This document shows positions 1-64,000 of a DNA stretch of 64,000 nucleotides, piece by piece. Location of the stretch: contig NZ_CP102332.1 of the NCBI RefSeq assembly GCF_024600715.1, positions 4,154,001-4,218,000 on the forward strand. The letters are read 5' to 3'. The notes beneath the pieces were generated by a model. It searched no databases. It saw only the letters and a list, made by a program, of their open reading frames with translations, and was not told the DNA's origin. The DNA is from Streptomyces changanensis (GTDB lineage Bacteria > Actinomycetota > Actinomycetes > Streptomycetales > Streptomycetaceae). The translations under genes were made by a program, and so were the position numbers. Each line of letters begins with the position of its first letter. The stretch's first letter is position 1.

Positions 1-147
1 GGCGGCGGCAGCGGCGGCAGCGGGGGCGGTTCCGGCTCGTACTACTACGGCGGGTCCGCCAACAGCGGCAAGGTCGAGGGCGGCAGCTTCGACAAGGCGA
101 CCGTCCAGCGCGGCGGCTTCGGCTGCTCGGGCAGCGGCGGCGGCTGA
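1..147 (+). CDS. C-terminal end of a Gly/Ser-rich protein (partial)
   Basis: The window opens inside an open frame that ends with TGA at 145-147. The visible 48 residues are dominated by Gly and Ser, with a YYY patch and the ending VQRGGFGCSGSGGG. It lies 19 bp before the glutathionylspermidine-synthase homologue, so the two probably form an operon. In enterobacteria the YgiC homologue is preceded by ygiB, whose product has a GGFG-containing low-complexity tail, so this may be an equivalent partner. That link is inference from context only. The N-terminus lies outside the window and the function is unknown. Confidence 0.6.
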   Translation, partial: GGGSGGSGGGSGSYYYGGSANSGKVEGGSFDKATVQRGGFGCSGSGGG

Positions 148-166
148 CCGGCGGCGCGCGCACACC

Positions 167-1348
167 ATGGAACGCCACACCACCGAACCCCGCCCGGACT
201 GGCAGCGCATCGTCGAGGAGCAGGGCTGCGTCTACCCGCTGACCCGGCACCCGGACGGCTCGCTGCGCCCGTACTGGGACGAGTCCGCGTACTACTCCTT
301 CACCCTCCCCGAGGTCGAGGCGCTGGAGGAGGTCGTCGAGGAGCTGCACGCCATGTGCCTGGCGGCGGCCGCGCACATCGTCGAGCGCGACCGGTTCGCC
401 GACCTCGGCATCACCGACCCGCGCCTGGCCGGCCTCGTCGCCGAGTCGTGGCACCGGCGCGCCGAACTGCCGTCGCTGTACGGAAGGTTCGACCTGCGGT
501 ACGACGGCCGGGGCCCGGCGAAGATGCTGGAGTACAACGCCGACACCCCCACCTCGCTCGTCGAGGCGGCCAGCCCGCAGTGGTTCTGGATGGAGGAGCG
601 GTTCCCCGGCGCCGACCAGTGGAACTCGCTCCACGAGCGGCTCGTCGACGCGTGGCGGCGGCAGGCCCGCCTGCTGCCGCCCGGCCCGCTGCACTTCGCG
701 CACTCCGACGGCGACGAGATCGGCGAGGACCTGATGACCGTCGCCTACCTGCGCGAGACCGCCGAGCAGGCCGGCATCACCACCGAGGCGCTGTCGGTGG
801 AGCGGATCGGCTGGGACCGGCTGTCGGGCCGCTTCGTCGACGACCGGCTGCGGTACATCCGCAGCTGCTTCAAGCTCTACCCGTGGGAGTGGCTGGTCAC
901 GGACGCGTTCGGCCCGCACGTCCTGGACACCCTCGACAACGGCGGCGGCACGGGCAGCACCTGCTGGATCGAACCGGCGTGGAAGATGCTGCTGTCCAAC
1001 AAGGCGCTGCTGGCCGTCCTGTGGGAGCTCTACCCGGGCCACCCCAACCTCCTGCCCGCCTACCTCGACGGCCCGCGCGAGCTGGCCGCCGAGGGCGGGT
1101 ACGCCGCCAAGCCGCTGCTGGGCCGGGAGGGCGCCGGCGTCACCCTCCACGAGCCGGGCGCCGACCCGGTGCTCCGCCCGGAGCCGTGCTGCTACCAGCA
1201 GCTCGCCCCGCTGCCCGACTTCGACGGCAACCGCGTGGTGCTGGGCGCCTGGGTGGTCGAGGACGAGGCCGCCGGGCTCGGCATCCGCGAGTCCTCCGGC
1301 CCCGTCACCGACACCTACGCCCGCTTCCTGCCCCACGTCATCCTCTAG
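167..1348 (+). CDS. Glutathionylspermidine synthase family protein (YgiC/YjfC-like)
   Basis: The 393-residue product looks like the GSP_synth (ATP-grasp) family that includes E. coli YgiC and YjfC and the synthetase half of Gss. Recognisable stretches are LEYNADTPTSL near residue 125, a phosphate-contacting region AKPLLGREGAG near 325, and the C-terminal YARFLPHVIL. Gss joins glutathione to spermidine using ATP; the stand-alone homologues have no firmly assigned substrate, and actinobacteria use mycothiol rather than glutathione, so the true substrate is open. Cytoplasmic. It follows the Gly-rich gene by 19 bp and converges on rocD. The ATG at 167 is the first plausible start. Confidence 0.85.
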   Translation: MERHTTEPRPDWQRIVEEQGCVYPLTRHPDGSLRPYWDESAYYSFTLPEVEALEEVVEELHAMCLAAAAHIVERDRFADLGITDPRLAGLVAESWHRRAELPSLYGRFDLRYDGRGPAKMLEYNADTPTSLVEAASPQWFWMEERFPGADQWNSLHERLVDAWRRQARLLPPGPLHFAHSDGDEIGEDLMTVAYLRETAEQAGITTEALSVERIGWDRLSGRFVDDRLRYIRSCFKLYPWEWLVTDAFGPHVLDTLDNGGGTGSTCWIEPAWKMLLSNKALLAVLWELYPGHPNLLPAYLDGPRELAAEGGYAAKPLLGREGAGVTLHEPGADPVLRPEPCCYQQLAPLPDFDGNRVVLGAWVVEDEAAGLGIRESSGPVTDTYARFLPHVIL

Positions 1349-1424
1349 ACGGGCCCGCCGACCGCACGGGCCCGCCGACCGCACGGGCCCGCCGACCGCA
1401 CGGGCCCGCCGACCGCACGGGCCC
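1349..1424. repeat. 17-bp tandem repeat, four copies plus a partial fifth
   Basis: The unit acgggcccgccgaccgc is repeated four times without change from 1349 to 1416, directly after the TAG stop, and a fifth copy breaks off at 1424. It lies in the gap between two convergent genes just before a hairpin. The exact identity of the copies suggests recent slippage or expansion. Confidence 0.95.
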
Positions 1425-1431
1425 GGCACCC

Positions 1432-1458
1432 GCGACCGGCCCCGCCGGGGGCGGTCGC
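1432..1458. terminator. Hairpin between convergent genes
   Basis: GCGACC and GGTCGC arms enclose a GCCCC/GGGGC inner stem, giving a GC-rich hairpin in the 134-bp gap between the converging ends of the synthetase gene and rocD. There is no T-run, as is usual in Streptomyces. Likely a bidirectional terminator. Confidence 0.5.
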
Positions 1459-1482
1459 GGTCGCCGGGCCCGTCTGCGGCCG

Positions 1483-2688
1483 TCAGACCGCGAGCACCTC
1501 CCGCAGCTGCTCCAGGCCCCAGTCCAGGTCCTCCTTGGAGATCACCAGCGGGGGCGCGATGCGGATGGTCGAGCCGTGGGTGTCCTTCACGAGCACCCCG
1601 CGCGCCATCAGCCGCTCGGAGACCTCACGCCCCGTCCCCCGGCCGGGGTCCAGGTCCACGCCGGCCCACAGGCCGCGCCCGCGCACCTCGCGCACCGCGC
1701 CCGGGCCGACCAGCAGGTTCAGCTCCCGGTGCAGGTGGTCGCCGAGTTCGGCCGCCCGCTGCTGGTACTCGCCGGTGCGCAGCATCGCCAGCACCTCCAG
1801 CGCCACCGCGCAGGCCAGCGGGTTCCCGCCGAACGTCGAACCGTGCTCGCCCGGCCGGTGCACGCCCAACACCTCCGCGCTCGACACGACCGCCGACACG
1901 GGGACGACCCCGCCGCCCAGCGCCTTCCCGAGCAGGTACATGTCGGGGACGACGCCCTCGTGTTCGCACGCGAAGGACCGGCCGGTGCGGCCGAGGCCCG
2001 ACTGGATCTCGTCCGCGACGAACAGCACGCCCCGCTCGCGGGTCAGCTCCCGCACGCCCGCCAGGTAGCCGGGCGGGGGCACCAGCACGCCCGCCTCGCC
2101 CTGGATCGGCTCCAGCAGCACGGCCACCGTCTCGTCGGTCACCGCCGCCGCCAGCGCCTGAAGGTCGCCGTACGGGACGACGTCGAAGCCCGGCGTGTAC
2201 GGGCCGTGGTCCTCGCGCGCCTCGGGGTCCGTGGAGAAGCTGACGACGGTCGTCGTGCGGCCGTGGAAGTTGCCCGCCGCCACGACGATCCGCGCGGCGC
2301 CGTCCGGGACGCCCTTGACCCGGTAGCCCCACTTGCGGGCGGTCTTCACGGCGGTCTCCACCGCCTCCGCCCCGGTGTTCATGGGCAGCACCGTCTCCAT
2401 GCCGCAGAACTCCGCGAGCTGCGTGCAGAAGTCGGCGAACCGGTCGTGGTGGAAGGCGCGCGACGTCAGCGTCACGCGGTCCAGCTGCGCCTTGGCGGCT
2501 TCGATCAGACGGCGGTTGCCGTGGCCGAAGTTGAGCGCCGAGTAGCCGGCGAGCAGGTCGAGGTAGCGCCGCCCCTCGACATCCGTCATCCACGCGCCCT
2601 CCGCCGTCGCCACGACCACGGGCAGCGGGTGGTAGTTGTGCGCGCTGTGCGCCTCGGCGGCAGCGATCGCGTCCTGCGTTCTCGACAC
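1483..2688 (-). CDS. rocD: Ornithine aminotransferase
   Basis: Class III PLP-dependent aminotransferase that converts ornithine and 2-oxoglutarate to glutamate semialdehyde and glutamate, linking arginine/ornithine catabolism to proline and glutamate. Family signatures visible are AEAHSAHNYHPLPVV at the N-terminus, NTGAEAVETAVKTARKW, NFHGRTTTVVSFS, the VADEIQSGLGRTG region with the PLP-contacting Asp, and LLGKALGGGVVPVSAV with the Schiff-base Lys. About 401 residues, the usual length. I chose the GTG at 2688 because GGAG sits 5 nt upstream; an in-frame ATG at 2706 has a poorer ribosome-binding site. It is divergent from glyA, with a 222-bp intergenic region. Confidence 0.92.
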   Translation of the reverse strand: MSRTQDAIAAAEAHSAHNYHPLPVVVATAEGAWMTDVEGRRYLDLLAGYSALNFGHGNRRLIEAAKAQLDRVTLTSRAFHHDRFADFCTQLAEFCGMETVLPMNTGAEAVETAVKTARKWGYRVKGVPDGAARIVVAAGNFHGRTTTVVSFSTDPEAREDHGPYTPGFDVVPYGDLQALAAAVTDETVAVLLEPIQGEAGVLVPPPGYLAGVRELTRERGVLFVADEIQSGLGRTGRSFACEHEGVVPDMYLLGKALGGGVVPVSAVVSSAEVLGVHRPGEHGSTFGGNPLACAVALEVLAMLRTGEYQQRAAELGDHLHRELNLLVGPGAVREVRGRGLWAGVDLDPGRGTGREVSERLMARGVLVKDTHGSTIRIAPPLVISKEDLDWGLEQLREVLAV

Positions 2689-2774
2689 GGGGTCTCCGTT
2701 CGTCATCGTACGGCCGGTCGTCTCTATCGTCGCTCGCCGCGGGACCGGGGAAACCTGGCCCCGCGCGGCGCCGA

Positions 2775-2780
2775 TAGGGT
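2775..2780 (+). promoter_or_regulatory. Candidate -10 box of glyA
   Basis: TAGGGT fits the actinobacterial TANNNT pattern and is placed so that transcription would begin about 2786, at the 5' edge of the riboswitch aptamer. No convincing -35 was found. Confidence 0.4.
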
Positions 2781-2782
2781 GG

Positions 2783-2868
2783 ACGGTACGCGCGGCGACT
2801 GGCGTACGGGGAAGCGACCCCGGGGGAGCCGTGCGCGGCAGACCGCACGGGGAGCCGCCCGCCTGGGC
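2783..2868 (+). ncRNA. ZTP/ZMP riboswitch (pfl motif) upstream of glyA
   Basis: The leader contains the hallmark pieces of the pfl/ZTP aptamer in the right order: GCGACTGGCG at 2794-2803, a short hairpin CGGGG/CCCCG, then GGGGAGC, and the near-invariant CCGCCTGGGC at 2859-2868. Pairing between the GTACGCG side and CGTGCGC can form the first stem. This class senses the purine intermediates ZMP/ZTP, which build up when 10-formyl-tetrahydrofolate is short. glyA, which makes one-carbon folate, is a classic target. The aptamer ends about 40 nt before the start codon; a C5G5 stretch just after it could be part of the switching platform, which is inference. Confidence 0.88.
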
Positions 2869-2910
2869 CCCCGGGGGACGACACCCGAGCTGCCCACCCC
2901 GGAGGACGCC

Positions 2911-4296
2911 ATGACCGGACCCGCCACGCCCACCCCCGCCCGCCCCGCGGCACCCGACGGACCGCACGCCGGAACGGCCACGACGGCCACCGCGGCACCC
3001 GCCGGACCGCACCCCGCGACGGCCGCCGCGGCGCCCGCGGCCGCGCACCCCGCGCTCGCCGCGGGCGACCCCGAACTCGCCGCGCTCGTCCGCGCCGAGG
3101 AGCGTCTCCAGGCCGGGACGCTCCGCCTGATCCCCAGCGAGAACTACGTCTCCGCCGCCGTCCTGGAAGCCTCGGGCACGGTCCTGCAGAACAAGTACAG
3201 CGAGGGGTACCCCGGCCGCCGCTACTACGAGGGCCAGCAGGTCGTCGACCAGGTCGAGCGGCTCGCCGTGGCCCGCGCCAAGGCCGTCTTCGGCACCGAC
3301 CACGCCAACGTCCAGCCCTACTCCGGCTCGCCCGCCAACCTCGCCGTGTACCTCGCCTTCGCCCGCCCCGGCGACACCGTCATGGGCATGGCCCTGCCCA
3401 TGGGCGGCCACCTCACCCACGGCTGGGGCGTCTCCGCCACCGGCACCTGGTTCCGCGGCGTGCAGTACGGCGTGCGCCGTGACACCGGCCTCGTCGACCT
3501 CGACCAGGTCCGCGACCTCGCCCTGAAGGAGCGGCCGAAGGTGATCTTCTGCGGCGGCACGGCCCTGCCCCGCACGATCGACTTCGCCGCGTTCGCGGAG
3601 ATCGCCCGGGAGACCGGCGCCGTCCTCGTGGCGGACATCGCGCACATCGCCGGCCTCGTCGCCGGCGGCGCGCACCCCTCGCCCGTGCCGCACGTCGACG
3701 TCGTCTCCACGACCACCCACAAGACCCTGCGCGGCCCGCGCGGCGCGATGCTGATGTGCCGCGAGGAGCACGCCAAGGCGATCGACAAGGCGGTCTTCCC
3801 CGGCCTGCAGGGCGGCCCCCACAACCAGACGACCGCCGCCATCGCGGTCGCCCTCCGCGAGGCCGCCCAGCCGTCCTTCCGCACCTACGCCCACCGGGTC
3901 GTCGCCAACGCCCGCGCCCTCGCCGACGCCCTCCTCGCCCGCGGCTTCGACCTCGTGTCGGGCGGCACGGACAACCACCTCGTCCTCATCGACCTCACCG
4001 GCCGGGACGTCCCCGGCAAGATTGCCGCGAAGGCCCTCGACCGGGCGGGCCTCGTCGTGAACTACAACACGGTCCCGTACGACCCGAGGAAGCCCTTCGA
4101 CCCCTCCGGCATCCGCATCGGCACCCCCTCGCTCACCTCGCGCGGACTCGGGCCGGAGCACATGGAGACCGTCGCCGACTGGCTCGACCGGGGCGTCGCC
4201 GCAGCACACGCGGGCGACGAGGACGCCCTCGCGGCGATCCGCGCCGAAGTGGCCGACCTCATGGCCCGCCACCCGGCGCCCGGCATCCCCGCCTGA
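2911..4296 (+). CDS. glyA: Serine hydroxymethyltransferase
   Basis: PLP enzyme interconverting serine plus tetrahydrofolate with glycine plus 5,10-methylene-tetrahydrofolate, the main one-carbon entry point. Motifs: LRLIPSENYVS, NKYSEGYPGRRYYEGQ, the VSTTTHKTLRGPRG segment with the Schiff-base Lys at about residue 271, and GTPSLTSRG near the C-terminus. Length is 461 residues, roughly 40 longer than typical because of an Ala/Pro-rich N-terminal extension before LAAGDPELAALV. The ATG at 2911 has GGAGG 5 nt upstream. Expression is probably controlled by the ZTP riboswitch in its leader. A terminator hairpin follows. Confidence 0.95.
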   Translation: MTGPATPTPARPAAPDGPHAGTATTATAAPAGPHPATAAAAPAAAHPALAAGDPELAALVRAEERLQAGTLRLIPSENYVSAAVLEASGTVLQNKYSEGYPGRRYYEGQQVVDQVERLAVARAKAVFGTDHANVQPYSGSPANLAVYLAFARPGDTVMGMALPMGGHLTHGWGVSATGTWFRGVQYGVRRDTGLVDLDQVRDLALKERPKVIFCGGTALPRTIDFAAFAEIARETGAVLVADIAHIAGLVAGGAHPSPVPHVDVVSTTTHKTLRGPRGAMLMCREEHAKAIDKAVFPGLQGGPHNQTTAAIAVALREAAQPSFRTYAHRVVANARALADALLARGFDLVSGGTDNHLVLIDLTGRDVPGKIAAKALDRAGLVVNYNTVPYDPRKPFDPSGIRIGTPSLTSRGLGPEHMETVADWLDRGVAAAHAGDEDALAAIRAEVADLMARHPAPGIPA

Positions 4297-5409
<1,113 letters not shown>

Positions 5410-5530
5410 GGCCGGACGGCTCTGGCCACGGGAGGGGTCGAGGCGCCACACTGGCGACCGCATCGTGGTGCGACCGCAGCGCCCGCAGCGCATGGACGAC
5501 CGTGGATGACCGAAGGATGAGGAGAACGAC

Positions 5531-6127
5531 GTGGGGACCGTAACGCTCGGCGTTTCGATCGCGGTCCCGGAGCCCTACGGCAGCCTGCTCCAGGAGCGGC
5601 GCGCGGGCTTCGGCGATGCCGCGGCCCACGGCATCCCCACGCACGTCACCCTGCTCCCGCCGACCGAGGTGGACGCCGGGCGGCTGCCGGAGATCCGTGC
5701 CCACCTGGCCGCGGTCGCGGCCGCCGGCCGGCCCTTCCCGATGCGGCTGAGCGGCACGGGCACGTTCCGGCCGCTCTCCCCGGTCGTCTTCGTCCAGGTC
5801 ATCGAGGGCGGCTCGGCCTGCGCCCGGCTCCAGCAGCGCATCCGCGACGCCTCCGGTCCGCTGGTGCGGGAGCTCCAGTTCCCGTACCACCCGCACGTCA
5901 CCGTCGCCCACGGCATCGCGGAGGAGGCGATGGACCGCGCCTACGCCGACCTCGCCGACTTCGAGGCGGAGTGGACGGTGTGCTCCTTCGCCCTCTACGA
6001 GCAGGGCGCCGACGCCGTGTGGCGCAAGCTGCACACGTACGACTTCGGCTCCGGCCGCCCCGCCGGGACGGTGCCCGCCCAGGGCTCACCGGTCGACCAG
6101 CCGGCCGTCACCCCGCACGGCGCCTGA
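5531..6127 (+). CDS. 2'-5' RNA ligase family (2H phosphoesterase) protein
   Basis: A 198-residue member of the 2H superfamily. Two HxT motifs stand at His38 (HVTLLPPT) and His122 (HPHVTVAHG), the pair of histidines that forms the active site. Family members hydrolyse or join 2'-5' or cyclic phosphodiester bonds in RNA or nucleotides; the substrate here is unknown. The start is GTG 5531, preceded by GAGGAGAACGAC. Position next to trpS hints at RNA metabolism but does not prove it. Confidence 0.85.
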   Translation: MGTVTLGVSIAVPEPYGSLLQERRAGFGDAAAHGIPTHVTLLPPTEVDAGRLPEIRAHLAAVAAAGRPFPMRLSGTGTFRPLSPVVFVQVIEGGSACARLQQRIRDASGPLVRELQFPYHPHVTVAHGIAEEAMDRAYADLADFEAEWTVCSFALYEQGADAVWRKLHTYDFGSGRPAGTVPAQGSPVDQPAVTPHGA

Positions 6128-6303
6128 CGGCCACCGGTCCCGCACGGCGCCGTCCGCCGCCCGCCGCCACCTCCGCACGGCGCCGGCCGCCGCCCCGGCC
6201 GGCCGCCGCCCCCGCGGGGCCGTTGGCGCCCGGATCGGGGCGCCCGCCGGATCCGGTCGTGCCCGCCCGCGGTGGCGCGGCCGTCCGGTGGTAGGCGTAC
6301 GCC

Positions 6304-7197
6304 ATGGACTGGCTCACCAAGCTCCCCGTCATCGGCCCGTGGGCCGTCCGGCTCACGCGCACCCACACCTGGCGCGCCTACGAGGCCCTGGACCGGTCCC
6401 ACTGGTCCCGGCTGGCCGCCGCGATCACCTTCATCAGCTTCCTCTCCCTCTTCCCCCTGATCACCCTCGGCGCCGCCGTCGGCGCCGCCCTCCTCAGCGA
6501 CGACGGGCTGCGCTCGGTCGAGGAGAAGATCAGCGAGCAGGTGCCGGGCATCTCCGACCAGCTGGACATCGGCGCCCTCGTCGCCAACGCCGGCACGGTC
6601 GGCCTGGTCGCCGGCGGGGTGCTGCTCTTCACCGGTGTCGGCTGGGTCGGCTCGATGCGCGAGTGCCTGCGCGTGGTGTGGGGGTGCGACGACGCCGACG
6701 ACGGCAACCCGATCGTCCGCAAGGGCAAGGACGCCCTGCTCCTGCTGGGCCTCGGCGGCACGGCCCTAACCTCGCTCGCCGCCTCCACGCTCGGCTCCAC
6801 CGCCGTCGGCTGGACCGCCGAGCGGCTCGGCATCCCCGACGGCGGCGCCGGCGGGGTCCTGCTGCAGACGGCGGCGCTCGCCATCGCCGTGCTCGCCGAC
6901 TTCCTGCTCCTGCTGTACCTGCTGACGCTGCTGCCCGGCGTGGAGCCGCCCCGCCGCGACCTGGTGATCGCGGCGCTGATCGGCGCGGTCGGCTTCGAGC
7001 TGCTGAAGCTGCTGCTCGGCGGCTACATGGCGGGCGTGGCCGGGAAGTCGATGTACGGGGCGTTCGGCGTGCCCGTCGCCCTGCTGCTGTGGATGAGCCT
7101 CACCGCCAGGCTCCTGCTGTTCTGCGCAGCCTGGTCGGCCACCGGGCGGCGGGACGGGGCCGCCGCTACCCCCTGCGGACCGGCCACCGGCGGTTGA
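6304..7197 (+). CDS. YihY/virulence factor BrkB family membrane protein
   Basis: Integral membrane protein of 297 residues with about six hydrophobic segments. The first follows RSHWSRLAAAITFISFLSLF, the family-typical entry helix. These proteins were once annotated as RNase BN, which is now considered wrong; their function is unknown. The 3' end runs 32 bp into the 3' end of the convergent carboxypeptidase gene. The 176-bp gap upstream holds three near-copies of CCGCACGGCGCC. Confidence 0.85.
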   Translation: MDWLTKLPVIGPWAVRLTRTHTWRAYEALDRSHWSRLAAAITFISFLSLFPLITLGAAVGAALLSDDGLRSVEEKISEQVPGISDQLDIGALVANAGTVGLVAGGVLLFTGVGWVGSMRECLRVVWGCDDADDGNPIVRKGKDALLLLGLGGTALTSLAASTLGSTAVGWTAERLGIPDGGAGGVLLQTAALAIAVLADFLLLLYLLTLLPGVEPPRRDLVIAALIGAVGFELLKLLLGGYMAGVAGKSMYGAFGVPVALLLWMSLTARLLLFCAAWSATGRRDGAAATPCGPATGG

Positions 7198-8377
7198 TCA
7201 CGAAGACCGCGCCGCACAGCAGGACCAGCACGCCGCCGACGACCGCCAGGGCGATCCCCGCGCCGCTCGACCCGGCCTCGGCCCGGCCGGCGGGCGCCGC
7301 CTCGACGGGTCCGCCGCCGTCCGTGACGGGCGTGGGCATGGTCGTACCGGTCCGCGCGGACTTCGGCGGCACCAGCTCACCCACCGGCCGGACCTTCCCG
7401 GCCGCCGCGAAACCCCAGTCCAGCAGCCGCGCGGCCTCCTTGTAGACGGCGAACCGCTCTGTCGACGACGGGTTCATCACCGTCACCAGCAGCACCCTGC
7501 CGTTCCGCTCGGCCACCCCGGTGAAGGTGGACCCCGCGTGCGTGGTCGTGCCGTTCTTCACCCCGGCGATGCCCTTGTACGGCGCTATGCCGTAGGCCCC
7601 GGTCAGCAGCCGGTTGGTGTTCTGGATCTCGAAGGTGCCCCGCTTCGAGCCGGGCTTCTTCTCGCCGGGGAACTGCGTCCGCACGGTCGAGCAGTACGCG
7701 CGGAAGTCCGCGTTCTGCATGCCGCTGCGCGCGATCAGCGTCAGGTCGTACGCGGACGACACCTGCCCCTGGGCGTCGTACCCGTCGGGGGAGACGACGT
7801 CCGTGTCGAGCGCCTGGAGCTCGTCGGCCCGCTCGTTCATCTCCCGGACCGTCTTGGCGACGCCGCCGTTCATCTCCGCGAGGGCGTGGACGGCGTCGTT
7901 GCCGGACTTCAGGAAGACCCCGAGCCACAGGTCGTGGACCGTGTAGCTCTGCTTCTCCTTGATGCCGACGAGGCTGGAGCCCGCGCCGACCCGCGCCAGC
8001 TCGCCGGTGGACACCAGGTGCGTGCGCGTCTTCGGGAGCTTCGGGAGCAGGGTGTCGGCGAAGAGCATCTTCAGCGTGGAGGCGGGGGCGAGCCGCCAGT
8101 GCGCGTTGTGCGCGGCCAGCACGTCGCCGCTCTCGGCGTCCGCGACGATCCAGGACCGGCCGCTCAGCTCCTTCGGCAGGACCGGCGCCCCGCCCGCGAG
8201 CCGCACCTGCGTTCCCGGCTTGCCCAGCAACGCCCCGCCCACCGTCGACATGGCCGCCGGCGGCTTGGGGTGCGGCTTCGGCTGCGGGCTCGGCGCGGCG
8301 AGGGCGGGACCGGCGGCGGCGAGGGGGAGCAGCACGGCGGCGGCCACGGAGGCGGTGGCCTTCTTGAGAGCAAGCAC
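7166..8377 (-). CDS. D-alanyl-D-alanine carboxypeptidase (S11, low-molecular-weight PBP)
   Basis: Secreted, membrane-anchored peptidase trimming the terminal D-Ala of peptidoglycan stem peptides. Visible parts are a signal peptide (LKKATASVAAAVLLPLAAAG), the S-x-x-K motif STLK at Ser100-Lys103, SGND as the SxN motif, and VKNG where most family members have KTG. A Pro/Thr linker and a C-terminal membrane segment (VVGGVLVLLCGAVFVI) followed by RRWPVRR keep it on the outer face. I placed the start at GTG 8377, directly before the signal peptide. There is no Shine-Dalgarno sequence, but TACGTT lies 7 nt upstream, so the mRNA may be leaderless. About 403 residues. Confidence 0.88.
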   Translation of the reverse strand: MLALKKATASVAAAVLLPLAAAGPALAAPSPQPKPHPKPPAAMSTVGGALLGKPGTQVRLAGGAPVLPKELSGRSWIVADAESGDVLAAHNAHWRLAPASTLKMLFADTLLPKLPKTRTHLVSTGELARVGAGSSLVGIKEKQSYTVHDLWLGVFLKSGNDAVHALAEMNGGVAKTVREMNERADELQALDTDVVSPDGYDAQGQVSSAYDLTLIARSGMQNADFRAYCSTVRTQFPGEKKPGSKRGTFEIQNTNRLLTGAYGIAPYKGIAGVKNGTTTHAGSTFTGVAERNGRVLLVTVMNPSSTERFAVYKEAARLLDWGFAAAGKVRPVGELVPPKSARTGTTMPTPVTDGGGPVEAAPAGRAEAGSSGAGIALAVVGGVLVLLCGAVFVINRRWPVRRG

Positions 8378-8389
8378 GTTCGAGAACGT
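8376..8389. promoter_or_regulatory. 14-bp inverted repeat over the carboxypeptidase start
   Basis: ACGTTC-GA-GAACGT has 6-bp perfect arms and overlaps both the putative start codon and the space to the TACGTT -10 box (8390-8385) of the leftward gene. The placement would suit a repressor. No matching regulator is identified. Confidence 0.35.
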
Positions 8390-8438
8390 ACAACCACCCG
8401 GCTCGGCTCCCGACACCGGTGCACCGGATACTGGGGCC

Positions 8439-8690
8439 ATGAGACTCAGCCGCTCCGCCTCCTGGTTCCTGCTCGCGTTCGGGGTGTGGAGCTGGTTCAT
8501 CTGGATCACTTTCGTCAAGAACCTGTGGAACGACGCGAGTGGCCTCGCCTTCGACGACGCGGGTGACCCCACCGGATACTTCTGGGTTCATCTTCTGCTG
8601 GCCGTCACGTCCTTTCTCCTGGGGACGGCCATTGGCGTGATCGGGTTGCGCGGGGTGCGGGCCCTGCGGCGCGAACGCGACGAGAAGTAG
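8439..8690 (+). CDS. Small membrane protein (SCO4848 family)
   Basis: An 83-residue protein with two membrane segments (ASWFLLAFGVWSWFIWITFV and a second from WVHLLLAVTSFLLGTAIGVI) and a basic tail ending RRERDEK. It matches a small family I know only from Streptomyces and relatives; the function is unknown. It is divergent from the carboxypeptidase, and the metallophosphoesterase follows after 10 bp, so these two probably form an operon. GATACT lies 6 nt before the ATG and no Shine-Dalgarno is seen, so a leaderless mRNA is possible. Confidence 0.8.
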   Translation: MRLSRSASWFLLAFGVWSWFIWITFVKNLWNDASGLAFDDAGDPTGYFWVHLLLAVTSFLLGTAIGVIGLRGVRALRRERDEK

Positions 8691-8700
8691 GAGGGCGGTC

Positions 8701-10119
8701 GTGCTGGTGGCCCTGCTGGTCGTCCCCCTGGTCCTGGCCCTCTTCGGCGGGGTGCACTGGTACGTGTGGCGGCGGCTCGTCCGCGACACCACCCGCCCGG
8801 GCGGTGCTGCGCGGCGGGCCGGGACGGTCGCCGCGGTGGCCCTGCCGCTGCTGTCGCTCGGCGCGTTGACCGCGGGCCGGGCCGGCGCCCCGTTCGCGCT
8901 CCAGCAGGTCCTGGCGTGGCCGGGCTTCCTGTGGCTGGCGGTCCTCCTGTACCTGGTGCTGGCGCTGCTGGTCGGGGAGGCGGTGCGCCCGCTCCTCCTG
9001 CGCCTGCCGGCCCGCCGGCCCACCGCCCCGACGGCCCCCGCCCCGGGCTCGGGCCGGGCCCCGGCCCCGGCGCACGCCCAGGTTCCCGCGCCCCGCGAGG
9101 CGGCGGTGACGACGGCGCCCGTGCCCTGCCCGGCCGGACCGGCCGCCGAGGCCGCCGAGGCCGCCGAGGCTCCCTCGGCCGCCGCCCGGGCCGCCGAGGC
9201 CACCGACCCGCCCGCCGCCCCCGCAGCCGGGGCGGTCCCCGCCCCCGAGGCGCCCGCCGCCCCCATCCCCGAGGGGCCCGTCCTCGCGTCCGGGATGTCC
9301 CGGCGGCTGTTCGTCTCCCGCGCCGTGGGCGCCGCCGCCCTGGCCGCCGCCGCGGGGACCGTCGGACACGGCACCCACGGCGTCCTGCGCGGCCCGCGCG
9401 TCAAGCGGGTGACCGTGCCGCTCGCCAAGCTGCCCCGCAGCGCCCACGGGTACCGGATCGCCGTGGTGAGCGACGTCCACCTGGGCCCGATCCTGGGCCG
9501 CGCCCACGCCCAGCGGATCGTCGACGCCGTCAACGCCACCCAGCCGGACCTCGTCGCCGTGGTGGGGGACCTGGTCGACGGCAGCGTCGAGAACCTGGGC
9601 CCGGCGGCCGAGCCGCTGGCCGGGCTGCGCGCCCGGCACGGTAGCTTCTTCGTCACCGGCAACCACGAGTACTTCTCCGGCGCCGAGGAGTGGGTCGACG
9701 AGGTCCGTGAGCTCGGACTGCGCCCTCTGCGCAACGAGCGCGTCGAGCTGGCCGGATTCGACCTCGCCGGCGTCAACGACGTCGCGGGCGCCACCTACGG
9801 CGACGGCCCCGACTTCGCCCGCGCCCTCGGCGACCGCGACCGGGCCCGCACCGCGGTGCTCCTCGCGCACCAGCCGGTACTGATCCACGACGCGGTCCGC
9901 CACGGCGTCGACCTCCAGCTGTCCGGCCACACCCACGGCGGGCAGATGTGGCCCGGCAACCTCCTCGCCGACCTGGCGAACCCGACCCTCGCCGGTCTGG
10001 AGCGGTACGGCGACACGCAGCTGTACGTCTCGCGGGGCGCCGGCGCGTGGGGGCCGCCGGTCCGGGTGGGGGCGCCGTCCGACATCACGGTCGTGGAGCT
10101 CGCGTCGCGCCAGGCGTGA
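8701..10119 (+). CDS. Membrane-anchored metallophosphoesterase (YkuE/YaeI-like)
   Basis: A 472-residue protein. The first 110 residues hold three or four membrane helices, then an Ala/Pro-rich linker of about 85 residues and a second hydrophobic stretch after SRRLFVSRA, then a calcineurin-type domain. Metal-binding motifs in order: SDVHLG, GDLVDG, GNHEY, LAHQPVL and GHTHGGQMWP. Relatives include B. subtilis YkuE and E. coli LpxH-like or YaeI phosphodiesterases; the substrate cannot be read from sequence. The GTG start follows an AGGAGGG site that overlaps the stop of the preceding small membrane-protein gene. Confidence 0.88.
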   Translation: MLVALLVVPLVLALFGGVHWYVWRRLVRDTTRPGGAARRAGTVAAVALPLLSLGALTAGRAGAPFALQQVLAWPGFLWLAVLLYLVLALLVGEAVRPLLLRLPARRPTAPTAPAPGSGRAPAPAHAQVPAPREAAVTTAPVPCPAGPAAEAAEAAEAPSAAARAAEATDPPAAPAAGAVPAPEAPAAPIPEGPVLASGMSRRLFVSRAVGAAALAAAAGTVGHGTHGVLRGPRVKRVTVPLAKLPRSAHGYRIAVVSDVHLGPILGRAHAQRIVDAVNATQPDLVAVVGDLVDGSVENLGPAAEPLAGLRARHGSFFVTGNHEYFSGAEEWVDEVRELGLRPLRNERVELAGFDLAGVNDVAGATYGDGPDFARALGDRDRARTAVLLAHQPVLIHDAVRHGVDLQLSGHTHGGQMWPGNLLADLANPTLAGLERYGDTQLYVSRGAGAWGPPVRVGAPSDITVVELASRQA

Positions 10120-10244
10120 CCCCGCGTTCCGCAGGCCGTGGTGCGGATGTGGCTGTGAAGTGAAGGTTTTCCCTTCCGCCGGTGAACACCCTGTGGTTGA
10201 GTTTGCGCCATCGCACAGGGGAGGGCGTGAAAGGAATCACGGCT

Positions 10245-11804
10245 ATGCGATCGATCCGGGTACGGATCATTGTCATCTGCATCGCTCTGGTGGTGGCCGG
10301 GATAGGGGCCTGGCGACTGCTTCCCGCAGACAAGGAGAACGATCGACCCATCACCGTCGGCACGACCGACGAAGTGTCGTCACTGGACCCGGCCGGGGCG
10401 TACGACGCCGGCTCCTGGGCCCTGTACAGCAACGTCTACCAGTCGCTGCTGACCTTCAAGCCGGGCTCCACGACCCCGGTGCCCGACGCCGCCGAGACCT
10501 GCGGGTTCGCCGGTGCGGGCCTCACCACCTACCGCTGCACGCTGCGGGAGGGACTCGCCTTCTCCAACGGGCGCGCGGTGACCGCCGAGGACGTCGTGTA
10601 CTCCTTCGACCGGATGCGCGGCATCGGCGCGGACGTGGGGCCGGCGGCCCTGTTCCCGACGCTGAGGAGCGTCACCGCCGACGGCCGGGAGGTCGTCTTC
10701 CGGCTCGGCGCCCGGGACGCCACGTTCCCGCTGAAGCTCGCCACCGGCGCGGGCGCGATCGTCGACAGCAGCCGCTACCCGAAGGACCGGCTGCGCGAGG
10801 GCGACGCCGTCGACGGCTCGGGGCCGTACGTGCTGAAGGAGTACCGGCCCGGCGTCCGGGCCCTGTTGGAGCCCAACCCGCGCTACCGCGGCGCCGTCCA
10901 CCGGTCGGGGACCCCGGTGGAGGTGCGGTACTTCGCCGAGGGCGAGCAGCTGGCCTCGGCGTGGCGGAGCCGCCAGGTCGACGTGACGCACCGGCAGCTG
11001 CCGCCGGAGGCGATCTCCGCGCTCGACCCGGGCGCGCAGGACGTACGGATGACGGAGGCCACCACGGCCGAGATCCGCAGCCTCGTCTTCGACGTCCGGA
11101 AGGGCTCGCCGATGGCCGAGCGGGCCGTACGGCGGGCGGTGGCCGGGCTCGTCGACCGGGCGAGGATCGCCACCGGGCCGTACCACTCCACCGTGGAGCC
11201 GCTGTACTCGCTGATCCCGCGGGGCTTCGTCGGCCACAGCACGCCGTTCTTCGACACGTACCCCGAGGGCGACGAAGCCGTCGAACGGGCCGGGGAGCTG
11301 CTGCGCGAGGCGGACGTCGAGACGCCGGTGACCTTCACGTACGGCCACCGGGCGGGGGAGACGTGGGCGGCGGAGGCGGCCGAGCTGCGCCGCCAGCTGG
11401 AGGCGACCGGACTGTTCCGGGTGCGGATCGTCGCCGCCGAGTGGAAGGAGTTCCAGAAGGGCTACACGAGCGGCGCCTACGACGCGTACGGGCTGGGCTG
11501 GCTACCGGACTTCCCCGACTCCGACAGCTTCACGCAGCCGCTGGTCGGCCGGGACAACGCCCTGCACAACGGCTACGCCAGCGCGCGCGTCGACCGGCTC
11601 ATCGCCGCCACCCAGAGCCACGGCGACCGGGCCGGGGCGGTCGGCGACTTCAAGGAGATCCAGGCGCAGGTGGCACGGGACGTGCCGCTCGTGCCGCTGT
11701 GGCAGAAGAAGGACTACGTGCTCAGCACCCTCGACGTCACCGGCTCGCAGTACCTGTCCGACGGCACCGGCATCTGGCGCCTGTGGCAGCTGGACTGGAT
11801 CTAG
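10245..11804 (+). CDS. ABC transporter family-5 (peptide) substrate-binding protein
   Basis: About 519 residues of the SBP_bac_5 (DppA/OppA) type: VGTTDEVSSLDPAGAYD at the mature N-terminus, LREGLAFSNGRAVTAEDVVYSF, GSGPYVLKEYRPG, and GWLPDFPDSDSF toward the C-terminus. It would deliver peptides or similar solutes to a permease, but no permease or ATPase gene is nearby. The N-terminus (RVRIIVICIALVVAGIGAW) is a membrane segment with no lipobox, so it seems anchored by an uncleaved helix rather than lipid. The ATG at 10245 has AAGGA about 9 nt upstream; a GTG seven codons earlier is less well spaced. Confidence 0.88.
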   Translation: MRSIRVRIIVICIALVVAGIGAWRLLPADKENDRPITVGTTDEVSSLDPAGAYDAGSWALYSNVYQSLLTFKPGSTTPVPDAAETCGFAGAGLTTYRCTLREGLAFSNGRAVTAEDVVYSFDRMRGIGADVGPAALFPTLRSVTADGREVVFRLGARDATFPLKLATGAGAIVDSSRYPKDRLREGDAVDGSGPYVLKEYRPGVRALLEPNPRYRGAVHRSGTPVEVRYFAEGEQLASAWRSRQVDVTHRQLPPEAISALDPGAQDVRMTEATTAEIRSLVFDVRKGSPMAERAVRRAVAGLVDRARIATGPYHSTVEPLYSLIPRGFVGHSTPFFDTYPEGDEAVERAGELLREADVETPVTFTYGHRAGETWAAEAAELRRQLEATGLFRVRIVAAEWKEFQKGYTSGAYDAYGLGWLPDFPDSDSFTQPLVGRDNALHNGYASARVDRLIAATQSHGDRAGAVGDFKEIQAQVARDVPLVPLWQKKDYVLSTLDVTGSQYLSDGTGIWRLWQLDWI

Positions 11805-11892
11805 GGATGCCCGTGCCGCAGCCGTGGGCGGGTCCCCGGGAACAACACCCCGGGAGGCCCCCGCGCGTCCCCGGGGAGCCCCGGGGAGCGCC

Positions 11893-12684
11893 CTAGGCGT
11901 CCCCCGCCGACGGGCCCTTCGCGGGCCGGTCCCGCGTCGGCCCCTCACCGCCGGGCGTCGGGTGCGCGTCCTCCGCGACCGCGTCCTTCTCCAGCGCGTC
12001 CTTGGCGCCCGGCATGAACTCCACGATGACGTCGTGCGCCTGGCGCGCGAGCGGCCGCAGCACCCGGAACCGGGACAGCGCGATGGCCCGCGCGGTGAGC
12101 GGCGCCGTCCGCTCCACCAGCCGGCGGCTGCGCTCGGCGCCCTCGCTGCGGTCGTACACCCAGAACAGCACGAGACCCATGTGCATCAGCCACATCAGGT
12201 GCGGGAGCAGGTCGGTCAGTTCGGGCGCGGTCTTGGTGTCGGAGCCGTGCAGGACCTCCTCGTGGATGGAGATCGCGGCGCGGCGCGCGTCGACCGAGTC
12301 GGGCGAGAAGGGGCTGAGGGGGCTCTCCGGGTCGGCGGCGTTCTTGAAGAACTGGGCCGCGAACCGGTGGTAGGGCTCGGCGACGTCCAGCCAGGTCAGC
12401 AGCGAGCCCCGGATCCGCGCCGCGAGGTCGCGGTCGCCGTCCAGGACGGGCCGGACCGCCGCGGCGTGCTCGGCGGCGATCCGGTCGTAGAAGCCCTGGA
12501 CCAGGTGTTCCTTGGAGGCGAAGTAGTAGTAGGCGTTGCCCACGGAGACCCCTGCCTCCTGGGCGATGGCCCGCATCGTGGTCTTGTCGTAGCCCCGCTC
12601 CTGGAAGAGCCGCAGGGCGGTCTCCAGGATCAGGGTGCGGGTCTGCTCGCTCTTCGCCACCTTGCCGGCCTTCTGGTCCTTCAC
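11893..12684 (-). CDS. TetR family transcriptional regulator
   Basis: A 263-residue regulator. The N-terminal helix-turn-helix reads ILETALRLFQERGYDKTTMRAIAQEAGVSVGNAYYYFASKEHL (shown by its borders ILETALRLF and YYYFASKEHL), followed by a helical ligand-binding domain. It is the last gene of a three-gene leftward unit behind a DCC-family protein and a small membrane protein. The promoter region of that unit carries two TTGAAC-n2-GTTCAA palindromes, the kind of operator TetR proteins bind, so autoregulation is likely. GTG 12684 is the chosen start; a GTG eight codons downstream is an alternative. Confidence 0.88.
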   Translation of the reverse strand: MKDQKAGKVAKSEQTRTLILETALRLFQERGYDKTTMRAIAQEAGVSVGNAYYYFASKEHLVQGFYDRIAAEHAAAVRPVLDGDRDLAARIRGSLLTWLDVAEPYHRFAAQFFKNAADPESPLSPFSPDSVDARRAAISIHEEVLHGSDTKTAPELTDLLPHLMWLMHMGLVLFWVYDRSEGAERSRRLVERTAPLTARAIALSRFRVLRPLARQAHDVIVEFMPGAKDALEKDAVAEDAHPTPGGEGPTRDRPAKGPSAGDA

Positions 12685-12695
12685 AGCACCCGAGC

Positions 12696-13106
12696 CTAGC
12701 CGGAGCGCCCGGGTGCCCCGCACGTGCCGCCGTCGCAGGTGGGGCCCGCCGTCGCCGCCCGCCACCGGGAGGCGGCGAGGACGGTCATCCGGGCGAGGGG
12801 CCGCCCGGTCGGGCTCGCCAGCCAATGGGCCTTCGCCCGGTGCTCGGCGAGCGCCCAGAGGCAGACGATCCAGGCGTCGGCGGAGCGGTAGACCTGCCCG
12901 CCGTCGCCCACGACGGTGATCTCCTCCAGCGTCGCCGCGTGGTCGAGGGCGGGGAACCGGCGCCGGGCCTCGACCGAGCCGGCCGGCACGAGGTCCATCG
13001 GGACGAGGGCGCGCTGCCGCAGCAGCCAGTGGCGCACGTGCACGCAGAGCGGGCACTGGGCGTCGTACAGGACGGTCAGTCGCCGCACGGGCTTCACCGG
13101 GGCCAC
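12696..13106 (-). CDS. DCC1-like thiol-disulfide oxidoreductase family protein (DUF393)
   Basis: A small 136-residue protein with the family hallmark YDAQCPLCVHVRHWL near the N-terminus, that is D-x-x-C-P-x-C. DUF393 proteins are thioredoxin-fold-like and presumed redox proteins; substrates are mostly unknown. GTG 13106 lies 7 nt after the stop of the upstream membrane-protein gene, and the TetR gene begins 11 bp after its own stop, so all three genes form one unit under the operator pair. Confidence 0.8.
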   Translation of the reverse strand: MAPVKPVRRLTVLYDAQCPLCVHVRHWLLRQRALVPMDLVPAGSVEARRRFPALDHAATLEEITVVGDGGQVYRSADAWIVCLWALAEHRAKAHWLASPTGRPLARMTVLAASRWRAATAGPTCDGGTCGAPGRSG

Positions 13107-13113
13107 CGCGGGC

Positions 13114-13521
13114 TCACGCGCGGGCGGCGGGCGGGGTCCAACCCTGCGGCGGGACGGGCGGCTGCTGCTCGCGGTCCAGGGCGCCGCGGCGGCGGATGCG
13201 GTTGAGGACGTAGACGTTGCCGAGGTGCATGACACCGAGGACCAGGAGGACGACGCCGAGCTTCACCGACAGCCCCTCGAAGAGGTACCGGACGGTGTCG
13301 ATGGTGGCGTCCTGGCGCAGGTAGAGCGCGACGAAGCCGAAGTTGACGAGGTAGAAGCCGACGACGAGGAGGCGGTTCACCGCGTCGGCGAGCCCTTCGT
13401 CCCCCCGCAGGACGTCGGCGAGGAAGACCCGCCCGTTGCGGCTCAGCGTCCGGGCCACCCACACGGTGAGGACCACGCTGATGACCAGGTACGCGATGTA
13501 GGCGACGACTGTGAGGTCCAT
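13114..13521 (-). CDS. Small integral membrane protein, TetR operon
   Basis: A 135-residue protein with three hydrophobic segments (about residues 5-25, 50-70 and 85-105) and a Pro-rich cytoplasmic tail. It shows no family motif I can name. It is first in the unit with the DCC protein and TetR regulator. The ATG at 13521 has AGGAGG about 6 nt upstream, and an operator palindrome lies immediately before that site. A membrane partner for the redox protein is plausible but unproven. Confidence 0.78.
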   Translation of the reverse strand: MDLTVVAYIAYLVISVVLTVWVARTLSRNGRVFLADVLRGDEGLADAVNRLLVVGFYLVNFGFVALYLRQDATIDTVRYLFEGLSVKLGVVLLVLGVMHLGNVYVLNRIRRRGALDREQQPPVPPQGWTPPAARA

Positions 13522-13533
13522 GCCCCACCCTCC

Positions 13534-13547
13534 TTGAACACGTTCAA
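13534..13547. promoter_or_regulatory. TetR-type operator, copy 1
   Basis: TTGAACACGTTCAA: 6-bp perfect arms around AC, lying just upstream of the ribosome-binding site of the membrane-protein gene, within its 5' leader or promoter. Confidence 0.7.
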
Positions 13548-13578
13548 AAGTAGTGTCGGCATGACTGTAGACCTCCTT

Positions 13579-13592
13579 TTGAACATGTTCAA
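13579..13592. promoter_or_regulatory. TetR-type operator, copy 2
   Basis: TTGAACATGTTCAA is a perfect 14-bp palindrome. Its centre is 45 bp from that of copy 1, about four helical turns, so two dimers would sit on nearly the same face. The most likely ligand is the TetR protein encoded by the third gene of this unit. Confidence 0.75.
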
Positions 13593-13773
13593 GCGGCGGG
13601 TGAGGGGCGACGCGTGAGGCCGGCGGAAGGGCGCCCTCCCCTGTGTCCGGGCCGGGGGCGCCCCCGCATGCGAAAGGGCCCCGGGGCGGCGCGGTGCGGC
13701 GGCTCCGGGGCGGCGGGAGGGGTGGGAGGGGTGAGAGGGGTGAGAAAGGGGTGGAAGGGGCGGACGGGGGCGG

Positions 13774-13962
13774 CTAGGGCCCCGCGACCGTGATGGCGCG
13801 GACCGGGCAGGCGCGGGCGGCCTCCCGGACCATCGGGTCGTCCTCGTCGTGGCCGGGCACCAGGGCGCCGTAGCCGTCCTCGTCCTGGGTGAAGACGCCG
13901 GGGGCCGTCAGGGCGCACTGGCCCGCCCCCATGCAGCGGTCGTGATCGATGGAGATGCTCAT
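13774..13962 (-). CDS. Ferredoxin, single-cluster type (P450-style)
   Basis: A 62-residue ferredoxin starting MSISIDHDRC, with Cys in CMGAGQC and in ACPV. The arrangement has three ligands plus a non-Cys position, as in actinobacterial 3Fe-4S ferredoxins that feed electrons to cytochromes P450. No P450 gene flanks it, which is unusual because these are normally paired. The ATG at 13962 is preceded by GAGGAGG. It is followed by a long G-rich tract and separated from sdhB by a terminator hairpin, so it is transcribed separately. Confidence 0.85.
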   Translation of the reverse strand: MSISIDHDRCMGAGQCALTAPGVFTQDEDGYGALVPGHDEDDPMVREAARACPVRAITVAGP

Positions 13963-14064
13963 GGCCCCACCCTCCTCACCGGGACGCCGGCGACTCCACC
14001 ATCCCGCGCAGCGTGTCGCCGGGTTCCGGGCGCGGCGCCGGTGGGCGCCGGCGCCGCAACGCGG

Positions 14065-14107
14065 ACGGCCCGCGCCCGTGCGGAGTACGCAGGGGGGCGC
14101 GGGCCGT
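14065..14107 (-). terminator. Terminator of the sdh operon
   Basis: Perfect 13-bp stem ACGGCCCGCGCCC / GGGCGCGGGCCGT with a 17-nt loop, 22 bp beyond the sdhB stop codon. Confidence 0.75.
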
Positions 14108-14128
14108 CGGCGGAGCCTGGCCGGTGGG

Positions 14129-14887
14129 TCAGAAGCGACGCGTGATGAGCGCGCGCTTGACCTCGGCGATGGCCTTGGTGACCTCGATGCCGCGGGGGCA
14201 GGCGTCGGTGCAGTTGAACGTGGTGCGGCAGCGCCACACGCCGTCCTTGTCGTTGAGGATCTCCAGCCGCTGCTCGCCGGCCTCGTCACGCGAGTCGAAG
14301 ATGAAGCGGTGGGCGTTCACGATCGCGGCCGGACCGAAGTACTGGCCGTCGTTCCAGAACACCGGGCAGGAGGACGTGCAGGCGGCGCACAGGATGCACT
14401 TCGTCGTGTCGTCGAAGCGCTCCCGGTCCTCGGCCGACTGCAGGCGCTCACGCGTCGGCTCGTTGCCGGACGTGACCAGGAACGGCATGACGTCCCGGTA
14501 CGCCTGGAAGAACGGCTCCATGTCGACCACGAGGTCCTTGAGGACCGTCATGCCCTTGATGGGCTCGACCGTGATCGGCTTCTCCGGGTTGATGTCCTTG
14601 ATCAGCGTCTTGCAGGCGAGCCTGTTCTTGCCGTTGATCCGCATCGCGTCGGAGCCGCAGATGCCGTGCGCGCAGGAGCGCCGGAAGGTGAGCGAGCCGT
14701 CGACGTCCCACTTGATCTTGTGGAGACCGTCGAGCACGCGCTCCTTCGGGTCGATCTCGATCGTGAAGTCCTGCCACTGCGCCTCGTCGGTGACCTCCGG
14801 GTTGAACCGGCGGATCCGGAACGTGACCGTGATGTACGGCGAGGCGGCGGAGTCCTTCTCCACCTTGTCCAGTACGGGGGTAGCCAT
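14129..14887 (-). CDS. sdhB: Succinate dehydrogenase iron-sulfur subunit
   Basis: The 252-residue SdhB carries three iron-sulfur centres between SdhA flavin and membrane quinone. The N-terminal 2Fe-2S cysteines lie in RRSCAHGICGSDAM and LACKTL. The C-terminal ferredoxin-like cysteines lie in CILCAACTSSCP and TTFNCTDACPRGI. Its ATG overlaps the sdhA stop (TGATG), so the two are translationally coupled. It is the last gene of sdhCDAB. Confidence 0.97.
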   Translation of the reverse strand: MATPVLDKVEKDSAASPYITVTFRIRRFNPEVTDEAQWQDFTIEIDPKERVLDGLHKIKWDVDGSLTFRRSCAHGICGSDAMRINGKNRLACKTLIKDINPEKPITVEPIKGMTVLKDLVVDMEPFFQAYRDVMPFLVTSGNEPTRERLQSAEDRERFDDTTKCILCAACTSSCPVFWNDGQYFGPAAIVNAHRFIFDSRDEAGEQRLEILNDKDGVWRCRTTFNCTDACPRGIEVTKAIAEVKRALITRRF

Positions 14888-16641
14888 CAGTACTTACGCT
14901 CCATCGGCTGGTAGCGGGTCTGGACGACCGGCTTGTAGTCGAGGCGGACGGTCTCGGTGCCGTCGTCGCCGACCTCGCGGTACGCCATGGTGTGGCGCAT
15001 GAAGTTGACGTCGTCGCGGTTCGGGTAGTCCTCGCGGTAGTGACCGCCGCGGGACTCCTTGCGCGCGAGCGCCGAGACGGCCATGACCTCGGCCAGGTCG
15101 AGCAGGTTGCCCAGCTCGATGGCCTCCAGCAGGTCCGTGTTGTACCGCTTGCCCTTGTCCTGGATGGCGACGTTGCGGTAGCGCTCGCGCAGCTCGCCGA
15201 TCTTCTCGACCGCGGTCTTGATCGTCTGCTCGGTGCGGAACACCATGACGTTGGCGTCCATGGTCTCCTGCAGCTCGCGCCGCAGCTCCGCCACGCGCTC
15301 GGTGCCGGTGGAGTTCCGCAGCCGCTCGACCTGCTCCGCCACGAAGGCCGCCGGGTCCTCCGGCAGCTCGACGTAGTCGGCCGTCGCCGAGTACTCGGCG
15401 GCGGCGATGCCGGCGCGCTTGCCGAAGACGTTGATGTCGAGCAGCGAGTTGGTGCCCAGGCGGTTGGCGCCGTGCACCGACACGCAGGCGACCTCGCCCG
15501 CGGCGTACAGGCCCGGCACGACGGTGGTGTTGTCGAGGAGGACCTCACCCATCACGTTGGTCGGGATGCCACCCATGGCGTAGTGCGCGGTCGGCTGGAT
15601 CGGGATCGGGTCCGTGTACGGCTCGATGCCCAGGTACGTCCGCGCGAACTCGGTGATGTCGGGCAGCTTGGCGTCCAGCTGCTCCGGCGGCAGGTGCGTC
15701 AGGTCCAGGTAGACGTGGTCGCCCTCGGGACCGCAGCCGCGGCCCTCGCGGATCTCCGTGTAGATGGAGCGCGAGACGACGTCACGCGAGGCGAGGTCCT
15801 TCATGACGGGCGCGTACTTCTCCATGAAGCGCTCGCCGTCCTTGTTGCGGAGGATGCCGCCCTCGCCGCGGGCGCCCTCCGTCAGCAGGATGCCCATGCG
15901 CCAGATGCCCGTCGGGTGGAACTGGAAGAACTCCATGTCCTCCAGCGGCAGGCCGCGCCGGTAGCAGGCGGCCTGGCCGTCACCGGTCAGGGTGTGCGCG
16001 TTCGAGGTCACCTTGAAGAACTTGCCGGTGCCGCCGGACGCGTAGATCACGGCCTTCGCCTGGAAGATGTGGATCTCGCCGGTGGCCAGCTCGAAGGCGA
16101 CCACGCCGGCGGACTTCTTGACGCCGTCGACCTCGGTGATCAGCTGGTCCAGGACGTAGAACTCGTTGAAGAACTCCACGCCCTCCTTGACGCAGTTCTG
16201 GTACAGCGTCTGGAGGATCATGTGGCCGGTGCGGTCCGCGGCGTAGCAGGACCGGCGGACCGGGGCCTCGCCGTGGTTGCGGCTGTGGCCGCCGAAGCGG
16301 CGCTGGTCGATGGTGCCGTCCGGGGTCCGGTTGAACGGCAGGCCCATCTTCTCCAGGTCGAGGACGGCGTCGATGGCCTCCTTCGCCAGGATCTCCGCGG
16401 CGTCCTGGTCGACCAGGTAGTCACCGCCCTTGACCGTGTCGAAGGTGTGCCACTCCCAGTTGTCCTCCTCCACGTTGGCCAGCGCGGCGGCCATGCCGCC
16501 CTGCGCGGCGCCCGTGTGGGAGCGGGTGGGGTAGAGCTTCGTCAGCACGGCGGTGCGGCTGCGCTTCGTCGCCTCGATGGCGGCGCGCATGCCCGCGCCG
16601 CCGGCGCCGACGATGACGGTGTCGTACTTGTGGATCTTCAT
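14887..16641 (-). CDS. sdhA: Succinate dehydrogenase flavoprotein subunit
   Basis: The 584-residue catalytic subunit oxidises succinate to fumarate. It shows the N-terminal FAD-binding GAGGAGMRAA, RSHTGAAQGG with the His that covalently holds FAD, QFHPTGI, and the HYAMGGIPTN active-site region. It starts at ATG 16641 and follows sdhD by 24 bp. TCA cycle and respiratory complex II, inner face of the membrane. Confidence 0.97.
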   Translation of the reverse strand: MKIHKYDTVIVGAGGAGMRAAIEATKRSRTAVLTKLYPTRSHTGAAQGGMAAALANVEEDNWEWHTFDTVKGGDYLVDQDAAEILAKEAIDAVLDLEKMGLPFNRTPDGTIDQRRFGGHSRNHGEAPVRRSCYAADRTGHMILQTLYQNCVKEGVEFFNEFYVLDQLITEVDGVKKSAGVVAFELATGEIHIFQAKAVIYASGGTGKFFKVTSNAHTLTGDGQAACYRRGLPLEDMEFFQFHPTGIWRMGILLTEGARGEGGILRNKDGERFMEKYAPVMKDLASRDVVSRSIYTEIREGRGCGPEGDHVYLDLTHLPPEQLDAKLPDITEFARTYLGIEPYTDPIPIQPTAHYAMGGIPTNVMGEVLLDNTTVVPGLYAAGEVACVSVHGANRLGTNSLLDINVFGKRAGIAAAEYSATADYVELPEDPAAFVAEQVERLRNSTGTERVAELRRELQETMDANVMVFRTEQTIKTAVEKIGELRERYRNVAIQDKGKRYNTDLLEAIELGNLLDLAEVMAVSALARKESRGGHYREDYPNRDDVNFMRHTMAYREVGDDGTETVRLDYKPVVQTRYQPMERKY

Positions 16642-16665
16642 GGTGTGGATTACCCCAGCCCGTGC

Positions 16666-17145
16666 CTAGCGGATGTTCGGGTCGAAGGTGAAGATCACCA
16701 GCGTGCCCAGGAGGATCGTGAACACCGTGGCGGTGTAGAGCAGGCCCTTGAGCCACAGGCGCGTGTTCGGGCGCTCGGCGTAGTCGTTGATGACGGTGCG
16801 CAGGCCGTTCGCGCCGTGCAGCATCGCGAGCCACAGCATCAGCAGGTCCCAGACCTGCCAGAACGGGGACGCCCAGCGGCCCGCCACGAAGGCGAAGCCG
16901 ATCTTGGAGACGCCGCCGTCCAGCACGAGCTGGATCAGCAGGTGGCCGATGACGAGGACGACGAGCACGACGCCGGAGAGGCGCATGAAGAGCCAGGCGG
17001 CGAGCTCGAAGTTGCCGCGGGTCGACTTCGGCGTCTTCTTGGTGCGCTTGCGCGGCGGCTCGATGAGCGGGGCCGGGTTGTCGACGTCGTAGAGGCTCAC
17101 GCCCTCGACCGGGCCGACGGTGGACTTGGTGAGGTCAGCGGACAT
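16666..17145 (-). CDS. sdhD: Succinate dehydrogenase hydrophobic membrane anchor
   Basis: A 159-residue membrane anchor with three helices. The HGANGLRTVIND segment matches the conserved helix end near the haem/quinone site. The basic N-terminal extension (PPRKRTKKTPKST) precedes the first helix. It follows sdhC by 8 bp. Confidence 0.93.
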   Translation of the reverse strand: MSADLTKSTVGPVEGVSLYDVDNPAPLIEPPRKRTKKTPKSTRGNFELAAWLFMRLSGVVLVVLVIGHLLIQLVLDGGVSKIGFAFVAGRWASPFWQVWDLLMLWLAMLHGANGLRTVINDYAERPNTRLWLKGLLYTATVFTILLGTLVIFTFDPNIR

Positions 17146-17153
17146 GTCTGGCG

Positions 17154-17534
17154 TCAGCTCCCGAACAGTTCACGTGCGGCGTGGCCGAGGACCGGGTAGA
17201 CGGACCCCGCCATCAGCACGATCCAGATGCCCATGACGGTCCAGAGCATGTGCTTCTGGTAGCGCGCGCCCTTGGACCAGAAGTCCACGGCGATCACACG
17301 CAGGCCGTTGAGCGCGTGGAAGAGGATGGCGGCCACAAGGCCGTACTCCAGCAGCGCGACGATCGGGGTCTTGTACGTCGCCACGACCTCGTCGTAGGCC
17401 TCGGGCGAGACGCGGACGAGAGCGGTGTCCAACACGTGTACGAACAGGAAGAAGAAGATGAGGACGCCGGTGACTCGATGAGCCACCCACGACCACATGC
17501 CTTCCCGGCCGCGGTACAGCGTTCCAGCCGGCAC
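17154..17534 (-). CDS. sdhC: Succinate dehydrogenase cytochrome b556 subunit
   Basis: A 126-residue anchor with three membrane helices. SWVAHRVTGVLIF is the SdhC signature, with histidines placed to bind haem (FVHVLDTAL). It is the first gene of the operon. The start is GTG 17534 with GGAGG about 9 nt upstream. A TACCAT box at 17626-17621 could be its -10. Confidence 0.93.
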   Translation of the reverse strand: MPAGTLYRGREGMWSWVAHRVTGVLIFFFLFVHVLDTALVRVSPEAYDEVVATYKTPIVALLEYGLVAAILFHALNGLRVIAVDFWSKGARYQKHMLWTVMGIWIVLMAGSVYPVLGHAARELFGS

Positions 17535-17668
17535 GGAAAAACCCTCCGGGAGCGGGGATCAGGGTCGGCCGGCTTCTCTGTCGGTCAGACCCGGCCGGGT
17601 ACGGTCCACCGGCCCCGGTCATGGTAGCGACGACTTGTCGGTTCCCTCGCGCGGGGTCCGTATGTGTG

Positions 17669-17692
17669 ATCAAACAGGCAATCAAACAGGCA
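17669..17692. repeat. 12-bp tandem duplication at a gene end
   Basis: ATCAAACAGGCA occurs twice head-to-tail and includes the stop codon of the leftward OHCU-decarboxylase-like gene. A small, probably recent duplication. Confidence 0.8.
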
Positions 17693-18167
17693 CGGACGGC
17701 CTACCGAAACCACCCGAACCGGCACATTCTCGAATGAGCCGGGCGAGTCGCGTCCTCGCCAGCCGCCGCAGCTCGTCGGCGGCCACGGCCCGCTCCTCCT
17801 CCGGCTCGTTCCCGAGCCGGGCCCGGATCCCGCCCAGCACCCGGTCGAGGTGCTCCTCGGGCCGGTCGGCGTCGAGGCAGACGACGAAGGCGTGGCCGAA
17901 GCGCGCCTCGTACGCGTCGTGCGCGGCGCACAGCGCGGTGTGCGCGGCGGCGGGTGTGCCGGGTGGGAGCACGGGCGCCGCCTCGTCGCCCAGCGCCTCG
18001 TCGAGGTCCGCGCCGGACAGGTCGTACCCCGCCTCGTCGGCGGCCGCGAGCAGCGCGTCGAGCGTCGGGTAGGGGCGGTGCGCGGCCACGCGGTGCGCCC
18101 AGCGGACGCTGCCGCAGCAGGCCAGCAGGGAGGCTTCCGCGGCGGGGGAGGGGGCGGCGTTGAACAC
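17682..18167 (-). CDS. 2-oxo-4-hydroxy-4-carboxy-5-ureidoimidazoline (OHCU) decarboxylase-like protein
   Basis: At least 161 residues. The RRVAAHRPYPTLDALLAAAD type segment (here HRVAAHRPYP) and the helical pattern through ARFGHAFVVC resemble OHCU decarboxylases, which finish uric-acid oxidation to S-allantoin. No other ureide gene is near, so the role is tentative. GTG 18167 is the only ordinary start, but recognisable sequence (LPADALAV) continues upstream; a CTG at 18263 lies 6 nt after GAGGAG and may be the real start, giving 193 residues. The stop codon lies in a 12-bp tandem duplication. Confidence 0.7.
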   Translation of the reverse strand: MFNAAPSPAAEASLLACCGSVRWAHRVAAHRPYPTLDALLAAADEAGYDLSGADLDEALGDEAAPVLPPGTPAAAHTALCAAHDAYEARFGHAFVVCLDADRPEEHLDRVLGGIRARLGNEPEEERAVAADELRRLARTRLARLIRECAGSGGFGRPSVPV

Positions 18168-18471
18168 CGCCAGGGCGTCCGCCGGGAGGCCGCGGGCCTG
18201 TACCGGGACGGCGGCGGCCGTGCCGAGGGTCTGCGGAGTTCCGGAGGCGGGTTCGCGGGACAGCGTGGGCTCCTCGGACGAAACGGCGGAGGCGGTATGC
18301 GGAAGTCGTGCGAAACGTGTGAGGGAAGGGACACAACGTTACCCAGGGTGAGCAAGTGTGGTCTCAAGGCTTTCCGTATTTCACTCGGAAGGCAGAGTTT
18401 CAGCACAGTGGATGGACGCACTCGGCGCGTCGGGACCGGGGCCCGAGGACCCCGAAGGAGGAGGCGGAGGC

Positions 18472-20289
18472 GTGAACGCACGACACGAACGCACAGGTGA
18501 GGCACCGATAGCGCCCGCGCCCCCACGCCCGGGCCCCTCCGACGGCCCGGAAACCCCCCACCGGGCCGCCCCCGACGCCCGCCGGGCCGCCCCCGACGCC
18601 CCCGGGGGCGGCCCGGCGGCCCCGCCGCCGGCCGCGGGGGCCCCTGCGGGCGCGCCGGTCCCGAGCGGCGCGGTCCGGTCGCTGTGGCGGCGGCGCGGCG
18701 GGCGCGGGGTGGGGCTCGGCCTGGTGTTCGTGCTCGGGTTCGGGCTCGTCGGGTGCGGGGGCGGTGACGATGCCGGGGTGGGTGCCGGGCCCGCCTCGAC
18801 GACGGCCCCGCCGTCCGCCGCCAGCCCCACGCCCACCCCGAGCCCCACCCGGACGTACCCGCTGTCCACCGCGCCGCGCACCATCCCCGCCGTGCGGGAG
18901 CACGTCCCGGCGCGGGGCCCCGGCTGGCGGCCCGGCCCCGGGAGCGCCGTCGTGGTCGCGCCGGGCAGCGACGGGCTGGCCGACGAGGCGCGGCTGCTCG
19001 CCCGGGAGCTGGGCATCCCGACCCGGGGCGAGGCCCGGCCCCGCGCCGGCGACGTCGAGCTGGCACTCGCCCCGGGGGGGTCGGGCGCCGCGACGCCCGA
19101 GTCGTACACGATGACCGTCCGCGACGGCCGCGTGCGGATCTCCGGACCCGACCAGGCGGGCGTCTTCTACGGGACGCGGACCGTGAAGCAGGCCGTCCGC
19201 TCCGGTGGGGCCGTCCCCGAGGGCGTCGTCCGCGACCGGCCCGACCGGCCGCAGCGCGGGCTGATGGTCGACATCGCCCGCAAGCACTTCACCGCGGCCT
19301 GGCTGGAGGCCCGCGTCCGCGAGGCGGCCGACCTCAAGCTGAACCAGCTCGGCCTGCACTTCTCCGACGACCAGGCGTTCCGCATCGCGTCCGACAGTCA
19401 CCCCGAGGTGGTGTCCCCGCAGCACCTGACCAAGGCGGAGGTGCGGCGGATCGTCGCCCTCGCGGCGAGCCTGCACGTCACGGTCGTCCCGGAGATCGAC
19501 TCGCCCGGGCACCTCGGCGCCGTCCTCGCCGCCCACCCCTCGCTGCGGCTGCGCGACGCCCGCGGCACCGTGGCGCGCGGTGCGATCGACATCGCCCGGC
19601 CGCAGTCGGCGCGCATCGTCGACGACCTGCTGCGCGAGTACGCGGCGCTCTTCCCCGGGCGGTACTTCCACGTCGGCGCCGACGAGTACCGCGCGCTGAT
19701 GGCCCAGGACCCCGAGGCGTCGTACCCGGCGCTGGCGGCCGAGGCCCGCCGCCGGTACGGCGCGGCGGGCCGGGTGCAGGACCTGGCGACCGAGTGGCTG
19801 AACGACCGGGCCGCCGTGGTGCGCGCGGCCGGGAAGCAGCCCAAGGCGTGGAACGACGGCATCTTCCGCGGCGGCGTGGTGAAGGCCGACGAGGACGTGG
19901 AGGTCGAGTACTGGACCGGCCGCGAGCTGGGCGCCCGCCCGCCGGCCGAGTACCTGGCCGAGGGCCGCCGGGTCGTCAACGTCAACGACCGGTACCTCTA
20001 CTACGTCCTGGGCCAGCCCAACCAGTTCACCTACCCGACCGGCCGCGAGATCTACGAGAAGTGGACCCCGCTGGTGCTGCGCGGCACGCAGCCGGTGCCC
20101 GAGCGGTACTCCCGCCAGATCCTGGGCGGCCGGTTCGCGGTGTGGTGCGACCTCGCGAACGCCCAGACACAGGCCCAGGTGGCCGCGGGCATCCGCACGC
20201 CGCTGCGCGCCGTGGCGCAGAAGGTGTGGGACCCCCGCCGGCCGGCCCTGCCCTGGCAGGACTTCGCGGCCCTCTCCCGGCGTCTGTGA
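18472..20289 (+). CDS. Beta-N-acetylhexosaminidase, GH20, membrane/lipid-anchored
   Basis: A 605-residue exported glycosidase that removes terminal GlcNAc/GalNAc from chito-oligomers or wall glycans by substrate-assisted catalysis. The GH20 domain runs from about residue 240: RGLMVDIARKHF, LHFSDDQAF, PEIDSPGH, HVGADEY with the catalytic Asp404-Glu405 pair, WNDGIF and EYWTG. LVFVLGFGLVGCGGG looks like a lipobox, yet it lies about 100 residues into the frame, after a Pro/Ala-rich cytoplasmic segment, which is odd for a lipoprotein. GTG 18472 is preceded by several GGAGG-like sites. No closer start exists. Confidence 0.88.
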   Translation: MNARHERTGEAPIAPAPPRPGPSDGPETPHRAAPDARRAAPDAPGGGPAAPPPAAGAPAGAPVPSGAVRSLWRRRGGRGVGLGLVFVLGFGLVGCGGGDDAGVGAGPASTTAPPSAASPTPTPSPTRTYPLSTAPRTIPAVREHVPARGPGWRPGPGSAVVVAPGSDGLADEARLLARELGIPTRGEARPRAGDVELALAPGGSGAATPESYTMTVRDGRVRISGPDQAGVFYGTRTVKQAVRSGGAVPEGVVRDRPDRPQRGLMVDIARKHFTAAWLEARVREAADLKLNQLGLHFSDDQAFRIASDSHPEVVSPQHLTKAEVRRIVALAASLHVTVVPEIDSPGHLGAVLAAHPSLRLRDARGTVARGAIDIARPQSARIVDDLLREYAALFPGRYFHVGADEYRALMAQDPEASYPALAAEARRRYGAAGRVQDLATEWLNDRAAVVRAAGKQPKAWNDGIFRGGVVKADEDVEVEYWTGRELGARPPAEYLAEGRRVVNVNDRYLYYVLGQPNQFTYPTGREIYEKWTPLVLRGTQPVPERYSRQILGGRFAVWCDLANAQTQAQVAAGIRTPLRAVAQKVWDPRRPALPWQDFAALSRRL

Positions 20290-20534
20290 CCCGGTGGGTG
20301 AGTGGAGTGGTGGGTGCCTGGGCCGGCGGTGGGTCGGTGCACTGGTGGGGCGGCGGGTCGGCGGGTCGGTGAGCCGGTGCACCGGTGCACCGGTGGGTCG
20401 ACAGGACGGGCTGCGGGGGCGGGTGAGCGGTTCCGTCCGGCGGGGGGAGATGTGACGTTCCCGCGACCGTGAGTGACGCTTTGCCCCCGGGCGGCGCAGA
20501 AAGGGGAGTACCGCGTCAGCGACGGGAGACGTCC

Positions 20535-21116
20535 ATGAGTCCGAGCACGACCCCGAGCCTGGTGGAGCTGATCGGGCGGGCCGACGAGCGCGGCCTCGCC
20601 GCCGCCGCGCTGGCCTGCCTCGACCGCTGCATGCCGCTGCTCGTCCCCGAGGCGACCGACCAGCTGCGTCCCCTGTGGCTGGGCGTGGCCCGCGGCGGGG
20701 CCGGCTGGTCCCGCCGCCTCGCCGAGACGACGGCGGTGCTGGAGGACGCCCGTCCGGCCCCGGTCGGCGACGAGGAGGCCGCGCTGGTCCGCTCCATGCT
20801 GGACGCGGCTCCCGCCGGGTGGGCGCCCGGGTCCCTGCGGGCGTGGGCCGACACCTGCTCGCTGACCGCGCTGGAGCTGCACCAGCGGCTCGGCGCCGCC
20901 GCCACCCCGGAGCTCGCGCGGGCGCTGGACCGCTGCCGCGCGGGGGACCTCGACGCGGTCGGCCCCCTGGCCGGCGGCGAGCTGCGCCGCCAGGTGCGGG
21001 CCCTGGAGATCCTGGCCGAGGGCGGGGCGTACGGGCTGCGCCGCGTCCTGGAGCTCTCCGCCGAGGGCCGCCGGATCCTCCAGGCGGTCGTCTCCCGGCG
21101 CGCCCGCATCGCGTAG
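20535..21116 (+). CDS. Conserved hypothetical helical protein
   Basis: A 193-residue, mostly helical, soluble protein with no motif I recognise. It has good coding character, and its ATG at 20535 follows GGGAG at 7 nt. The sequence is rich in Leu, Ala and Arg, and the C-terminal third (LEILAEGGAYGLRRVLELSAEG) looks like repeated helices. The 245-bp upstream gap is G/T-rich with repeated GGTGGGTCG-type units. Function unknown. Confidence 0.7.
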   Translation: MSPSTTPSLVELIGRADERGLAAAALACLDRCMPLLVPEATDQLRPLWLGVARGGAGWSRRLAETTAVLEDARPAPVGDEEAALVRSMLDAAPAGWAPGSLRAWADTCSLTALELHQRLGAAATPELARALDRCRAGDLDAVGPLAGGELRRQVRALEILAEGGAYGLRRVLELSAEGRRILQAVVSRRARIA

Positions 21117-21295
21117 GGCCCCGCGCGCCGTCGCGTGCGCCCCGGGCCGTCGCGCAGGCCCCGGGCGCGCGTTGCCCGGGCCCGTCCCGCTCAGGGCCCG
21201 CGTCGTCGTGGACCCGCGTCGTCGTGGCGCACTGTCGTGGAGCCGCGCCGCGAGGGCCCGTGCCCCTGGGCCCGTACCGTCTGTGGGGGCCGCCG

Positions 21296-21610
21296 CTACA
21301 GCTCGCCCGCCGCGCCCTTCACCAGCCGGTGCGCGGCGAGGAGGCTCAGTTCCGGTACGGCGCCGCGCACGGCGGTCACGGCCTTCACGTGGTCGCGGGC
21401 CGGGTCGACCCCGGCGGCCTCGAGGACGCCGCGCGTCCACTGGGCGAGCACGTCGTCGTCGCCGCGCGCGCACTGCGCCTCGACGAGGGCGAGGGCCCGT
21501 TCCAGTCCGGGCCGCTCGGCGTCGGTCGCCGACGCGAGCGCCAGGCGCAGGTCGCGGCGGATGTCGTCCCCGTCGCGGAACAGGACCAGGGGCGGCTTGC
21601 TGATGGCCAT
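21296..21610 (-). CDS. Conserved hypothetical small protein
   Basis: A 104-residue soluble protein starting MAISKPPLVLFRDGDDIRRD, with no recognised domain. The ATG at 21610 has GAGGGAG 6 nt upstream, and the codon bias is typical. Its coding region converges on the preceding rightward gene; the 179-bp gap holds two copies of CCCGCGTCGTCGTGG. Function unknown. Confidence 0.7.
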   Translation of the reverse strand: MAISKPPLVLFRDGDDIRRDLRLALASATDAERPGLERALALVEAQCARGDDDVLAQWTRGVLEAAGVDPARDHVKAVTAVRGAVPELSLLAAHRLVKGAAGEL

Positions 21611-21840
21611 GTGCGGCTCCCTCGTGCACGGGCCCGCGGACGCCGGGGTCCGCGGACCTGCGGATGTCACCGGGGGAGACGCGTGGGGCGGGCCGCGGGT
21701 CACGCACTTGAGCGAATCCTGAGCCACCCGCGTACCGGCCCGCGGTACCGGCGCGCCGTACCGCCCCCGCCGGGGCGCGCACCGGCAGGGGCGCGCAGCC
21801 CCGCGCCGTAGCGCCCCGCCGCACCGCGCACGCCGCATGG

Positions 21841-23769
21841 TCAGAGCAGGAGCAGGACGGCCGCCCCCCACAGGACCGACGCCGCCGCGAGGAGCGGGCC
21901 GACCGGCATGCCCTGTTCGCCGGGGCCGGCCGCCTCCACCGGGCGCAGCTCGGGCCGGCGCAGCAGCGCGTACGCCTCCTCGGCGGCGCGCGGCCCGGCC
22001 GGTTCGCGGCCCGACCGCCGCTCCAGCCACGCCCAGCCGACGGGGGAGAGGGTCAGCTCGGTGGCCTCCTCGCGGGCGATGACGATGTCGCCGCCGCTGC
22101 GGTGGCGGACCGTCAGGACCCGGTCCCACGGCACGTGCCGCACCCGCCACGCCCCGGCGACCCACAGGCCGTCCCGGTCCGCGGTGAGGCGCCAGCCGAG
22201 CGCGGTCGACGCGGACGACACGACGAAGAACAGGCCGACCAGCGGGACCACCGACGTCCAGGTGAACTCGTCGTCGAGCAGCGCCCACACGCCGCCGCCC
22301 TGCACCAGGAGCAGGAAGACCCCGACCGCCCGGGACACGCCGTTCGCCCCCCAGACGCGGGGCGCCGTGGACGGCGCCAGCGTCGCGGCGACCTCGTCGA
22401 CGGACCGGCCCCGCGGCAGCCGCTGCCCGCTCGCGGTGGGCCCGGGGCCCCCACCACCGAACGGGCCGGGCACGGCCGGCTTCACGGCGGTGACGCTGCA
22501 CTCCACGGAGACCTCGGGGCTGTCCTCGTCGTCGCGGGCGGCGAAGACCAGTTCGGCGCCCGCGTACGGCAGCCCGTACAGCACGGCCTCGCGCAGCGGA
22601 GGCGGCGGGTCCTCGCCCTTGAGGATGGCGCCGACCTTGCGCAACTCCTCGACCAGGTCGTCCTCGCGCCCCCACGCGCCCTCGTCGTCGTCCTCCGGAC
22701 CGCCCGCGCCGCCCCCTGCCCCGAACGGCGCGGCGCCCTCGTCCTCGTCCTCGACGGCGTACAGGGAGTGGAAGTGGAGCAGGGGCCGCTCGCCCGCGAG
22801 GTCGTCGGCGGCGTACACCCACGTCCTGCCGTCGTCGTGGCCCTCCCGCACCAGCACCCGCAGGACGGGCAGCGGACCGTGGTGCGCCCACCGCGAGCGG
22901 GTGCGCCCGTCGACCGCGTTGGCGAGGAAGGCGAACCCGCCGACCAGCGCGCCGAGCACGAGCAGCTCCCACCCGGCGATGTCGTACGGCTCGGCCACGA
23001 GCCGCACCCAGTCGCCGTCCACGAGGAGGTCGACCTCGCTGTCGACGGGGAAGTCCTCCGGGAACACGGCCTCGATGTCGTACGCGCGTTCCAGGGACGG
23101 CACCGACACGCGCAGTCCGTCCTCGTCCGACCGGACGACCGTCCCGGTCACGGGCGTGAGGCGCGCGGCCCGTTCCTCGTACGCGTCCGCGACCACCTGG
23201 CCCTGCCGGCAGCCGAAGGCCGCGACGGCCAGCAGCAGCGCGGCGACGTAGGTGGAGAGGCGCCCGCGGCGGAAGGTGAGCGCGGCGGCGGGGACCGGGT
23301 GCGCGGCGGGCCCGGCCGCCTCGCCGGCCAGCGCCCGCTGCCGGGCCGCGACGGACAGCCGGTGCAGCAGCCCGGCGGCGGCGAAGCCGGCCGCCACGAC
23401 GAAGGCGAGCCACGGCGGCGTGCCGAGGGCCTGGGTGCCGCCGTCCGTGACGTGCCCGGCGAGCAGCAGCACCAGGCCCGCCAGCGCGAGCCGGGGTTGG
23501 CGCGCCACCCAGTACAGGGTGAGCAGCAGCAGCGCGGCGAAGCCCACGCCCAGCCAGTCCGCCCCGCAGGGGGACGCGGTGGTGCAGGGGGCCGCGGGGC
23601 CCGCCGCCACCTGCCACACGGTCCCGGCGACCAGGGCGAGGACGGCCCACAGGGGGTGCGCCCACGCGGCGGGCGAGGCGGTCAGCCAGCGGTGCGCGTC
23701 GGCCGAACGCCACTCGGCGGCACCGGGCGGTATGTGGTCGGCGGGGAGCGGTACGGGTGCGGTGGTCAC
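21841..23769 (-). CDS. Large membrane protein with PH-like segment
   Basis: A 642-residue protein with several N-terminal membrane helices (roughly residues 30-140 and 185-205), a soluble middle that is acidic (EDEDEG, EDDDEGAWGRED), and two or three more helices after residue 460. The stretch DGLWVAGAWRVRHVPWDRV followed by a VRHRSGG turn resembles bacterial PH-domain membrane proteins. Function unknown. I chose GTG 23769: no Shine-Dalgarno, but GATAAT lies 6 nt upstream, suggesting a leaderless mRNA. Confidence 0.72.
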   Translation of the reverse strand: MTTAPVPLPADHIPPGAAEWRSADAHRWLTASPAAWAHPLWAVLALVAGTVWQVAAGPAAPCTTASPCGADWLGVGFAALLLLTLYWVARQPRLALAGLVLLLAGHVTDGGTQALGTPPWLAFVVAAGFAAAGLLHRLSVAARQRALAGEAAGPAAHPVPAAALTFRRGRLSTYVAALLLAVAAFGCRQGQVVADAYEERAARLTPVTGTVVRSDEDGLRVSVPSLERAYDIEAVFPEDFPVDSEVDLLVDGDWVRLVAEPYDIAGWELLVLGALVGGFAFLANAVDGRTRSRWAHHGPLPVLRVLVREGHDDGRTWVYAADDLAGERPLLHFHSLYAVEDEDEGAAPFGAGGGAGGPEDDDEGAWGREDDLVEELRKVGAILKGEDPPPPLREAVLYGLPYAGAELVFAARDDEDSPEVSVECSVTAVKPAVPGPFGGGGPGPTASGQRLPRGRSVDEVAATLAPSTAPRVWGANGVSRAVGVFLLLVQGGGVWALLDDEFTWTSVVPLVGLFFVVSSASTALGWRLTADRDGLWVAGAWRVRHVPWDRVLTVRHRSGGDIVIAREEATELTLSPVGWAWLERRSGREPAGPRAAEEAYALLRRPELRPVEAAGPGEQGMPVGPLLAAASVLWGAAVLLLL

Positions 23770-23961
23770 CCGCGCATTATCGCGACGGCCCGGCGGAGGA
23801 CCGCCGGTACCCGCCACCGGGCGGCGGCCGCCGGGCCCGGCGGCCGCCACGGGGCGGTGACGGGGGTGCGGCCGGCATCGGACGGCCCGCCGCCGGACGG
23901 CCCGCCGCCGGACGGCCCGCCACCGGACGGCGGCCGCCGGGCCCCGCACACGGGGCCGGGG

Positions 23962-24390
23962 TCAGAGGTTGTCGCCCCACCCGCCCTGGATCATGGTCTG
24001 GAACGCCCACGCGCCCCGCCGCCGCACGAGGACGTCCGCGTAGCGCAGCCGGCGGGTCGTGCCGCCCGCGGTCATGGTGGAGTCGGTGAAGACGACGGCC
24101 ATGGCGGGCGACAGGAAGACCGGGGTGCGCGTCGACTCGAACGTGATGTCGTCGCCGCCGTCCCCCATCACGTGCGTCATCGTGGCGACGAACTGCTCCC
24201 GGTCCCACTGGGCGGACCGGCCGTCGCCCGCGCTGTCGTCGCTGACCAGGTTCAGCGGGAAGACCGCCAGGTCGGCCATGCCCTCCACGTCGCGCCGGGC
24301 GCTGCGCGCGTCGTACTCCGCGAACCAGGCGTCCAGGCTCGCGCGGTCCTCGGGTGTCGGGGCGTATCCGGTGTCGGGCAGGAAGGTCAC
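23962..24390 (-). CDS. SnoaL/NTF2-like fold protein
   Basis: A 142-residue protein with the alpha-beta pattern of the SnoaL-like/NTF2 superfamily: an N-terminal helix pair (LDAWFAEYDARSARRDVEGMADL), then strands ending WAFQTMIQGGWG. Such proteins may be enzymes or simple ligand-binders. GTG 24390 has GAGGAG 5 nt upstream. The region upstream carries a long inverted repeat that probably controls this gene and perhaps the divergent sigma factor. Confidence 0.75.
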   Translation of the reverse strand: MTFLPDTGYAPTPEDRASLDAWFAEYDARSARRDVEGMADLAVFPLNLVSDDSAGDGRSAQWDREQFVATMTHVMGDGGDDITFESTRTPVFLSPAMAVVFTDSTMTAGGTTRRLRYADVLVRRRGAWAFQTMIQGGWGDNL

Positions 24391-24423
24391 GCGGTCTCCT
24401 CGGTGGGCGTCTCGCCCGTCTCG

Positions 24424-24477
24424 TCAAGTTTGACTACACGGACGGTATGCCCGGTCGGGCGGGCTAGTCAAACTTGA
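24424..24477. promoter_or_regulatory. Paired inverted operator, TCAAGTTTGACTA / TAGTCAAACTTGA
   Basis: Two 13-bp perfectly complementary arms (24424-24436 and 24465-24477), centres 41 bp apart, lie between the SnoaL-like gene and the first ECF sigma gene. Each arm is itself nearly palindromic (TCAARYTTGA). Either two dimer-binding sites about four turns apart or the arms of a cruciform. No regulator gene is adjacent. Confidence 0.65.
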
Positions 24478-24572
24478 TGAGAGGTGATCCCGGTCACTCT
24501 CACGCCCGTTCCGGACCGGCTCCCTCCCCCCGGCCCTGTGACACTTCCCCGCGGGCGCACGCAGGCTGAGGT

Positions 24573-25259
24573 ATGGGGGGACACGATGCGGAACTCGGCG
24601 CCGCGGTCCGGCAGGCGCAGCACGGCGACGAGGCGGCCTTCGCCCGGGTGTACCGCCTGGTACAGCCGCAGCTCCTCACGTACGTGCGCGGCCTCGTCGG
24701 GGACGACGCCGAGGACGTGGCCGCGGAGGCGTGGCTGGAGATCGCCCGCGACCTCGGCCGGTTCCGCGGGGACGGCGGCGGCTTCCGCGGCTGGGCGGCG
24801 ACGATCGCGCGCCACCGGGCCTTGGACCACCTGCGCCGGCAGCGCCGCCGACCGCGTACCGCCGCGCTCGACGAGGACGTGCTCGACCTCCCCGACGGCC
24901 GGGACACGGCCCTGGTCGCGCTGGAGTCCCTCGCCACGGGGGAGGCGCTCGCCCTCGTCCGCGAACTGCCCCGCGACCAGGCGGAGGCGGTGCTGTTACG
25001 GGTGGTGGTCGGCCTGGACGCCCCGGCGGCCGCGCGGTTGCTGGGCAAGCGCCCCGGCGCGGTGCGCACCGCCGCGCACCGGGGTCTCCGAAGGCTCGCG
25101 GGCCGGCTGCGGGAGGAGGCGGGGGCGGGGATGGCGCGGGAGGCGGAGGAACGGGCGCCCGGATCAGGCCAAGAGGCGGACGGGCGGGCCGGTCCGGAGG
25201 ACGACCGGGGCCGCCACCCCCCACAGGAGAGGCCCCGGTCGCCGTCCGCGGGTCCGTAG
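24573..25259 (+). CDS. ECF-type RNA polymerase sigma factor (contains a TTA codon)
   Basis: A 228-residue sigma-70 family protein. Region 2 includes VYRLVQPQLLTYVRGLVG, DAEDVAAEAWLEIARDL and FRGWAATIARHRALDHLRR. Region 4 includes LPRDQAEAVLL and the helix-turn-helix GKRPGAVRTAAHRGLRRLA. The C-terminal 45 residues are charged and disordered. A TTA leucine codon stands at 24996-24998 (codon 142), within region 4. In Streptomyces TTA codons need the bldA tRNA, so translation should be tied to development. It is followed by a paralogue in tandem. Confidence 0.85.
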   Translation: MGGHDAELGAAVRQAQHGDEAAFARVYRLVQPQLLTYVRGLVGDDAEDVAAEAWLEIARDLGRFRGDGGGFRGWAATIARHRALDHLRRQRRRPRTAALDEDVLDLPDGRDTALVALESLATGEALALVRELPRDQAEAVLLRVVVGLDAPAAARLLGKRPGAVRTAAHRGLRRLAGRLREEAGAGMAREAEERAPGSGQEADGRAGPEDDRGRHPPQERPRSPSAGP

Positions 25260-25328
25260 GACGGCCCCGTACTCCTATCAGCGCCCGGGGTGCGTTTTCT
25301 GTCACACCACCCGCCGGCGTATGCCGTT

Positions 25329-25382
25329 GCATGTTGTACAAACATGGACGAGATACGGCAGGAGCACGTAGCGTGCTCCTGC
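25329..25382. promoter_or_regulatory. Palindrome and hairpin upstream of the second ECF gene
   Basis: CATGTT-GTACA-AACATG at 25330-25346 is an inverted repeat of operator size. It is followed by a perfect 11-bp stem GCAGGAGCACG / CGTGCTCCTGC with a TAG loop at 25358-25382. The first could be a regulator site. The second could end transcription from the upstream sigma gene or form a structured leader. Confidence 0.45.
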
Positions 25383-25435
25383 GCGCTGGGCGGAGCGGCC
25401 CGGCTTTGCCGGCCGCGAGACGAACGGGTTGTGGA

Positions 25436-26113
25436 GTGCTGGGGGACGACGCGGAGCTGACCGCCGCAGTGCTCGCGGCGCAGGACGGGGACGAGGACGC
25501 CTTCCGTACTGTGTACCGCGCCGTGCACCCGCGGCTGCTCGGGTACATACGCACGCTCGTCGGCGAGGTGGACGCCGAGGACGTGGCCTCCGAGTCCTGG
25601 CTCCAGATCGCCCGCGACCTCGACCGTTTCAGCGGGGACGCCGACCGCTTCCGCGGATGGGCGGCGCGCATCGCCCGCAACCGCGCCCTCGACCACCTGC
25701 GCATGCGCGGCCGCCGCCCCGCGCAGGGCGGCGACGAGACGGAGCTGACGGACAAGCCCGCCGACGCCGACACGGCCGTCGAGGCCATGGAGGCGCTCGC
25801 CACCGGCCACACCATGGACCTGATCGCCCAGCTCCCGCAGGACCAGGCCGAGGCCGTGATCCTCCGGGTCGTCGTCGGCCTCGACGCCAAGAGCGCGGCC
25901 GAGGCCCTGGGCAAGCGCCCCGGCGCGGTCCGCACCGCCGCCCACCGGGGGCTGAAGCGGTTGGCCGAGCTGCTGGGGGCCGCCGACCCGACCGGCGTCG
26001 CGCTGAGCGCCGTACCGCCGCAGCCGGGCCCCCGGACGAGGACCGGCGCACGGGCCGCTGCCGTGCGCCGTGCAGTGACGCATTCGCGCTCGCGGACGCA
26101 GAAGGACATGTGA
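25436..26113 (+). CDS. ECF-type RNA polymerase sigma factor, paralogue
   Basis: A 225-residue sigma factor closely resembling the product of the gene just upstream: DAELTAAVLAAQDGDEDAFRTVYRAV, DAEDVASESWLQIARDLDRF, RNRALDHLRM and GKRPGAVRTAAHRGLKRLA (quoted by segments). It lacks the TTA codon. GTG 25436 is the start that matches the paralogue's N-terminus; the upstream frame is open but contains the palindrome and hairpin. Its stop codon overlaps the ATG of the next gene (TGATG), the usual arrangement for a sigma factor and its membrane anti-sigma partner. Confidence 0.82.
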   Translation: MLGDDAELTAAVLAAQDGDEDAFRTVYRAVHPRLLGYIRTLVGEVDAEDVASESWLQIARDLDRFSGDADRFRGWAARIARNRALDHLRMRGRRPAQGGDETELTDKPADADTAVEAMEALATGHTMDLIAQLPQDQAEAVILRVVVGLDAKSAAEALGKRPGAVRTAAHRGLKRLAELLGAADPTGVALSAVPPQPGPRTRTGARAAAVRRAVTHSRSRTQKDM

Positions 26114-27276
26114 TGGCCGACGAGCGGTATGAGTGGCTCGACCACGAGGCGGCGGAGCGACTGCTGCGTGGTGAGCCGGTCGACGCCGACGACGACTACA
26201 CACGGTTGCAGGCCGAACGCCTCGCGGAGGCGCTGGAGTCGGCCCGGGCCGACGCGGCGCGCACCCGTACCGGCCCCGCGGGCGCGCTGCCCGGCGAGGA
26301 GGCGGCGCTCACGGCGTTCCGCGCGGCCAGGTCGACGCGCGTCGACGGCCGGGCGCCGGGCGCGGGCAGAGACCTGGGCGCCGTGCGCATCGGGGGCTCC
26401 CCCCGTCCCGCCGGCCGGGCCCGCGCCTGGACCCGCCCCGCCCGCTGGGGCCTGGCCGCCTCCGTCGCCGGACTGGCCGTCGGCGGCGTCGCCGTCGCCG
26501 CCGGCACGGGCGTCCTGCCCGACTTCGGCCGGGACGCCGCCCCCGTGCCGGCCGCCTCGGCGTCCGCGCCCATGGAGCTCGACGCGCCGGACGGCGTGGC
26601 CACCCCGCGCGGGTCGACCCGCCCGGTGACGCCGCCGCACCCGGACGGCCCGACGCCCCCCGGCGCGTCGCTCCCCGCCACCGGCGGCCCGGACGCGACG
26701 GCCGGCTCCGACGGGACCGCTGACAACGATGGCGCCGACCGCGGGCACGCCGACGACGAGTACTGGGCCGGTGGCGACAAGCGCGCCCCGGGCGGCGCCT
26801 GGCCCGACCGCACCACGCAGGCGTGCCGCGACTACCGCGACGGCCACCTCGACACGGCGCGGCGGCAGCAGCTGGAGCTGTCGGCGAAGGCCGACGGCGG
26901 GATCGAGCGCTTCTGCGACCAGGTCCTGTCCGGGCGCGTCTCCGGCGGCACCTCCATCGGCGCCACCGGCGCCACCGGCGACCCGGAGTCCGACGGCGGC
27001 GGCGGTGGCAGCGGCGGTACCGCCGGCGGCAAGCCGGGCGGTGGCGCGTCCGGCGGTACGACCTCGGGCGGCACGTCGTCGGGCGGCACGTCGTCGGGCG
27101 GGAGGACGTCCGTCGGCACCACCTCGGGCGGCAAGGCGTCCGGTGGCCAGGCTTCCGGTGGTCAGCCGTCCGGGGGCAAGGCGTCGGGCGGGAAGTCGTC
27201 GGGGGGCGCGGGCGGTTCCGCCTCGGCGGTCTCGTGGACCGTTCCCCTGACCTCCGCGCCCCGCGCCACCCTCTGA
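26113..27276 (+). CDS. Single-pass membrane protein coupled to the ECF sigma gene (candidate anti-sigma)
   Basis: A 387-residue protein: cytoplasmic N-terminus starting MADERYEWLDHEAAERLL, one membrane helix at about residues 114-135 (WGLAASVAGLAVGGVAVAAG), then an extracytoplasmic part with a Cys-containing segment (ACRDYRDGHLD, ERFCDQVLSG) and a C-terminal 100-residue tract of SGG/TSGG repeats. Coupling to the sigma gene by a 1-nt overlap suggests an anti-sigma or sensor role. It has no HxxxCxxC zinc motif, so it is not a classical ZAS protein. The assignment is inference from topology and position. Confidence 0.72.
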   Translation: MADERYEWLDHEAAERLLRGEPVDADDDYTRLQAERLAEALESARADAARTRTGPAGALPGEEAALTAFRAARSTRVDGRAPGAGRDLGAVRIGGSPRPAGRARAWTRPARWGLAASVAGLAVGGVAVAAGTGVLPDFGRDAAPVPAASASAPMELDAPDGVATPRGSTRPVTPPHPDGPTPPGASLPATGGPDATAGSDGTADNDGADRGHADDEYWAGGDKRAPGGAWPDRTTQACRDYRDGHLDTARRQQLELSAKADGGIERFCDQVLSGRVSGGTSIGATGATGDPESDGGGGGSGGTAGGKPGGGASGGTTSGGTSSGGTSSGGRTSVGTTSGGKASGGQASGGQPSGGKASGGKSSGGAGGSASAVSWTVPLTSAPRATL

Positions 27277-27653
27277 CCCTCGCGCCCCATTCACCCCTCT
27301 GACCTGCGCTTTCACAGCAGTGCGGCCAAGGTGTGACACTTTTCGAGCCGGTGACGCAGTAATGAGTGAGCCGACTGGTCATCGGCGGCGCACGAGCCGG
27401 GGTTCCCCCCGTACCTACGGCTCAGCGCACATGGCGCGGGCGGGACACGTTCCCCCGGTCCCGCCCGCGCCCATCTCCACCGCCCGGCCCCCGCGCCGGG
27501 CCCGGGAGCTCCGGGAACCCGGCCGCCCGTCCTCGCGGCCCCCGCCGCCCGGTCCACCGGTACCCGGCCCACACGGCCCCCCGGCGCACACGCCCCCCGG
27601 CAGCCCGCCGCCGGACGGTCCCGCCGCCCGACGGCCCTGCGGACACCGGCGGG
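27277..27653. other. 377-bp gap with a terminator hairpin, no gene seen
   Basis: Between convergent genes. A strong imperfect hairpin (ATGGCGCGGGCGGGAC / GTCCCGCCCGCGCCCAT) at 27431-27474 probably ends transcription from one or both sides. The rest is C-rich, proline-like low-complexity sequence without believable coding bias. Confidence 0.6.
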
Positions 27654-28568
27654 TCACCAGTGGACGACGACCTTGTCCCCCACCTTCACCTGCGAGAACA
27701 CCGTCGCGAGCCGATCCTTGTCCCGGACGTTGACGCAGCCGTGCGAGCCGCCGTCGTAGCCGCGCGCCGCGAAGTCGGCGGAGTAGTGCACCGCCTGCCC
27801 GCCGCTGAAGAACATCGAGTACGGCATGTCGGAGTGGTAGAGCGTCGACTTCCACTCGACCTCCTTGCGGTCCACCTTGAAGGTGCCCTCCCGCGTGGGC
27901 GTGTTCACCGCGCCGAAGCGGACGTCCATCGCCGAGACGACCTTCCCGTCGACCATCCAGGCGAGGGTCCTGCTCTCCTTGCTGATGCAGAGCACCCGAC
28001 CCGTCATGCAGCGCTGGTCCGGCGTGTCCACCTCGTTGGTGGTGGACGGCCGCAGCTCGTCGCCGGTCGGCTTCCGCGTCGCCGCGACCAGCGCTCGCCA
28101 GGTCGCCGCGTCCACCTCGCCGGTCGCCGTGAGGCCCTTCGTCCCCTGGAAGGCGGAGACGGCCTCGGCGGTCATGGCGCCGTAGAAGGCCGTGGGGCTG
28201 CGGTGGAAGTGGCCGAGCTGGCGCAGCCGCGCCTGCGCCTCGCGGACCTGCTCGTTCTCGGTGCCCTTGGCCAGCACGGCCGGTGAGGCGGACGTGGACG
28301 GCCCGTCACTGCCCGACGCGGACGGCGAGGCGGGCCCGGAGGACCCGGACGGCGAGGCCGACCCGGTCGGCGAGGAGGACGGCGCCCCCGAGGACTCCGC
28401 CGACGGCGAGGCCGTGCCCGGCGCCGACGCGGCGGGGGCCGGCGACCCGGTCGCCGGAGCGGCCGACGACCCGGCCGGCCCCGCCGCCTGGGCGGTGCAG
28501 CCCGCGGCCAGCGCCACCGCCACGGCGGCCAGCAGCCCTCTGCCTATCGCGGTCGAACGTCGGTACAT
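27654..28568 (-). CDS. L,D-transpeptidase lipoprotein with peptidoglycan-binding domain
   Basis: A 304-residue wall enzyme making 3-3 peptidoglycan cross-links or attaching proteins. Order: lipoprotein signal ending LAAGC, a Ser/Pro/Ala-rich linker to about residue 105, a PG_binding_1 domain (NEQVREAQARLRQLGHF to ATWRALV), then a YkuD domain with HYSADFAARGYDGGSHGCVNV, including the catalytic SHGC Cys. It sits on the outer membrane face. The ATG at 28568 precedes the signal peptide, with a G-run upstream. A perfect AfsQ1-type direct repeat lies about 80 bp upstream of the start. Confidence 0.9.
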   Translation of the reverse strand: MYRRSTAIGRGLLAAVAVALAAGCTAQAAGPAGSSAAPATGSPAPAASAPGTASPSAESSGAPSSSPTGSASPSGSSGPASPSASGSDGPSTSASPAVLAKGTENEQVREAQARLRQLGHFHRSPTAFYGAMTAEAVSAFQGTKGLTATGEVDAATWRALVAATRKPTGDELRPSTTNEVDTPDQRCMTGRVLCISKESRTLAWMVDGKVVSAMDVRFGAVNTPTREGTFKVDRKEVEWKSTLYHSDMPYSMFFSGGQAVHYSADFAARGYDGGSHGCVNVRDKDRLATVFSQVKVGDKVVVHW

Positions 28569-28645
28569 GGTGGCCCCCCGGGTCTGGTTCGTGTGTACGT
28601 AGGGATCGTCGGCACCCGGCGGCGGTTGCCCCCCACCGGAGTGGT

Positions 28646-28661
28646 GTGACGATGCTGTGAC
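28646..28661. promoter_or_regulatory. GTGAC-n6-GTGAC box (AfsQ1-like) upstream of the L,D-transpeptidase
   Basis: GTGAC GATGCT GTGAC matches the recalled AfsQ1 consensus GTnAC-n6-GTnAC perfectly. A third related element (ATGCTGTGA, 28676-28684) follows. The spot is about 80 bp upstream of the transpeptidase start and about 125 bp before the mutase gene. Other OmpR-family regulators bind 11-bp direct repeats too. Confidence 0.5.
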
Positions 28662-28785
28662 GAAGGCCCCGGGGAATGCTGTGAGCAAGGTCCCAGCGTG
28701 CGGCCCTCCACCGGCCGCACGCCCGCCGCTACAGTCCGTCGCGAGGGTCGGTACCTGCGAGTAGGTCTATCGGAAGGCACAGCAC

Positions 28786-30366
28786 ATGGCGCGCGAGTCG
28801 GAGTCGGGACTGCCCATCGAGCCGGTGTACGGGCCGGACGCGCTGTCCGGCTGGGAGCCCGGCGAGAAGCTGGGCGAGCCGGGCTCGTACCCCTTCACGC
28901 GGGGCGTCTACCCGACGATGTACACGGGCCGCCCCTGGACCATGCGGCAGTACGCCGGCTTCGGCACCGCCGTCGAGTCCAACGCCCGCTACAAGCAGCT
29001 GATCGCCAACGGCACCATGGGCCTGTCCGTCGCCTTCGACCTGCCCACCCAGATGGGCCACGACTCGGACGCCGCCATCGCGCACGGCGAGGTCGGCAAG
29101 GTCGGCGTGGCGATCGACTCCGTCGACGACATGCGCGTCCTGTTCGGCGGGATCCCGCTGGACAAGGTCTCCACCTCGATGACGATCAACGCGCCCGCCG
29201 CGCTGCTGCTCCTGCTCTACCAACTCGTCGCGGAGGAGCAGGGCGTCAGCGCCGACAAGCTGACCGGCACCATCCAGAACGACGTGCTGAAGGAGTACAT
29301 CGCCCGCGGCACGTACATCTTCCCGCCGAAGCCGTCCCTCCGGCTCATCGCCGACATCTTCAAGTACTGCAAGGCCGAGATCCCGAAGTGGAACACCATC
29401 TCGATCTCCGGCTACCACATGGCGGAGGCCGGTGCCTCGCCCGCGCAGGAGATCGCCTTCACCCTCGCCGACGGCATCGAGTACGTCCGCACGGCCGTGG
29501 CCGCGGGCATGGACGTCGACGACTTCGCGCCCCGCCTCTCCTTCTTCTTCGTCGCCCGCACGACGATCCTGGAGGAGGTCGCCAAGTTCCGCGCGGCCCG
29601 CCGCATCTGGGCCCGCGTCATGCGCGAGGAGTTCGGCGCGAAGAACCCCAAGTCGTGGATGCTGCGCTTCCACACCCAGACCGCGGGCGTCCAGCTCACC
29701 GCCCAGCAGCCCGAGGTCAACCTCGTCCGCGTCGCCGTGCAGGGCCTCGCCGCGGTCCTCGGCGGCACGCAGTCGCTGCACACCAACTCCTTCGACGAGG
29801 CCATCGCGCTCCCCACCGACAAGAGCGCCCGCCTGGCCCTGCGCACCCAGCAGGTCCTGGCGTACGAGACGGACGTCACCGCCACCGTCGACCCGTTCGC
29901 CGGGTCCTACGTGGTCGAGAAGATGACGGACGACGTGGAGGCCGCCGCCCTCGAACTCATGACGAAGGTCGAGGAGCTCGGCGGCGCCGTCAGCGCCATC
30001 GAACGCGGCTTCCAGAAGAACGAGATCGAGCGCTCCGCCTACCGCATCGCGCAGGAGACCGACAGCGGCGAGCGCGTCGTCGTCGGCGTCAACCGCTACA
30101 CCCTCGACACGGAGGAGCCGTACGAGCCCCTGCGCGTCGACCCGGCCATCGAGGCCCAGCAGGCCGAGCGCCTCGCCAGGCTGCGGGCCGAGCGGGACCA
30201 GGCGGCGGTCGACGCGGCCCTCGCGGAGCTGAAGAAGGCCGCGGAGGGCAGCGACAACGTCCTGTACCCGATGAAGGACGCACTGAAGGCCCGGGCCACG
30301 GTCGGCGAGGTCTGCAACGCGCTGCGCGAGGTGTGGGGCACGTACGTCCCGACGGACGCGTTCTGA
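28786..30366 (+). CDS. Acyl-CoA mutase large subunit (methylmalonyl-CoA mutase family)
   Basis: A 526-residue substrate-binding barrel subunit of a B12-dependent mutase. It lacks the C-terminal cobalamin-binding domain, so a separate small subunit is needed and none is in the window. Conserved segments: [65 protein letters not shown]. Residues that set specificity look methylmalonyl-like: Tyr46 in TMY and Arg186 in PSLR; catalytic His211 is present. Ethylmalonyl or another branched acyl-CoA remains possible. ATG 28786. A MerR regulator gene follows. Confidence 0.88.
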
Positions 30367-30451
30367 GCACCCCTCGCCCCCTCCGGTGATCCGGCGCGCT
30401 CGATCCGGCCTTGACCCTGACACCGTGTGAGGCCGTGTCGTAGGAGGCGTC

Positions 30452-31297
30452 ATGTTCACCATCGGAGACTTCGCCAGGCACGGCCGGGTGTCGGTCCGGA
30501 TGCTGCGCCACTACGACGCCGTCGGACTGCTGCGCCCCGCCCGTGTCGACCCGCACAGCGGCTACCGCTTCTACGGGGCCGGTCAGCTCGCCCGGCTCAA
30601 CCGCGTCATCGCGCTCAAGGACCTCGGGTTCACCCTCGACCAGGTGCGGTCGATCCTCGACGAGGAGGTCGGGCCCGAGGAACTGCGCGGGATGCTGCGG
30701 CTGCGGCAGGCCGAGCTGGAGTCGGCCGTCAGCGAGGCGGCCGCGCGGCTGGCGCGGGTCGCGGCGAGGCTCCGAGCCATCGAGAGCGAGGGACACATGT
30801 CCACGCAGGACGTCGTCGTGAAGAGCGTGCCGGCAGCCCGGCTGGCCGAGCTGACCGGAGTCGCCGCGGGGTTCGGACCGGGCGAGATCGGCCCGGTCAT
30901 CACCCCTCTGTACCAGGAGCTGTGCGCCCGGCTGGAAGCCGCCGGGGTCACCGCCTCCGGCCCGGGCATCGCCTACTACGAGGACGCCCCGGAGGGCGAC
31001 GGCTCGATCGTCGTCCACGCGGGGATGACCGTTCCCGCGGGGGTCGTCGACGTACCGGGCGTCCGGATCGTCGACCTGCCCGGGCTCGAGCGGGCGGCGA
31101 CGGTCGTCCACCGGGGGGCGATGGAGGAACTGCTGCCCACCATCCAGACCCTGGCGACCTGGGTCGACGCCAACGGCTACCGCTCGGTGGGGTACTCCCG
31201 CGAGCTGTACCTGGAGTGGTCGGAGGACCCGGCGGACTGGGTGACGGAGCTCCAGGAACCGGTCGAGCCGGTCGAGCAGGCCGCGCCGGTCGAGTAG
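30452..31297 (+). CDS. MerR family regulator with GyrI-like effector domain
   Basis: A 281-residue regulator. The N-terminal MerR domain reads FTIGDFARHGRVSVRMLRHYD and PHSGYRFYGAGQLARLNRV, with a coiled dimerisation helix to about residue 115. It continues into a GyrI-like/SRPBCC small-molecule domain from VVVKSVPAARLAELTG to the end. This is the BmrR-type architecture, typically sensing hydrophobic cations or drugs. The ATG at 30452 has TAGGAGGCGTC upstream. The gap from the mutase is 85 bp, so co-transcription is possible. Confidence 0.88.
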   Translation: MFTIGDFARHGRVSVRMLRHYDAVGLLRPARVDPHSGYRFYGAGQLARLNRVIALKDLGFTLDQVRSILDEEVGPEELRGMLRLRQAELESAVSEAAARLARVAARLRAIESEGHMSTQDVVVKSVPAARLAELTGVAAGFGPGEIGPVITPLYQELCARLEAAGVTASGPGIAYYEDAPEGDGSIVVHAGMTVPAGVVDVPGVRIVDLPGLERAATVVHRGAMEELLPTIQTLATWVDANGYRSVGYSRELYLEWSEDPADWVTELQEPVEPVEQAAPVE

Positions 31298-31379
31298 GCG
31301 GGCCGCCGGGCCGCGGGGTGGTCGGGGGCCGGGACGGGCGGGCAGTCCGTGCCGGTCCCGCCCGGTCCGCCGGCCCCGG

Positions 31380-31978
31380 CCGGCCGCCTCGCGGCGCAAC
31401 CGCCGGATCCACGGGCGGTCCTCGGCCGTGCGCACCCCGTCCGTGCGGCGCAGGATCCCCCTTCCGTACAGCCGCCGGTGGTGCGTCCCCGCCCAGGCGT
31501 ACGGACAGTCCACCGACGTCGATCGGTCGGCGGGCAGGATGGCGTCGCGGGGCCCGCAGGACCTCGCCGCGCCGGCCCGCCGGGACGCGCCGCAGCACGC
31601 GCTCCCGGCCGGTGCACCGGACGTGGTCCGTGCGCACGAAGTCGCACCCCGACCGTTCGACGGCGGCCGGCGCCCGGGCGAGGCGCCCCGGCGCCGGCCA
31701 GCCGTCGCCGTCCAGGAAGGCGAGGTACGCGCCGCGCGCCGCGTCCAGCCCGGTGCTGCGGGCGGTCGCCAGGCCGGCGTCGGGTTCGTGCCGCAGCGGC
31801 ACCGCGCCGGGCACCTCCCGCACGGCACGCCGCAGGACCTCCGGCGTGCCGTCGGTGGAGCAGCCGTCCACGGGGAGGAACGCGCAGTCCTCCCGGCATC
31901 GGTCCGGAGGTTTCGGAGGCTTCGGAGAGCGTCGGGCGCGTACCGCTGCACGCTGCAGAAGGGCACGACGACGGCCAT
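31380..31978 (-). pseudogene. Glycosyltransferase family 2 pseudogene
   Basis: A GT2 gene broken by at least two frameshifts and truncated at its 3' end. From ATG 31978 one frame gives MAVVVPFCSVQRYAPDALRS. A second frame continues with FLPVDGCSTDGTPEVLRRA, GLATARSTGLDAARGAYLAF, LDGDGW and SGCDFVRTDHVRCTGRERV. The first frame then resumes with RDAILPADRSTSVD, YAWAG and RTAEDRPW before homology fades near 31380. Active-site acids are damaged too: VDG for VDD, and DGDGW where DGDDW is expected. It is divergent from the neighbouring cluster remnant. Confidence 0.8.
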
Positions 31979-32144
31979 GGCCCGGAGACGAGGCGCCGCA
32001 CCCGGCATTCCTCACCACCGGGAAGAAGAGGCGTGGTGAACGCTCGGCGGCGGGGTGGTTGACCGGACGGCCGCCCGGCGCTGTTCACCCTTTGTTGCGG
32101 TCGCGTTGGGCCGCGCACCGGAAGGGATTCCTAACGTCCTCGAC

Positions 32145-32325
32145 GTGCCTTCCCCCACGCACCGGATCGCGGTCGTCGCGGATTCCGGGTCCCCCGTCAC
32201 CGGGTACGTGCTGCGCGGTCGCGCCACCCCGACCGCCCGGCAGCTCGCCGAGGCCGGGCAGGACACGCCCCGCGAGGTCACCGGCGCCGAGTTCCTGCGG
32301 GCCACCGGCCGCACGGTCGCCACCC
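32145..32325 (+). pseudogene. N-terminal remnant of a DUF6716-like glycosyltransferase
   Basis: From GTG 32145 the frame reads THRIAVVADSG, YVLRGRATPTARQLAEAG and PREVTGAEFLRATG, which I recognise as the start of a Streptomyces putative glycosyltransferase family (DUF6716, recalled as VAVVADSDTRWKWG ... RGRATPTARQL). The piece after VVADS is already shortened, and the homology stops about 60 residues in, where neuB-like sequence begins. TAACGT 7 nt before the GTG looks like a surviving leaderless promoter. Confidence 0.65.
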
Positions 32326-32535
32326 TGGCCCGCCCTCACCCTCGGCGCGGTCTTCGTCGAGAGCGGCACACCACCCTCGACAGCGCGATGCGGGGGTCAG
32401 GCCTCCTCCGTCGAACCGCAGGGCCTCACCCGTCTCGTCCGGGACATCCGCACCATCGAGACGCCCTCGCCGACGGTGTGAAACGGGTGTACGAGTCCGA
32501 GCTCGCGCCCAGGAGGAAGCTCCGCAGGCTCCCGG
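32326..32535 (+). pseudogene. C-terminal remnant of a neuB-like (sialic acid/Kdn) synthase
   Basis: Reading across frames gives ALTLGAVFVE, then HTTLDSAMRGS, then QASSVEPQGLTRLVRDIRTI, then DGVKRVYESELAPRRKLRR. In that order these reproduce the carboxyl half of the N-acetylneuraminate synthase barrel (expected GAVFVEKH.TLD..M.GSDQ.SS.EP..L..LVR.IR). At least three frameshifts separate the pieces. It is fused directly to the DUF6716-like remnant, so an internal deletion removed whatever lay between. Confidence 0.65.
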
Positions 32536-32578
32536 CCCCCGCACGAGCCCCAAGAAGCACAGGAAACACAGGAAGCCC

Positions 32579-33724
32579 ATGCATTCCACAGATCCCGTAA
32601 ACCGCGTGCACCCCACAGGGCCGCCAAGCCCCCAGAGCCGCCCGAGCCCTCAAAGCCCCCCGAGCCCCCAAAGCCGCCCGAGCCACGCAAGCCGCCGGAA
32701 CGTCGCCCTCGTCGAGAGTCCCGTCCAGGTCCTGAACGCCCTGGAGTGGGCGTGCGCGCGGGGCGGCGGCCCCGGCCGGCTCACCGTCGTCGTCCTCCCA
32801 CCGACCGACCCCATGTCCCGCGGCCAGCTCCGCCGCATGGCGGGGATCGCCCGGGACGAGGACGCCACCGTCCGCTGGCAGGAGGCCCGCGGGCACCGCG
32901 GCGGCCTGCCCCGCACCCTGCGGGAGCTCGCGCCGCTGCTGCGCCACGCGGACCGGGTCCTCGTCGGCGACCCCTTCTCCCGCTACGTGCAGCTGCTGCT
33001 GGGCCTCTTCCGGCCGCGCCGCGTCACCATCGTCGACGACGGCACGGCCACCATGGAGTACGCGGCCCAGCTGGTCAGCGGCGAGCGGCTGGCGCGCTGG
33101 CACCGCGGCGGCGTCCGCTCCCCGCGCGAGCTGGCCCTCGCCCCGGTCGGCGCGCTCGCCCGGCGCCGGCTGTCGCCCGGCCGCCGGCGCGCCCTGGAGA
33201 TCTTCAGCGCCCTGCCGGTCGAGGCGCCCGACGGCGCCGAGGTCAGCCGCAACGCCTTCGCCTGGACCCGGGCCCGCTACGGCCCGCCCCGGATCACCGG
33301 CGGTGCCGACCTGGTCGGCACGTCGCTCGTGGAGACCGGCGTGGTCGACCCCGACCGGTACGTGGACGCCGTCGCCGCCCTGGCCGCGGCGCACGGCGTC
33401 ACCCGCTACTTCGCCCACCACCGGGAGGACGTCACCAAGCTGCACCGCATCGCCACCGCGACCGGCCTGGAGGTGGTCCGCTCCGAGCTGCCACTGGAGA
33501 TGACCGCGCGGCGCGGCCCGATCGGGCGTACGGTGGTGAGCTTCCCCTCGACCGTCGTGCACACCCTCCCGACGGCCCTCGCGGGCAGCGGTGTGACGAT
33601 CACGGTGTGCGACGTGGCCCCGGAGTGGCTGCGCGCGAGCGCCCCGCCCCGGGCGCGCGGTTTCCTGGCCGCGGTGGCCGAGACGGCGCGCACCGCGCAC
33701 GGGCTGACGCTCACCGGAGCGTGA
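32579..33724 (+). CDS. Polysialyltransferase-like glycosyltransferase
   Basis: A 381-residue intact frame. After a Pro/Ser-rich N-terminal repeat of about 35 residues (SPQSRPSPQSPPSPQ) it reads NVALVESPVQVLNALEWA, VDDGTATMEY, FAHHREDVTKLHRIA and VSFPSTVVHTLPTAL. VDDG and the following HHRED/SFPST elements resemble the D/E-D/E-G and HP-type motifs of bacterial sialyl- and polysialyltransferases. It follows the neuB-like remnant, as expected of a sialic-acid or Kdn polymer cluster, but its sugar donor may no longer be made. ATG 32579 has AGGAAG upstream; the low-complexity N-terminus makes the true start uncertain. Confidence 0.65.
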   Translation: MHSTDPVNRVHPTGPPSPQSRPSPQSPPSPQSRPSHASRRNVALVESPVQVLNALEWACARGGGPGRLTVVVLPPTDPMSRGQLRRMAGIARDEDATVRWQEARGHRGGLPRTLRELAPLLRHADRVLVGDPFSRYVQLLLGLFRPRRVTIVDDGTATMEYAAQLVSGERLARWHRGGVRSPRELALAPVGALARRRLSPGRRRALEIFSALPVEAPDGAEVSRNAFAWTRARYGPPRITGGADLVGTSLVETGVVDPDRYVDAVAALAAAHGVTRYFAHHREDVTKLHRIATATGLEVVRSELPLEMTARRGPIGRTVVSFPSTVVHTLPTALAGSGVTITVCDVAPEWLRASAPPRARGFLAAVAETARTAHGLTLTGA

Positions 33725-33904
33725 ACGAGTGTTAACGGCGGAGAGTCAGGGTACCCGAAAAGCCCAAGACAACCCCCAAATCGCGTGAGCTTACCCACTT
33801 CGAACCCGACTCAAGCCCGGTCAGCGTGGTTTCTTTCCCCTATCGGGCTGAAGTTTTGTAGATCACACGTCAGTTGAGGGGTAAAGACGCCTACCCTTTG
33901 ATGG

Positions 33905-35140
33905 GTGAACAAGTTGATGTCCCGCGATCCCGAAGCCGACGTTCCCGGCGAAACGCCCCTCCTCGGTACGCTGCCGGAGTCACTCCGTACCGAGCTGATC
34001 GCTTTCCGCCGGGATTTGCACATGCACCCGGAGCTGGGCAACCAGGAGTTTCGCACCACCGCGGCGCTCAAGGCCCGGCTGGAGGCCGCCGGCCTCCGCC
34101 CCCGGGTCCTGCCCAGCGGCACCGGGCTCACCTGCGACATCGGCACGTGGGACGGGCACCGCGCCATGCTCGCGATCCGCGCGGACATCGACGCCCTGCC
34201 CATCCCGGACACCAAGGTGGACTGCGCCTACCGCTCCACCGTCCCCGACCGCGCGCACGCCTGCGGCCACGACGTCCACACCACCACGGTGCTGGGCGCC
34301 GGCCTCGTCCTCGCCGACCTGCACCGCCAGGGCCTGCTGCCGCGCCCGGTCCGCCTCCTCTTCCAGCCCGCCGAGGAGGTCCTGCCCGGCGGAGCCGTGG
34401 AGGCCGTCGAGGCGGGCGTCCTGGACGGCGTCGGCCGGATCATCGCGGTCCACTGCGACCCGCGCGTCGACGCCGGCCGGATCGGCCTGCGCGTCGGCCC
34501 CATCACCTCGGCGTGCGACCGCCTGGAGGTCACCCTCGACGGCCCCGGCGGCCACACCGCCCGCCCGCACCTGACGACGGACATGGTCACCGCCGTGGCC
34601 CGGGTCGCGACGGACGTCCCCGCGCTGCTCGCCCGCCGCGTGGACGCCCGTTCCGGCCTGGTCCTGACCTGGGGCCGCATCGAGGCCGGCCACGCGCCGA
34701 ACGTCATCCCCCAGCACGCCGAGCTGGGCGGCACGGTCCGCTGCCTCGACCTGGAGGCGTGGCGCGGCGCCCCGGACCAGGTGTACGCCGCGATCGACGA
34801 GGTCGCGACCCTGCACGGCGCCAAGTCCCAGATCAACTACGTACGCGGGGTGCCGCCCGTGGTGAACGACCCGGTCATCGCCGAGCTCCTGCGCGAGGCC
34901 ATGGAGCGCCGCTGCGGCCCGTACTCCGTGGAGGACACCGAGCAGTCCCTCGGCGGCGAGGACTTCTCCTGGTACCTGGAGCACGTCCCCGGCGCGATGG
35001 CCCGCCTCGGCGTCCGGCGCCCCGGCGACCCGGCCCGCCATGACCTGCACCGCGGCGACTTCGACGTCGACGAGGCCGCGATCAAGGTCGGTGTGGAGCT
35101 GTTCACCGCCGCGGCCCTGATCGACGCGGGCGCCGCCTGA
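33905..35140 (+). CDS. M20-family amidohydrolase
   Basis: A 411-residue zinc hydrolase of the IAA-amino-acid/hippurate hydrolase type: FRRDLHMHPELGNQEFRT, RADIDALPI, HACGHDVHTTTVLG with the metal-binding Cys/His, FQPAEEVLPGGAVEA with the catalytic Glu pair, and GGEDFSWYLEHVPGAM. It would release an amino acid from an N-acyl or aromatic amide; the substrate is unknown. GTG 33905 lies 7 nt after TACCCT without a Shine-Dalgarno, suggesting a leaderless mRNA; ATG 33917 is the alternative. It stands between the decayed glycan cluster and the nucleoside genes. Confidence 0.88.
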   Translation: MNKLMSRDPEADVPGETPLLGTLPESLRTELIAFRRDLHMHPELGNQEFRTTAALKARLEAAGLRPRVLPSGTGLTCDIGTWDGHRAMLAIRADIDALPIPDTKVDCAYRSTVPDRAHACGHDVHTTTVLGAGLVLADLHRQGLLPRPVRLLFQPAEEVLPGGAVEAVEAGVLDGVGRIIAVHCDPRVDAGRIGLRVGPITSACDRLEVTLDGPGGHTARPHLTTDMVTAVARVATDVPALLARRVDARSGLVLTWGRIEAGHAPNVIPQHAELGGTVRCLDLEAWRGAPDQVYAAIDEVATLHGAKSQINYVRGVPPVVNDPVIAELLREAMERRCGPYSVEDTEQSLGGEDFSWYLEHVPGAMARLGVRRPGDPARHDLHRGDFDVDEAAIKVGVELFTAAALIDAGAA

Positions 35141-35800
35141 CACCTCCCACCCCCGGCCCCCGCCCGACGGGGGGCCGGGCCCCCACCCGCGCCGGGTCCC
35201 TCGCGTGGGGCCCCGGTGCACGCGCACCGACCGTGCACCACCCGCACCGACTCCGCGCGTCCCCGCAGCGTCACCCCCCGCCCCGCCGCTTCCCTCCCCA
35301 CGCGGCCCGGCCGCCCGGAGAGCGGTACTCCCTGCCTCGGCGGCCCGCCCCTCGATCGGCCCGCGCCCCGGCCCCCTCGATCGCCCCCGGCCCGGCTGCC
35401 CGAGAGCGGTACTCCCCGCCCCGACGGTCCGCCCTCCGAACGCGGCGCCGGCGGCCCGCCCCTCCGAACGCCGCCCCCGGAACGCCCCGCGCCCCGGCGG
35501 CCCGCCCCCCCCGAGCCCCTCGACCGCCGCCGTCCCCGCACCCCCGAACTCCCCACCCGAGAGTCCCCGAACTCCCCGGCCGTGGCCGAAAGACCACCCC
35601 CGCCAACCCGGCGCGCCCGCGTACCGGGCCCCCTCCGCCATCCGGCCGCACCGCCGCCCCCTCCCGGGTGTTCCGGGCGGACCCCGCGTGCACGGGTCGA
35701 CACGCTGAGGCAGCCTCTTACTCGGTGCGGGCGGCCGGGAGGCGGCCTGCGGGCAGCCTGTACGCGACGAATCGATAACGGCTTCCGTACAGGGCTTTAT
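35141..35800. other. 660-bp C-rich region without a convincing gene
   Basis: Extremely C-rich on the given strand, giving long Pro/Arg frames in every reading with no consistent codon bias. It includes two copies of GAGAGCGGTACTCC (about 35318 and 35402) and many CGGCCCGCCCC-type units. I see no gene, only probable termination sequence of the amidohydrolase gene and low-complexity DNA before the next promoter. Confidence 0.6.
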
Positions 35801-35807
35801 TAGACAT

Positions 35808-35819
35808 CTACGCGCGTTA
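35808..35819. promoter_or_regulatory. Nucleoside-regulon operator, BMP gene
   Basis: CTACGCGCGTTA keeps the first ten bases of the CTACGCGCGTAG palindrome found upstream of four other nucleoside genes here. It abuts TACGAT (35818-35823), a fitting -10 box for the BMP gene. Confidence 0.65.
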
Positions 35820-35877
35820 CGATCGCCCGCGAAACCAGCGCCGGAAGAGGCGCTTCGGTAGGTCGAAGGAGCCCCCC

Positions 35878-36927
35878 TTGCGCCGGATCACCAGGATCGC
35901 CACCGCGGGTATCGCGTCCGCGGCCCTCGCCCTCAGTGTCACCGCCTGTGGTGGAGACAAGAAGTCGGACGCCGGTGCCGACTCGAAGGGCGGCACGGCC
36001 GCCATCGCGTACGACATCGGTGGTCGCGGCGACCAGTCGTTCAACGACGCCGCCTACGCCGGTCTCGCCAAGGCCGAGAAGGACTTCGGCGTCAAGGGCA
36101 CGGAGGCCGAGCCCAGCGAGGGCGAGGGCGACCCGGACAAGGTCCAGCGCCTCACCTCCCTCGCCCGCGCCGGCAACAACCCGGTGATCGGCGTGGGCTT
36201 CGCGTACGCGCCCGCCATCGCCGAGGTCGCGCCGAAGTTCCCGAACACCACGTTCGGCCTCATCGACGACACGTCGAAGACCGGCAAGAACATCGCCAAC
36301 CTGGTCTTCAACGAGGAGCAGGGCTCCTACCTGGCCGGCGTCGCCGCCGCCAAGGTGACCAAGTCCAACACCGTCGGCTTCATCGGCGGCGTCGAGACCC
36401 CGCTCATCAAGAAGTTCGAGGCGGGCTTCGTCCAGGGCGTCAAGGACACCAACAAGAACGTCAACGTCAAGGTCCAGTACCTGACGCAGCCGCCGGACTT
36501 CGGTGGCTTCTCCAAGCCCGACCTGGGCAAGGCCGCCGCGCAGGGCCAGATCGACGCGGGCGCCGACGTGGTCTACGCCGCCGCCGGCCTCGCCGGCTCC
36601 GGCTCCATCGAGGCCGCGGCGAAGGCGAAGAAGTGGGCCATCGGCGTCGACTCGGACCAGTACAACCAGTCCGGCCTCGCCGCGTACAAGGAGTACATCC
36701 TCACCTCGGTGACCAAGGACGTCTCCGGCTCGGTCTACAACCTGATCAAGTCCGTCAAGGACGGCAAGCCGCAGAGCGGTGAGATCCGCTACGGCCTGGA
36801 CAAGGACGGCGTGGGCCTGGCCCGCTCCAACCCGGCCTTCACCAAGATGACCGACGTCATGACCGCGGTGGACCAGGCCAAGGCCGGCATCACCGCCGGC
36901 AAGATCAAGGTCAAGACCGCTCCGTAA
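35878..36927 (+). CDS. BMP-family nucleoside-binding lipoprotein
   Basis: A 349-residue lipoprotein of the BmpA/PnrA/Med type that binds nucleosides outside the membrane for the ABC transporter encoded next. Signal peptide with lipobox VTAC at about residue 22, then IAYDIGGRGDQSFNDAAYAGL, VIGVGFAYAPAIAEVAPKFPN, SYLAGVAAA and GVDSDQYNQ. The start is TTG 35878 with AAGGAG 6 nt upstream. A long hairpin separates it from the ATPase gene, which has its own operator, so binding protein and transporter may be made at different levels. Confidence 0.9.
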   Translation: MRRITRIATAGIASAALALSVTACGGDKKSDAGADSKGGTAAIAYDIGGRGDQSFNDAAYAGLAKAEKDFGVKGTEAEPSEGEGDPDKVQRLTSLARAGNNPVIGVGFAYAPAIAEVAPKFPNTTFGLIDDTSKTGKNIANLVFNEEQGSYLAGVAAAKVTKSNTVGFIGGVETPLIKKFEAGFVQGVKDTNKNVNVKVQYLTQPPDFGGFSKPDLGKAAAQGQIDAGADVVYAAAGLAGSGSIEAAAKAKKWAIGVDSDQYNQSGLAAYKEYILTSVTKDVSGSVYNLIKSVKDGKPQSGEIRYGLDKDGVGLARSNPAFTKMTDVMTAVDQAKAGITAGKIKVKTAP

Positions 36928-36952
36928 CCCGCAGCCACGGGGCCGGGGCCCC

Positions 36953-37004
36953 GACCCGGGGGTCCGGAGGACGGTGCACCACACCGTTCTCCGGACCCCG
37001 GGTC
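36953..37004 (+). terminator. Strong intercistronic hairpin after the BMP gene
   Basis: GACCCGGGGGTCCGGAGG and CTCCGGACCCCGGGTC arms, extended by ACGGTG/CACCGT, give a stem of more than 20 bp with few mismatches. It ends or attenuates transcription, which would give more binding protein than transporter. Confidence 0.7.
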
Positions 37005-37038
37005 ACGTCCTGGCCATGGGTTTTGGCATTAGGGATCG

Positions 37039-37050
37039 CTACGCGCGTAG
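37039..37050. promoter_or_regulatory. Nucleoside-regulon operator, ABC transporter-cdd operon
   Basis: CTACGCGCGTAG, a perfect 12-bp palindrome, lies 107 bp before the probable start of the ATPase gene and after the BMP terminator. Its presence marks this as a separate regulated promoter. Confidence 0.75.
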
Positions 37051-37156
37051 AAAACTCTCCGGCGCGATAACTTCGGCCACACCGAGCCCCCACCGTGCCC
37101 AGCGTGCCCGCCCGTCCCCCGCTTCTTCGCTCCTTTCTCGCCAAGGAGAGTGCGTC

Positions 37157-38722
37157 ATCAACGCGTCCAGCCCCCCCGCCGTCGAACTGCGCGGCATCAC
37201 CAAGCGCTTCCCCGGTGTCGTCGCCAACCACGACATCCACCTCACCGTCCGCAAGGGCACGGTCCACGCCCTCTGCGGTGAGAACGGCGCCGGCAAGTCG
37301 ACCCTCATGAAGATCCTCTACGGCATGCAGAAGCCGGACGAGGGCACGATCACCATCGACGGCCGAGACGTCACCTTCAGCAGCCCGGCCGACGCCATCG
37401 CCACCGGCATCGGCATGGTCCACCAGCACTTCATGCTGGCGGACAACCTCACCGTCCTGGAGAACGTCGTCCTCGGCGGCGAGAAGCTGTACGGCATCGG
37501 CGCCAAGGCCCGCGACAAGATCAAGGAGATCTCCGACGCGTACGGGCTGAACATCCGCCCGGACGTGCTCGTCGAGCACCTCGGCGTCGCCGACCGCCAG
37601 CGCGTGGAGATCCTCAAGGTCCTCTACCGCGGCGCCCGCACGCTCATCCTGGACGAGCCGACCGCCGTGCTCGTGCCCCAGGAGGTCGAGGCGCTCTTCG
37701 ACAACCTGCGGGAGCTCAAGGCCGAGGGCCTCACCGTCATCTTCATCTCCCACAAGCTGGGCGAGGTGCTGTCCGTCGCCGACGACATCACCGTCATCCG
37801 GCGCGGTACGACCGTCGGCACCGCCGACCCGAGGACGACCACCACCAAGCAGCTCGCCGAGCTGATGGTCGGCGCCGAGCTGCCCTCCCCGGAGACCCGC
37901 GAGTCCACGGTCACCGACGTCCCGATGCTCACGGTCGAAAACCTGCGGCTCGCCCAGACCGACCCCGACGGCGTCGTCCGCGAGGTCCTCGGCGGGATCG
38001 GGTTCACCATCCACAAGGGCGAGGTCATGGGCATCGCTGGCGTGGAGGGCAACGGCCAGACCGAGCTGATCGAAGCCCTCATGGGCATGCGCGACCCCGA
38101 CGGCGGCGTCATCACCCTCGACGGCGCAGACATCTCCCACGCCCCGACGCGCAGGCGCCGGGAGGGCGGCATCGGCTACATCCCCGAGGACCGGCACCGC
38201 CACGGCCTGCTGCTGGAGTCCCCGCTGTGGGAGAACCGCATCCTCGGTCACGTCACCGAGGCCCCCAACAGCAAGCGCGGCGTCCTCGACCTGAAGGCCG
38301 CGCGCCAGGACACCGAGCGGATCGTGCGCGAGTACGACGTGCGCACCCCCGGCATCGAGGTCACCGCGGCCTCCCTGTCCGGCGGCAACCAGCAGAAGCT
38401 GATCGTCGGCCGCGAGATGAGCCACCAGCCGAAGCTGCTGATCGCCGCCCACCCCACCCGCGGTGTGGACGTGGGCGCGCAGGCGCAGATCTGGGACCAG
38501 ATCCGGGAGGCCCGGCGGGAGGGCCTCGCGGTACTGCTGATCTCCGCCGACCTGGACGAGCTGATCGGGCTCTCCGACACCCTGCGGGTGATGTACCGCG
38601 GCCGCCTGGTCGCGGACGCCGACCCCGCCACGATCACCCCCGAGGAGCTGGGCTCTGCCATGACGGGCGCCGCCACCGGTCACCTCGAGCACAACCACGA
38701 CGCGGACGGTGAGGGCCGATGA
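37157..38722 (+). CDS. Nucleoside ABC transporter ATP-binding protein (double NBD)
   Basis: About 521 residues with two fused nucleotide-binding domains of the sugar/nucleoside importer type. NBD1 has Walker A GENGAGKST, HQHFMLADNLTV and LILDEPTAVL. NBD2 has the degenerate GVEGNGQTE, signature LSGGNQQKL and AAHPTRGVDVGA. There is no ATG, GTG or TTG in a sensible place: the only canonical in-frame starts upstream would be read through the operator, and the next one downstream lies after Walker A. AAGGAG (37143-37148) sits 8 nt before ATC 37157, so ATC, or the adjacent GTC, is the probable initiator. It overlaps the permease gene by 4 nt. Confidence 0.85.
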   Translation: MNASSPPAVELRGITKRFPGVVANHDIHLTVRKGTVHALCGENGAGKSTLMKILYGMQKPDEGTITIDGRDVTFSSPADAIATGIGMVHQHFMLADNLTVLENVVLGGEKLYGIGAKARDKIKEISDAYGLNIRPDVLVEHLGVADRQRVEILKVLYRGARTLILDEPTAVLVPQEVEALFDNLRELKAEGLTVIFISHKLGEVLSVADDITVIRRGTTVGTADPRTTTTKQLAELMVGAELPSPETRESTVTDVPMLTVENLRLAQTDPDGVVREVLGGIGFTIHKGEVMGIAGVEGNGQTELIEALMGMRDPDGGVITLDGADISHAPTRRRREGGIGYIPEDRHRHGLLLESPLWENRILGHVTEAPNSKRGVLDLKAARQDTERIVREYDVRTPGIEVTAASLSGGNQQKLIVGREMSHQPKLLIAAHPTRGVDVGAQAQIWDQIREARREGLAVLLISADLDELIGLSDTLRVMYRGRLVADADPATITPEELGSAMTGAATGHLEHNHDADGEGR

Positions 38723-39828
38723 AGAAGTTCGACAAGGACAAGGTGCTGCTGGGTCTGGCGGGCCCGGCGCTCGCCCTGGCCGTGGCCTTCGTCCTGACCT
38801 CGATCGTGCTGCTGGCCTCGGGCCGCGACCCGATCCAGCCGTACGTCCTGATGATGGAGACCGCGGAGTTCCCGGACGTCCAGGTCCTCATCATCAACCA
38901 GACCGGCACGTACTACCTGGCAGCCCTGGCCGTCGCCATCGGCTTCCGGATGAACCTGTTCAACATCGGCGTCGACGGCCAGTACCGCCTCGCGGCGATG
39001 CTCGCCGCCGTCGTCGGTGCCTCCGTCGAGCTGCCCGGGCCGCTGCACCTGCTGCTGATCGTGCTCGTCGCCGTGCTCGTCGGCGCCTTCTGGGCCGGCA
39101 TCGCCGGCTTCCTGAAGACCACCCGCGGGGTCAGCGAGGTCGTCTCCACGATCATGCTGAACGCCATCGCGACCAGCCTGATCGCCTGGATGATCCTGCC
39201 GGCCAACCTCGGCGTCCAGCCCCCCGGCTCGAACGACCTCACCACCGGTGTGATCGCCGAGTCCGGCTGGCTGACCGGCCTCGCCGTCGAGGGCGGCAAC
39301 ATCTACGGCTTCACCTTCGTCGCGTTCGCCCTCGGCGTCGTCTACTGGTTCGTCCTCAACCGCACCCGCTTCGGCTTCGACCTGCGCGCCACGGGCGCCA
39401 GCTCGACCGCCGCGCAGGCGAGCGGCGTCGACGCCAAGAAGATGGTCCTCACCGCGATGCTGCTCTCCGGCGGCGTCGCCGGTCTGACCGGCCTGCCGCT
39501 GCTGCTCGGCCAGACCCACACGTACAGCCTGAGCTTCCCCGCCGGCGTCGGCTTCGTGGGCATCACCGTCGCCCTGCTCGGGCGCAACAGCCCGATCGGC
39601 ATCTTCTTCGCCGCCCTGCTCATCTCCTTCCTGGAGAAGGCGTCCGGATCGGTGATCGACGCGGACTTCGAGAAGGAGATCGCCACGATCATGCAGGGCC
39701 TCATCGTGATCTCGGTCGTCGTGTCGTACGAGGTCGTCCGGCAGTACGGGCTCCGCCGGCAGCAGCAGAAGGTCGGCGAGGAACTTGCCGCCCAGGCCCG
39801 CAAGAACAAGGAGGACGTGGCGGCATGA
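38719..39828 (+). CDS. Nucleoside ABC transporter permease 1
   Basis: A 369-residue permease with eight to ten helices. FRMNLFNIGVDGQYRLAAM and TTRGVSEVVSTIMLN match the BPD_transp_2 family (NupP-like). It starts within the ATPase stop (ATGA) and is coupled to the second permease the same way, so all three subunits are made together. Confidence 0.93.
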   Translation: MKKFDKDKVLLGLAGPALALAVAFVLTSIVLLASGRDPIQPYVLMMETAEFPDVQVLIINQTGTYYLAALAVAIGFRMNLFNIGVDGQYRLAAMLAAVVGASVELPGPLHLLLIVLVAVLVGAFWAGIAGFLKTTRGVSEVVSTIMLNAIATSLIAWMILPANLGVQPPGSNDLTTGVIAESGWLTGLAVEGGNIYGFTFVAFALGVVYWFVLNRTRFGFDLRATGASSTAAQASGVDAKKMVLTAMLLSGGVAGLTGLPLLLGQTHTYSLSFPAGVGFVGITVALLGRNSPIGIFFAALLISFLEKASGSVIDADFEKEIATIMQGLIVISVVVSYEVVRQYGLRRQQQKVGEELAAQARKNKEDVAA

Positions 39829-41105
39829 GCGAGATCGAATCCACGAGCACGGTGACCGCCGCGGGCGCCACCGCGCCGGCCAAGGGCGGGGGGCGCCGCA
39901 AGCTGACCCTGCCGGTCATCCTGCTGTTCGTCGCGGGCGGTCTGCTCCTGTTCTCGCTGGTCCGCGCGGTCAGCGGCGCCGACGACCTGACCTCCGTGGG
40001 CCAGGTGTCCGGCGCCCTCCAGCTCGCCGTGCCGATCGGCCTCGCCGGACTCGGCGGCCTGTGGGCCGAGCGGGCCGGCGTGGTCAACATCGGCCTCGAG
40101 GGCATGATGATCCTCGGCACCTGGTTCGGTGCCTGGGCCGGTTACCAGTGGGGCCCGTGGACCGGTGTGGCCGTCGGCATCCTCGGCGGCGCGCTGGGCG
40201 GCCTGATCCACGCGATCATGACCGTCACGTTCAACGTCAACCACATCGTCTCCGGTGTGGCCATCACCATCCTGGCGACCGGCGCCACCCGCTACCTGTC
40301 GAACTTCACGTTCGCCGAGGCCCCGGGCGGCTCCTCCAAGCAGTCCCCGCGCGTCGAGGGCATCGACCGCATCACCGTCCCGGGGTTGTCGGACTGGCTC
40401 GGCGACCTCCAGGAGAAGCACTGGTTCTTCGTCTCGGACCTGGCGGGCCTGCTCGGCGGCCTGGTCACGAACCTGTCCGTGCTCACCGTCGTCGCCCTGC
40501 TCCTCGTCCCCGGCACCTGGTGGGTCCTGTGGCGCACCGGCTTCGGCCTGCGGCTGCGCTCCTGCGGTGAGAACCCGGTCGCGGCCGAGTCCCTGGGCGT
40601 GAACGTCTACAAGTACAAGTACATCGCGGTCCTCGTCTCCGGCGCCCTCGCCGGCCTCGGCGGCGCCTTCCTCGCGATCGTCTCCACCGGCATCTACCAG
40701 GAGGGCCAGACCGGCGGCCGCGGTTACATCGGCCTCGCCGCGATGATCTTCGGCAACTGGATGCCCGGCGGCCTCGCCCTCGGCGCCGGCCTCTTCGGCT
40801 TCACCGACAGCCTCAAGCTGCGCGGCGGCGCCGAGAACGTCCACGCGATGCTGCTCCTGCTGGCGATCCTGCTGGTCTTCGCGTGCGCCTGGACCCTGTA
40901 CAAGAAGAAGTACACGGCCGCGGTGGTCTCCGCCGTCTTCTCCGCCGTGCTGTTCCTCTGGTACTCCGCCACCGACATCCTGCCCAGCCAGTTCGTCGAC
41001 GCGGCGCCCTACGTCACCACCCTGCTGGTACTGGCGTTGTCGGCGCAGCGGTTGAGGATGCCCAAGGCGAACGGCATGCCGTACAAGAAGGGCCAGGGCA
41101 AGTGA
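39825..41105 (+). CDS. Nucleoside ABC transporter permease 2
   Basis: A 426-residue permease (NupQ-like). After a polar N-terminus, membrane helices begin near residue 27. The signature ERAGVVNIGLEGMMILGTWFG and IMTVTFNVNHIVSGVAI loops are the BPD_transp_2 hallmarks. It overlaps permease 1 by 4 nt and is itself overlapped by cdd (GTGA). Confidence 0.93.
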   Translation: MSEIESTSTVTAAGATAPAKGGGRRKLTLPVILLFVAGGLLLFSLVRAVSGADDLTSVGQVSGALQLAVPIGLAGLGGLWAERAGVVNIGLEGMMILGTWFGAWAGYQWGPWTGVAVGILGGALGGLIHAIMTVTFNVNHIVSGVAITILATGATRYLSNFTFAEAPGGSSKQSPRVEGIDRITVPGLSDWLGDLQEKHWFFVSDLAGLLGGLVTNLSVLTVVALLLVPGTWWVLWRTGFGLRLRSCGENPVAAESLGVNVYKYKYIAVLVSGALAGLGGAFLAIVSTGIYQEGQTGGRGYIGLAAMIFGNWMPGGLALGAGLFGFTDSLKLRGGAENVHAMLLLLAILLVFACAWTLYKKKYTAAVVSAVFSAVLFLWYSATDILPSQFVDAAPYVTTLLVLALSAQRLRMPKANGMPYKKGQGK

Positions 41106-41506
41106 CCCCGGCCGGGCGGTCGTCCTTCGACTGGGAGACCCTGCGCGCCGCCGCCCGGGACGCCATGTCCCGCGCGTACGCGCCGTACTCGGGCTACCCG
41201 GTCGGGGCGGCCGCCGTGGTCGACGACGGCCGCACGGTCACCGGCTGCAACGTCGAGAACGCCTCGTACGGCATCGGCCTGTGCGCCGAGTGCGGGCTCG
41301 TCTCCCAGCTCCAGGTCACGGGCGGCGGCCGGCTCACGCACTTCGCGTGCGTGGACGGGCGCGGCGAGACGCTCGTGCCCTGCGGGCGCTGCCGGCAGCT
41401 CCTCTTCGAGTTCGGCGGCGGCGAGCTGCTGGTGGACACCCCCGACGGGATCCGCACGCTGGACGAGATGCTGCCGCAGGCGTTCGGCCCGAAGCACCTC
41501 ACCTGA
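41102..41506 (+). CDS. cdd: Cytidine deaminase
   Basis: A 134-residue tetrameric-type zinc enzyme converting cytidine or deoxycytidine to uridine forms. It contains APYSGYPVGAA, NVENASYGIGLCAECG with the first zinc Cys and catalytic Glu, and PCGRCRQLLFEF with the other two Cys. It starts at GTG 41102 inside the permease stop, so uptake and deamination are co-produced. A terminator follows. Confidence 0.95.
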   Translation: MTPAGRSSFDWETLRAAARDAMSRAYAPYSGYPVGAAAVVDDGRTVTGCNVENASYGIGLCAECGLVSQLQVTGGGRLTHFACVDGRGETLVPCGRCRQLLFEFGGGELLVDTPDGIRTLDEMLPQAFGPKHLT

Positions 41507-41510
41507 CCGA

Positions 41511-41545
41511 CGCGGCCCTTCCGCCCCCGGGGTGGAAGGGCCGCG
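41511..41545 (+). terminator. Terminator of the ABC transporter-cdd operon
   Basis: Perfect 12-bp stem CGCGGCCCTTCC / GGAAGGGCCGCG, 4 bp after the cdd stop, followed by a short CGCTTT. The deoA promoter region begins right after it. Confidence 0.8.
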
Positions 41546-41559
41546 CCGCTTTACCATCT

Positions 41560-41571
41560 CTATGCGCGTAG
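41560..41571. promoter_or_regulatory. Nucleoside-regulon operator, deoA
   Basis: CTATGCGCGTAG differs from the palindrome by one base. It lies 39 bp before the deoA ATG and right after TACCAT (41553-41558), a plausible -10, so a bound protein would cover the transcription start. Confidence 0.7.
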
Positions 41572-41609
41572 ACACCGCGTTTCGCCCCGCTGGAAGGAAC
41601 ACTGAGCCC

Positions 41610-42887
41610 ATGGACGCGATTTCCGTCATCCGCACGAAGCGGGACCGAGGCGAGCTGACCCCCGAGCAGATCGACTGGGTCATCGACGCGTACACGCGCG
41701 GCGAGGTCGCCGACGAGCAGATGTCCGCCCTCGCCATGGCGATCCTGCTCAACGGCATGAACCGCTCGGAGATCGCCCGCTGGACCGCCGCGATGATCGC
41801 CTCCGGCGAGCGGATGGACTTCTCCTCCCTCTCCCGCCCCACGGCGGACAAGCACTCCACCGGCGGCGTCGGCGACAAGATCACCCTGCCGCTCGCCCCG
41901 CTCGTCGCCGCGTGCGGCGCCGCCGTGCCGCAGCTGTCGGGCCGCGGCCTCGGCCACACCGGCGGCACCCTCGACAAGCTGGAGTCCATCCCCGGCTGGC
42001 GCGCGCTGCTCTCCAACGAGGAGATGCTGCACGTCCTCGACACCACCGGCGCCGTGATCTGCGCGGCCGGTGACGGGCTGGCCCCGGCCGACAAGAAGCT
42101 GTACGCGCTGCGCGACGTCACCGGCACGGTCGAGGCGATCCCGCTGATCGCCTCCTCGATCATGTCGAAGAAGATCGCCGAGGGCACCGGTTCGCTGGTC
42201 CTCGACGTGAAGGTCGGCTCCGGCGCCTTCATGAAGACCATCGAGGACGCCCGCGAGCTGGCCTCCACCATGGTGGGCCTGGGCACCGACCACGGCGTGA
42301 GGACCGTCGCCCTCCTCACCGACATGTCGACCCCGCTCGGCCTGACCGCGGGCAACGCCCTGGAGGTCCGCGAGTCCGTCGAGGTCCTCGCCGGCGGCGG
42401 CCCCGCCGACGTCGTGGAGCTCACCGTCGCGCTCGCCCGCGAGATGCTCGACGCGGCCGGCATCAAGGACGCCGACCCGGCGAAGGCCCTCGCCGACGGC
42501 TCCGCCATGGACGTGTGGCGCCGCATGATCGCCGCGCAGGGCGGCGACCCGGACGCCACCCTCCCGGTCGCCCGCGAGCAGCACGTCGTCACGGCCCCGT
42601 CGTCCGGCGTGCTCACCCGCCTCGACGCGTACGGTGTCGGCGTCGCCGCCTGGCGCCTCGGCGCGGGCCGCGCCCGCAAGGAGGACCCCGTGCAGGCCGG
42701 CGCGGGCGTCGAACTGCACGCCAAACCGGGCGACACGGTCACGGCGGGCCAGCCGCTGATGACGCTGCACACGGACACCCCGGAGAAGTTCGACTACGCC
42801 CTGAAGTCCCTGGACGGCACCTACGACGTCGCCCCGGCGGGCACGTCGTACGAGCCGACCCCGGTCGTCCTGGAGCGCATCGCCTGA
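41610..42887 (+). CDS. deoA: Thymidine phosphorylase
   Basis: A 425-residue pyrimidine-nucleoside phosphorylase cleaving thymidine or deoxyuridine to base plus deoxyribose-1-phosphate. Landmarks: RPTADKHSTGGVGDKITLPLAP (quoted from its ends), GRGLGHTGGTLDKLESIPG, the SSIMSKKIAEG loop and DVKVGSGAFMKT. The ATG at 41610 has AAGGA upstream. It has its own operator and is bounded by terminators on both sides, so it is a single-gene unit. Confidence 0.95.
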   Translation: MDAISVIRTKRDRGELTPEQIDWVIDAYTRGEVADEQMSALAMAILLNGMNRSEIARWTAAMIASGERMDFSSLSRPTADKHSTGGVGDKITLPLAPLVAACGAAVPQLSGRGLGHTGGTLDKLESIPGWRALLSNEEMLHVLDTTGAVICAAGDGLAPADKKLYALRDVTGTVEAIPLIASSIMSKKIAEGTGSLVLDVKVGSGAFMKTIEDARELASTMVGLGTDHGVRTVALLTDMSTPLGLTAGNALEVRESVEVLAGGGPADVVELTVALAREMLDAAGIKDADPAKALADGSAMDVWRRMIAAQGGDPDATLPVAREQHVVTAPSSGVLTRLDAYGVGVAAWRLGAGRARKEDPVQAGAGVELHAKPGDTVTAGQPLMTLHTDTPEKFDYALKSLDGTYDVAPAGTSYEPTPVVLERIA

Positions 42888-42906
42888 CCCCTCGCCCGTA
42901 CGGCCT

Positions 42907-42938
42907 AACGGGACCGATGGACCTCCGTCGGTCCCGTT
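42907..42938 (+). terminator. Terminator of deoA
   Basis: Perfect 11-bp stem AACGGGACCGA / TCGGTCCCGTT with a 10-nt loop, 20 bp after the deoA stop. Confidence 0.8.
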
Positions 42939-42982
42939 CGGCATGCTGGGATCGGTGACGCACCGAATTTGAGGAGACCGCC

Positions 42983-43573
42983 ATGAGCGCACTCGCCATC
43001 GAGCCGGAGCCCCCCTGTGGCGACGGCTGGGACGAGCTCGTCCGTATCTGGGAGGCGACGGACGCGCCCGAGGGGTGCAAGGTGGAGATCATCGAAGGGG
43101 TCGTCACCGTGACACCTGGGCCTGCCAACAGCCACAACGACACTGCCGACTTGGTCCAACGCCGTTTGTACGGGGTGATCCCAGAGGATTGGGGAATCTA
43201 CCAAACGCAGACCGTGGCCATCCCCTCGCGACAGGGGATGTTCATTCCCGACCTGCTTGTGGCGCCCCGGGCGGCCCTGAAGGAGCACGGCCACTATGTC
43301 CCCCTCGCCGTCGCCGAACTGATCGTCGAGATCACGTCGAGATCGAACGCGAACCACGACCGTGTCGAGAAGCTCCACGGCTACGCCACGGCGGGCGTGC
43401 CGCTCTACCTGCTGCTCGACAGCTGGCACTCGGGTCGCCCCACCGCGACCCTGTACGGAGAGCCGAGGAACGGCATGTACCGCGTGCTCGACACCGTCAA
43501 GTACGGCGAGGAGCTGCGGCTCCCCGCCCCCTTCGACCTCGTCCTCGACACCGGCGAGTTCCCCGGCGCCTGA
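42983..43573 (+). CDS. Uma2 family (DUF820) putative endonuclease
   Basis: A 196-residue restriction-endonuclease-fold protein. KVEIIEGVVTVTPGPANSHN at the N-terminus and the PDLLVAP ... LIVEITSRSNANHDRVEKLHGYA core give the D-x(n)-E-x-T...K pattern of the PD-(D/E)xK family. Streptomyces carry many Uma2 copies of unknown function. The ATG at 42983 has GAGGAGACC upstream. Base composition is slightly less extreme in the first 300 bp (more A/T third positions) than in its neighbours, hinting at later acquisition. Confidence 0.85.
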   Translation: MSALAIEPEPPCGDGWDELVRIWEATDAPEGCKVEIIEGVVTVTPGPANSHNDTADLVQRRLYGVIPEDWGIYQTQTVAIPSRQGMFIPDLLVAPRAALKEHGHYVPLAVAELIVEITSRSNANHDRVEKLHGYATAGVPLYLLLDSWHSGRPTATLYGEPRNGMYRVLDTVKYGEELRLPAPFDLVLDTGEFPGA

Positions 43574-43670
43574 CGGCTGCCACCATTGGTACCGGCCGCC
43601 CTGCCGGGGGCCGGCGGCCCGCCGTGCCGCGTACCGATGAGTTCCGGGGCGCGCACGGGTCTCCCCCCGT

Positions 43671-44021
43671 GTGGACGCCACCGATCCGAAAGTCTTCCAC
43701 GTCGCCGGCCCCGTCGAGCCGGCCGACGTCCCGCGCCTCTGCGAGGAGCTGAGCGCGCTGCTCCGCGAGGGCACGGCCGCCGGCGGCGAGGTCGTCTGCG
43801 AGGTCGGCGGGGTGGGCCGGCCGGGCCTCGCCACCGTCGACGCGCTGGCCCGGCTGCACCTGACCGCCCGGCGCCTCGGCCACCGGATGGCCGTGCGCGG
43901 CGCCGGGCCCGACCTGCGGCTGCTGCTGGAACTGGTCGGTCTGGCCGGGATTCTCAGCCCTCCAGCCGGTCCGGCAGGTCGAAGAGGGGGAACCAGCGCT
44001 TCACGTCCAGGAACGACGTGA
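43671..44021 (+). CDS. STAS domain protein (anti-anti-sigma-like)
   Basis: A 116-residue protein whose first 95 residues fit a STAS fold ([61 protein letters not shown]). Classical anti-anti-sigma factors have a phosphorylatable Ser or Thr near the loop; here [10 protein letters not shown] offers only a Thr. The last 20 residues are encoded within the 3' end of the convergent sigma gene (68-bp overlap), so the natural tail may be shorter. GTG 43671 lacks an obvious Shine-Dalgarno. Confidence 0.65.
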
Positions 44022-44931
44022 TCCCCGAGACCTTCCCGTCCACGATCTCGATGACCATGAGCGCCCACGGACTGAACCCGCCCTCCGGGTCCGGGTGGTA
44101 GTGGGCGAACGCCGGCGTGCCGTTGGCCACCACCGGCACCAGGCGCGAGCCCCGGCACACCTCACCGACGCCGAGCATCCAGCCGACGATGTCGTCGTGG
44201 CCGCGCAGCCACAGGTCGTAGGGCGGCATGGAGAGCGTCGCGTCCTCGTGGAGCAGCGCCGTCAGCGCCGCCATGTCGTACGCCTCGAAGGCCGCCACGT
44301 ACCGGTCGAGGAGGCCGCGCTGCTCCTCGTCGAGCGGGTCCGCCGCGTCCGTCCGCGCCGGGTCGGACGCGGCGAGGGTGGCCCGCGCGCGCTGGAGCGC
44401 GCTGTTCACCGAGGCGACCGAGGTGTCCAGGAGCTCCGCGACCTCGCTCGCCTTCCAGGCGAGCACCTCGCGCAGGATGAGCACCGCCCGCTGCTTCGCC
44501 GGCAGGTGCTGGAGCGCCGCAACGAACGCCAGGCGCACGGACTCGCGGGCGAGCGCCGCCTCCGCCGGGTCGGCGCTCTGGGGGAGCACCCGCCCGTCGG
44601 GCACCGGCTCCAGCCAGGTGACCTCGGGACGGGCCGTGAGCTGGGCCTGGGCGACGGGCGTGGCCGCCGTCAGGTCCATGGGGCGGGCGCGGCGGTTGCC
44701 CGCGTTGAGCGCGTCCAGGCAGACGTTCGTCGCGATGCGGTAGAGCCAGGAGCGCAGCGACGAGCGGCCCTCGAACCGGTCGATGCTCCGCCACGCGCGG
44801 ACCATCGTGTCCTGTACGGCGTCCTCCGCCTCGAAGGCCGAACCGAGCATCCGGTAGCAGTAACCGGTCAGCTCCGTCCGGTACTCCTCCAGCCGGGTCT
44901 CCGGATCCTCCGGAGCCGCCACGTCCGCCAT
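43954..44931 (-). CDS. ECF sigma factor with C-terminal SnoaL-like domain (SigG-like)
   Basis: A 325-residue sigma-70 family protein. Region 2: [37 protein letters not shown] and [19 protein letters not shown] (quoted from ends). Region 4: [44 protein letters not shown]. From about residue 205 a SnoaL-like domain follows ([28 protein letters not shown]). Such fused domains often take over the anti-sigma role. ATG 44931 was chosen because region 2 starts 15 residues later; a TTG 22 codons upstream also exists. It overlaps the STAS gene convergently. Confidence 0.85.
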
Positions 44932-45016
44932 CGCGTCCACCCCTGTCGCGCCGCTGTCACCGCCGTCCCTCCGGAAGTTACCGGAGGGCACTGACAACGC
45001 GGACCGGATCGCGCGT

Positions 45017-45727
45017 TCACGTGCCGGGCTTGCGCCCGTACACGAACACGTCGTCGCCGTTCTTCAGCAGGTTCCAGTATGCCTTCGCGTCGTTGGGCCG
45101 CATGTTGACGCAGCCCCCGGAACCCGGCGGGTTCCACATCGACTTGGTCGTCGAGTGGAACGCCTGCCCGCCGTCGAAGAACTGCGAGTACGGCATCCAC
45201 ACCTTGTAGAGGGTCGACCAGTGGTTGAGCGTGCGCTGGTAGACCTTCTTCGCGCCGGTGCGCGTCTCGGCGCCGTCACGGCCCGTGCGGACCGGCACCG
45301 GCCCGTACACGAGCTTCGACCCGTCCTGGACCCAGCTGAGCTGCCTGGTCAGGTCGACGCAGGCGATGCGGCCCTTGTTGACCGGGCACTTGCCCGCCTT
45401 GTTCGGCGTCTTCCCCGCGGCCCGCTGCTGCAGCATCGTGTCCATGGTCCGCCAGGTCAGCGGCCCCGCGTAACCGGCGCTCGGCGTGATGCCGTGCGTC
45501 TGCTGGAACGAGCGGATCGCCTGGCAGTCACCCGTGGACTGCTTGCCGTCCACGGTCCTGCCGAGGAACTTCTCCACCTGCTTCTGGTACGGTCCCGTCC
45601 CCGCCGTGCACGCCGTGGCCGCGTGCGCGGAACCCGCGCCCACGGTCAGTGCCAGCGGCACGACGAGCCCGGTGGCGCCGAGCACCACTCCGGTGCGCCG
45701 CCGCCATGCCCCGCCCTTGACCCCCAT
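45017..45727 (-). CDS. Secreted L,D-transpeptidase-like protein
   Basis: A 236-residue protein: signal peptide ([23 protein letters not shown]), a peptidoglycan-binding-like segment ([25 protein letters not shown]), and a YkuD domain ending [17 protein letters not shown]. The catalytic Cys is present, but the His of the usual SHGC is Gly here (SGGC). The upstream FHSTTKS histidine is kept. It is either an active variant or a wall-binding protein. The ATG at 45727 has GGGGAG upstream. This is the second YkuD-type protein in the window. Confidence 0.85.
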
Positions 45728-45846
45728 AGCCACTCCCCTTGCCTCCGATGAGGTTGTCGTACCCGTAGGACGCTCGTGACCGCCTCGCGGTTGTACCGAA
45801 AATGCGCGCGATGCGTCCTCGTGACCCACCCGTCCGCGCGAAGGGG

Positions 45847-47145
45847 TCAGCGCGTTCCGCCGGCCGCGACGAGCACGCTCCGCTCCGGTGCCGGCCGGGG
45901 GCCGACGCGCCGCGCCGCCACCCGCGCCCGGTGCGTGCCGTACAGGGTGAGGGAGACGACGCCGAGGACCGCGACCAGCCCGAGCAGGACCGTGCCGCCC
46001 CAACCGGCCCGGTGGTAGGCGACGGCGCCGAGGGTGCCGCCGACGCTGCTGCCGAGGTAGTACGCCGACTGGTACAGGGCGGACGCCTGGGCGCGGCCGG
46101 TGGTCGCGGCCCGGCTCACCGACGACGAGGCGACGGCGTGGCCGGCGAAGAACCCCGCGGTGATCAGGACGAGCCCGCCCAGCACGGCGGTCAGCGACCC
46201 GGACAGCGACAGCAGCAGACCGGCCGCCGTCGTGGCGACGGCCAGGTACAGCGCCCCGCGCCGCCCCATGCGGCCGACGAGCCGCCCGGCCGCGGCCGAG
46301 GCGGCCGTGCCCACCAGGTACACGAGGAACACCGAACCGACGACGCCCTGCGGCAGCGAGAAGGGGGCCTCCACGAGCCGGTAGCCGATGACCGTGTACA
46401 CCGCGCCGAACACCGTCATGAACAGCGCGCCGATGGCGTACAGCCGCATCAGCAGCGGGTCCGACAGGTGCGTGCGCACCGTGCGCGCCAGGGCGCGCGG
46501 GTCGAGGGTGCCCGGCCGGAAGTGGCGGGCGGGGGGAAGCAGCAGCCGGTACGCCACCGCGCACACCACCGCCAGCACGCCGACGGCGGCCAGCCCGGCC
46601 CGCCAGCCCCACAGCTGTGCGGTCCAGCCGGTCACGATCCGCCCGCTCATGCCGCCGACGCTGTTGCCCGCGACGAACAGCCCGATCGCACCGACCAGCG
46701 CCTTCGGACGCACCTCCTCCGCCAAGTACGCCATCGCCGACGCCGGCACCCCGGCCAGCGCCGCGCCCTGCACGGCGCGCAGCGCGACCAGCCACTCCAG
46801 GTCCGGCGCGAACGGCACCAGCAGTCCCACGGCGGAGGCGACCACGAGGGAGGCCGTCATCAGGGCCCGCCGCCCGAACCGCTCCGACAGCGCGCTGAGC
46901 GGCAGGACGCACAGGGCGAGCGCGCCCGTCGCGGCGGAGACGGTCCAGCTGGCGGCCGACGCGGAGACCGCGAAGTCGGCGGAGACGGCGGGCAGCAGGG
47001 CCTGCGTCGAGTAGAGGAGGGCGAACGTCGCGACGCCGGCGGCGAAGAGGGCGAGGCTCATGCGGCGGTGGCCGGGTCGTCCGGGGGCGAGGCGCGTGTC
47101 GGCGTCCACGGGAGCCGTGGACGCCTCGGTACTGGCGGGAGACAT
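45847..47145 (-). CDS. MFS transporter (YnfM/arabinose-efflux type)
   Basis: A 432-residue major-facilitator protein with twelve predicted helices. LYSTQALLPAVSADF in the first helix and LSERFGRRALMT in the loop 2-3 motif, with VGRMGRRGALY as its repeat, are typical of drug/metabolite efflux proteins of this family. It is divergent from a LysR regulator gene across a 63-bp gap, so the LysR protein probably controls it. Confidence 0.88.
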   Translation of the reverse strand: MSPASTEASTAPVDADTRLAPGRPGHRRMSLALFAAGVATFALLYSTQALLPAVSADFAVSASAASWTVSAATGALALCVLPLSALSERFGRRALMTASLVVASAVGLLVPFAPDLEWLVALRAVQGAALAGVPASAMAYLAEEVRPKALVGAIGLFVAGNSVGGMSGRIVTGWTAQLWGWRAGLAAVGVLAVVCAVAYRLLLPPARHFRPGTLDPRALARTVRTHLSDPLLMRLYAIGALFMTVFGAVYTVIGYRLVEAPFSLPQGVVGSVFLVYLVGTAASAAAGRLVGRMGRRGALYLAVATTAAGLLLSLSGSLTAVLGGLVLITAGFFAGHAVASSSVSRAATTGRAQASALYQSAYYLGSSVGGTLGAVAYHRAGWGGTVLLGLVAVLGVVSLTLYGTHRARVAARRVGPRPAPERSVLVAAGGTR

Positions 47146-47208
47146 GCCTCGACCGTACGGAGACGGCCGTTCATGCGTCCAATGCACGGAACGGCTTTAA
47201 TCGTTCCC
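47146..47208. promoter_or_regulatory. Divergent MFS/LysR control region
   Basis: The gap contains GTTC at 47169-47172 and GAAC at 47188-47191 around TGCGTCCAATGCA, an interrupted dyad of the size LysR proteins recognise (T-n11-A). TTTAAT at 47196-47201, 7 nt before ATG 47209, may be the LysR -10. Confidence 0.4.
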
Positions 47209-48171
47209 ATGGTGCATGAGTACAGGCCACAGCCACGGCTGTCACTGAACAGTAACGAAGAAGAAATGGGCCTGCTGCTTGCCCCTCGCCTGGCGTACTT
47301 CGCGGCGGTCGCCCGCCACGAGCACGTGACCCGGGCGGCGCGGGAGACCGGAGTGCCGCAGTCGACCCTGTCGCGCGCGATGGCGCGGCTGGAGGAGGAC
47401 CTCGGCGTCACGCTCTTCGCGCGCCGGGGCCGCGCGCTGTCCCTGACCCCGGCGGGCCGCACGTTCCTCCTCTCCGTGCAGCGGGCCCTCGGCGAGGTGG
47501 AGCGGGCCGCGGAGGCGGTGCGCGCGGACGTCGACCCGACGGCGGGGCGCGTCGCGTTCGGCTTCCTGCACACGATGGGCTCGGAGACCGTCCCGGGCCT
47601 GCTGCGGGCGTTCCGCGTCGACCACCCGAAGGTCCGCTTCACCCTCGTGCAGAACTACGGCGAGGCGATGCTCGAACGCCTGCGCGCCGGTGAGCTCGAC
47701 CTGTGCCTGACCTCCCCGGTGCCGGACGCCCCCGACCTGGTCGCCCGGCGGCTGGACGAGCAGCGGCTGCGGCTCGTCGTACCGGACGACCACCGGCTGG
47801 CCGGCCGCAAGCGCGTCCGCCTGGCGGAGGCGGCCGACGAGGCGTTCGTGACCCTCGAACCGGGGTACGGGCTGCGCCGCATCACCGACGACCTGTGCGC
47901 GGAGGCCGGGTTCCGGCCGCGCGTGGCGTTCGAGGGCGAGGAGGCGGAGACCCTGCGGGGCCTCGTCGCGGCCGGCCTCGGCGTCGCGCTGCTCCCGCCG
48001 CCGGCCGTGCGGCGCCCGGGGGTCGTCGAACTGACGGTGACGGCACCGCGCGCGGCCCGCGAGATCGGCGTCGCCTGGCAGGCGGGCCGCCCGGACACGC
48101 CCCCGGTGGCGGCGTTCAAGCGGTTCCTCCTGTCCCGCCGCGGCAAGCTCCTCGGCGAGGCGGAGCACTAG
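47209..48171 (+). CDS. LysR family transcriptional regulator
   Basis: A 320-residue regulator: winged helix-turn-helix APRLAYFAAVARHEHVTRAA, ETGVPQSTLSRAMARLEEDLGVTLFARRGR (by segments), then a type-2 periplasmic-binding-like effector domain (GRVAFGFLHTMGSETVPGLLRAF to the end). ATG 47209 gives a 19-residue polar leader before the DNA-binding domain; ATG 47266 would start right at MGLLLAPRLAYF. It probably regulates the divergent MFS gene. Confidence 0.88.
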   Translation: MVHEYRPQPRLSLNSNEEEMGLLLAPRLAYFAAVARHEHVTRAARETGVPQSTLSRAMARLEEDLGVTLFARRGRALSLTPAGRTFLLSVQRALGEVERAAEAVRADVDPTAGRVAFGFLHTMGSETVPGLLRAFRVDHPKVRFTLVQNYGEAMLERLRAGELDLCLTSPVPDAPDLVARRLDEQRLRLVVPDDHRLAGRKRVRLAEAADEAFVTLEPGYGLRRITDDLCAEAGFRPRVAFEGEEAETLRGLVAAGLGVALLPPPAVRRPGVVELTVTAPRAAREIGVAWQAGRPDTPPVAAFKRFLLSRRGKLLGEAEH

Positions 48172-48331
48172 GGGGTCGCGCCGGTCAGGTCGGGCGCGCG
48201 GCGCCGGCACTCCCCGACGCGACCTGGTCGACAAGGCACCCGCGGGGGCCACCGAGGACCGGGTCCGGCCTGCATCGGGCGGCGGGGCCGGGTACCCGAC
48301 GGGCACGACGCACCACGACGAGAACCACTCC

Positions 48332-48683
48332 GTGGACCGCGTGGACCCCGTAGACCCCGTGGACCACCGCGCCGGCCACCAGGCCGAGGCGGCGGAGGCG
48401 GCCCGGAAGGCCGAGGAGGAGCGGGCGGCGTCGCAGCCGTTCGGTTACCCGTACCCGGAGCGCCGCCCGGGTGTCCGCGCGACCCGCCGCATCGACCGGG
48501 AGCGCGCGGACGCCGACAGCGTCCCCGGCGTCCCGGGCGGTCACGGCGCCACCGGTTGGCGGACAGCCCGGCGGCAGCCCGGGCATCGCGCCCGACCGGA
48601 GGGGGACCATCGACCCGGCCGAGTACGCCGACACGATCGCGGGCGGCGAGCCCGACCCGCGCCGCAGGACCGACCAGGACTGA
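48332..48683 (+). pseudogene. Frameshifted small gene of unknown function
   Basis: From GTG 48332 the first frame (VDRVDPVDPVDHRAG, AEAARKAEEERAASQPFGYP, RRIDRERADADS) has strong G/C third-position bias up to about 48555. After that the bias switches to the next frame, which reads PGIAPDRRGTIDPAEYADTI and GGEPDPRRRTDQD and ends at 48683. Each half looks coding only in its own frame, so there is a one-base frameshift near 48555-48563, by mutation or sequencing error. A charged, disordered product of about 117 residues would result. No family recognised. Confidence 0.5.
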
Positions 48684-48836
48684 CGCCCGCCGAGCCCGGA
48701 CACACCGCCCGGGCAGGTCCGCCCTGGCGTCCGCCCGCACGGCGGATTCCGGCCGGTACGCGCACCACCCACGCCGCCCCGGCGCTCGCCCCGGCCGCCC
48801 CGACGCCCGCCCGCCGACGCCCGGCCGGTAGGCGCC

Positions 48837-49610
48837 TCAGTGCCGCAGGGACCGGCCGAAGCCCGCCGCCAGCGGCATGCGCAGGCCCAGCGGGGGCGGC
48901 GCGGCGAAGGCGTCCACCACGGGGCGGGAGTGGGGGCGTCCGAAGAGCGAGCCCAGCACGAAGTCCTCGGCGAGCGCCAGGACCTCGCCGTGGTGCTGGC
49001 GCAGCGCGTGCCCGTCGGAGTGCACCTCGAACCGGCACGTCGCCCGGTTCGCCTTCTTCGCCCGCACCGCCAGCCGGTACGACAGGTCCGGGTGCGCCGC
49101 CGCGTCGTTCGTCCCGTGCACGAACATCACCTGACGCCCCACCAGCTGCCCGACCGGCTCCGGCTCGGCGGCCACGTCGTCCTCCGGCAGCCACGGCGCC
49201 AGCGCCAGCACGGACACGACGGCCGCGTGCCCCGCCGCCCGCAGCGCCGCGCGGCCGCCCATCCCGTGGCCGACGAGGCAGACGGGTACGTCGCCGTGGC
49301 GCCGCACCACCTCGGCGACCGCCCACCGCGCGTCCACGGCGAGCCGCTCGTCGGCGCCGTTCCAGCCGCGGCACCCGTACCGCACGACGTGCGCGGCCAT
49401 TCCGTCGTCGCGGCCCGCCCGGGCGAGCCGTCGGGCCAGCGGCGCCAGCGCGGCGCGGTGCAGCGGCGAGGCGCGGCGCACCGACTCGGCGCAGCCGTCC
49501 GGCAGCAGCAGCACCACCCCGCCGACCGCCGCCGTTCCCGAACCCCCGACCGCCCGCCCCAGGCGCGCCTCCCGGGCGGTGCCCGGGCCTACGAGTGCGT
49601 GGTGTGCCAT
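48837..49610 (-). CDS. Alpha/beta-hydrolase-fold protein, nucleophile position altered
   Basis: A 257-residue protein of dienelactone-hydrolase type: [14 protein letters not shown] as the oxyanion strand, [30 protein letters not shown] as the nucleophile elbow, [10 protein letters not shown] for the acid and [13 protein letters not shown] for the His. The elbow reads G-H-G-M-G, with Gly where Ser, Cys or Asp is expected, so ordinary hydrolase chemistry is doubtful. I place the start at 49610; it is divergent from add. Confidence 0.8.
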
Positions 49611-49760
49611 GGCAGAACAGTCTCAGAAGAGGAGGTGTACGCCACTCGTACACGCGGTCACCGTTCCGTATCGGGTGACCCCCGCGAACCACGCGCCCCC
49701 AGCCCGCCCCTGCCCGCCCCCGGACCGGCCCACGGCCGGTTCGCGCCACCACCGGTCCCT

Positions 49761-49772
49761 CTACGCGCGTAG
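49761..49772. promoter_or_regulatory. Nucleoside-regulon operator, add
   Basis: CTACGCGCGTAG, a perfect palindrome, centred 22-23 bp before the add ATG and 4 bp upstream of TACAGT (49777-49782), the likely -10 box. Occupancy would block polymerase. Confidence 0.8.
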
Positions 49773-49788
49773 GGACTACAGTGCCGGA

Positions 49789-50943
49789 ATGACGAGCCAG
49801 AGCCTCACCACCCCGACCGCGGACCAGCTCCGCCGCGCGCCGAAGGTCCTGCTCCACGACCACCTCGACGGGGGCCTGCGGCCCGGCACGGTCGTCGACC
49901 TCGCCCGCGACGGCGGCTACGCCGGCCTCCCCGAGACCGACCCCGCACGGCTCGGCACCTGGTTCCGCGAGGCCGCCGACTCCGGTTCGCTGGAGCGGTA
50001 CCTGGAGACCTTCGCGCACACCTGCGCCGTCATGCAGACCCGCGACGCCCTCTTCCGCGTCGCCGCCGAGTGCGCCGAGGACCTCGCGGAGGACGGCGTC
50101 GTCTACGCCGAGGTGCGCTACGCCCCCGAGCAGCATCTGGAGGCCGGCCTCACCCTGAACGAGGTCGTGGACGCCGTCAACGAGGGCTTCCGCGAGGGGG
50201 AGCGCCGCGCCCGCGCGAACGGCCACCGCATCCGTGTCGGCGCCCTCCTCACCGCGATGCGGCACGCCGCGCGCTCCCTGGAGATCGCCGAACTGGCCAA
50301 CGCCCACCGGGACGCCGGTGTCGTCGGCTTCGACATCGCCGGCGCCGAGGCGGGCTTCCCGCCCACCCGGCACCTCGACGCCTTCGAGTACCTGAAGCGC
50401 GAGAACAACCACTTCACCATCCACGCCGGTGAGGCGTTCGGGCTGCCGTCGATCTGGCAGGCCCTCCAGTGGTGCGGCGCGGACCGCCTCGGCCACGGCG
50501 TCCGCATCATCGACGACATCGGGATCGCCGACGACGGGACGGTCACGCTGGGCCGCCTCGCCGCGTACGTGCGCGACAAGCGCGTCCCGCTGGAGATGTG
50601 CCCGACCTCCAACCTCCAGACCGGCGCCGCCACCTCGTACGCGGAGCACCCCATCGGCCTGCTGCGCCGCCTGCACTTCCGGGCCACGGTCAACACCGAC
50701 AACCGGCTGATGTCGGGCACCACCCTGAGCCGGGAGTTCGCGCACCTGACCGAGGCGTTCGGCTACACGCTCGACGACGTCCAGTGGTTCACGGTCAACG
50801 CGATGAAGTCGGCGTTCATCCCTTTCGATGAACGACTGGCGATGATCAATGACGTGATCAAGCCGGGCTTCGCCGCGCTGAGATCCGCTTGGCTGTTCGG
50901 GTCGACCGGCCCCACCAGCGGTTCTCCCGCCCAGGACGCCTGA
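49789..50943 (+). CDS. add: Adenosine deaminase
   Basis: A 384-residue zinc enzyme deaminating adenosine or deoxyadenosine to inosine forms. Zinc and catalytic motifs: LLHDHLDGG with His23 and His25, [10 protein letters not shown] with zinc His and catalytic Glu, [21 protein letters not shown] and VNTDN. The ATG at 49789 lies 6 nt after the TACAGT -10 box and has no good Shine-Dalgarno, so the transcript is probably leaderless. The operator sits immediately upstream of the -10. Confidence 0.95.
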
Positions 50944-51081
50944 CGCCGCGCCGCTCCCGGCCGGTGCGGGGGACGCGGGCGCCGCCGAACGGCCCACCGT
51001 CGGGTGTTTGCGGGGTCCGGCGGCCCGTGGCTACGTTGCAGAGCCGCTCCACCCCCCGAGTCACCCCAAGGACGAAATCCG

Positions 51082-51402
51082 ATGAAGCAGTCCGCTGCCA
51101 AGACCCTCGGCGTCGCCGCCCTCGGTGCCGCCTTCGCCGCCTCCGCCGCCGGCAGCGCCTCCGCGCTCACCTCCGTCCCCACCGGCCCGGCCCTCCAGAC
51201 CGTCACCTCGATGCTCCCCGTCGCCGAGACCGTCGCGCAGCTGCCCGGCGGCGCCGGCGAGACCGCCACGGTCACGCAGGGCGTCCTGGACTCCCTCACC
51301 GACGCCGCCCCCGCGGTGCCGGTCAACACCCCGGCCGACCCGGTGGTCGGGCTCCTCGGCGGCCTCCCGGTCGGCGGCGCCCTCCCGGCGGCCGGCCTCT
51401 GA
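51082..51402 (+). CDS. Small secreted protein, paralogue A
   Basis: A 106-residue protein with a clear signal peptide (TLGVAALGAAFAASAAGSASA) and a mature part rich in Ala, Val, Pro and Gly, ending VGLLGGLPVGGALPAAGL. No cysteine or catalytic motif. It resembles the product at 57672-58007 in size, signal and Leu-Gly-Gly-rich ending, so the two are probably related wall or surface proteins. AAGGA lies 9 nt before ATG 51082. A long hairpin follows. Confidence 0.78.
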   Translation: MKQSAAKTLGVAALGAAFAASAAGSASALTSVPTGPALQTVTSMLPVAETVAQLPGGAGETATVTQGVLDSLTDAAPAVPVNTPADPVVGLLGGLPVGGALPAAGL

Positions 51403-51436
51403 GCCGACACGCACGACGAGGCGACACGCACGGCGA

Positions 51437-51477
51437 GGCGGTGGGCGCGCATCCGGGAAGGATGCGCGCCCACCGCC
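51437..51477. terminator. Bidirectional terminator
   Basis: Perfect 18-bp stem GGCGGTGGGCGCGCATCC / GGATGCGCGCCCACCGCC with a GGGAA loop, lying between two convergent genes. Confidence 0.85.
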
Positions 51478-51507
51478 GTACGTACGTGACGCCCCGGCTC
51501 CGGCGGG

Positions 51508-51708
51508 CTACCAGGCCGGCTTCGCGCCCCGCTCCACCGGCAGCAGCATCCACAGTGCCAGGTACAGCAGGAACTGCGGGCCCGGCAGCAGGCAGGACAC
51601 CACGAAGATCACGCGCATCGTCGTCGCCGAGGTGCCGAAGCGCCGTGCCAGCGCCGCGCACACTCCGCCGATCACGCGTCCGTCACGGGGGCGGGTCAGT
51701 GCGGCCAT
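51508..51708 (-). CDS. PspC domain membrane protein
   Basis: A 66-residue PspC-type protein: RPRDGRVIGGVCAALARRFG, the family signature, then one membrane helix (VIFVVSCLLPGPQFLLYLALW) and a short tail. PspC proteins take part in envelope stress responses or act as small membrane adaptors. The ATG at 51708 has AAGGAG 6 nt upstream. Confidence 0.9.
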   Translation of the reverse strand: MAALTRPRDGRVIGGVCAALARRFGTSATTMRVIFVVSCLLPGPQFLLYLALWMLLPVERGAKPAW

Positions 51709-51798
51709 GGTGGGCTCCTTCGTGAGCTGTGTCGCGGAAGCCTCTCGTCGGCTCCCGATGACTCCATCCTGCCCGCACCCACCGGACAAAACGTCAGG

Positions 51799-52440
51799 CT
51801 ACGGGGCGGTCCCGACCCTGGGAATCCTCGGGGTCGCCCCCTGGGGGCCGTCCTCCCGGCGCAGGGTCCCACCGGGCCCGCGGCTCCGCCCGGGGGAGGA
51901 CCAGCCGCCCGCACCGGCGCCGACCCGGGCCCCGATCCCGGCCCGCGGGCCGCCCGCGCCCCCGCCGCCCGGCCCGTACAGCCTGCGCCGCAGCCTCGCC
52001 CGCCAGGCCGGCACCACCGCCAGGTGCGCCAGCGCCACGCCGGCGGCGTTGAGGAGCACCGCGTCGACGTCCACCACCCGGCCCGGCACGGCCGTCTGCA
52101 GCAGCTCGATCCCCAGGGACAGCAGGGCGCCCGCCGACACCGTCCGCACCAGGGACGCCCACGGCGCCACGTCGAGGCGCGCGTCCGCGAGCGGCAGCAG
52201 CACCCCCAGCGGCGCCAGCAGGAGGAGGGACTCGCCGATCCGCCGCGCCGCCTCCACCGGGCCCAGCGCCAGGTCGGCCCTGATCCCGGCCAGCGGCTCC
52301 AGATTGGCCGCCGTCACCCACATCACGTCCAGCGGCCGCAGCGTCAGCCACCCCACGAACACCAGATGGACGAAGAGGAGGACGAGCCCCGCCACGCGGT
52401 AGCGGAGGGCGGCGCTGCCGCCCGAACCTTGACGCTGCAC
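51799..52440 (-). CDS. VanZ family membrane protein
   Basis: A 213-residue protein with four helices in the first 140 residues. LTLRPLDV, NLEPLAG, ESLLLLAPLGVLLPL and IELLQTAVPGRVVDVDAVLLNAAGVALAH are the VanZ-like signature, followed by a Gly/Arg/Pro-rich disordered tail. VanZ proteins are linked to envelope and glycopeptide tolerance, mechanism unclear. GTG 52440 was chosen; a TTG three codons upstream is possible. Confidence 0.85.
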   Translation of the reverse strand: MQRQGSGGSAALRYRVAGLVLLFVHLVFVGWLTLRPLDVMWVTAANLEPLAGIRADLALGPVEAARRIGESLLLLAPLGVLLPLADARLDVAPWASLVRTVSAGALLSLGIELLQTAVPGRVVDVDAVLLNAAGVALAHLAVVPAWRARLRRRLYGPGGGGAGGPRAGIGARVGAGAGGWSSPGRSRGPGGTLRREDGPQGATPRIPRVGTAP

Positions 52441-52827
52441 GCCCCCCAAGACGCGGGGACCGGCGGGATCGGTTCCGCGTGCGGCCCACGGGCCGCACCC
52501 GCACCCGGATCAGAGGGCTCCACGTCCGACCCACGGGCCGCGCCCGCAGTCACATCCGCGGCGCAGCGCCGCACCCGGAACAGCGGTCCCCCATCCGCCA
52601 CACCAGCCGCACCACACCCGGAACGGGGCTCGGCGTCCGGCCCACCAGCCACAGCGCCACAGCCACACCCGACCACCGGCCGGACCCGCAGCCACAGCCA
52701 CCCCCGCACCACCGCAAGCCGCAGCCACACCACCGCAGCCCCACAGCCACCCCCGCACCACCGCACCCGCAGCGCCACAGCCACCCCGCATCACCGCAAG
52801 CCGCAGCCCCGCAGCACCGCAGCCGAA
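52441..52827. other. Low-complexity CACAGCC/CCGCACC region, no gene seen
   Basis: 387 bp between the VanZ start and the end of the lipoprotein gene. The first part holds two related stretches around CACGGGCCGC. The second (about 52640-52830) is built of irregular CCGCAGCCACAGCC and CCCCGCACCACCGCA units, far richer in A and C than flanking DNA. No frame has normal codon bias. Confidence 0.7.
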
Positions 52828-53520
52828 TCAGGGGCTCCGCGTCGGCACGGCCGACTCCGGCCGCTCCTTCACACCCTCGTCGCACACGTACCGCCGCACC
52901 GGGTACTTCCCCGGCCCGCCCAGCACCACCGTGCCGCCCACCGACGTCGCGTCCGCACCGGCGTACGTGCACACGATCTGCGCCAGCGCCGCCGGCGGCA
53001 GGTCCTCCGGCTGCCGGCTGAGGCGCAGCGCGCCCTCCGGGTCGCCCTCCCGGCCCGCCGACACCGTCAACGGCTCCTCGACGTACGTGGTGAAGCCCGC
53101 CTGCCGCTCGTCCTGCGACGGCCGCTCCCGCATCGCCTCCACCAGTGCCCGGGCGACGGCCACGCGCCCCGCCTCGCCGGTCGCCGCGTCCGACGGCGGC
53201 AGGGTGCGGTCCACCGGCTCCAGCCCCGACGCGCAGACCAGGTACACCCGCGCGGTCGTGCCCCCGTCCGGCGTCCGCGACCCCGTGGCCGCCTCCGACA
53301 GGCTGCACGGCACCCGCGAGGGCGCCCCGCCCGCGTCGACCGGCACCGACGTCGTGCGGATCCCGCACCCGGCGGTCAGCGCCGCCACCGCCGCCAGCGC
53401 GGCCGCACCGGCGAGCACGCGCCTGCCGCCGCGGGCGGGGCGCGGTCCGCGCCGGCCGGCCCGCGCGCCCCGGACGCCGCCCGGACGGGACCGTCCGCCG
53501 CCGGCCTCAGGCACCCGCAT
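52828..53520 (-). CDS. Lipoprotein downstream of afsQ2
   Basis: A 230-residue lipoprotein: basic N-terminus, hydrophobic core VLAGAAALAAVAALTAGC with lipobox LTAGC, then a mature domain with a paired-Cys pattern (VPCSLSEA, YLVCAS, IVCTYAG, RYVCDEG). ARVYLVCASGLEPVDRTLP and VAVARALVEAM recall GerMN-like domains, but that is tentative. ATG 53520 overlaps the last codons of afsQ2 by 14 nt, so it is translated with the two-component system, as in S. coelicolor where, as I recall, a lipoprotein gene follows afsQ2. Confidence 0.8.
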   Translation of the reverse strand: MRVPEAGGGRSRPGGVRGARAGRRGPRPARGGRRVLAGAAALAAVAALTAGCGIRTTSVPVDAGGAPSRVPCSLSEAATGSRTPDGGTTARVYLVCASGLEPVDRTLPPSDAATGEAGRVAVARALVEAMRERPSQDERQAGFTTYVEEPLTVSAGREGDPEGALRLSRQPEDLPPAALAQIVCTYAGADATSVGGTVVLGGPGKYPVRRYVCDEGVKERPESAVPTRSP

Positions 53521-55192
53521 CCCGCTCGTCACTCCGCTGTCCCTCATCCCCTGGACCGCCGTTCCCTCGGCCGCCGTTCCCCGGACCACCGTTCCCTCGC
53601 CCGCTCCGTCCGCGGCCGCCGTCGCCCGTCCCGCTCCGCGCCGGGCCGTCCTCCCCGGCGTCCTCACCCGCCGCGACCGCCGAACCGTCGCGCGGCAGGC
53701 GCAGCGTGAACACCGCGCCGTCCCCGTCCGGGGAGTTGGCCGCCGTGATGTCACCGCCGTGGATCAGCGCGTTCTCCATGGCGATCGACAGCCCGAGACC
53801 GCTGCCCTCCGAACGGGGACGGGACGCGCTCGCCTTGTAGAACCGGTCGAAGACGTGCGGCAGGACGTCCTCGGGGATGCCCGGCCCGTGGTCCCGCACC
53901 CGCACGATCAGGTCGTCGCCCGTCGTCCGCACCGACACCCGCACCGGCGAACCGCCGTGCTTCAGCGCGTTGCCGATGAGGTTCGCCAGGATCACGTCCA
54001 GGCGCCGCGGGTCCAGCCGCGCCATGGTGCCCCGCTCGGCGTCCAGCTCCACCGCGTCCAGCCACGCCCGCGCGTCGATGCACGCCGTCACCTGGTCGGC
54101 CACATCCACGTCGTCCAGGACCAGACGGGCCGTGCCGGCGTCGAACCGGGTGACCTCCATCAGGTTCTCCACCAGGGTGTTCAGCCGCCGCGTCTCGCTG
54201 ATCACCAGCGACACGGCCGGCGCCACCATCGGGTCGAGACCGTCCTGCTCCTCCTCCAGCACCTCCGTGACCGCCGTCAGCGCGGTCATCGGCGTGCGCA
54301 GCTCGTGCGACATGTCGGCCACGAACCGGCGGCTGGACTCCTCCCGCGCGCTCATGTCCGCGACCTTCTTCTGCAGGCTCTCCGCGGCGTCGTTGAACGT
54401 CCGGGCCAGCTCAGCCAGTTCGTCGGTGCCCGACACGCGCAGCCGCGTGTCCAGCTTCCCCTCGCCGAGCCGCCGCGCCGCCTCGCCCAGCCGGTGCACC
54501 GGCTTCAGCACCGTCGTCGCCGCCACCTGTGCCAGCAGCGCCGACCCCAGCAGCGCCAGCAGCGTCGCCACCCCCAGCGACCAGCCCAGCGAGTTCAGGT
54601 CCTGCCGCTCCGGCTCCAGCGACTTCAGCATGTACCCGGTCGGGCCGCCGCCGATGATCCGCGTCCCGCCCACCAGGTACGGCTTCCCGCGCAGCGTCGT
54701 CCGCAGCCAGAACACGTGGTACGAGTGCCGGTTGCCGGACGTGAGCTCCTGCTCCTCGTCCACGGCGGCCCGCAGCGACGGCGGCACGTCGCTCAGCGTG
54801 AACCGGTCCGCGTCGGACACGCCGACGATGGGCTTCCCCGCGTCCCGCTCACCGAGCAGCACCACGCTGTACCCGCCCCCGCCGACGGCCATCAGCTCGG
54901 CCGTCCGCCGCAGCTCCTCCTCCGTCGGCCGCAGCGGCAGCGCCGCCGCCCGGTTCTGCATCTCCTGCTTGAAGTCCCCGAGCGCCGCGTCCTGCGTACG
55001 CTTCAGCACCGCCTCGCGGTTCAGCCAGTACGCGATCCCCGACGCCGACACGGCGGCCGTCAGCGCCACCAGGCCGAACACGATGATCAGCCGGACGCGC
55101 AGGCTCGTCCACCGCTTGCCCGCACTCAGCGCCCGCTGCGCGCCCTTCGCGGCCCCGCTCAATGTGCTGCCCCGTCCTTCACGAATCCTCAC
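53507..55192 (-). CDS. afsQ2: Two-component sensor histidine kinase AfsQ2
   Basis: A 561-residue membrane kinase. Order: N-terminal helix (LIIVFGLVALTAAVSASGIAYW), extracytoplasmic sensor of about 140 residues, second helix (VATLLALLGSALLAQVAATTV), HAMP (PVHRLGEAARRLGEGKLDTRL), HisKA with FVADMSHELRTPMTAL and phospho-acceptor His296, HATPase_c with ANLIGNALKHGG, VRDHGPGIPED and GSGLGLSIAM, then a Gly/Arg-rich tail of about 50 residues. GTG 55192 overlaps the afsQ1 stop (GTGA). In S. coelicolor AfsQ1/Q2 affects antibiotic production and nitrogen-source responses. Confidence 0.92.
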   Translation of the reverse strand: MRIREGRGSTLSGAAKGAQRALSAGKRWTSLRVRLIIVFGLVALTAAVSASGIAYWLNREAVLKRTQDAALGDFKQEMQNRAAALPLRPTEEELRRTAELMAVGGGGYSVVLLGERDAGKPIVGVSDADRFTLSDVPPSLRAAVDEEQELTSGNRHSYHVFWLRTTLRGKPYLVGGTRIIGGGPTGYMLKSLEPERQDLNSLGWSLGVATLLALLGSALLAQVAATTVLKPVHRLGEAARRLGEGKLDTRLRVSGTDELAELARTFNDAAESLQKKVADMSAREESSRRFVADMSHELRTPMTALTAVTEVLEEEQDGLDPMVAPAVSLVISETRRLNTLVENLMEVTRFDAGTARLVLDDVDVADQVTACIDARAWLDAVELDAERGTMARLDPRRLDVILANLIGNALKHGGSPVRVSVRTTGDDLIVRVRDHGPGIPEDVLPHVFDRFYKASASRPRSEGSGLGLSIAMENALIHGGDITAANSPDGDGAVFTLRLPRDGSAVAAGEDAGEDGPARSGTGDGGRGRSGRGNGGPGNGGRGNGGPGDEGQRSDERDAGA

Positions 55193-55866
55193 GCGGGGCT
55201 GTCGAGCCGGTAACCGACGCCGCGCACCGTGCGGATGAGCGTCGGCGACGACGGAACGTCCTCCACCTTCGCCCGCAACCGCTGCACGCACGCGTCGACC
55301 AGACGCGAGTCGCCGAGGTAGTCGTGCTCCCACACCAGCCGCAGCAGCTGCTGCCGCGACAGCGCCTGGCCCGGGCGGCGGCTCAGCTCCAGCAGCAGCC
55401 GCAGCTCCGTCGGCGTGAGCTGGAGCTCCTCGCCGTTCTTCGTCACCGTCATCGCCGACCGGTCGATGACCAGCGAGCCGAACGTCGCCGAGTCCGTCGT
55501 CTCCCGCTCGCCGCGGCGCAGCACGGCACGGATCCGCGCGTCCAGGACACGCCCCTGCACCGGCTTGACGACGTAGTCGTCCGCGCCCGACTCCAGCCCG
55601 ACGACCACGTCGATGTCGTCGCTGCGCGCGGTCAACAGGATGATCGGCAGCTGGTCCGTCCGCCGGATCCGCCGGCACACCTCGAAACCGTCGATCCCCG
55701 GCAGCATCACGTCCAGGACGATCAGGTCGGGCCGCTGCTCGCGCAGCAGTTTCAGGCCGTCCTCACCCGTCGCCGCGGTGGCCACGCGGTGGCCCTGGCG
55801 GGACAGCGAGAGTTCGAGGGCCGTGCGGATGGCGTCGTCGTCCTCGATCAGCAACAGGAAAGGCAC
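55189..55866 (-). CDS. afsQ1: Response regulator AfsQ1
   Basis: A 225-residue OmpR-family regulator. The receiver domain has LLLIEDDDAIRTAL, phospho-acceptor Asp52 in LIVLDVMLPG, LLTARS and VVKPVQ. The winged-helix domain has LTPTELRLLLELSRRPGQ and the ending RTVRGVGYRL. GTG 55866 gives exactly the 225 residues I recall for S. coelicolor AfsQ1; ATG 55884 is an in-frame alternative. It is divergent from sigQ, with a perfect AfsQ1 box in between. Confidence 0.94.
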   Translation of the reverse strand: MPFLLLIEDDDAIRTALELSLSRQGHRVATAATGEDGLKLLREQRPDLIVLDVMLPGIDGFEVCRRIRRTDQLPIILLTARSDDIDVVVGLESGADDYVVKPVQGRVLDARIRAVLRRGERETTDSATFGSLVIDRSAMTVTKNGEELQLTPTELRLLLELSRRPGQALSRQQLLRLVWEHDYLGDSRLVDACVQRLRAKVEDVPSSPTLIRTVRGVGYRLDSPA

Positions 55867-55958
55867 GGCGTCATTCTGTCCCATGGGGGGAGACGAGTTC
55901 GACACATGGAGCGCTCCCACGGCTCGTCCGGTACCGGACCGGTATGTCAACCGCCCCT

Positions 55959-55974
55959 GTGACACGGCTGTGAC
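55959..55974. promoter_or_regulatory. AfsQ1 binding box between afsQ1 and sigQ
   Basis: GTGAC ACGGCT GTGAC is an exact GTnAC-n6-GTnAC direct repeat, the motif reported for AfsQ1. It lies 93 bp upstream of afsQ1 and 84 bp upstream of sigQ, so it can serve both genes. Confidence 0.85.
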
Positions 55975-56057
55975 AGTCGACGGACACCGTCATGAACTGG
56001 CCTGGGCAAGCTTTTTTTCACACGGATCAGCCGACTCCACGACGACAGGGGGGCGTG

Positions 56058-56798
56058 ATGAACGCAGTGCAGCACAGCACCACCTCGAACGCAGTAGTCA
56101 CGCGTCTCCACGACGTCGCCAGGAGCACGGAGAAGTCCGGCGCCGTGAACGGGCGGGGGTGCGTTCGCGGCGCCGGGCGTCAGCACAAGGCGCCCTACAT
56201 GGTCGCCCTGTCTGACGGGGGAAGCGCGTACGGGGAGGTCAAGGGGGAGCGGCAGGCCCCGGCGAAGCGGGGGAGCGCGGACATCGCGTTCACCGCCTAC
56301 GTCCAGGAGCGCCGCGCCTCCCTGTACGCCACCGCCTACCACCTCACCGGTGACCGCCACGAGGCGGAGGACCTGCTCCAGAGCGCGCTGTTCTCGACGT
56401 ACCGCGCCTGGGACCGCATCAGCGACAAGGCGGCCGTCGGCGGCTACCTGCGCCGCACGATGACCAACCTGCACATCAGCGCCTGGCGGCGCCGCAAGCT
56501 CAACGAGTACCCGACGGAGGAACTGCCGGAGACGGTCGGCGACTCCGACGCGATGCGCGGCACGGAGCTGCGCGCGGTGCTCTGGCAGGCGCTCGCCCGA
56601 CTGCCCGAACTGCAGCGCACCATGCTGGTGCTGCGCTACTACGAGGGCCGCACGGATCCGGAGATCGCGGAGATCCTGGACATCAGCGTCGGCACGGTGA
56701 AGTCGAGCATCTGGCGGTCGCTCCGCCGGCTGCGCGAGGACGAGGTCCTCAGCTTCGGCCGTGACCAGGAGGAGTCCTTCGGGCAGCTCGTGGCCTGA
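56058..56798 (+). CDS. sigQ: SigE-family ECF sigma factor SigQ
   Basis: A 246-residue sigma factor. After a 75-residue N-terminal extension come FTAYVQERRASLYATAYHLTGDRHEAEDLLQSALFSTYRAW (region 2, by its ends), RRTMTNLHISAWRRRKLNE, and region 4 LPELQRTMLVLRYYEGRTDPEIAEILDISVGTVKSS. Divergent position to afsQ1 identifies it as sigQ, which in S. coelicolor opposes AfsQ1 action on antibiotic genes. ATG 56058 has a GGGGGG run upstream; the adjacent GTG 56055 is also possible. Confidence 0.9.
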   Translation: MNAVQHSTTSNAVVTRLHDVARSTEKSGAVNGRGCVRGAGRQHKAPYMVALSDGGSAYGEVKGERQAPAKRGSADIAFTAYVQERRASLYATAYHLTGDRHEAEDLLQSALFSTYRAWDRISDKAAVGGYLRRTMTNLHISAWRRRKLNEYPTEELPETVGDSDAMRGTELRAVLWQALARLPELQRTMLVLRYYEGRTDPEIAEILDISVGTVKSSIWRSLRRLREDEVLSFGRDQEESFGQLVA

Positions 56799-56856
56799 AG
56801 GCAGGGGGGCGGTCCGGGGCCCGGGGGGACCACGGACCGCGCACGGGGGAAACACC

Positions 56857-56890
56857 TGCGCCGGACAAGCTGGGGGGCTTGTCCGGCGCA
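56857..56890. terminator. Bidirectional terminator between sigQ and the kinase gene
   Basis: Perfect 14-bp stem TGCGCCGGACAAGC / GCTTGTCCGGCGCA with a 6-nt loop between convergent genes. Confidence 0.85.
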
Positions 56891-56912
56891 CGCGTGTGCG
56901 GGGGACGGGGCC

Positions 56913-57617
56913 CTACGCCGGCTCGGGCGTCCTCGGCGTGCGGTGACGGCCGGTCGCCGCTGCGGCCAGACGCCCCAGGGCCTCCTCCTTGCCGCAGGGG
57001 TGGGCGCCCAGCTCCGTCTGCCGGGCCACGATCGACCGCTCCGCGCGCATCAGCCGCCAGCCGCGGCGCAGCAGGAACGGCACCGACTTGCGGCCCTCGC
57101 GCAGGTCCCGCAGCAGCCGCCGGCGGAACGTCGTGGACGGCCGGCCGCGCAGGCACAGGGCGTCGGCGAGCACCCCGAGCTCCTCGCAGTGCCGCACCAC
57201 GTCGGCGGCGAAGATGCCTTCCGCGACGAACAGCGGTGTGCGGCCGATGTCCAGGGTCTCGCGGGAGACGCGGGAGCTGGTGGAGATGTCGTACACCGGG
57301 ACCGAGGTGCGGCCGGTGGCGCAGAGCTCGACGATGGCGGACACGGCCGCCTCCGCGTCCCAGGACCCGGGCGAGTCCCAGTCGATGTCCGTGCTGCCGG
57401 GGACGAGGGGCAACGTCGGGTCGTCGCCCTCCTTGTAGAAGTCGTCGAGCCGGAGCACGGGAAGACCGGCACGGGCGGCGAGGGACGACTTGCCGGAGCC
57501 TGAGGGGCCCGCGAGCAGCACGACGCGGGTCGGGATGGGTTGGGAGCTCACGGGACACCAGTGTGAACCATTGCCCCGGTAGGGGGACCCCGTCGGGGAC
57601 CCGTTGGTATCGAGCAT
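56913..57617 (-). CDS. Uridine kinase-like P-loop protein
   Basis: A 234-residue P-loop kinase of the Udk/PRK group: VVLLAGPSGSGKSSLAARAG (Walker A), LRLDDFYKEGDDPTLP, DWDSPGSWD, VPVYDISTS and FVAEGIFAADVV, matching the uridine-kinase order. It may phosphorylate uridine or cytidine, which would fit the nucleoside genes nearby, but it has no regulon palindrome. ATG 57617 has GGAGG 4 nt upstream; GTG 57551 lacks a ribosome-binding site. Confidence 0.85.
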   Translation of the reverse strand: MLDTNGSPTGSPYRGNGSHWCPVSSQPIPTRVVLLAGPSGSGKSSLAARAGLPVLRLDDFYKEGDDPTLPLVPGSTDIDWDSPGSWDAEAAVSAIVELCATGRTSVPVYDISTSSRVSRETLDIGRTPLFVAEGIFAADVVRHCEELGVLADALCLRGRPSTTFRRRLLRDLREGRKSVPFLLRRGWRLMRAERSIVARQTELGAHPCGKEEALGRLAAAATGRHRTPRTPEPA

Positions 57618-57671
57618 CACACCTCCACTACGGTGAGTGCCCGACCGATCACCCACCAGGCAGGAACTCCC

Positions 57672-58007
57672 ATGAACCCCTTGCTGAAGGCCGGACTCGC
57701 CGTCACGGCCGTGGGCGCCGCCCTCGGCGCCGCCGCCGGCACGGCCCAGGCGGCGGACCTGCACGAGGTCGACGCCCAGGCGGCCCTGCAGGCCGTGACG
57801 GCCGCCGTGCCCCACGCGACGGCCCCGGTGAAGAACCTCAAGGTCAACCCGCTGGCGGAGACGGGCGTCGACCCGCTGAACAACGGTGTCGGCACGCAGG
57901 TGTCGGACTTCCGGCCGGTCTCCACGACGTCCGCGACCGGCTCCCTCACCAACGCGCCCAACCTCCCCGTAGCCGGCCCGCTGCTCGGCGGCCTCATCCC
58001 GGGCTGA
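57672..58007 (+). CDS. Small secreted protein, paralogue B
   Basis: A 111-residue protein with a signal peptide (LLKAGLAVTAVGAALGAAAGTAQA) and a mature part with ALQAVTAAVPHATAPV and VAGPLLGGLIPG. It has the same plan as the product at 51082-51402 and no Cys. ATG 57672 has AGGAA 6 nt upstream. It is divergent from the kinase gene across 54 bp. Surface or wall function is inferred only from the signal peptide. Confidence 0.78.
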   Translation: MNPLLKAGLAVTAVGAALGAAAGTAQAADLHEVDAQAALQAVTAAVPHATAPVKNLKVNPLAETGVDPLNNGVGTQVSDFRPVSTTSATGSLTNAPNLPVAGPLLGGLIPG

Positions 58008-58046
58008 CCACCGCCCCCAGCCGGAGCGCAACTCACCCCACCCGAG

Positions 58047-58206
58047 GGCCCGTACGCGGCCCGAGACTCCCCGCACGGGCCCACGGCGGCCGTGAGGGTC
58101 CGTACTGAGCCGATCCCGACACTCCCCGCACGGGCCCACGGCGGCCGTGGAAGGCCCGTACTCAGCCGATCCCGACACTTCCCGCACGGGCCCACGGCGG
58201 TCGGGA
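58047..58206. repeat. About 55-bp tandem repeat, three copies
   Basis: Units containing CCCGCACGGGCCCACGGCGG recur with GCACGGGCCC starting at 58073, 58128 and 58184, so the period is 55-56 bp. Between them stand CCGTACTGAGCCGATCCCG-like stretches. Noncoding; each unit can form a GCACGGGCCC-centred hairpin. Confidence 0.8.
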
Positions 58207-58323
58207 GGGGCCGTGGTGGGTTGCCCCCGCAGGGGTTGGCGGCGTCAGCGGGTTCACTTCCGCGGTACCCGAGGCCGCCGACCCCGAGGAGGTGACCCAC
58301 CGCGGCCCCGACCCCACCCACCG
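58207..58323 (+). repeat. 117-bp dispersed repeat, copy A
   Basis: Nearly identical (about six differences in 117 bp) to the reverse complement of 62112-62227. It contains TTGCCCCCGCAGGGGTTGGC and CGCGGTACCCGAGGCCGCC. Copies A and B flank the deoC-aldehyde dehydrogenase operon as an inverted pair. No coding bias. A dispersed intergenic element or conserved structured RNA is possible. Confidence 0.85.
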
Positions 58324-58475
58324 ACCGGCGCCCCGTGACGTGCCGCGGCAGGCACGGCACGCGCGAACGACCCCACCCACCGACCGGCGCCCCGTGACGT
58401 GCCGCGGCAGGCCGGCAGGCACGGCACGCGCGAACGACCCACCCACCGACCGGCGCCCGGTGACGTGCCGCGGCA
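58311..58475. repeat. 59-66-bp tandem repeat, three copies
   Basis: CCGACCGGCGCC followed by GTGACGTGCCGCGGCAGG recurs at 58321, 58380 and 58446. The second copy has an extra 7-8 bp, and the third has CCGG for CCCG. It begins inside the end of the 117-bp element. Noncoding. Confidence 0.85.
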
Positions 58476-58496
58476 GGCACGCGACCCGAGCACGGA

Positions 58497-58536
58497 ACGG
58501 CCCCGCCTCCCCCGGACGGAGGGAAGGCGGGGCCGT
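58497..58536 (-). terminator. Terminator of the deoC-aldehyde dehydrogenase operon
   Basis: Perfect 12-bp stem ACGGCCCCGCCT / AGGCGGGGCCGT with a 16-nt loop, 22 bp beyond the stop codon of the truncated dehydrogenase gene. Confidence 0.8.
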
Positions 58537-58558
58537 GGTCGTGCGGGCGGCGTGCGGC

Positions 58559-59464
58559 TCAGTACGCCGAGCCGGACGCGCCCAGGGAGCCCGTCGGGTG
58601 CCAGACCGTCTTCGTCTCCAGGAACGCCGTCAGCCGACGCGTACCCGGGTCGGCCGTCCAGTCGGCGCCGCCGTCCACAGCCTGTGGACGCAGGACGCGC
58701 TTGAGGTTGTCGGCGGCCGCGACCTCCAGGTCCCGCGCCAGCTCGGCGTCCGCGCCCGTCAGGTCGATGGCGTTGACGTCCTGGTGCGCGGCGAGCGGCG
58801 CGGCGATCTCCGCCGTACGGCCCGACAGCACGTTCACGACGCCGCCCGGCACGTCCGACGTGGCCAGCACCTCGGCCAGCGACAGCGCCGGCAGCGGGGC
58901 CCGCTCGCTCGCCACGACCACCACGGTGTTGCCGGTCGCGATCACCGGGGCGACGACCGACACCAGACCGAGCAGCGACGACTCCTGCGGCGCCAGCACG
59001 GCGACGACACCCGTCGGCTCCGGCGTGGACAGGTTGAAGTACGGCCCGGAGACCGGGTTGGCGCCGCCGACGACCTGGCTGATCTTGTCCGTCCAGCCCG
59101 CGTACCAGACCCAGCGGTCCACCGCCGCCTCGACGACCTCCGCCGCCTTCGACTTCGACAGGCCCTCGGCGTCGGCCACCTCGCGGACGAACTGGCCGCG
59201 GCGGCCCTCCATCATCTCGGCGACCCGGTACAGGATCTGGCCGCGCAGGTACGCCGTCGAGCCGGCCCAGCCGCCGAACGCCTTGCGCGCGGCGACCACC
59301 GCGTCACGGGCGTCCTTGCGGGAGGAGAGCGGCGCGTTCGCCAGCCACTTGCCCTTGTCGTCGGTCACTTCGTACACCCGGCCGCTCTCGCTGCGGGGGA
59401 ACTTGCCCCCCACGTACAGCTTGTAGGTCTTGAAGACGCTCAGCCGCGTCGCCGTCTCAGACAT
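58559..59464 (-). CDS. Truncated aldehyde dehydrogenase-family protein without catalytic Cys
   Basis: A 301-residue protein covering only the N-terminal NAD-binding part of an aldehyde dehydrogenase: LYVGGKFPRSESGRVYEV, AFGGWAGSTAYLRGQILYR, VVAVLAPQESSLLGLVSVVAPVIATGNTVVVV (by ends), GVVNVLSG. It has no LELGGK Glu motif and no GQxC nucleophile; the end reads TAFLETKTVWHPTG. It starts 8 nt inside the intact dehydrogenase gene, so the two are made together. It may be a structural partner or NAD-binding subunit; inactivity alone is predicted. Confidence 0.85.
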   Translation of the reverse strand: MSETATRLSVFKTYKLYVGGKFPRSESGRVYEVTDDKGKWLANAPLSSRKDARDAVVAARKAFGGWAGSTAYLRGQILYRVAEMMEGRRGQFVREVADAEGLSKSKAAEVVEAAVDRWVWYAGWTDKISQVVGGANPVSGPYFNLSTPEPTGVVAVLAPQESSLLGLVSVVAPVIATGNTVVVVASERAPLPALSLAEVLATSDVPGGVVNVLSGRTAEIAAPLAAHQDVNAIDLTGADAELARDLEVAAADNLKRVLRPQAVDGGADWTADPGTRRLTAFLETKTVWHPTGSLGASGSAY

Positions 59465-60890
59465 CGAGGTACGCCTCCAGACCGTGGCGGCCGCCTTCGC
59501 GGCCGAAGCCCGACTCCTTGTACCCGCCGAACGGCGAGGCCGGGTCCAGCTTGTTGAACGTGTTGGCCCACACGACGCCCGCGCGGAGCCGGTCGGCGAC
59601 CGCGAGCATGCGGGAGCCCTTCTCCGTCCAGACGCCCGCCGACAGGCCGTACTGGCTGTTGTTGGCCTTGGCGACGGCCTCGTCCGGCGTGCGGAACGTC
59701 AGTACCGACAGCACCGGGCCGAAGATCTCGTCGCGGGCGACGGTGTGGGCCTGCGTGACGCCCGTGAAGAGCGTCGGCGCGAACCAGTAGCCGGTGGACG
59801 GCAGCTCGCACGGCGCCGACCAGCGCTCGGCGCCCTCCGCCTCGCCGGTGTCCGCCAGCGCCGTGATGCGGGCCAGCTGCTCGGCGGAGTTGATCGCGCC
59901 GATGTCGGTGTTCTTGTCCAGCGGGTCGCCGAGGCGCAGCGTCGACAGTCGGCGCTTGAGGGAGTCCAGCAGCTCGTCCTGGATGGACTCCTGCACCAGC
60001 AGACGCGATCCGGCGCAGCAGACCTGGCCCTGGTTGAAGAAGATGCCCGTGACGATGCCCTCGACGGCCTGGTCGATCGGGGCGTCGTCGAAGACGATGT
60101 TCGCGCCCTTGCCGCCCAGCTCCAGCGTGAGCTTCTTGCGCGTGCCCGCGACCTGGCGCGCGATGGCCTTGCCGACGGCGGTCGAGCCCGTGAAGGCGAC
60201 CTTGTCGACGTCCGGGTGCTGCACCAGCGCGGCACCGGCGTCACCGTAGCCGGGGAGGATGTTGACGACGCCCTTCGGCAGGCCCGCCTGGCGGCAGATG
60301 TCCGCGAAGAACAGCGCGGAGAGCGGGGTCGTCTCGGCGGGCTTCAGGACGACGGTGTTGCCCGCGGCGAGCGCCGGGGCGATCTTCCACGCGAGCATCA
60401 GCAGGGGGAAGTTCCACGGGATGACCTGGCCGGCCACGCCCAGCGGGCGCGGGTCGGCGCCGAAGCCGGCGTGGGACAGCTTGTCCGCCCAGCCCGCGTA
60501 GTAGAAGAAGTGCCCGGCGACCAGGGGGAGGTCGTGGTCGCGCGTCTCCTTGATCGGCTTGCCGTTGTCCAGCGTCTCCAGGACAGCCAGCTCGCGGGAG
60601 CGCTCCTGGATGATCCGCGCGATGCGGAACAGGTACTTGGCGCGCTCGGAGCCGGGCAGCGCCGACCACTTCTCGAACGCCTTGCGGGCGGCCCGCACGG
60701 CCCGGTCCACGTCCTCGGCGCCGGCCTGGGCGACCTCGGAGAGGACCTCTTCGCTGGAGGGGGAGACGGTCTTGAAGACCTTGCCGTCCGCGGCGTCGGT
60801 GAACTCGCCGTCGATGAACAGGCCGTAGGACGGCGCGATGTCCACGACCGAGCGGGACTCGGGGGCGGGGGCGTACTCGAACTTGGTCAT
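59457..60890 (-). CDS. Aldehyde dehydrogenase (NAD-dependent)
   Basis: A 477-residue full-length dehydrogenase: FIDGEFTDAADGKVF, VIPWNFPLLM, GNTVVLKPAE, FTGSTAVGKAI, LELGGKGANIVFDD with the catalytic Glu, NQGQVCCAGSRLLV with the nucleophilic Cys, and EIFGPVLSVLTF. It starts 5 bp after deoC. DeoC splits deoxyribose-5-phosphate into glyceraldehyde-3-phosphate and acetaldehyde, so oxidation of acetaldehyde to acetate is the natural role in this operon. Confidence 0.92.
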   Translation of the reverse strand: MTKFEYAPAPESRSVVDIAPSYGLFIDGEFTDAADGKVFKTVSPSSEEVLSEVAQAGAEDVDRAVRAARKAFEKWSALPGSERAKYLFRIARIIQERSRELAVLETLDNGKPIKETRDHDLPLVAGHFFYYAGWADKLSHAGFGADPRPLGVAGQVIPWNFPLLMLAWKIAPALAAGNTVVLKPAETTPLSALFFADICRQAGLPKGVVNILPGYGDAGAALVQHPDVDKVAFTGSTAVGKAIARQVAGTRKKLTLELGGKGANIVFDDAPIDQAVEGIVTGIFFNQGQVCCAGSRLLVQESIQDELLDSLKRRLSTLRLGDPLDKNTDIGAINSAEQLARITALADTGEAEGAERWSAPCELPSTGYWFAPTLFTGVTQAHTVARDEIFGPVLSVLTFRTPDEAVAKANNSQYGLSAGVWTEKGSRMLAVADRLRAGVVWANTFNKLDPASPFGGYKESGFGREGGRHGLEAYLDV

Positions 60891-60895
60891 CGTGA

Positions 60896-61837
60896 TCAGT
60901 CCACCGTCACGTAGTCGGGACCGGAGTAGCGTCCGGTGGCCAGCTTCTGACGCTGCATGAGGAGGTCGTTCAGCAGGCTCGACGCGCCGAAGCGGAACCA
61001 GTGGTTGTCCAGCCAGTCCTCGCCGACGGTCTCGTTGACCAGGACCAGGAACTTGAGGGCGTCCTTGGTGGTCCGGATGCCGCCCGCGGGCTTCACCCCG
61101 ATCTGTACCCCGGTCTGGGCGCGGAAGTCGCGCACGGCCTCCAGCATGAGGAGGGTGTTCGCGGGGGTGGCGTTGACGCCGACCTTGCCGGTCGAGGTCT
61201 TGATGAAGTCCGCCCCGGCGATCATGCCGAGCCAGGAGGCGCGGCGGATGTTGTCGTACGTGGAGAGCTCGCCGGTCTCGAAGATGACCTTCAGCCGGGC
61301 GGGGCCGGCGGCCTCCTTCACGGCGCGGATCTCGTCGTAAACCTTGAGGTAGTGGCCCGCGAGGAACGCGCCGCGGTCGATCACCATGTCGATCTCGTCC
61401 GCCCCGGCGGCGACGGCGTCACGCGTGTCCGCGAGCTTGACGTCGAGGGCGGCGCGGCCGGCCGGGAAGGCGGTCGCGACGGAGGCGACCTTCACGTCCG
61501 TACCCGCCAGGCCGGCCTTGGCGGTGGCCACCATGTCGGGGTAGACGCACACGGCGGCCGTGCGCGGCGTGGTGCGGTCGGTGGGATCGGGGTGGACGGC
61601 CTTGGCGGCGAGCGCCCGGACCTTGCCCGGGGTGTCCGCGCCTTCGAGCGTCGTCAGGTCGATCATCGAGATGGCCAGGTCGATGGCGTACGCCTTGGAC
61701 GTGGTCTTGATCGAACGGGTTCCGAGGGACGCGGCGCGCGCTTCGAGACCGACGGCGTCGACGCCGGGCAGCCCGTGGAGGAAGCGGCGCAGTGTGCTGT
61801 CGGACGCGGTCACGTCAGCGAGTGCATTGGTGGGCAT
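60896..61837 (-). CDS. deoC: Deoxyribose-phosphate aldolase
   Basis: A 313-residue class I aldolase cleaving 2-deoxyribose-5-phosphate. IDLTTLEGADTPGKV, VCVYPDMV, KVASVATAFPAG, EIDMVIDRGAFLAG, KVIFETGELS, and GADFIKTSTGK with Schiff-base Lys at about residue 213, then GVKPAGGIRT. It is first in the operon with two dehydrogenase genes. ATG 61837 keeps the usual MPT start; GTG 61843 lies 6 nt after TATGCT, so a leaderless GTG start is equally possible. The promoter carries the nucleoside-regulon palindrome. Confidence 0.95.
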   Translation of the reverse strand: MPTNALADVTASDSTLRRFLHGLPGVDAVGLEARAASLGTRSIKTTSKAYAIDLAISMIDLTTLEGADTPGKVRALAAKAVHPDPTDRTTPRTAAVCVYPDMVATAKAGLAGTDVKVASVATAFPAGRAALDVKLADTRDAVAAGADEIDMVIDRGAFLAGHYLKVYDEIRAVKEAAGPARLKVIFETGELSTYDNIRRASWLGMIAGADFIKTSTGKVGVNATPANTLLMLEAVRDFRAQTGVQIGVKPAGGIRTTKDALKFLVLVNETVGEDWLDNHWFRFGASSLLNDLLMQRQKLATGRYSGPDYVTVD

Positions 61838-61849
61838 GGTCACCAGGGG

Positions 61850-61868
61850 AGCATATCTACGCGCGTAG
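61850..61868 (-). promoter_or_regulatory. deoC -10 box and nucleoside-regulon operator
   Basis: On the minus strand CTACGCGCGTAG (61868-61857, perfect palindrome) is followed by one base and TATGCT (61855-61850), then 6 nt and GTG. The operator therefore sits directly upstream of the -10, as at add. Confidence 0.8.
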
Positions 61869-61963
61869 CGTCCTGTACAGCCCCCGGGAGTGCGAGGGCG
61901 CAGAAGTGACGGGGAACGCACAGGTGAGCGGCGCGCTGTGAGGCGGGTCACGTGGGGTGGTGA

Positions 61964-62052
61964 TGCGGTGCGGCCGGGTGCGGTGCGGTGTCGCGCGGTG
62001 CGGTGTCGCGCGGTGCGGTGCGGTGCGGTGTCGCGCGGTGCGGTGCGGCGCG
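61964..62052. repeat. GTGCGGTGTCGCGCG-type short tandem repeats
   Basis: Irregular array of GTGCGGT and GTCGCGCG units, period 5 or 15 bp, in the gap upstream of deoC. Simple-sequence DNA; no gene or site recognised within it. Confidence 0.8.
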
Positions 62053-62111
62053 TGGGGTCGGTGGGGGCGGGCGGTGTTCGGCGGCTGGGCGACGCGTGGG
62101 GCGCCCGAGGC

Positions 62112-62227
62112 CGGTGGGTGGGGCGGGGCCGCGGCGGGTCACCTCCTCGGGGTCGGCGGCCTCGGGTACCGCGGAAGTCACCCCGCTGACGCCGCCAACC
62201 CCTGCGGGGGCAACCCGCCACGGCCCC
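62112..62227 (-). repeat. 117-bp dispersed repeat, copy B (inverted)
   Basis: Reverse complement matches 58207-58323 at about 111 of 117 positions with one single-base gap. It lies between the short-repeat array upstream of deoC and the end of the frameshifted hypothetical gene. Confidence 0.85.
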
Positions 62228-62366
62228 GCCTCCGGCCGTCGGCGACCGCGGCGACCGCCGGGCTGTACGTGCCGAGCCGGGCCCGTTGGTACGGAGTGCG
62301 TCCGCGCTTCGCTTCGGGGCAGCGTGCTCACCGGACGGGAGACCGGGCGTCGGCGCCTTCTGCCGG

Positions 62367-63523
62367 CTAGAAGAGGCCGATGTACCTGTGGTGGGTGAGG
62401 TTGTCGAGGATCTCGCGCAGCCACGGGCTGCGGACGGCCGACAGCCGGGCCAGGGTGTGGTGGAACGTTCGGCGGTCGATCCGGAACAGGTGGGGAGGGC
62501 GCGGCGGGTGCGAGTCGTCGAAGTCCGGCCGCCAGCCGCTGCCGCCGCCCAGGCGGCGGCCGACCGGCTCGCGGAGGACGTCGTCGGGTACGCGGCCCGA
62601 CGCGGGAACTGGTGGATGCGGCGGAGGGAAGGCCATCCACAGCCACACCCCGAACGGCAGCGGCACCGGGTATGCCGATGTGGCCGCGCCGCCGGGGGCC
62701 CAGGTCTGTCCCGTCTGCGGATGGACCGGTACGAGCTGGATGTCGACGCCCGCCTCCGGGGTGGGCAGTCCTGGTCCGGTCAGGGCGGCGCGCCGCTTCT
62801 GCGGACCTGCGGGCAGGAGTGCGTCGAGGGCGCGTTGGAACACCTCCTCGGCCAGGCCGTCCGGGACGGTCACCGGCTGCCCTCCGGAGGCCACGAGGAG
62901 GTGGGCGAGCGCCCGGCCGGCTGCTGCCTCCCACTGCGGGCTCCATGTCCAATGGCGGCTCGACCCGAGCCGAGACGCCCATGTGGCGACCGGCTCGCAT
63001 GGGGGTGTGCTCCGCCCCTCCTCCATCAGCCCCTCCCACGAGAGGGGTTCGGTGTCGACACCGTCGAGAGGGAGGCGCTGTACGGCGTCGGGGGCGAGCC
63101 ACACCGCCTGCCAGAGCGAACAGTCGTCCATCCTGGTCGCCACGAGCAGGCCGCACGCCTCGCAGGCCATGTTGGGGCCGCCGGTCCCGTCCAGGCCGCA
63201 GCAGGCGCCACCCCGCTCCTCGGGGACCAGCAGAACGCCGCGGACGTCTCCGGGTGCGATCACGATCGCGTCGGGCGCGCCGTCGGAGGGGCGTGGACCG
63301 GTGCGTGGACACCGCGGACGGCTGCCTCGTGCGGATGGATGTGCTCCCACTTGCGCCACGGCGGCCCCCAAGGCTCCGGGTCGACGGCGAAGGTCCCGGT
63401 CTCCATGAGCACCGGCAGCTGGGCACCGTTCCCGTAGACCTGATGGGCGTGAACCGGAAGGCAGACCTGGGACAACGGGGCGGTCAACTCGACGCCGCAC
63501 CCCGCACACACGAAAACGAACAC
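62367..63523 (-). pseudogene. Frameshifted zinc-ribbon-like hypothetical gene
   Basis: From GTG 63523 (GGAGG 4-5 nt upstream) one frame gives FVFVCAGCGVELTAPLSQVC, ALTAPLS-type start, VHAHQVYGNGAQLPVLMETG and DPEPWGPPWRKWEHI, then stops at 63260. The next frame takes over at SDGAPDAIVIAPGDVRGVLL and continues through GACCGLDGTGGPNMACEACGLLVA, DDCSLWQAVWLAPDAV to REILDNLTHHRYIGLF and the stop at 62367. The switch occurs near 63281-63290 in a CCCC run, so a one-base indel or sequencing error. CxxC pairs suggest zinc binding. A restored protein would have about 385 residues. Function unknown. Confidence 0.75.
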
Positions 63524-63630
63524 CGATCCTCCGCCTGGGAAACAGAGGCATCCTCGCAGCTCGGTGGCGGCCCGCCAACGGGCTTTCCGACCGACAGCGG
63601 CGAGCGGTGTGCCCCCCGCGTCTCGGCGGG

Positions 63631-64000
63631 TCAGGGTGTCCGGTCGGGGCTCGTCCTTTGCCGCGCCTGGCCGGCGGCCGACCTGCGGGCATGGTCCCGG
63701 TCCGGTGTGAGGTCCAGTTCGGCCCAGACCGTCTTGCGGGGGGTCGGGCCCTCCGTGACGCCCCACCGGTCCGCCAGCGCTTCGACGATCAGCAGCCCGC
63801 GTCCGCTCTCGCCGTCGGCCGTGGGTGCCTGCGGGGTGGGCAGTCGGTCGCAGCGGGTGTCCGTCGCTTCGATGCGCAGGACGCTGCCGGCGGAGGTGAG
63901 GCGGAGAGTGAGGAGGAAGGCCCGTCCCGGGACCCGGCCGTGGACGGCGGCGTTCGCGGCGAGTTCGGCGACCACCTGGAGGGCGTCGTCGGCCACCGGG
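63631..64000 (-). CDS. RsbW-like ATP-binding regulatory protein (partial)
   Basis: The C-terminal 122 residues of a GHKL ATPase of the serine-kinase anti-sigma type abundant in Streptomyces. VVAELAANAAVHGRV is the N-box, IEATDT precedes the ligand loop, and GESGRGLLIVEALADRWG is the G-box. The N-terminus lies beyond the right edge. The 107-bp gap to the frameshifted gene contains no recognisable element. Confidence 0.88.
   Translation of the reverse strand, partial: PVADDALQVVAELAANAAVHGRVPGRAFLLTLRLTSAGSVLRIEATDTRCDRLPTPQAPTADGESGRGLLIVEALADRWGVTEGPTPRKTVWAELDLTPDRDHARRSAAGQARQRTSPDRTP

Follow-up and report, generated by a model that had tools for sequence, protein, structure and literature searches.

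A conserved 12-bp palindrome at Streptomyces nucleoside genes as the probable operator of a LacI-family repressor encoded beside glnR

Nucleoside uptake and salvage genes of Streptomyces changanensis lie behind copies of a 12-bp palindrome, CTACGCGCGTAG, that recurs at the same genes in other members of the genus, and sequence comparison makes it likely that a LacI-family repressor uses this palindrome as its operator. The best candidate is a conserved, little-studied protein whose gene directly follows glnR (SCO4158 by synteny). The first-pass annotation of the window (the whole 64-kb stretch of DNA analyzed) had left the identity of the regulator open; a putative one can now be proposed.

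Results

In the window, exact copies of CTACGCGCGTAG lie upstream of the ABC transporter-cdd operon (37039..37050, + strand), in the add promoter (49761..49772, +), and upstream of deoC (61857..61868, − strand); a one-change version, CTATGCGCGTAG, is found upstream of deoA (41560..41571, +) and a two-change version, CTACGCGCGTTA, in the BMP lipoprotein promoter (35808..35819, +). All five sites are thus located where the first-pass annotation had put them. Under a first-order Markov model of the window, 0.0033 exact copies are expected and 3 are seen, compared with 0.20 expected and 1 seen for the one-change version. Because two further two-change matches (at 24302 and 26333) occur in the window, mismatch count alone cannot separate the BMP site from chance; that this site is real follows from its conservation, as described below.

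The BMP promoter precedes the gene for a BMP/PnrA-like substrate-binding lipoprotein of a nucleoside-type ABC transporter (35878..36927, +; Pfam PF02608). The ABC transporter ATP-binding subunit (37163..38722, +, with a start at 37163 that was set by hand and is uncertain, the gene caller having given 36974), permease 1 (38719..39828, +), and permease 2 (39825..41105, +) come next, and cdd (cytidine deaminase; 41102..41506, +; NF004064), deoA (thymidine/pyrimidine-nucleoside phosphorylase; 41610..42887, +; NF004490), add (adenosine deaminase; 49789..50943, +; NF006847), and deoC (deoxyribose-phosphate aldolase; 60896..61813, −; TIGR00126) score above the respective NCBIfam cut-offs. A possible alternative start of deoC is an ATG further upstream. 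The two aldehyde dehydrogenase-family proteins encoded downstream of deoC (58559..59464 and 59457..60890, both −) fall below every curated cut-off.

At the BMP promoter, the identical letters CTACGCGCGTTA are found in 71 of the 74 named loci in which a search was possible. Within the same 80-locus set, the add site is exact in 57/67 loci and the ABC site is present with ≤1 change in 64/75, a count that excludes two sites (L090 and L099) beyond the searched range; the deoC site is exact in 5/5 other genomes examined. The conservation expected of these promoters in other species is therefore borne out in the main, with the motif present in all 61 Streptomyces genomes, although at deoA a site is present in 32/80 loci and absent from the other 48.

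In the whole 6.9 Mb genome there are four exact copies, all within 33 kb, the fourth standing before the purine nucleoside phosphorylase (PNP) gene, 5.4 kb beyond the window. The genome holds 17 matches with ≤1 change, as many as for a reversed control, and 219 with ≤2 changes, compared with 459 for the control (more than double); the total count is therefore not enriched, and enrichment resides only in the exact copies and in their placement. The equality at ≤1 change is what one would see if the palindrome were a structural or chance element rather than a regulatory one, but the 61 Streptomyces genomes searched carry two to six exact copies each (233 in sum versus 39 for the control), all 19 exact copies retrieved from five other genomes are at the nucleoside ABC operon, add, deoC, or PNP, and the letters of the BMP site are held by the −10 element, leaving this explanation a negligible probability. 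Exact copies are thus few in the genome as a whole and are placed at nucleoside genes, not frequently at unrelated ones, in keeping with the regulon as first annotated.

Placement was also followed beyond these genes. By gene calls and family hits, 12 of the 17 matches with ≤1 change in the genome (11 promoters) are at nucleotide-metabolism genes; the five that are not (3441632, 3995297, 5022899, 5434646, and 6014818) are taken as chance. Nine of 11 exact copies from other Streptomyces, chosen as apparently apart from the cluster, are at purS (one), an adenosine deaminase paralogue (five), PNP (one), or ABC (two), and no nucleoside gene was recognized at the remaining two (L168 and L173). Outside the genus, 9/177 class-draw genomes contain an exact copy, and no nucleoside gene was recognized at the six copies inspected, from four non-Streptomyces genomes.

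The five nucleoside units to which the first-pass annotation assigned the regulon hold as members, but its content is wider, taking in PNP, two nucleotidases and purSQ (both behind conserved one-change sites), and probably pyrimidine catabolism, which also lies behind one-change sites. In this genome, purSQ is the sole purine-synthesis unit recognized at sites with ≤1 change. A palindrome site is also seen at an NCS2 permease.

In the promoters examined (BMP, add, deoC, PNP, and purS), the sites overlap core promoter elements, these being consensus matches and not mapped transcription starts. In the BMP promoter, a −10-like hexamer, TACGAT, starts at palindrome position 11, and a TANNNT starts inside the palindrome in 71/71 conserved BMP sites. 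At add, the first operator base lies 28 bp before the ATG of an apparently leaderless start and TACAGT follows 4 bp beyond the operator, and at deoC, TATGCT is found 1 bp past the operator on the minus strand. Such placement over promoters fits a single repressor and supports the earlier prediction that one protein binds all sites. The central CG (positions 6–7 of the 12) is invariant in all aligned site sets, although these were chosen by similarity, which favors an unvarying center. According to one survey, even palindromes with a central CG, of lengths 16–22, are a feature of LacI-TF sites (1173/1303 TFs; PMC4052901); the Streptomyces operator is likewise even and CG-centered, but is 12 bp long, and it overlaps or adjoins the promoter as far as consensus elements define it.

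The candidate LacI-family repressor (G000:C1:3125831-3126832) has PF00356, PF13377, and PF00532 above cut-off, that is, a LacI helix-turn-helix domain and a periplasmic-binding-like sensor. It is reportedly the subject, as SCO4158, of Meng et al. 2012, to go by the title. The adjoining gene is identified as glnR by Pfam GlnR_1st, and PMC9739823 supports a glnR beside an SCO4158-type gene. The candidate is present in 61/61 Streptomyces genomes at ≥79% identity (five matches are irregular: G009 is in two pieces, and G007, G027, G030, and G031 are flagged with one in-frame stop), and 177 genomes of other genera yield only 14 matches at E ≤ 1e-60, with ≤45% identity, so that its genus-bound spread resembles that of the motif. 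Three points count against it: a genus-only spread is common to many core genes, the gene lies ∼1.07 Mb from the main site cluster, and control of purSQ by the same switch is unexpected for a purely catabolic repressor.

The candidate's own promoter mostly has a best palindrome match with 3 changes, by mismatch count no better than the upstream regions of its rivals (some of DeoR, one of L286), and conserves a half-site, GCGTAG on TAGACT, in 29/30 cases; several relatives have fuller sites at their LacI promoters. Autoregulation is given for 72% of LacI-TFs in PMC4052901. The main competitor is a DeoR-family regulator (SCO4920-like; L016:12779-13699) that might bind the palindrome as E. coli DeoR does its sites, with deoxyribose-5-phosphate as inducer. 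Its gene occurs in 61/61 genomes, every motif-bearing genome searched, lies 2.4 kb from the PNP site in this genome, and encodes a DeoR sensor domain. Upstream of it, however, no match better than 3 changes was found in 30/30 loci (the LacI candidate is barely better but keeps the half-site), the protein scores 70 bits against a cut-off of 244 on the NCBIfam DeoR equivalog, and a DeoR-family repressor would leave the same operator class beside LacI relatives unexplained; we regard this alternative as unlikely.

Another core regulator, whether one of the LacI-family proteins L277, L280, L284, and L286 or a member of another family, might be invoked; in a survey that covered the LacI family, each of five LacI-poor Streptomyces genomes used for comparison had counterparts of the four. 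Where upstream regions were readable, no match better than 3 changes was seen for L284 (6/6), L280 and its paralogue (6/7), and L277 (5/6), though for only 2/6 of L286, and L277 has an AACGTT-centered palindrome of its own in that region; this alternative appears quite improbable. A further LacI-family protein, L270, was rejected as a core regulator (61%–64% counterparts in 3/5 genomes, best 38%–40% in the other two).

A GntR-family regulator (L017), divergent from a UriT-like transporter and adjoining a second adenosine deaminase, has a one-change site, TTACGCGCGTAG, in its divergent promoter and could for that reason be thought the repressor. Only 9/61 genomes, however, contain a close relative of it (E below 1e-80), as against 61/61 for the motif, which rules it out as the general regulator, gives the idea next to no credence, and makes this GntR a regulon member at most; 6/9 of the GntR/transporter loci hold a match with ≤2 changes, counted wherever in the locus it falls.

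Relatives outside the genus bear on the LacI candidate. In a tree of 75 sequences, the 14 non-Streptomyces relatives and the candidate form one clade (support 0.999), although L422–L424 are a little nearer to a different LacI of this genome than to the candidate. Of the 14 loci, 10 contain a gene for nucleoside hydrolase or adenosine deaminase, and these nucleoside-linked loci mostly carry the same operator class; the loci of L432 and L433 showed no nucleoside gene, and that of L433 no site. CTAC.CG.GTAG within one change gives 23 matches in the relatives' loci, 20 of them intergenic, compared with 2–13 matches (0–5 intergenic) for 14 control palindromes. Helix changes track operator changes: SP helices are found chiefly with CAAC arms and ST helices chiefly with CTA arms, and SV helices with a mixture. 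The covariation suggests that this LacI subgroup follows a small specificity code.

Discussion

Binding, repression, and the ligand are what we infer from these observations. At each unit, a dimer of the candidate would occupy the −35, the spacer, or the −10 of the core promoter and block RNA polymerase; when nucleosides or their ribose/deoxyribose products are available, a ligand would release it, and nucleotidases, nucleoside importers, deaminases, phosphorylases, and DeoC would be produced jointly. The first-pass annotation had suggested a nucleoside or sugar phosphate as inducer. A further probable target of the protein is purSQ. More tentatively, and with the balance somewhat against it, the SCO4158-type LacI may be a genus-wide switch through which one ligand jointly governs nucleotide dephosphorylation, the import and breakdown of nucleosides, catabolism of the pyrimidine ring, and de novo purine synthesis (purSQ). 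Adjoining glnR, it would link nucleic-acid recycling (e.g., that of lysed hyphae) to the control of nitrogen use and possibly to the onset of antibiotic production.

Streptomyces recycles its own lysed mycelium. Purine pools in the genus are tied to ppGpp and antibiotics (PMC6627660). Taken together, these two points would make a switch for eating nucleic acids a useful handle. Our literature search, conducted outside RegPrecise and subscription journals, found no paper on this regulon; the 12-mer gave matches, by their titles, only on DNA structure and GapR, and single genes of the regulon are mentioned in, e.g., PMC7244524, PMC7157823, and PMC3293853. A core regulator to which the literature consulted assigns no regulon thereby gains a concrete candidate role, and a nucleoside regulon becomes defined for Streptomyces, whose members include major producers of antibiotics.

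In E. coli, the repressors CytR and DeoR coordinate nucleoside transport, deaminases, phosphorylases, and DeoC, and the Streptomyces system resembles them in this coordination; it differs in its LacI subgroup, its 12-bp central-CG palindrome, and its wider content (nucleotidases and purSQ). The candidate falls below the cut-offs of the NCBIfam CytR, UriR, PurR, and RbsR equivalogs (118–181 bits versus 382–550), with 163 bits against 436 for CytR and 118 against 550 for UriR. Corynebacterium UriR/RbsR are similar in that LacI-family proteins of an actinobacterium govern the use of uridine/ribose, but UriR is termed a local regulator in PMC4052901, whereas the Streptomyces sites are dispersed over the chromosome. 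Bacillus NupR, also a regulator of nucleoside uptake, belongs to the GntR family (PMC9430930). E. coli PurR, on whose model the candidate scores 177 bits against a cut-off of 501, is likewise of the LacI family and concerned with purine synthesis, whereas the Streptomyces genes are mainly catabolic.

Results

All five copies of the 12-bp palindrome that the first-pass annotation had reported at nucleoside genes in the window (BMP lipoprotein, ABC transporter-cdd, deoA, add and the deoC operon) are present where it had placed them. Three exact copies are observed in the window versus 0.0033 expected under a first-order model of its sequence, and the whole genome holds four, all within 4191039-4223414, the fourth lying 5.4 kb beyond the window end in front of a purine nucleoside phosphorylase (PNP) gene. 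The BMP site is a two-change match and the window contains two further matches of this quality, so mismatch count alone does not discriminate; it is among the best conserved sites, its sequence being identical in 71/74 named loci. Across the 80 named loci around deoA, drawn from Streptomyces, Kitasatospora and allied genera (denominators drop where a contig ends), the motif is found at the ABC operon in 64/75 and at deoA in 32/80, and its exact form at add in 57/67. The LysR-family regulator (Pfam) and the divergent gene, transporter-like by eye, that lie between deoA and add (window 45847-48171) have no motif copy there with up to two changes.

The exact motif occurs in all 61 Streptomyces genomes searched, at 2-6 copies each (233 copies in total, versus 39 of the reversed pattern). 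In a class-wide draw it was present in 19/19 Streptomyces genomes versus 9/177 genomes of other genera, and no nucleoside gene was recognised at the six motif copies read from four of these nine. The 19 exact copies fetched from five further genomes lie upstream of the ABC operon (4), add (5), deoC (5) and PNP (5). The reversed control palindrome, GATGCGCGCATC, has 4-9 exact copies per genome in seven actinobacterial genomes of 2-4 Mb (G139, G149, G188 and G206 of family f31; G196, G205 and G231 of family f29), where it is perhaps a separate operator.

Promoter elements, taken here as consensus matches rather than mapped starts, lie close to the palindrome, with no clear -10 at the ABC operon. 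At BMP, a TANNNT hexamer begins at position 11 of the palindrome in 71/71 loci, with variation confined to the N positions, and this overlap accounts for the asymmetric right arm of the palindrome. At add, TANNNT follows the palindrome by 3-4 bp in at least 51/57 loci (52 in the listed tally) and an ATG lies 16 nt past it in 51/57, a spacing that suggests a leaderless start. At deoC, TANNNT lies 1 bp past the palindrome; the distance is 12 bp at PNP in this genome and 14 bp at purS in the 10 loci listed of 30. These distances put the operator over the spacer or the -35, a placement that fits steric repression.

We weighed the LacI, DeoR and GntR families as sources of the regulator. The central CG of the palindrome is unvarying in the aligned site sets, and a central CG is described as characteristic of LacI-TF sites (PMC4052901). 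This genome encodes 20 LacI-type HTHs; comparison with five genomes carrying 7-9 such HTHs each left as core genes L277, L280 with its paralogue L279, L284, L286 and L283, the last missing from the comparison in one of the five genomes and recovered there by a separate 61-genome search. L283, a LacI-family gene adjoining glnR, is found in 61/61 genomes (as two pieces in G009, and flagged for a single in-frame stop in four). In 29/30 loci its promoter keeps GCGTAGACT, in which a half-site overlies a -10-like hexamer; the left arm is degenerate, and the best full-motif match mostly has three changes. Its sensor domain is nearest the RbsR, PurR and CytR models and under all their cut-offs. Upstream of L277 and its counterparts, an AACGTT-centred palindrome (GACAACGTTGTC), probably L277's own operator, is present in 5/5 readable loci.

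Binding of the motif by the DeoR-family regulator near PNP (L016:12779-13699), a gene likewise found in 61/61 genomes, appears improbable: the protein is from a different binding family, and the gene's upstream region, although conserved (L378-L407), holds no good motif copy. The GntR-family gene was ruled out by its spread among genomes.

The strongest hint that L283 may be the regulator comes from its relatives outside Streptomyces, the full set of 14 found at E <= 1e-60; several of their loci are closely related, which makes the counts less independent. They are about 39-45% identical to L283 and form a single clade with it (support 0.999; 75 sequences), and for 11/14 L283 is the best match in this genome. 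Genes for a nucleoside hydrolase or an adenosine deaminase are present in 10/14 loci; two more, L423 and L426, have a PfkB kinase and an apparent ribose-type ABC system, and L432 and L433 have neither set. Intergenic CTAC.CG.GTAG-type sites are strongly enriched at these loci versus 14 control palindromes. Changes in the helix track changes in the operator: SPAVVSY goes mainly with CAAC arms (4/4 loci), STAVVSY mainly with CTA arms (7/8; L433 has no site) and SVAVVSY with mixed arms (2/2), in a tally where single sites deviate and the search class admitted both arm types.

Further one-change motif copies in this genome extend the putative regulon. Two nucleotidase genes carry them, the first (nearest 2',3'-cyclic-nucleotide phosphodiesterase models, under their cut-offs) as two copies 15 bp apart, the second adjoining a gene that we take to be mycothiol-synthase-like. 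Such copies also precede purSQ, a gene for an NCS2 permease, a GntR/add2//UriT-like transporter locus, and an operon in which a carbon-nitrogen hydrolase is encoded together with an aminotransferase and a dihydropyrimidinase; the last enzyme scores above its NCBIfam cut-off, and the hydrolase is a putative beta-ureidopropionase. The site is conserved at purS in 30/30 loci and is found with up to one change at the first nucleotidase in 27/30 (two changes in 3) and at the second in 18/20 (two changes in 2), these loci being the closest relatives returned or hand-picked and not independent samples. The purS sites are imperfect throughout the 30/30 loci of the conservation set, with an exact copy in one other genome (L165), and control of purSQ within the regulon may therefore be partial or reversed in sign. 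Divergent from purS is a small gene (L022:3426-3758, L165:3215-3532), presumably encoding an Lsr2-type nucleoid protein, whose promoter the purS operator could also reach. In five Streptomyces genomes (L166, L167, L169, L170 and L171, at about position 3000), an exact CTACGCGCGTAG overlaps an additional adenosine deaminase gene (MTATRV...) at codons 3-7, where it could be either an intragenic operator or a coincidence of the coding sequence.

Discussion

SCO4158, the syntenic counterpart of L283, is described as a LacI regulator that lies downstream of glnR and might control it (PMC9739823); a listing in PMC5839063 gives SCO4158 a binding site for ArgR. With SCO4920, which resembles the DeoR-family gene and centres a network module (PMC3224704), it stands in the regulator table of a carbon-catabolite study (PMC4848846). 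We found no description of this regulon in the literature searched, which lay outside RegPrecise and subscription journals. LacI control of nucleoside use is already known (PMC4052901); for such control, the proposed Streptomyces regulon is unusually broad.
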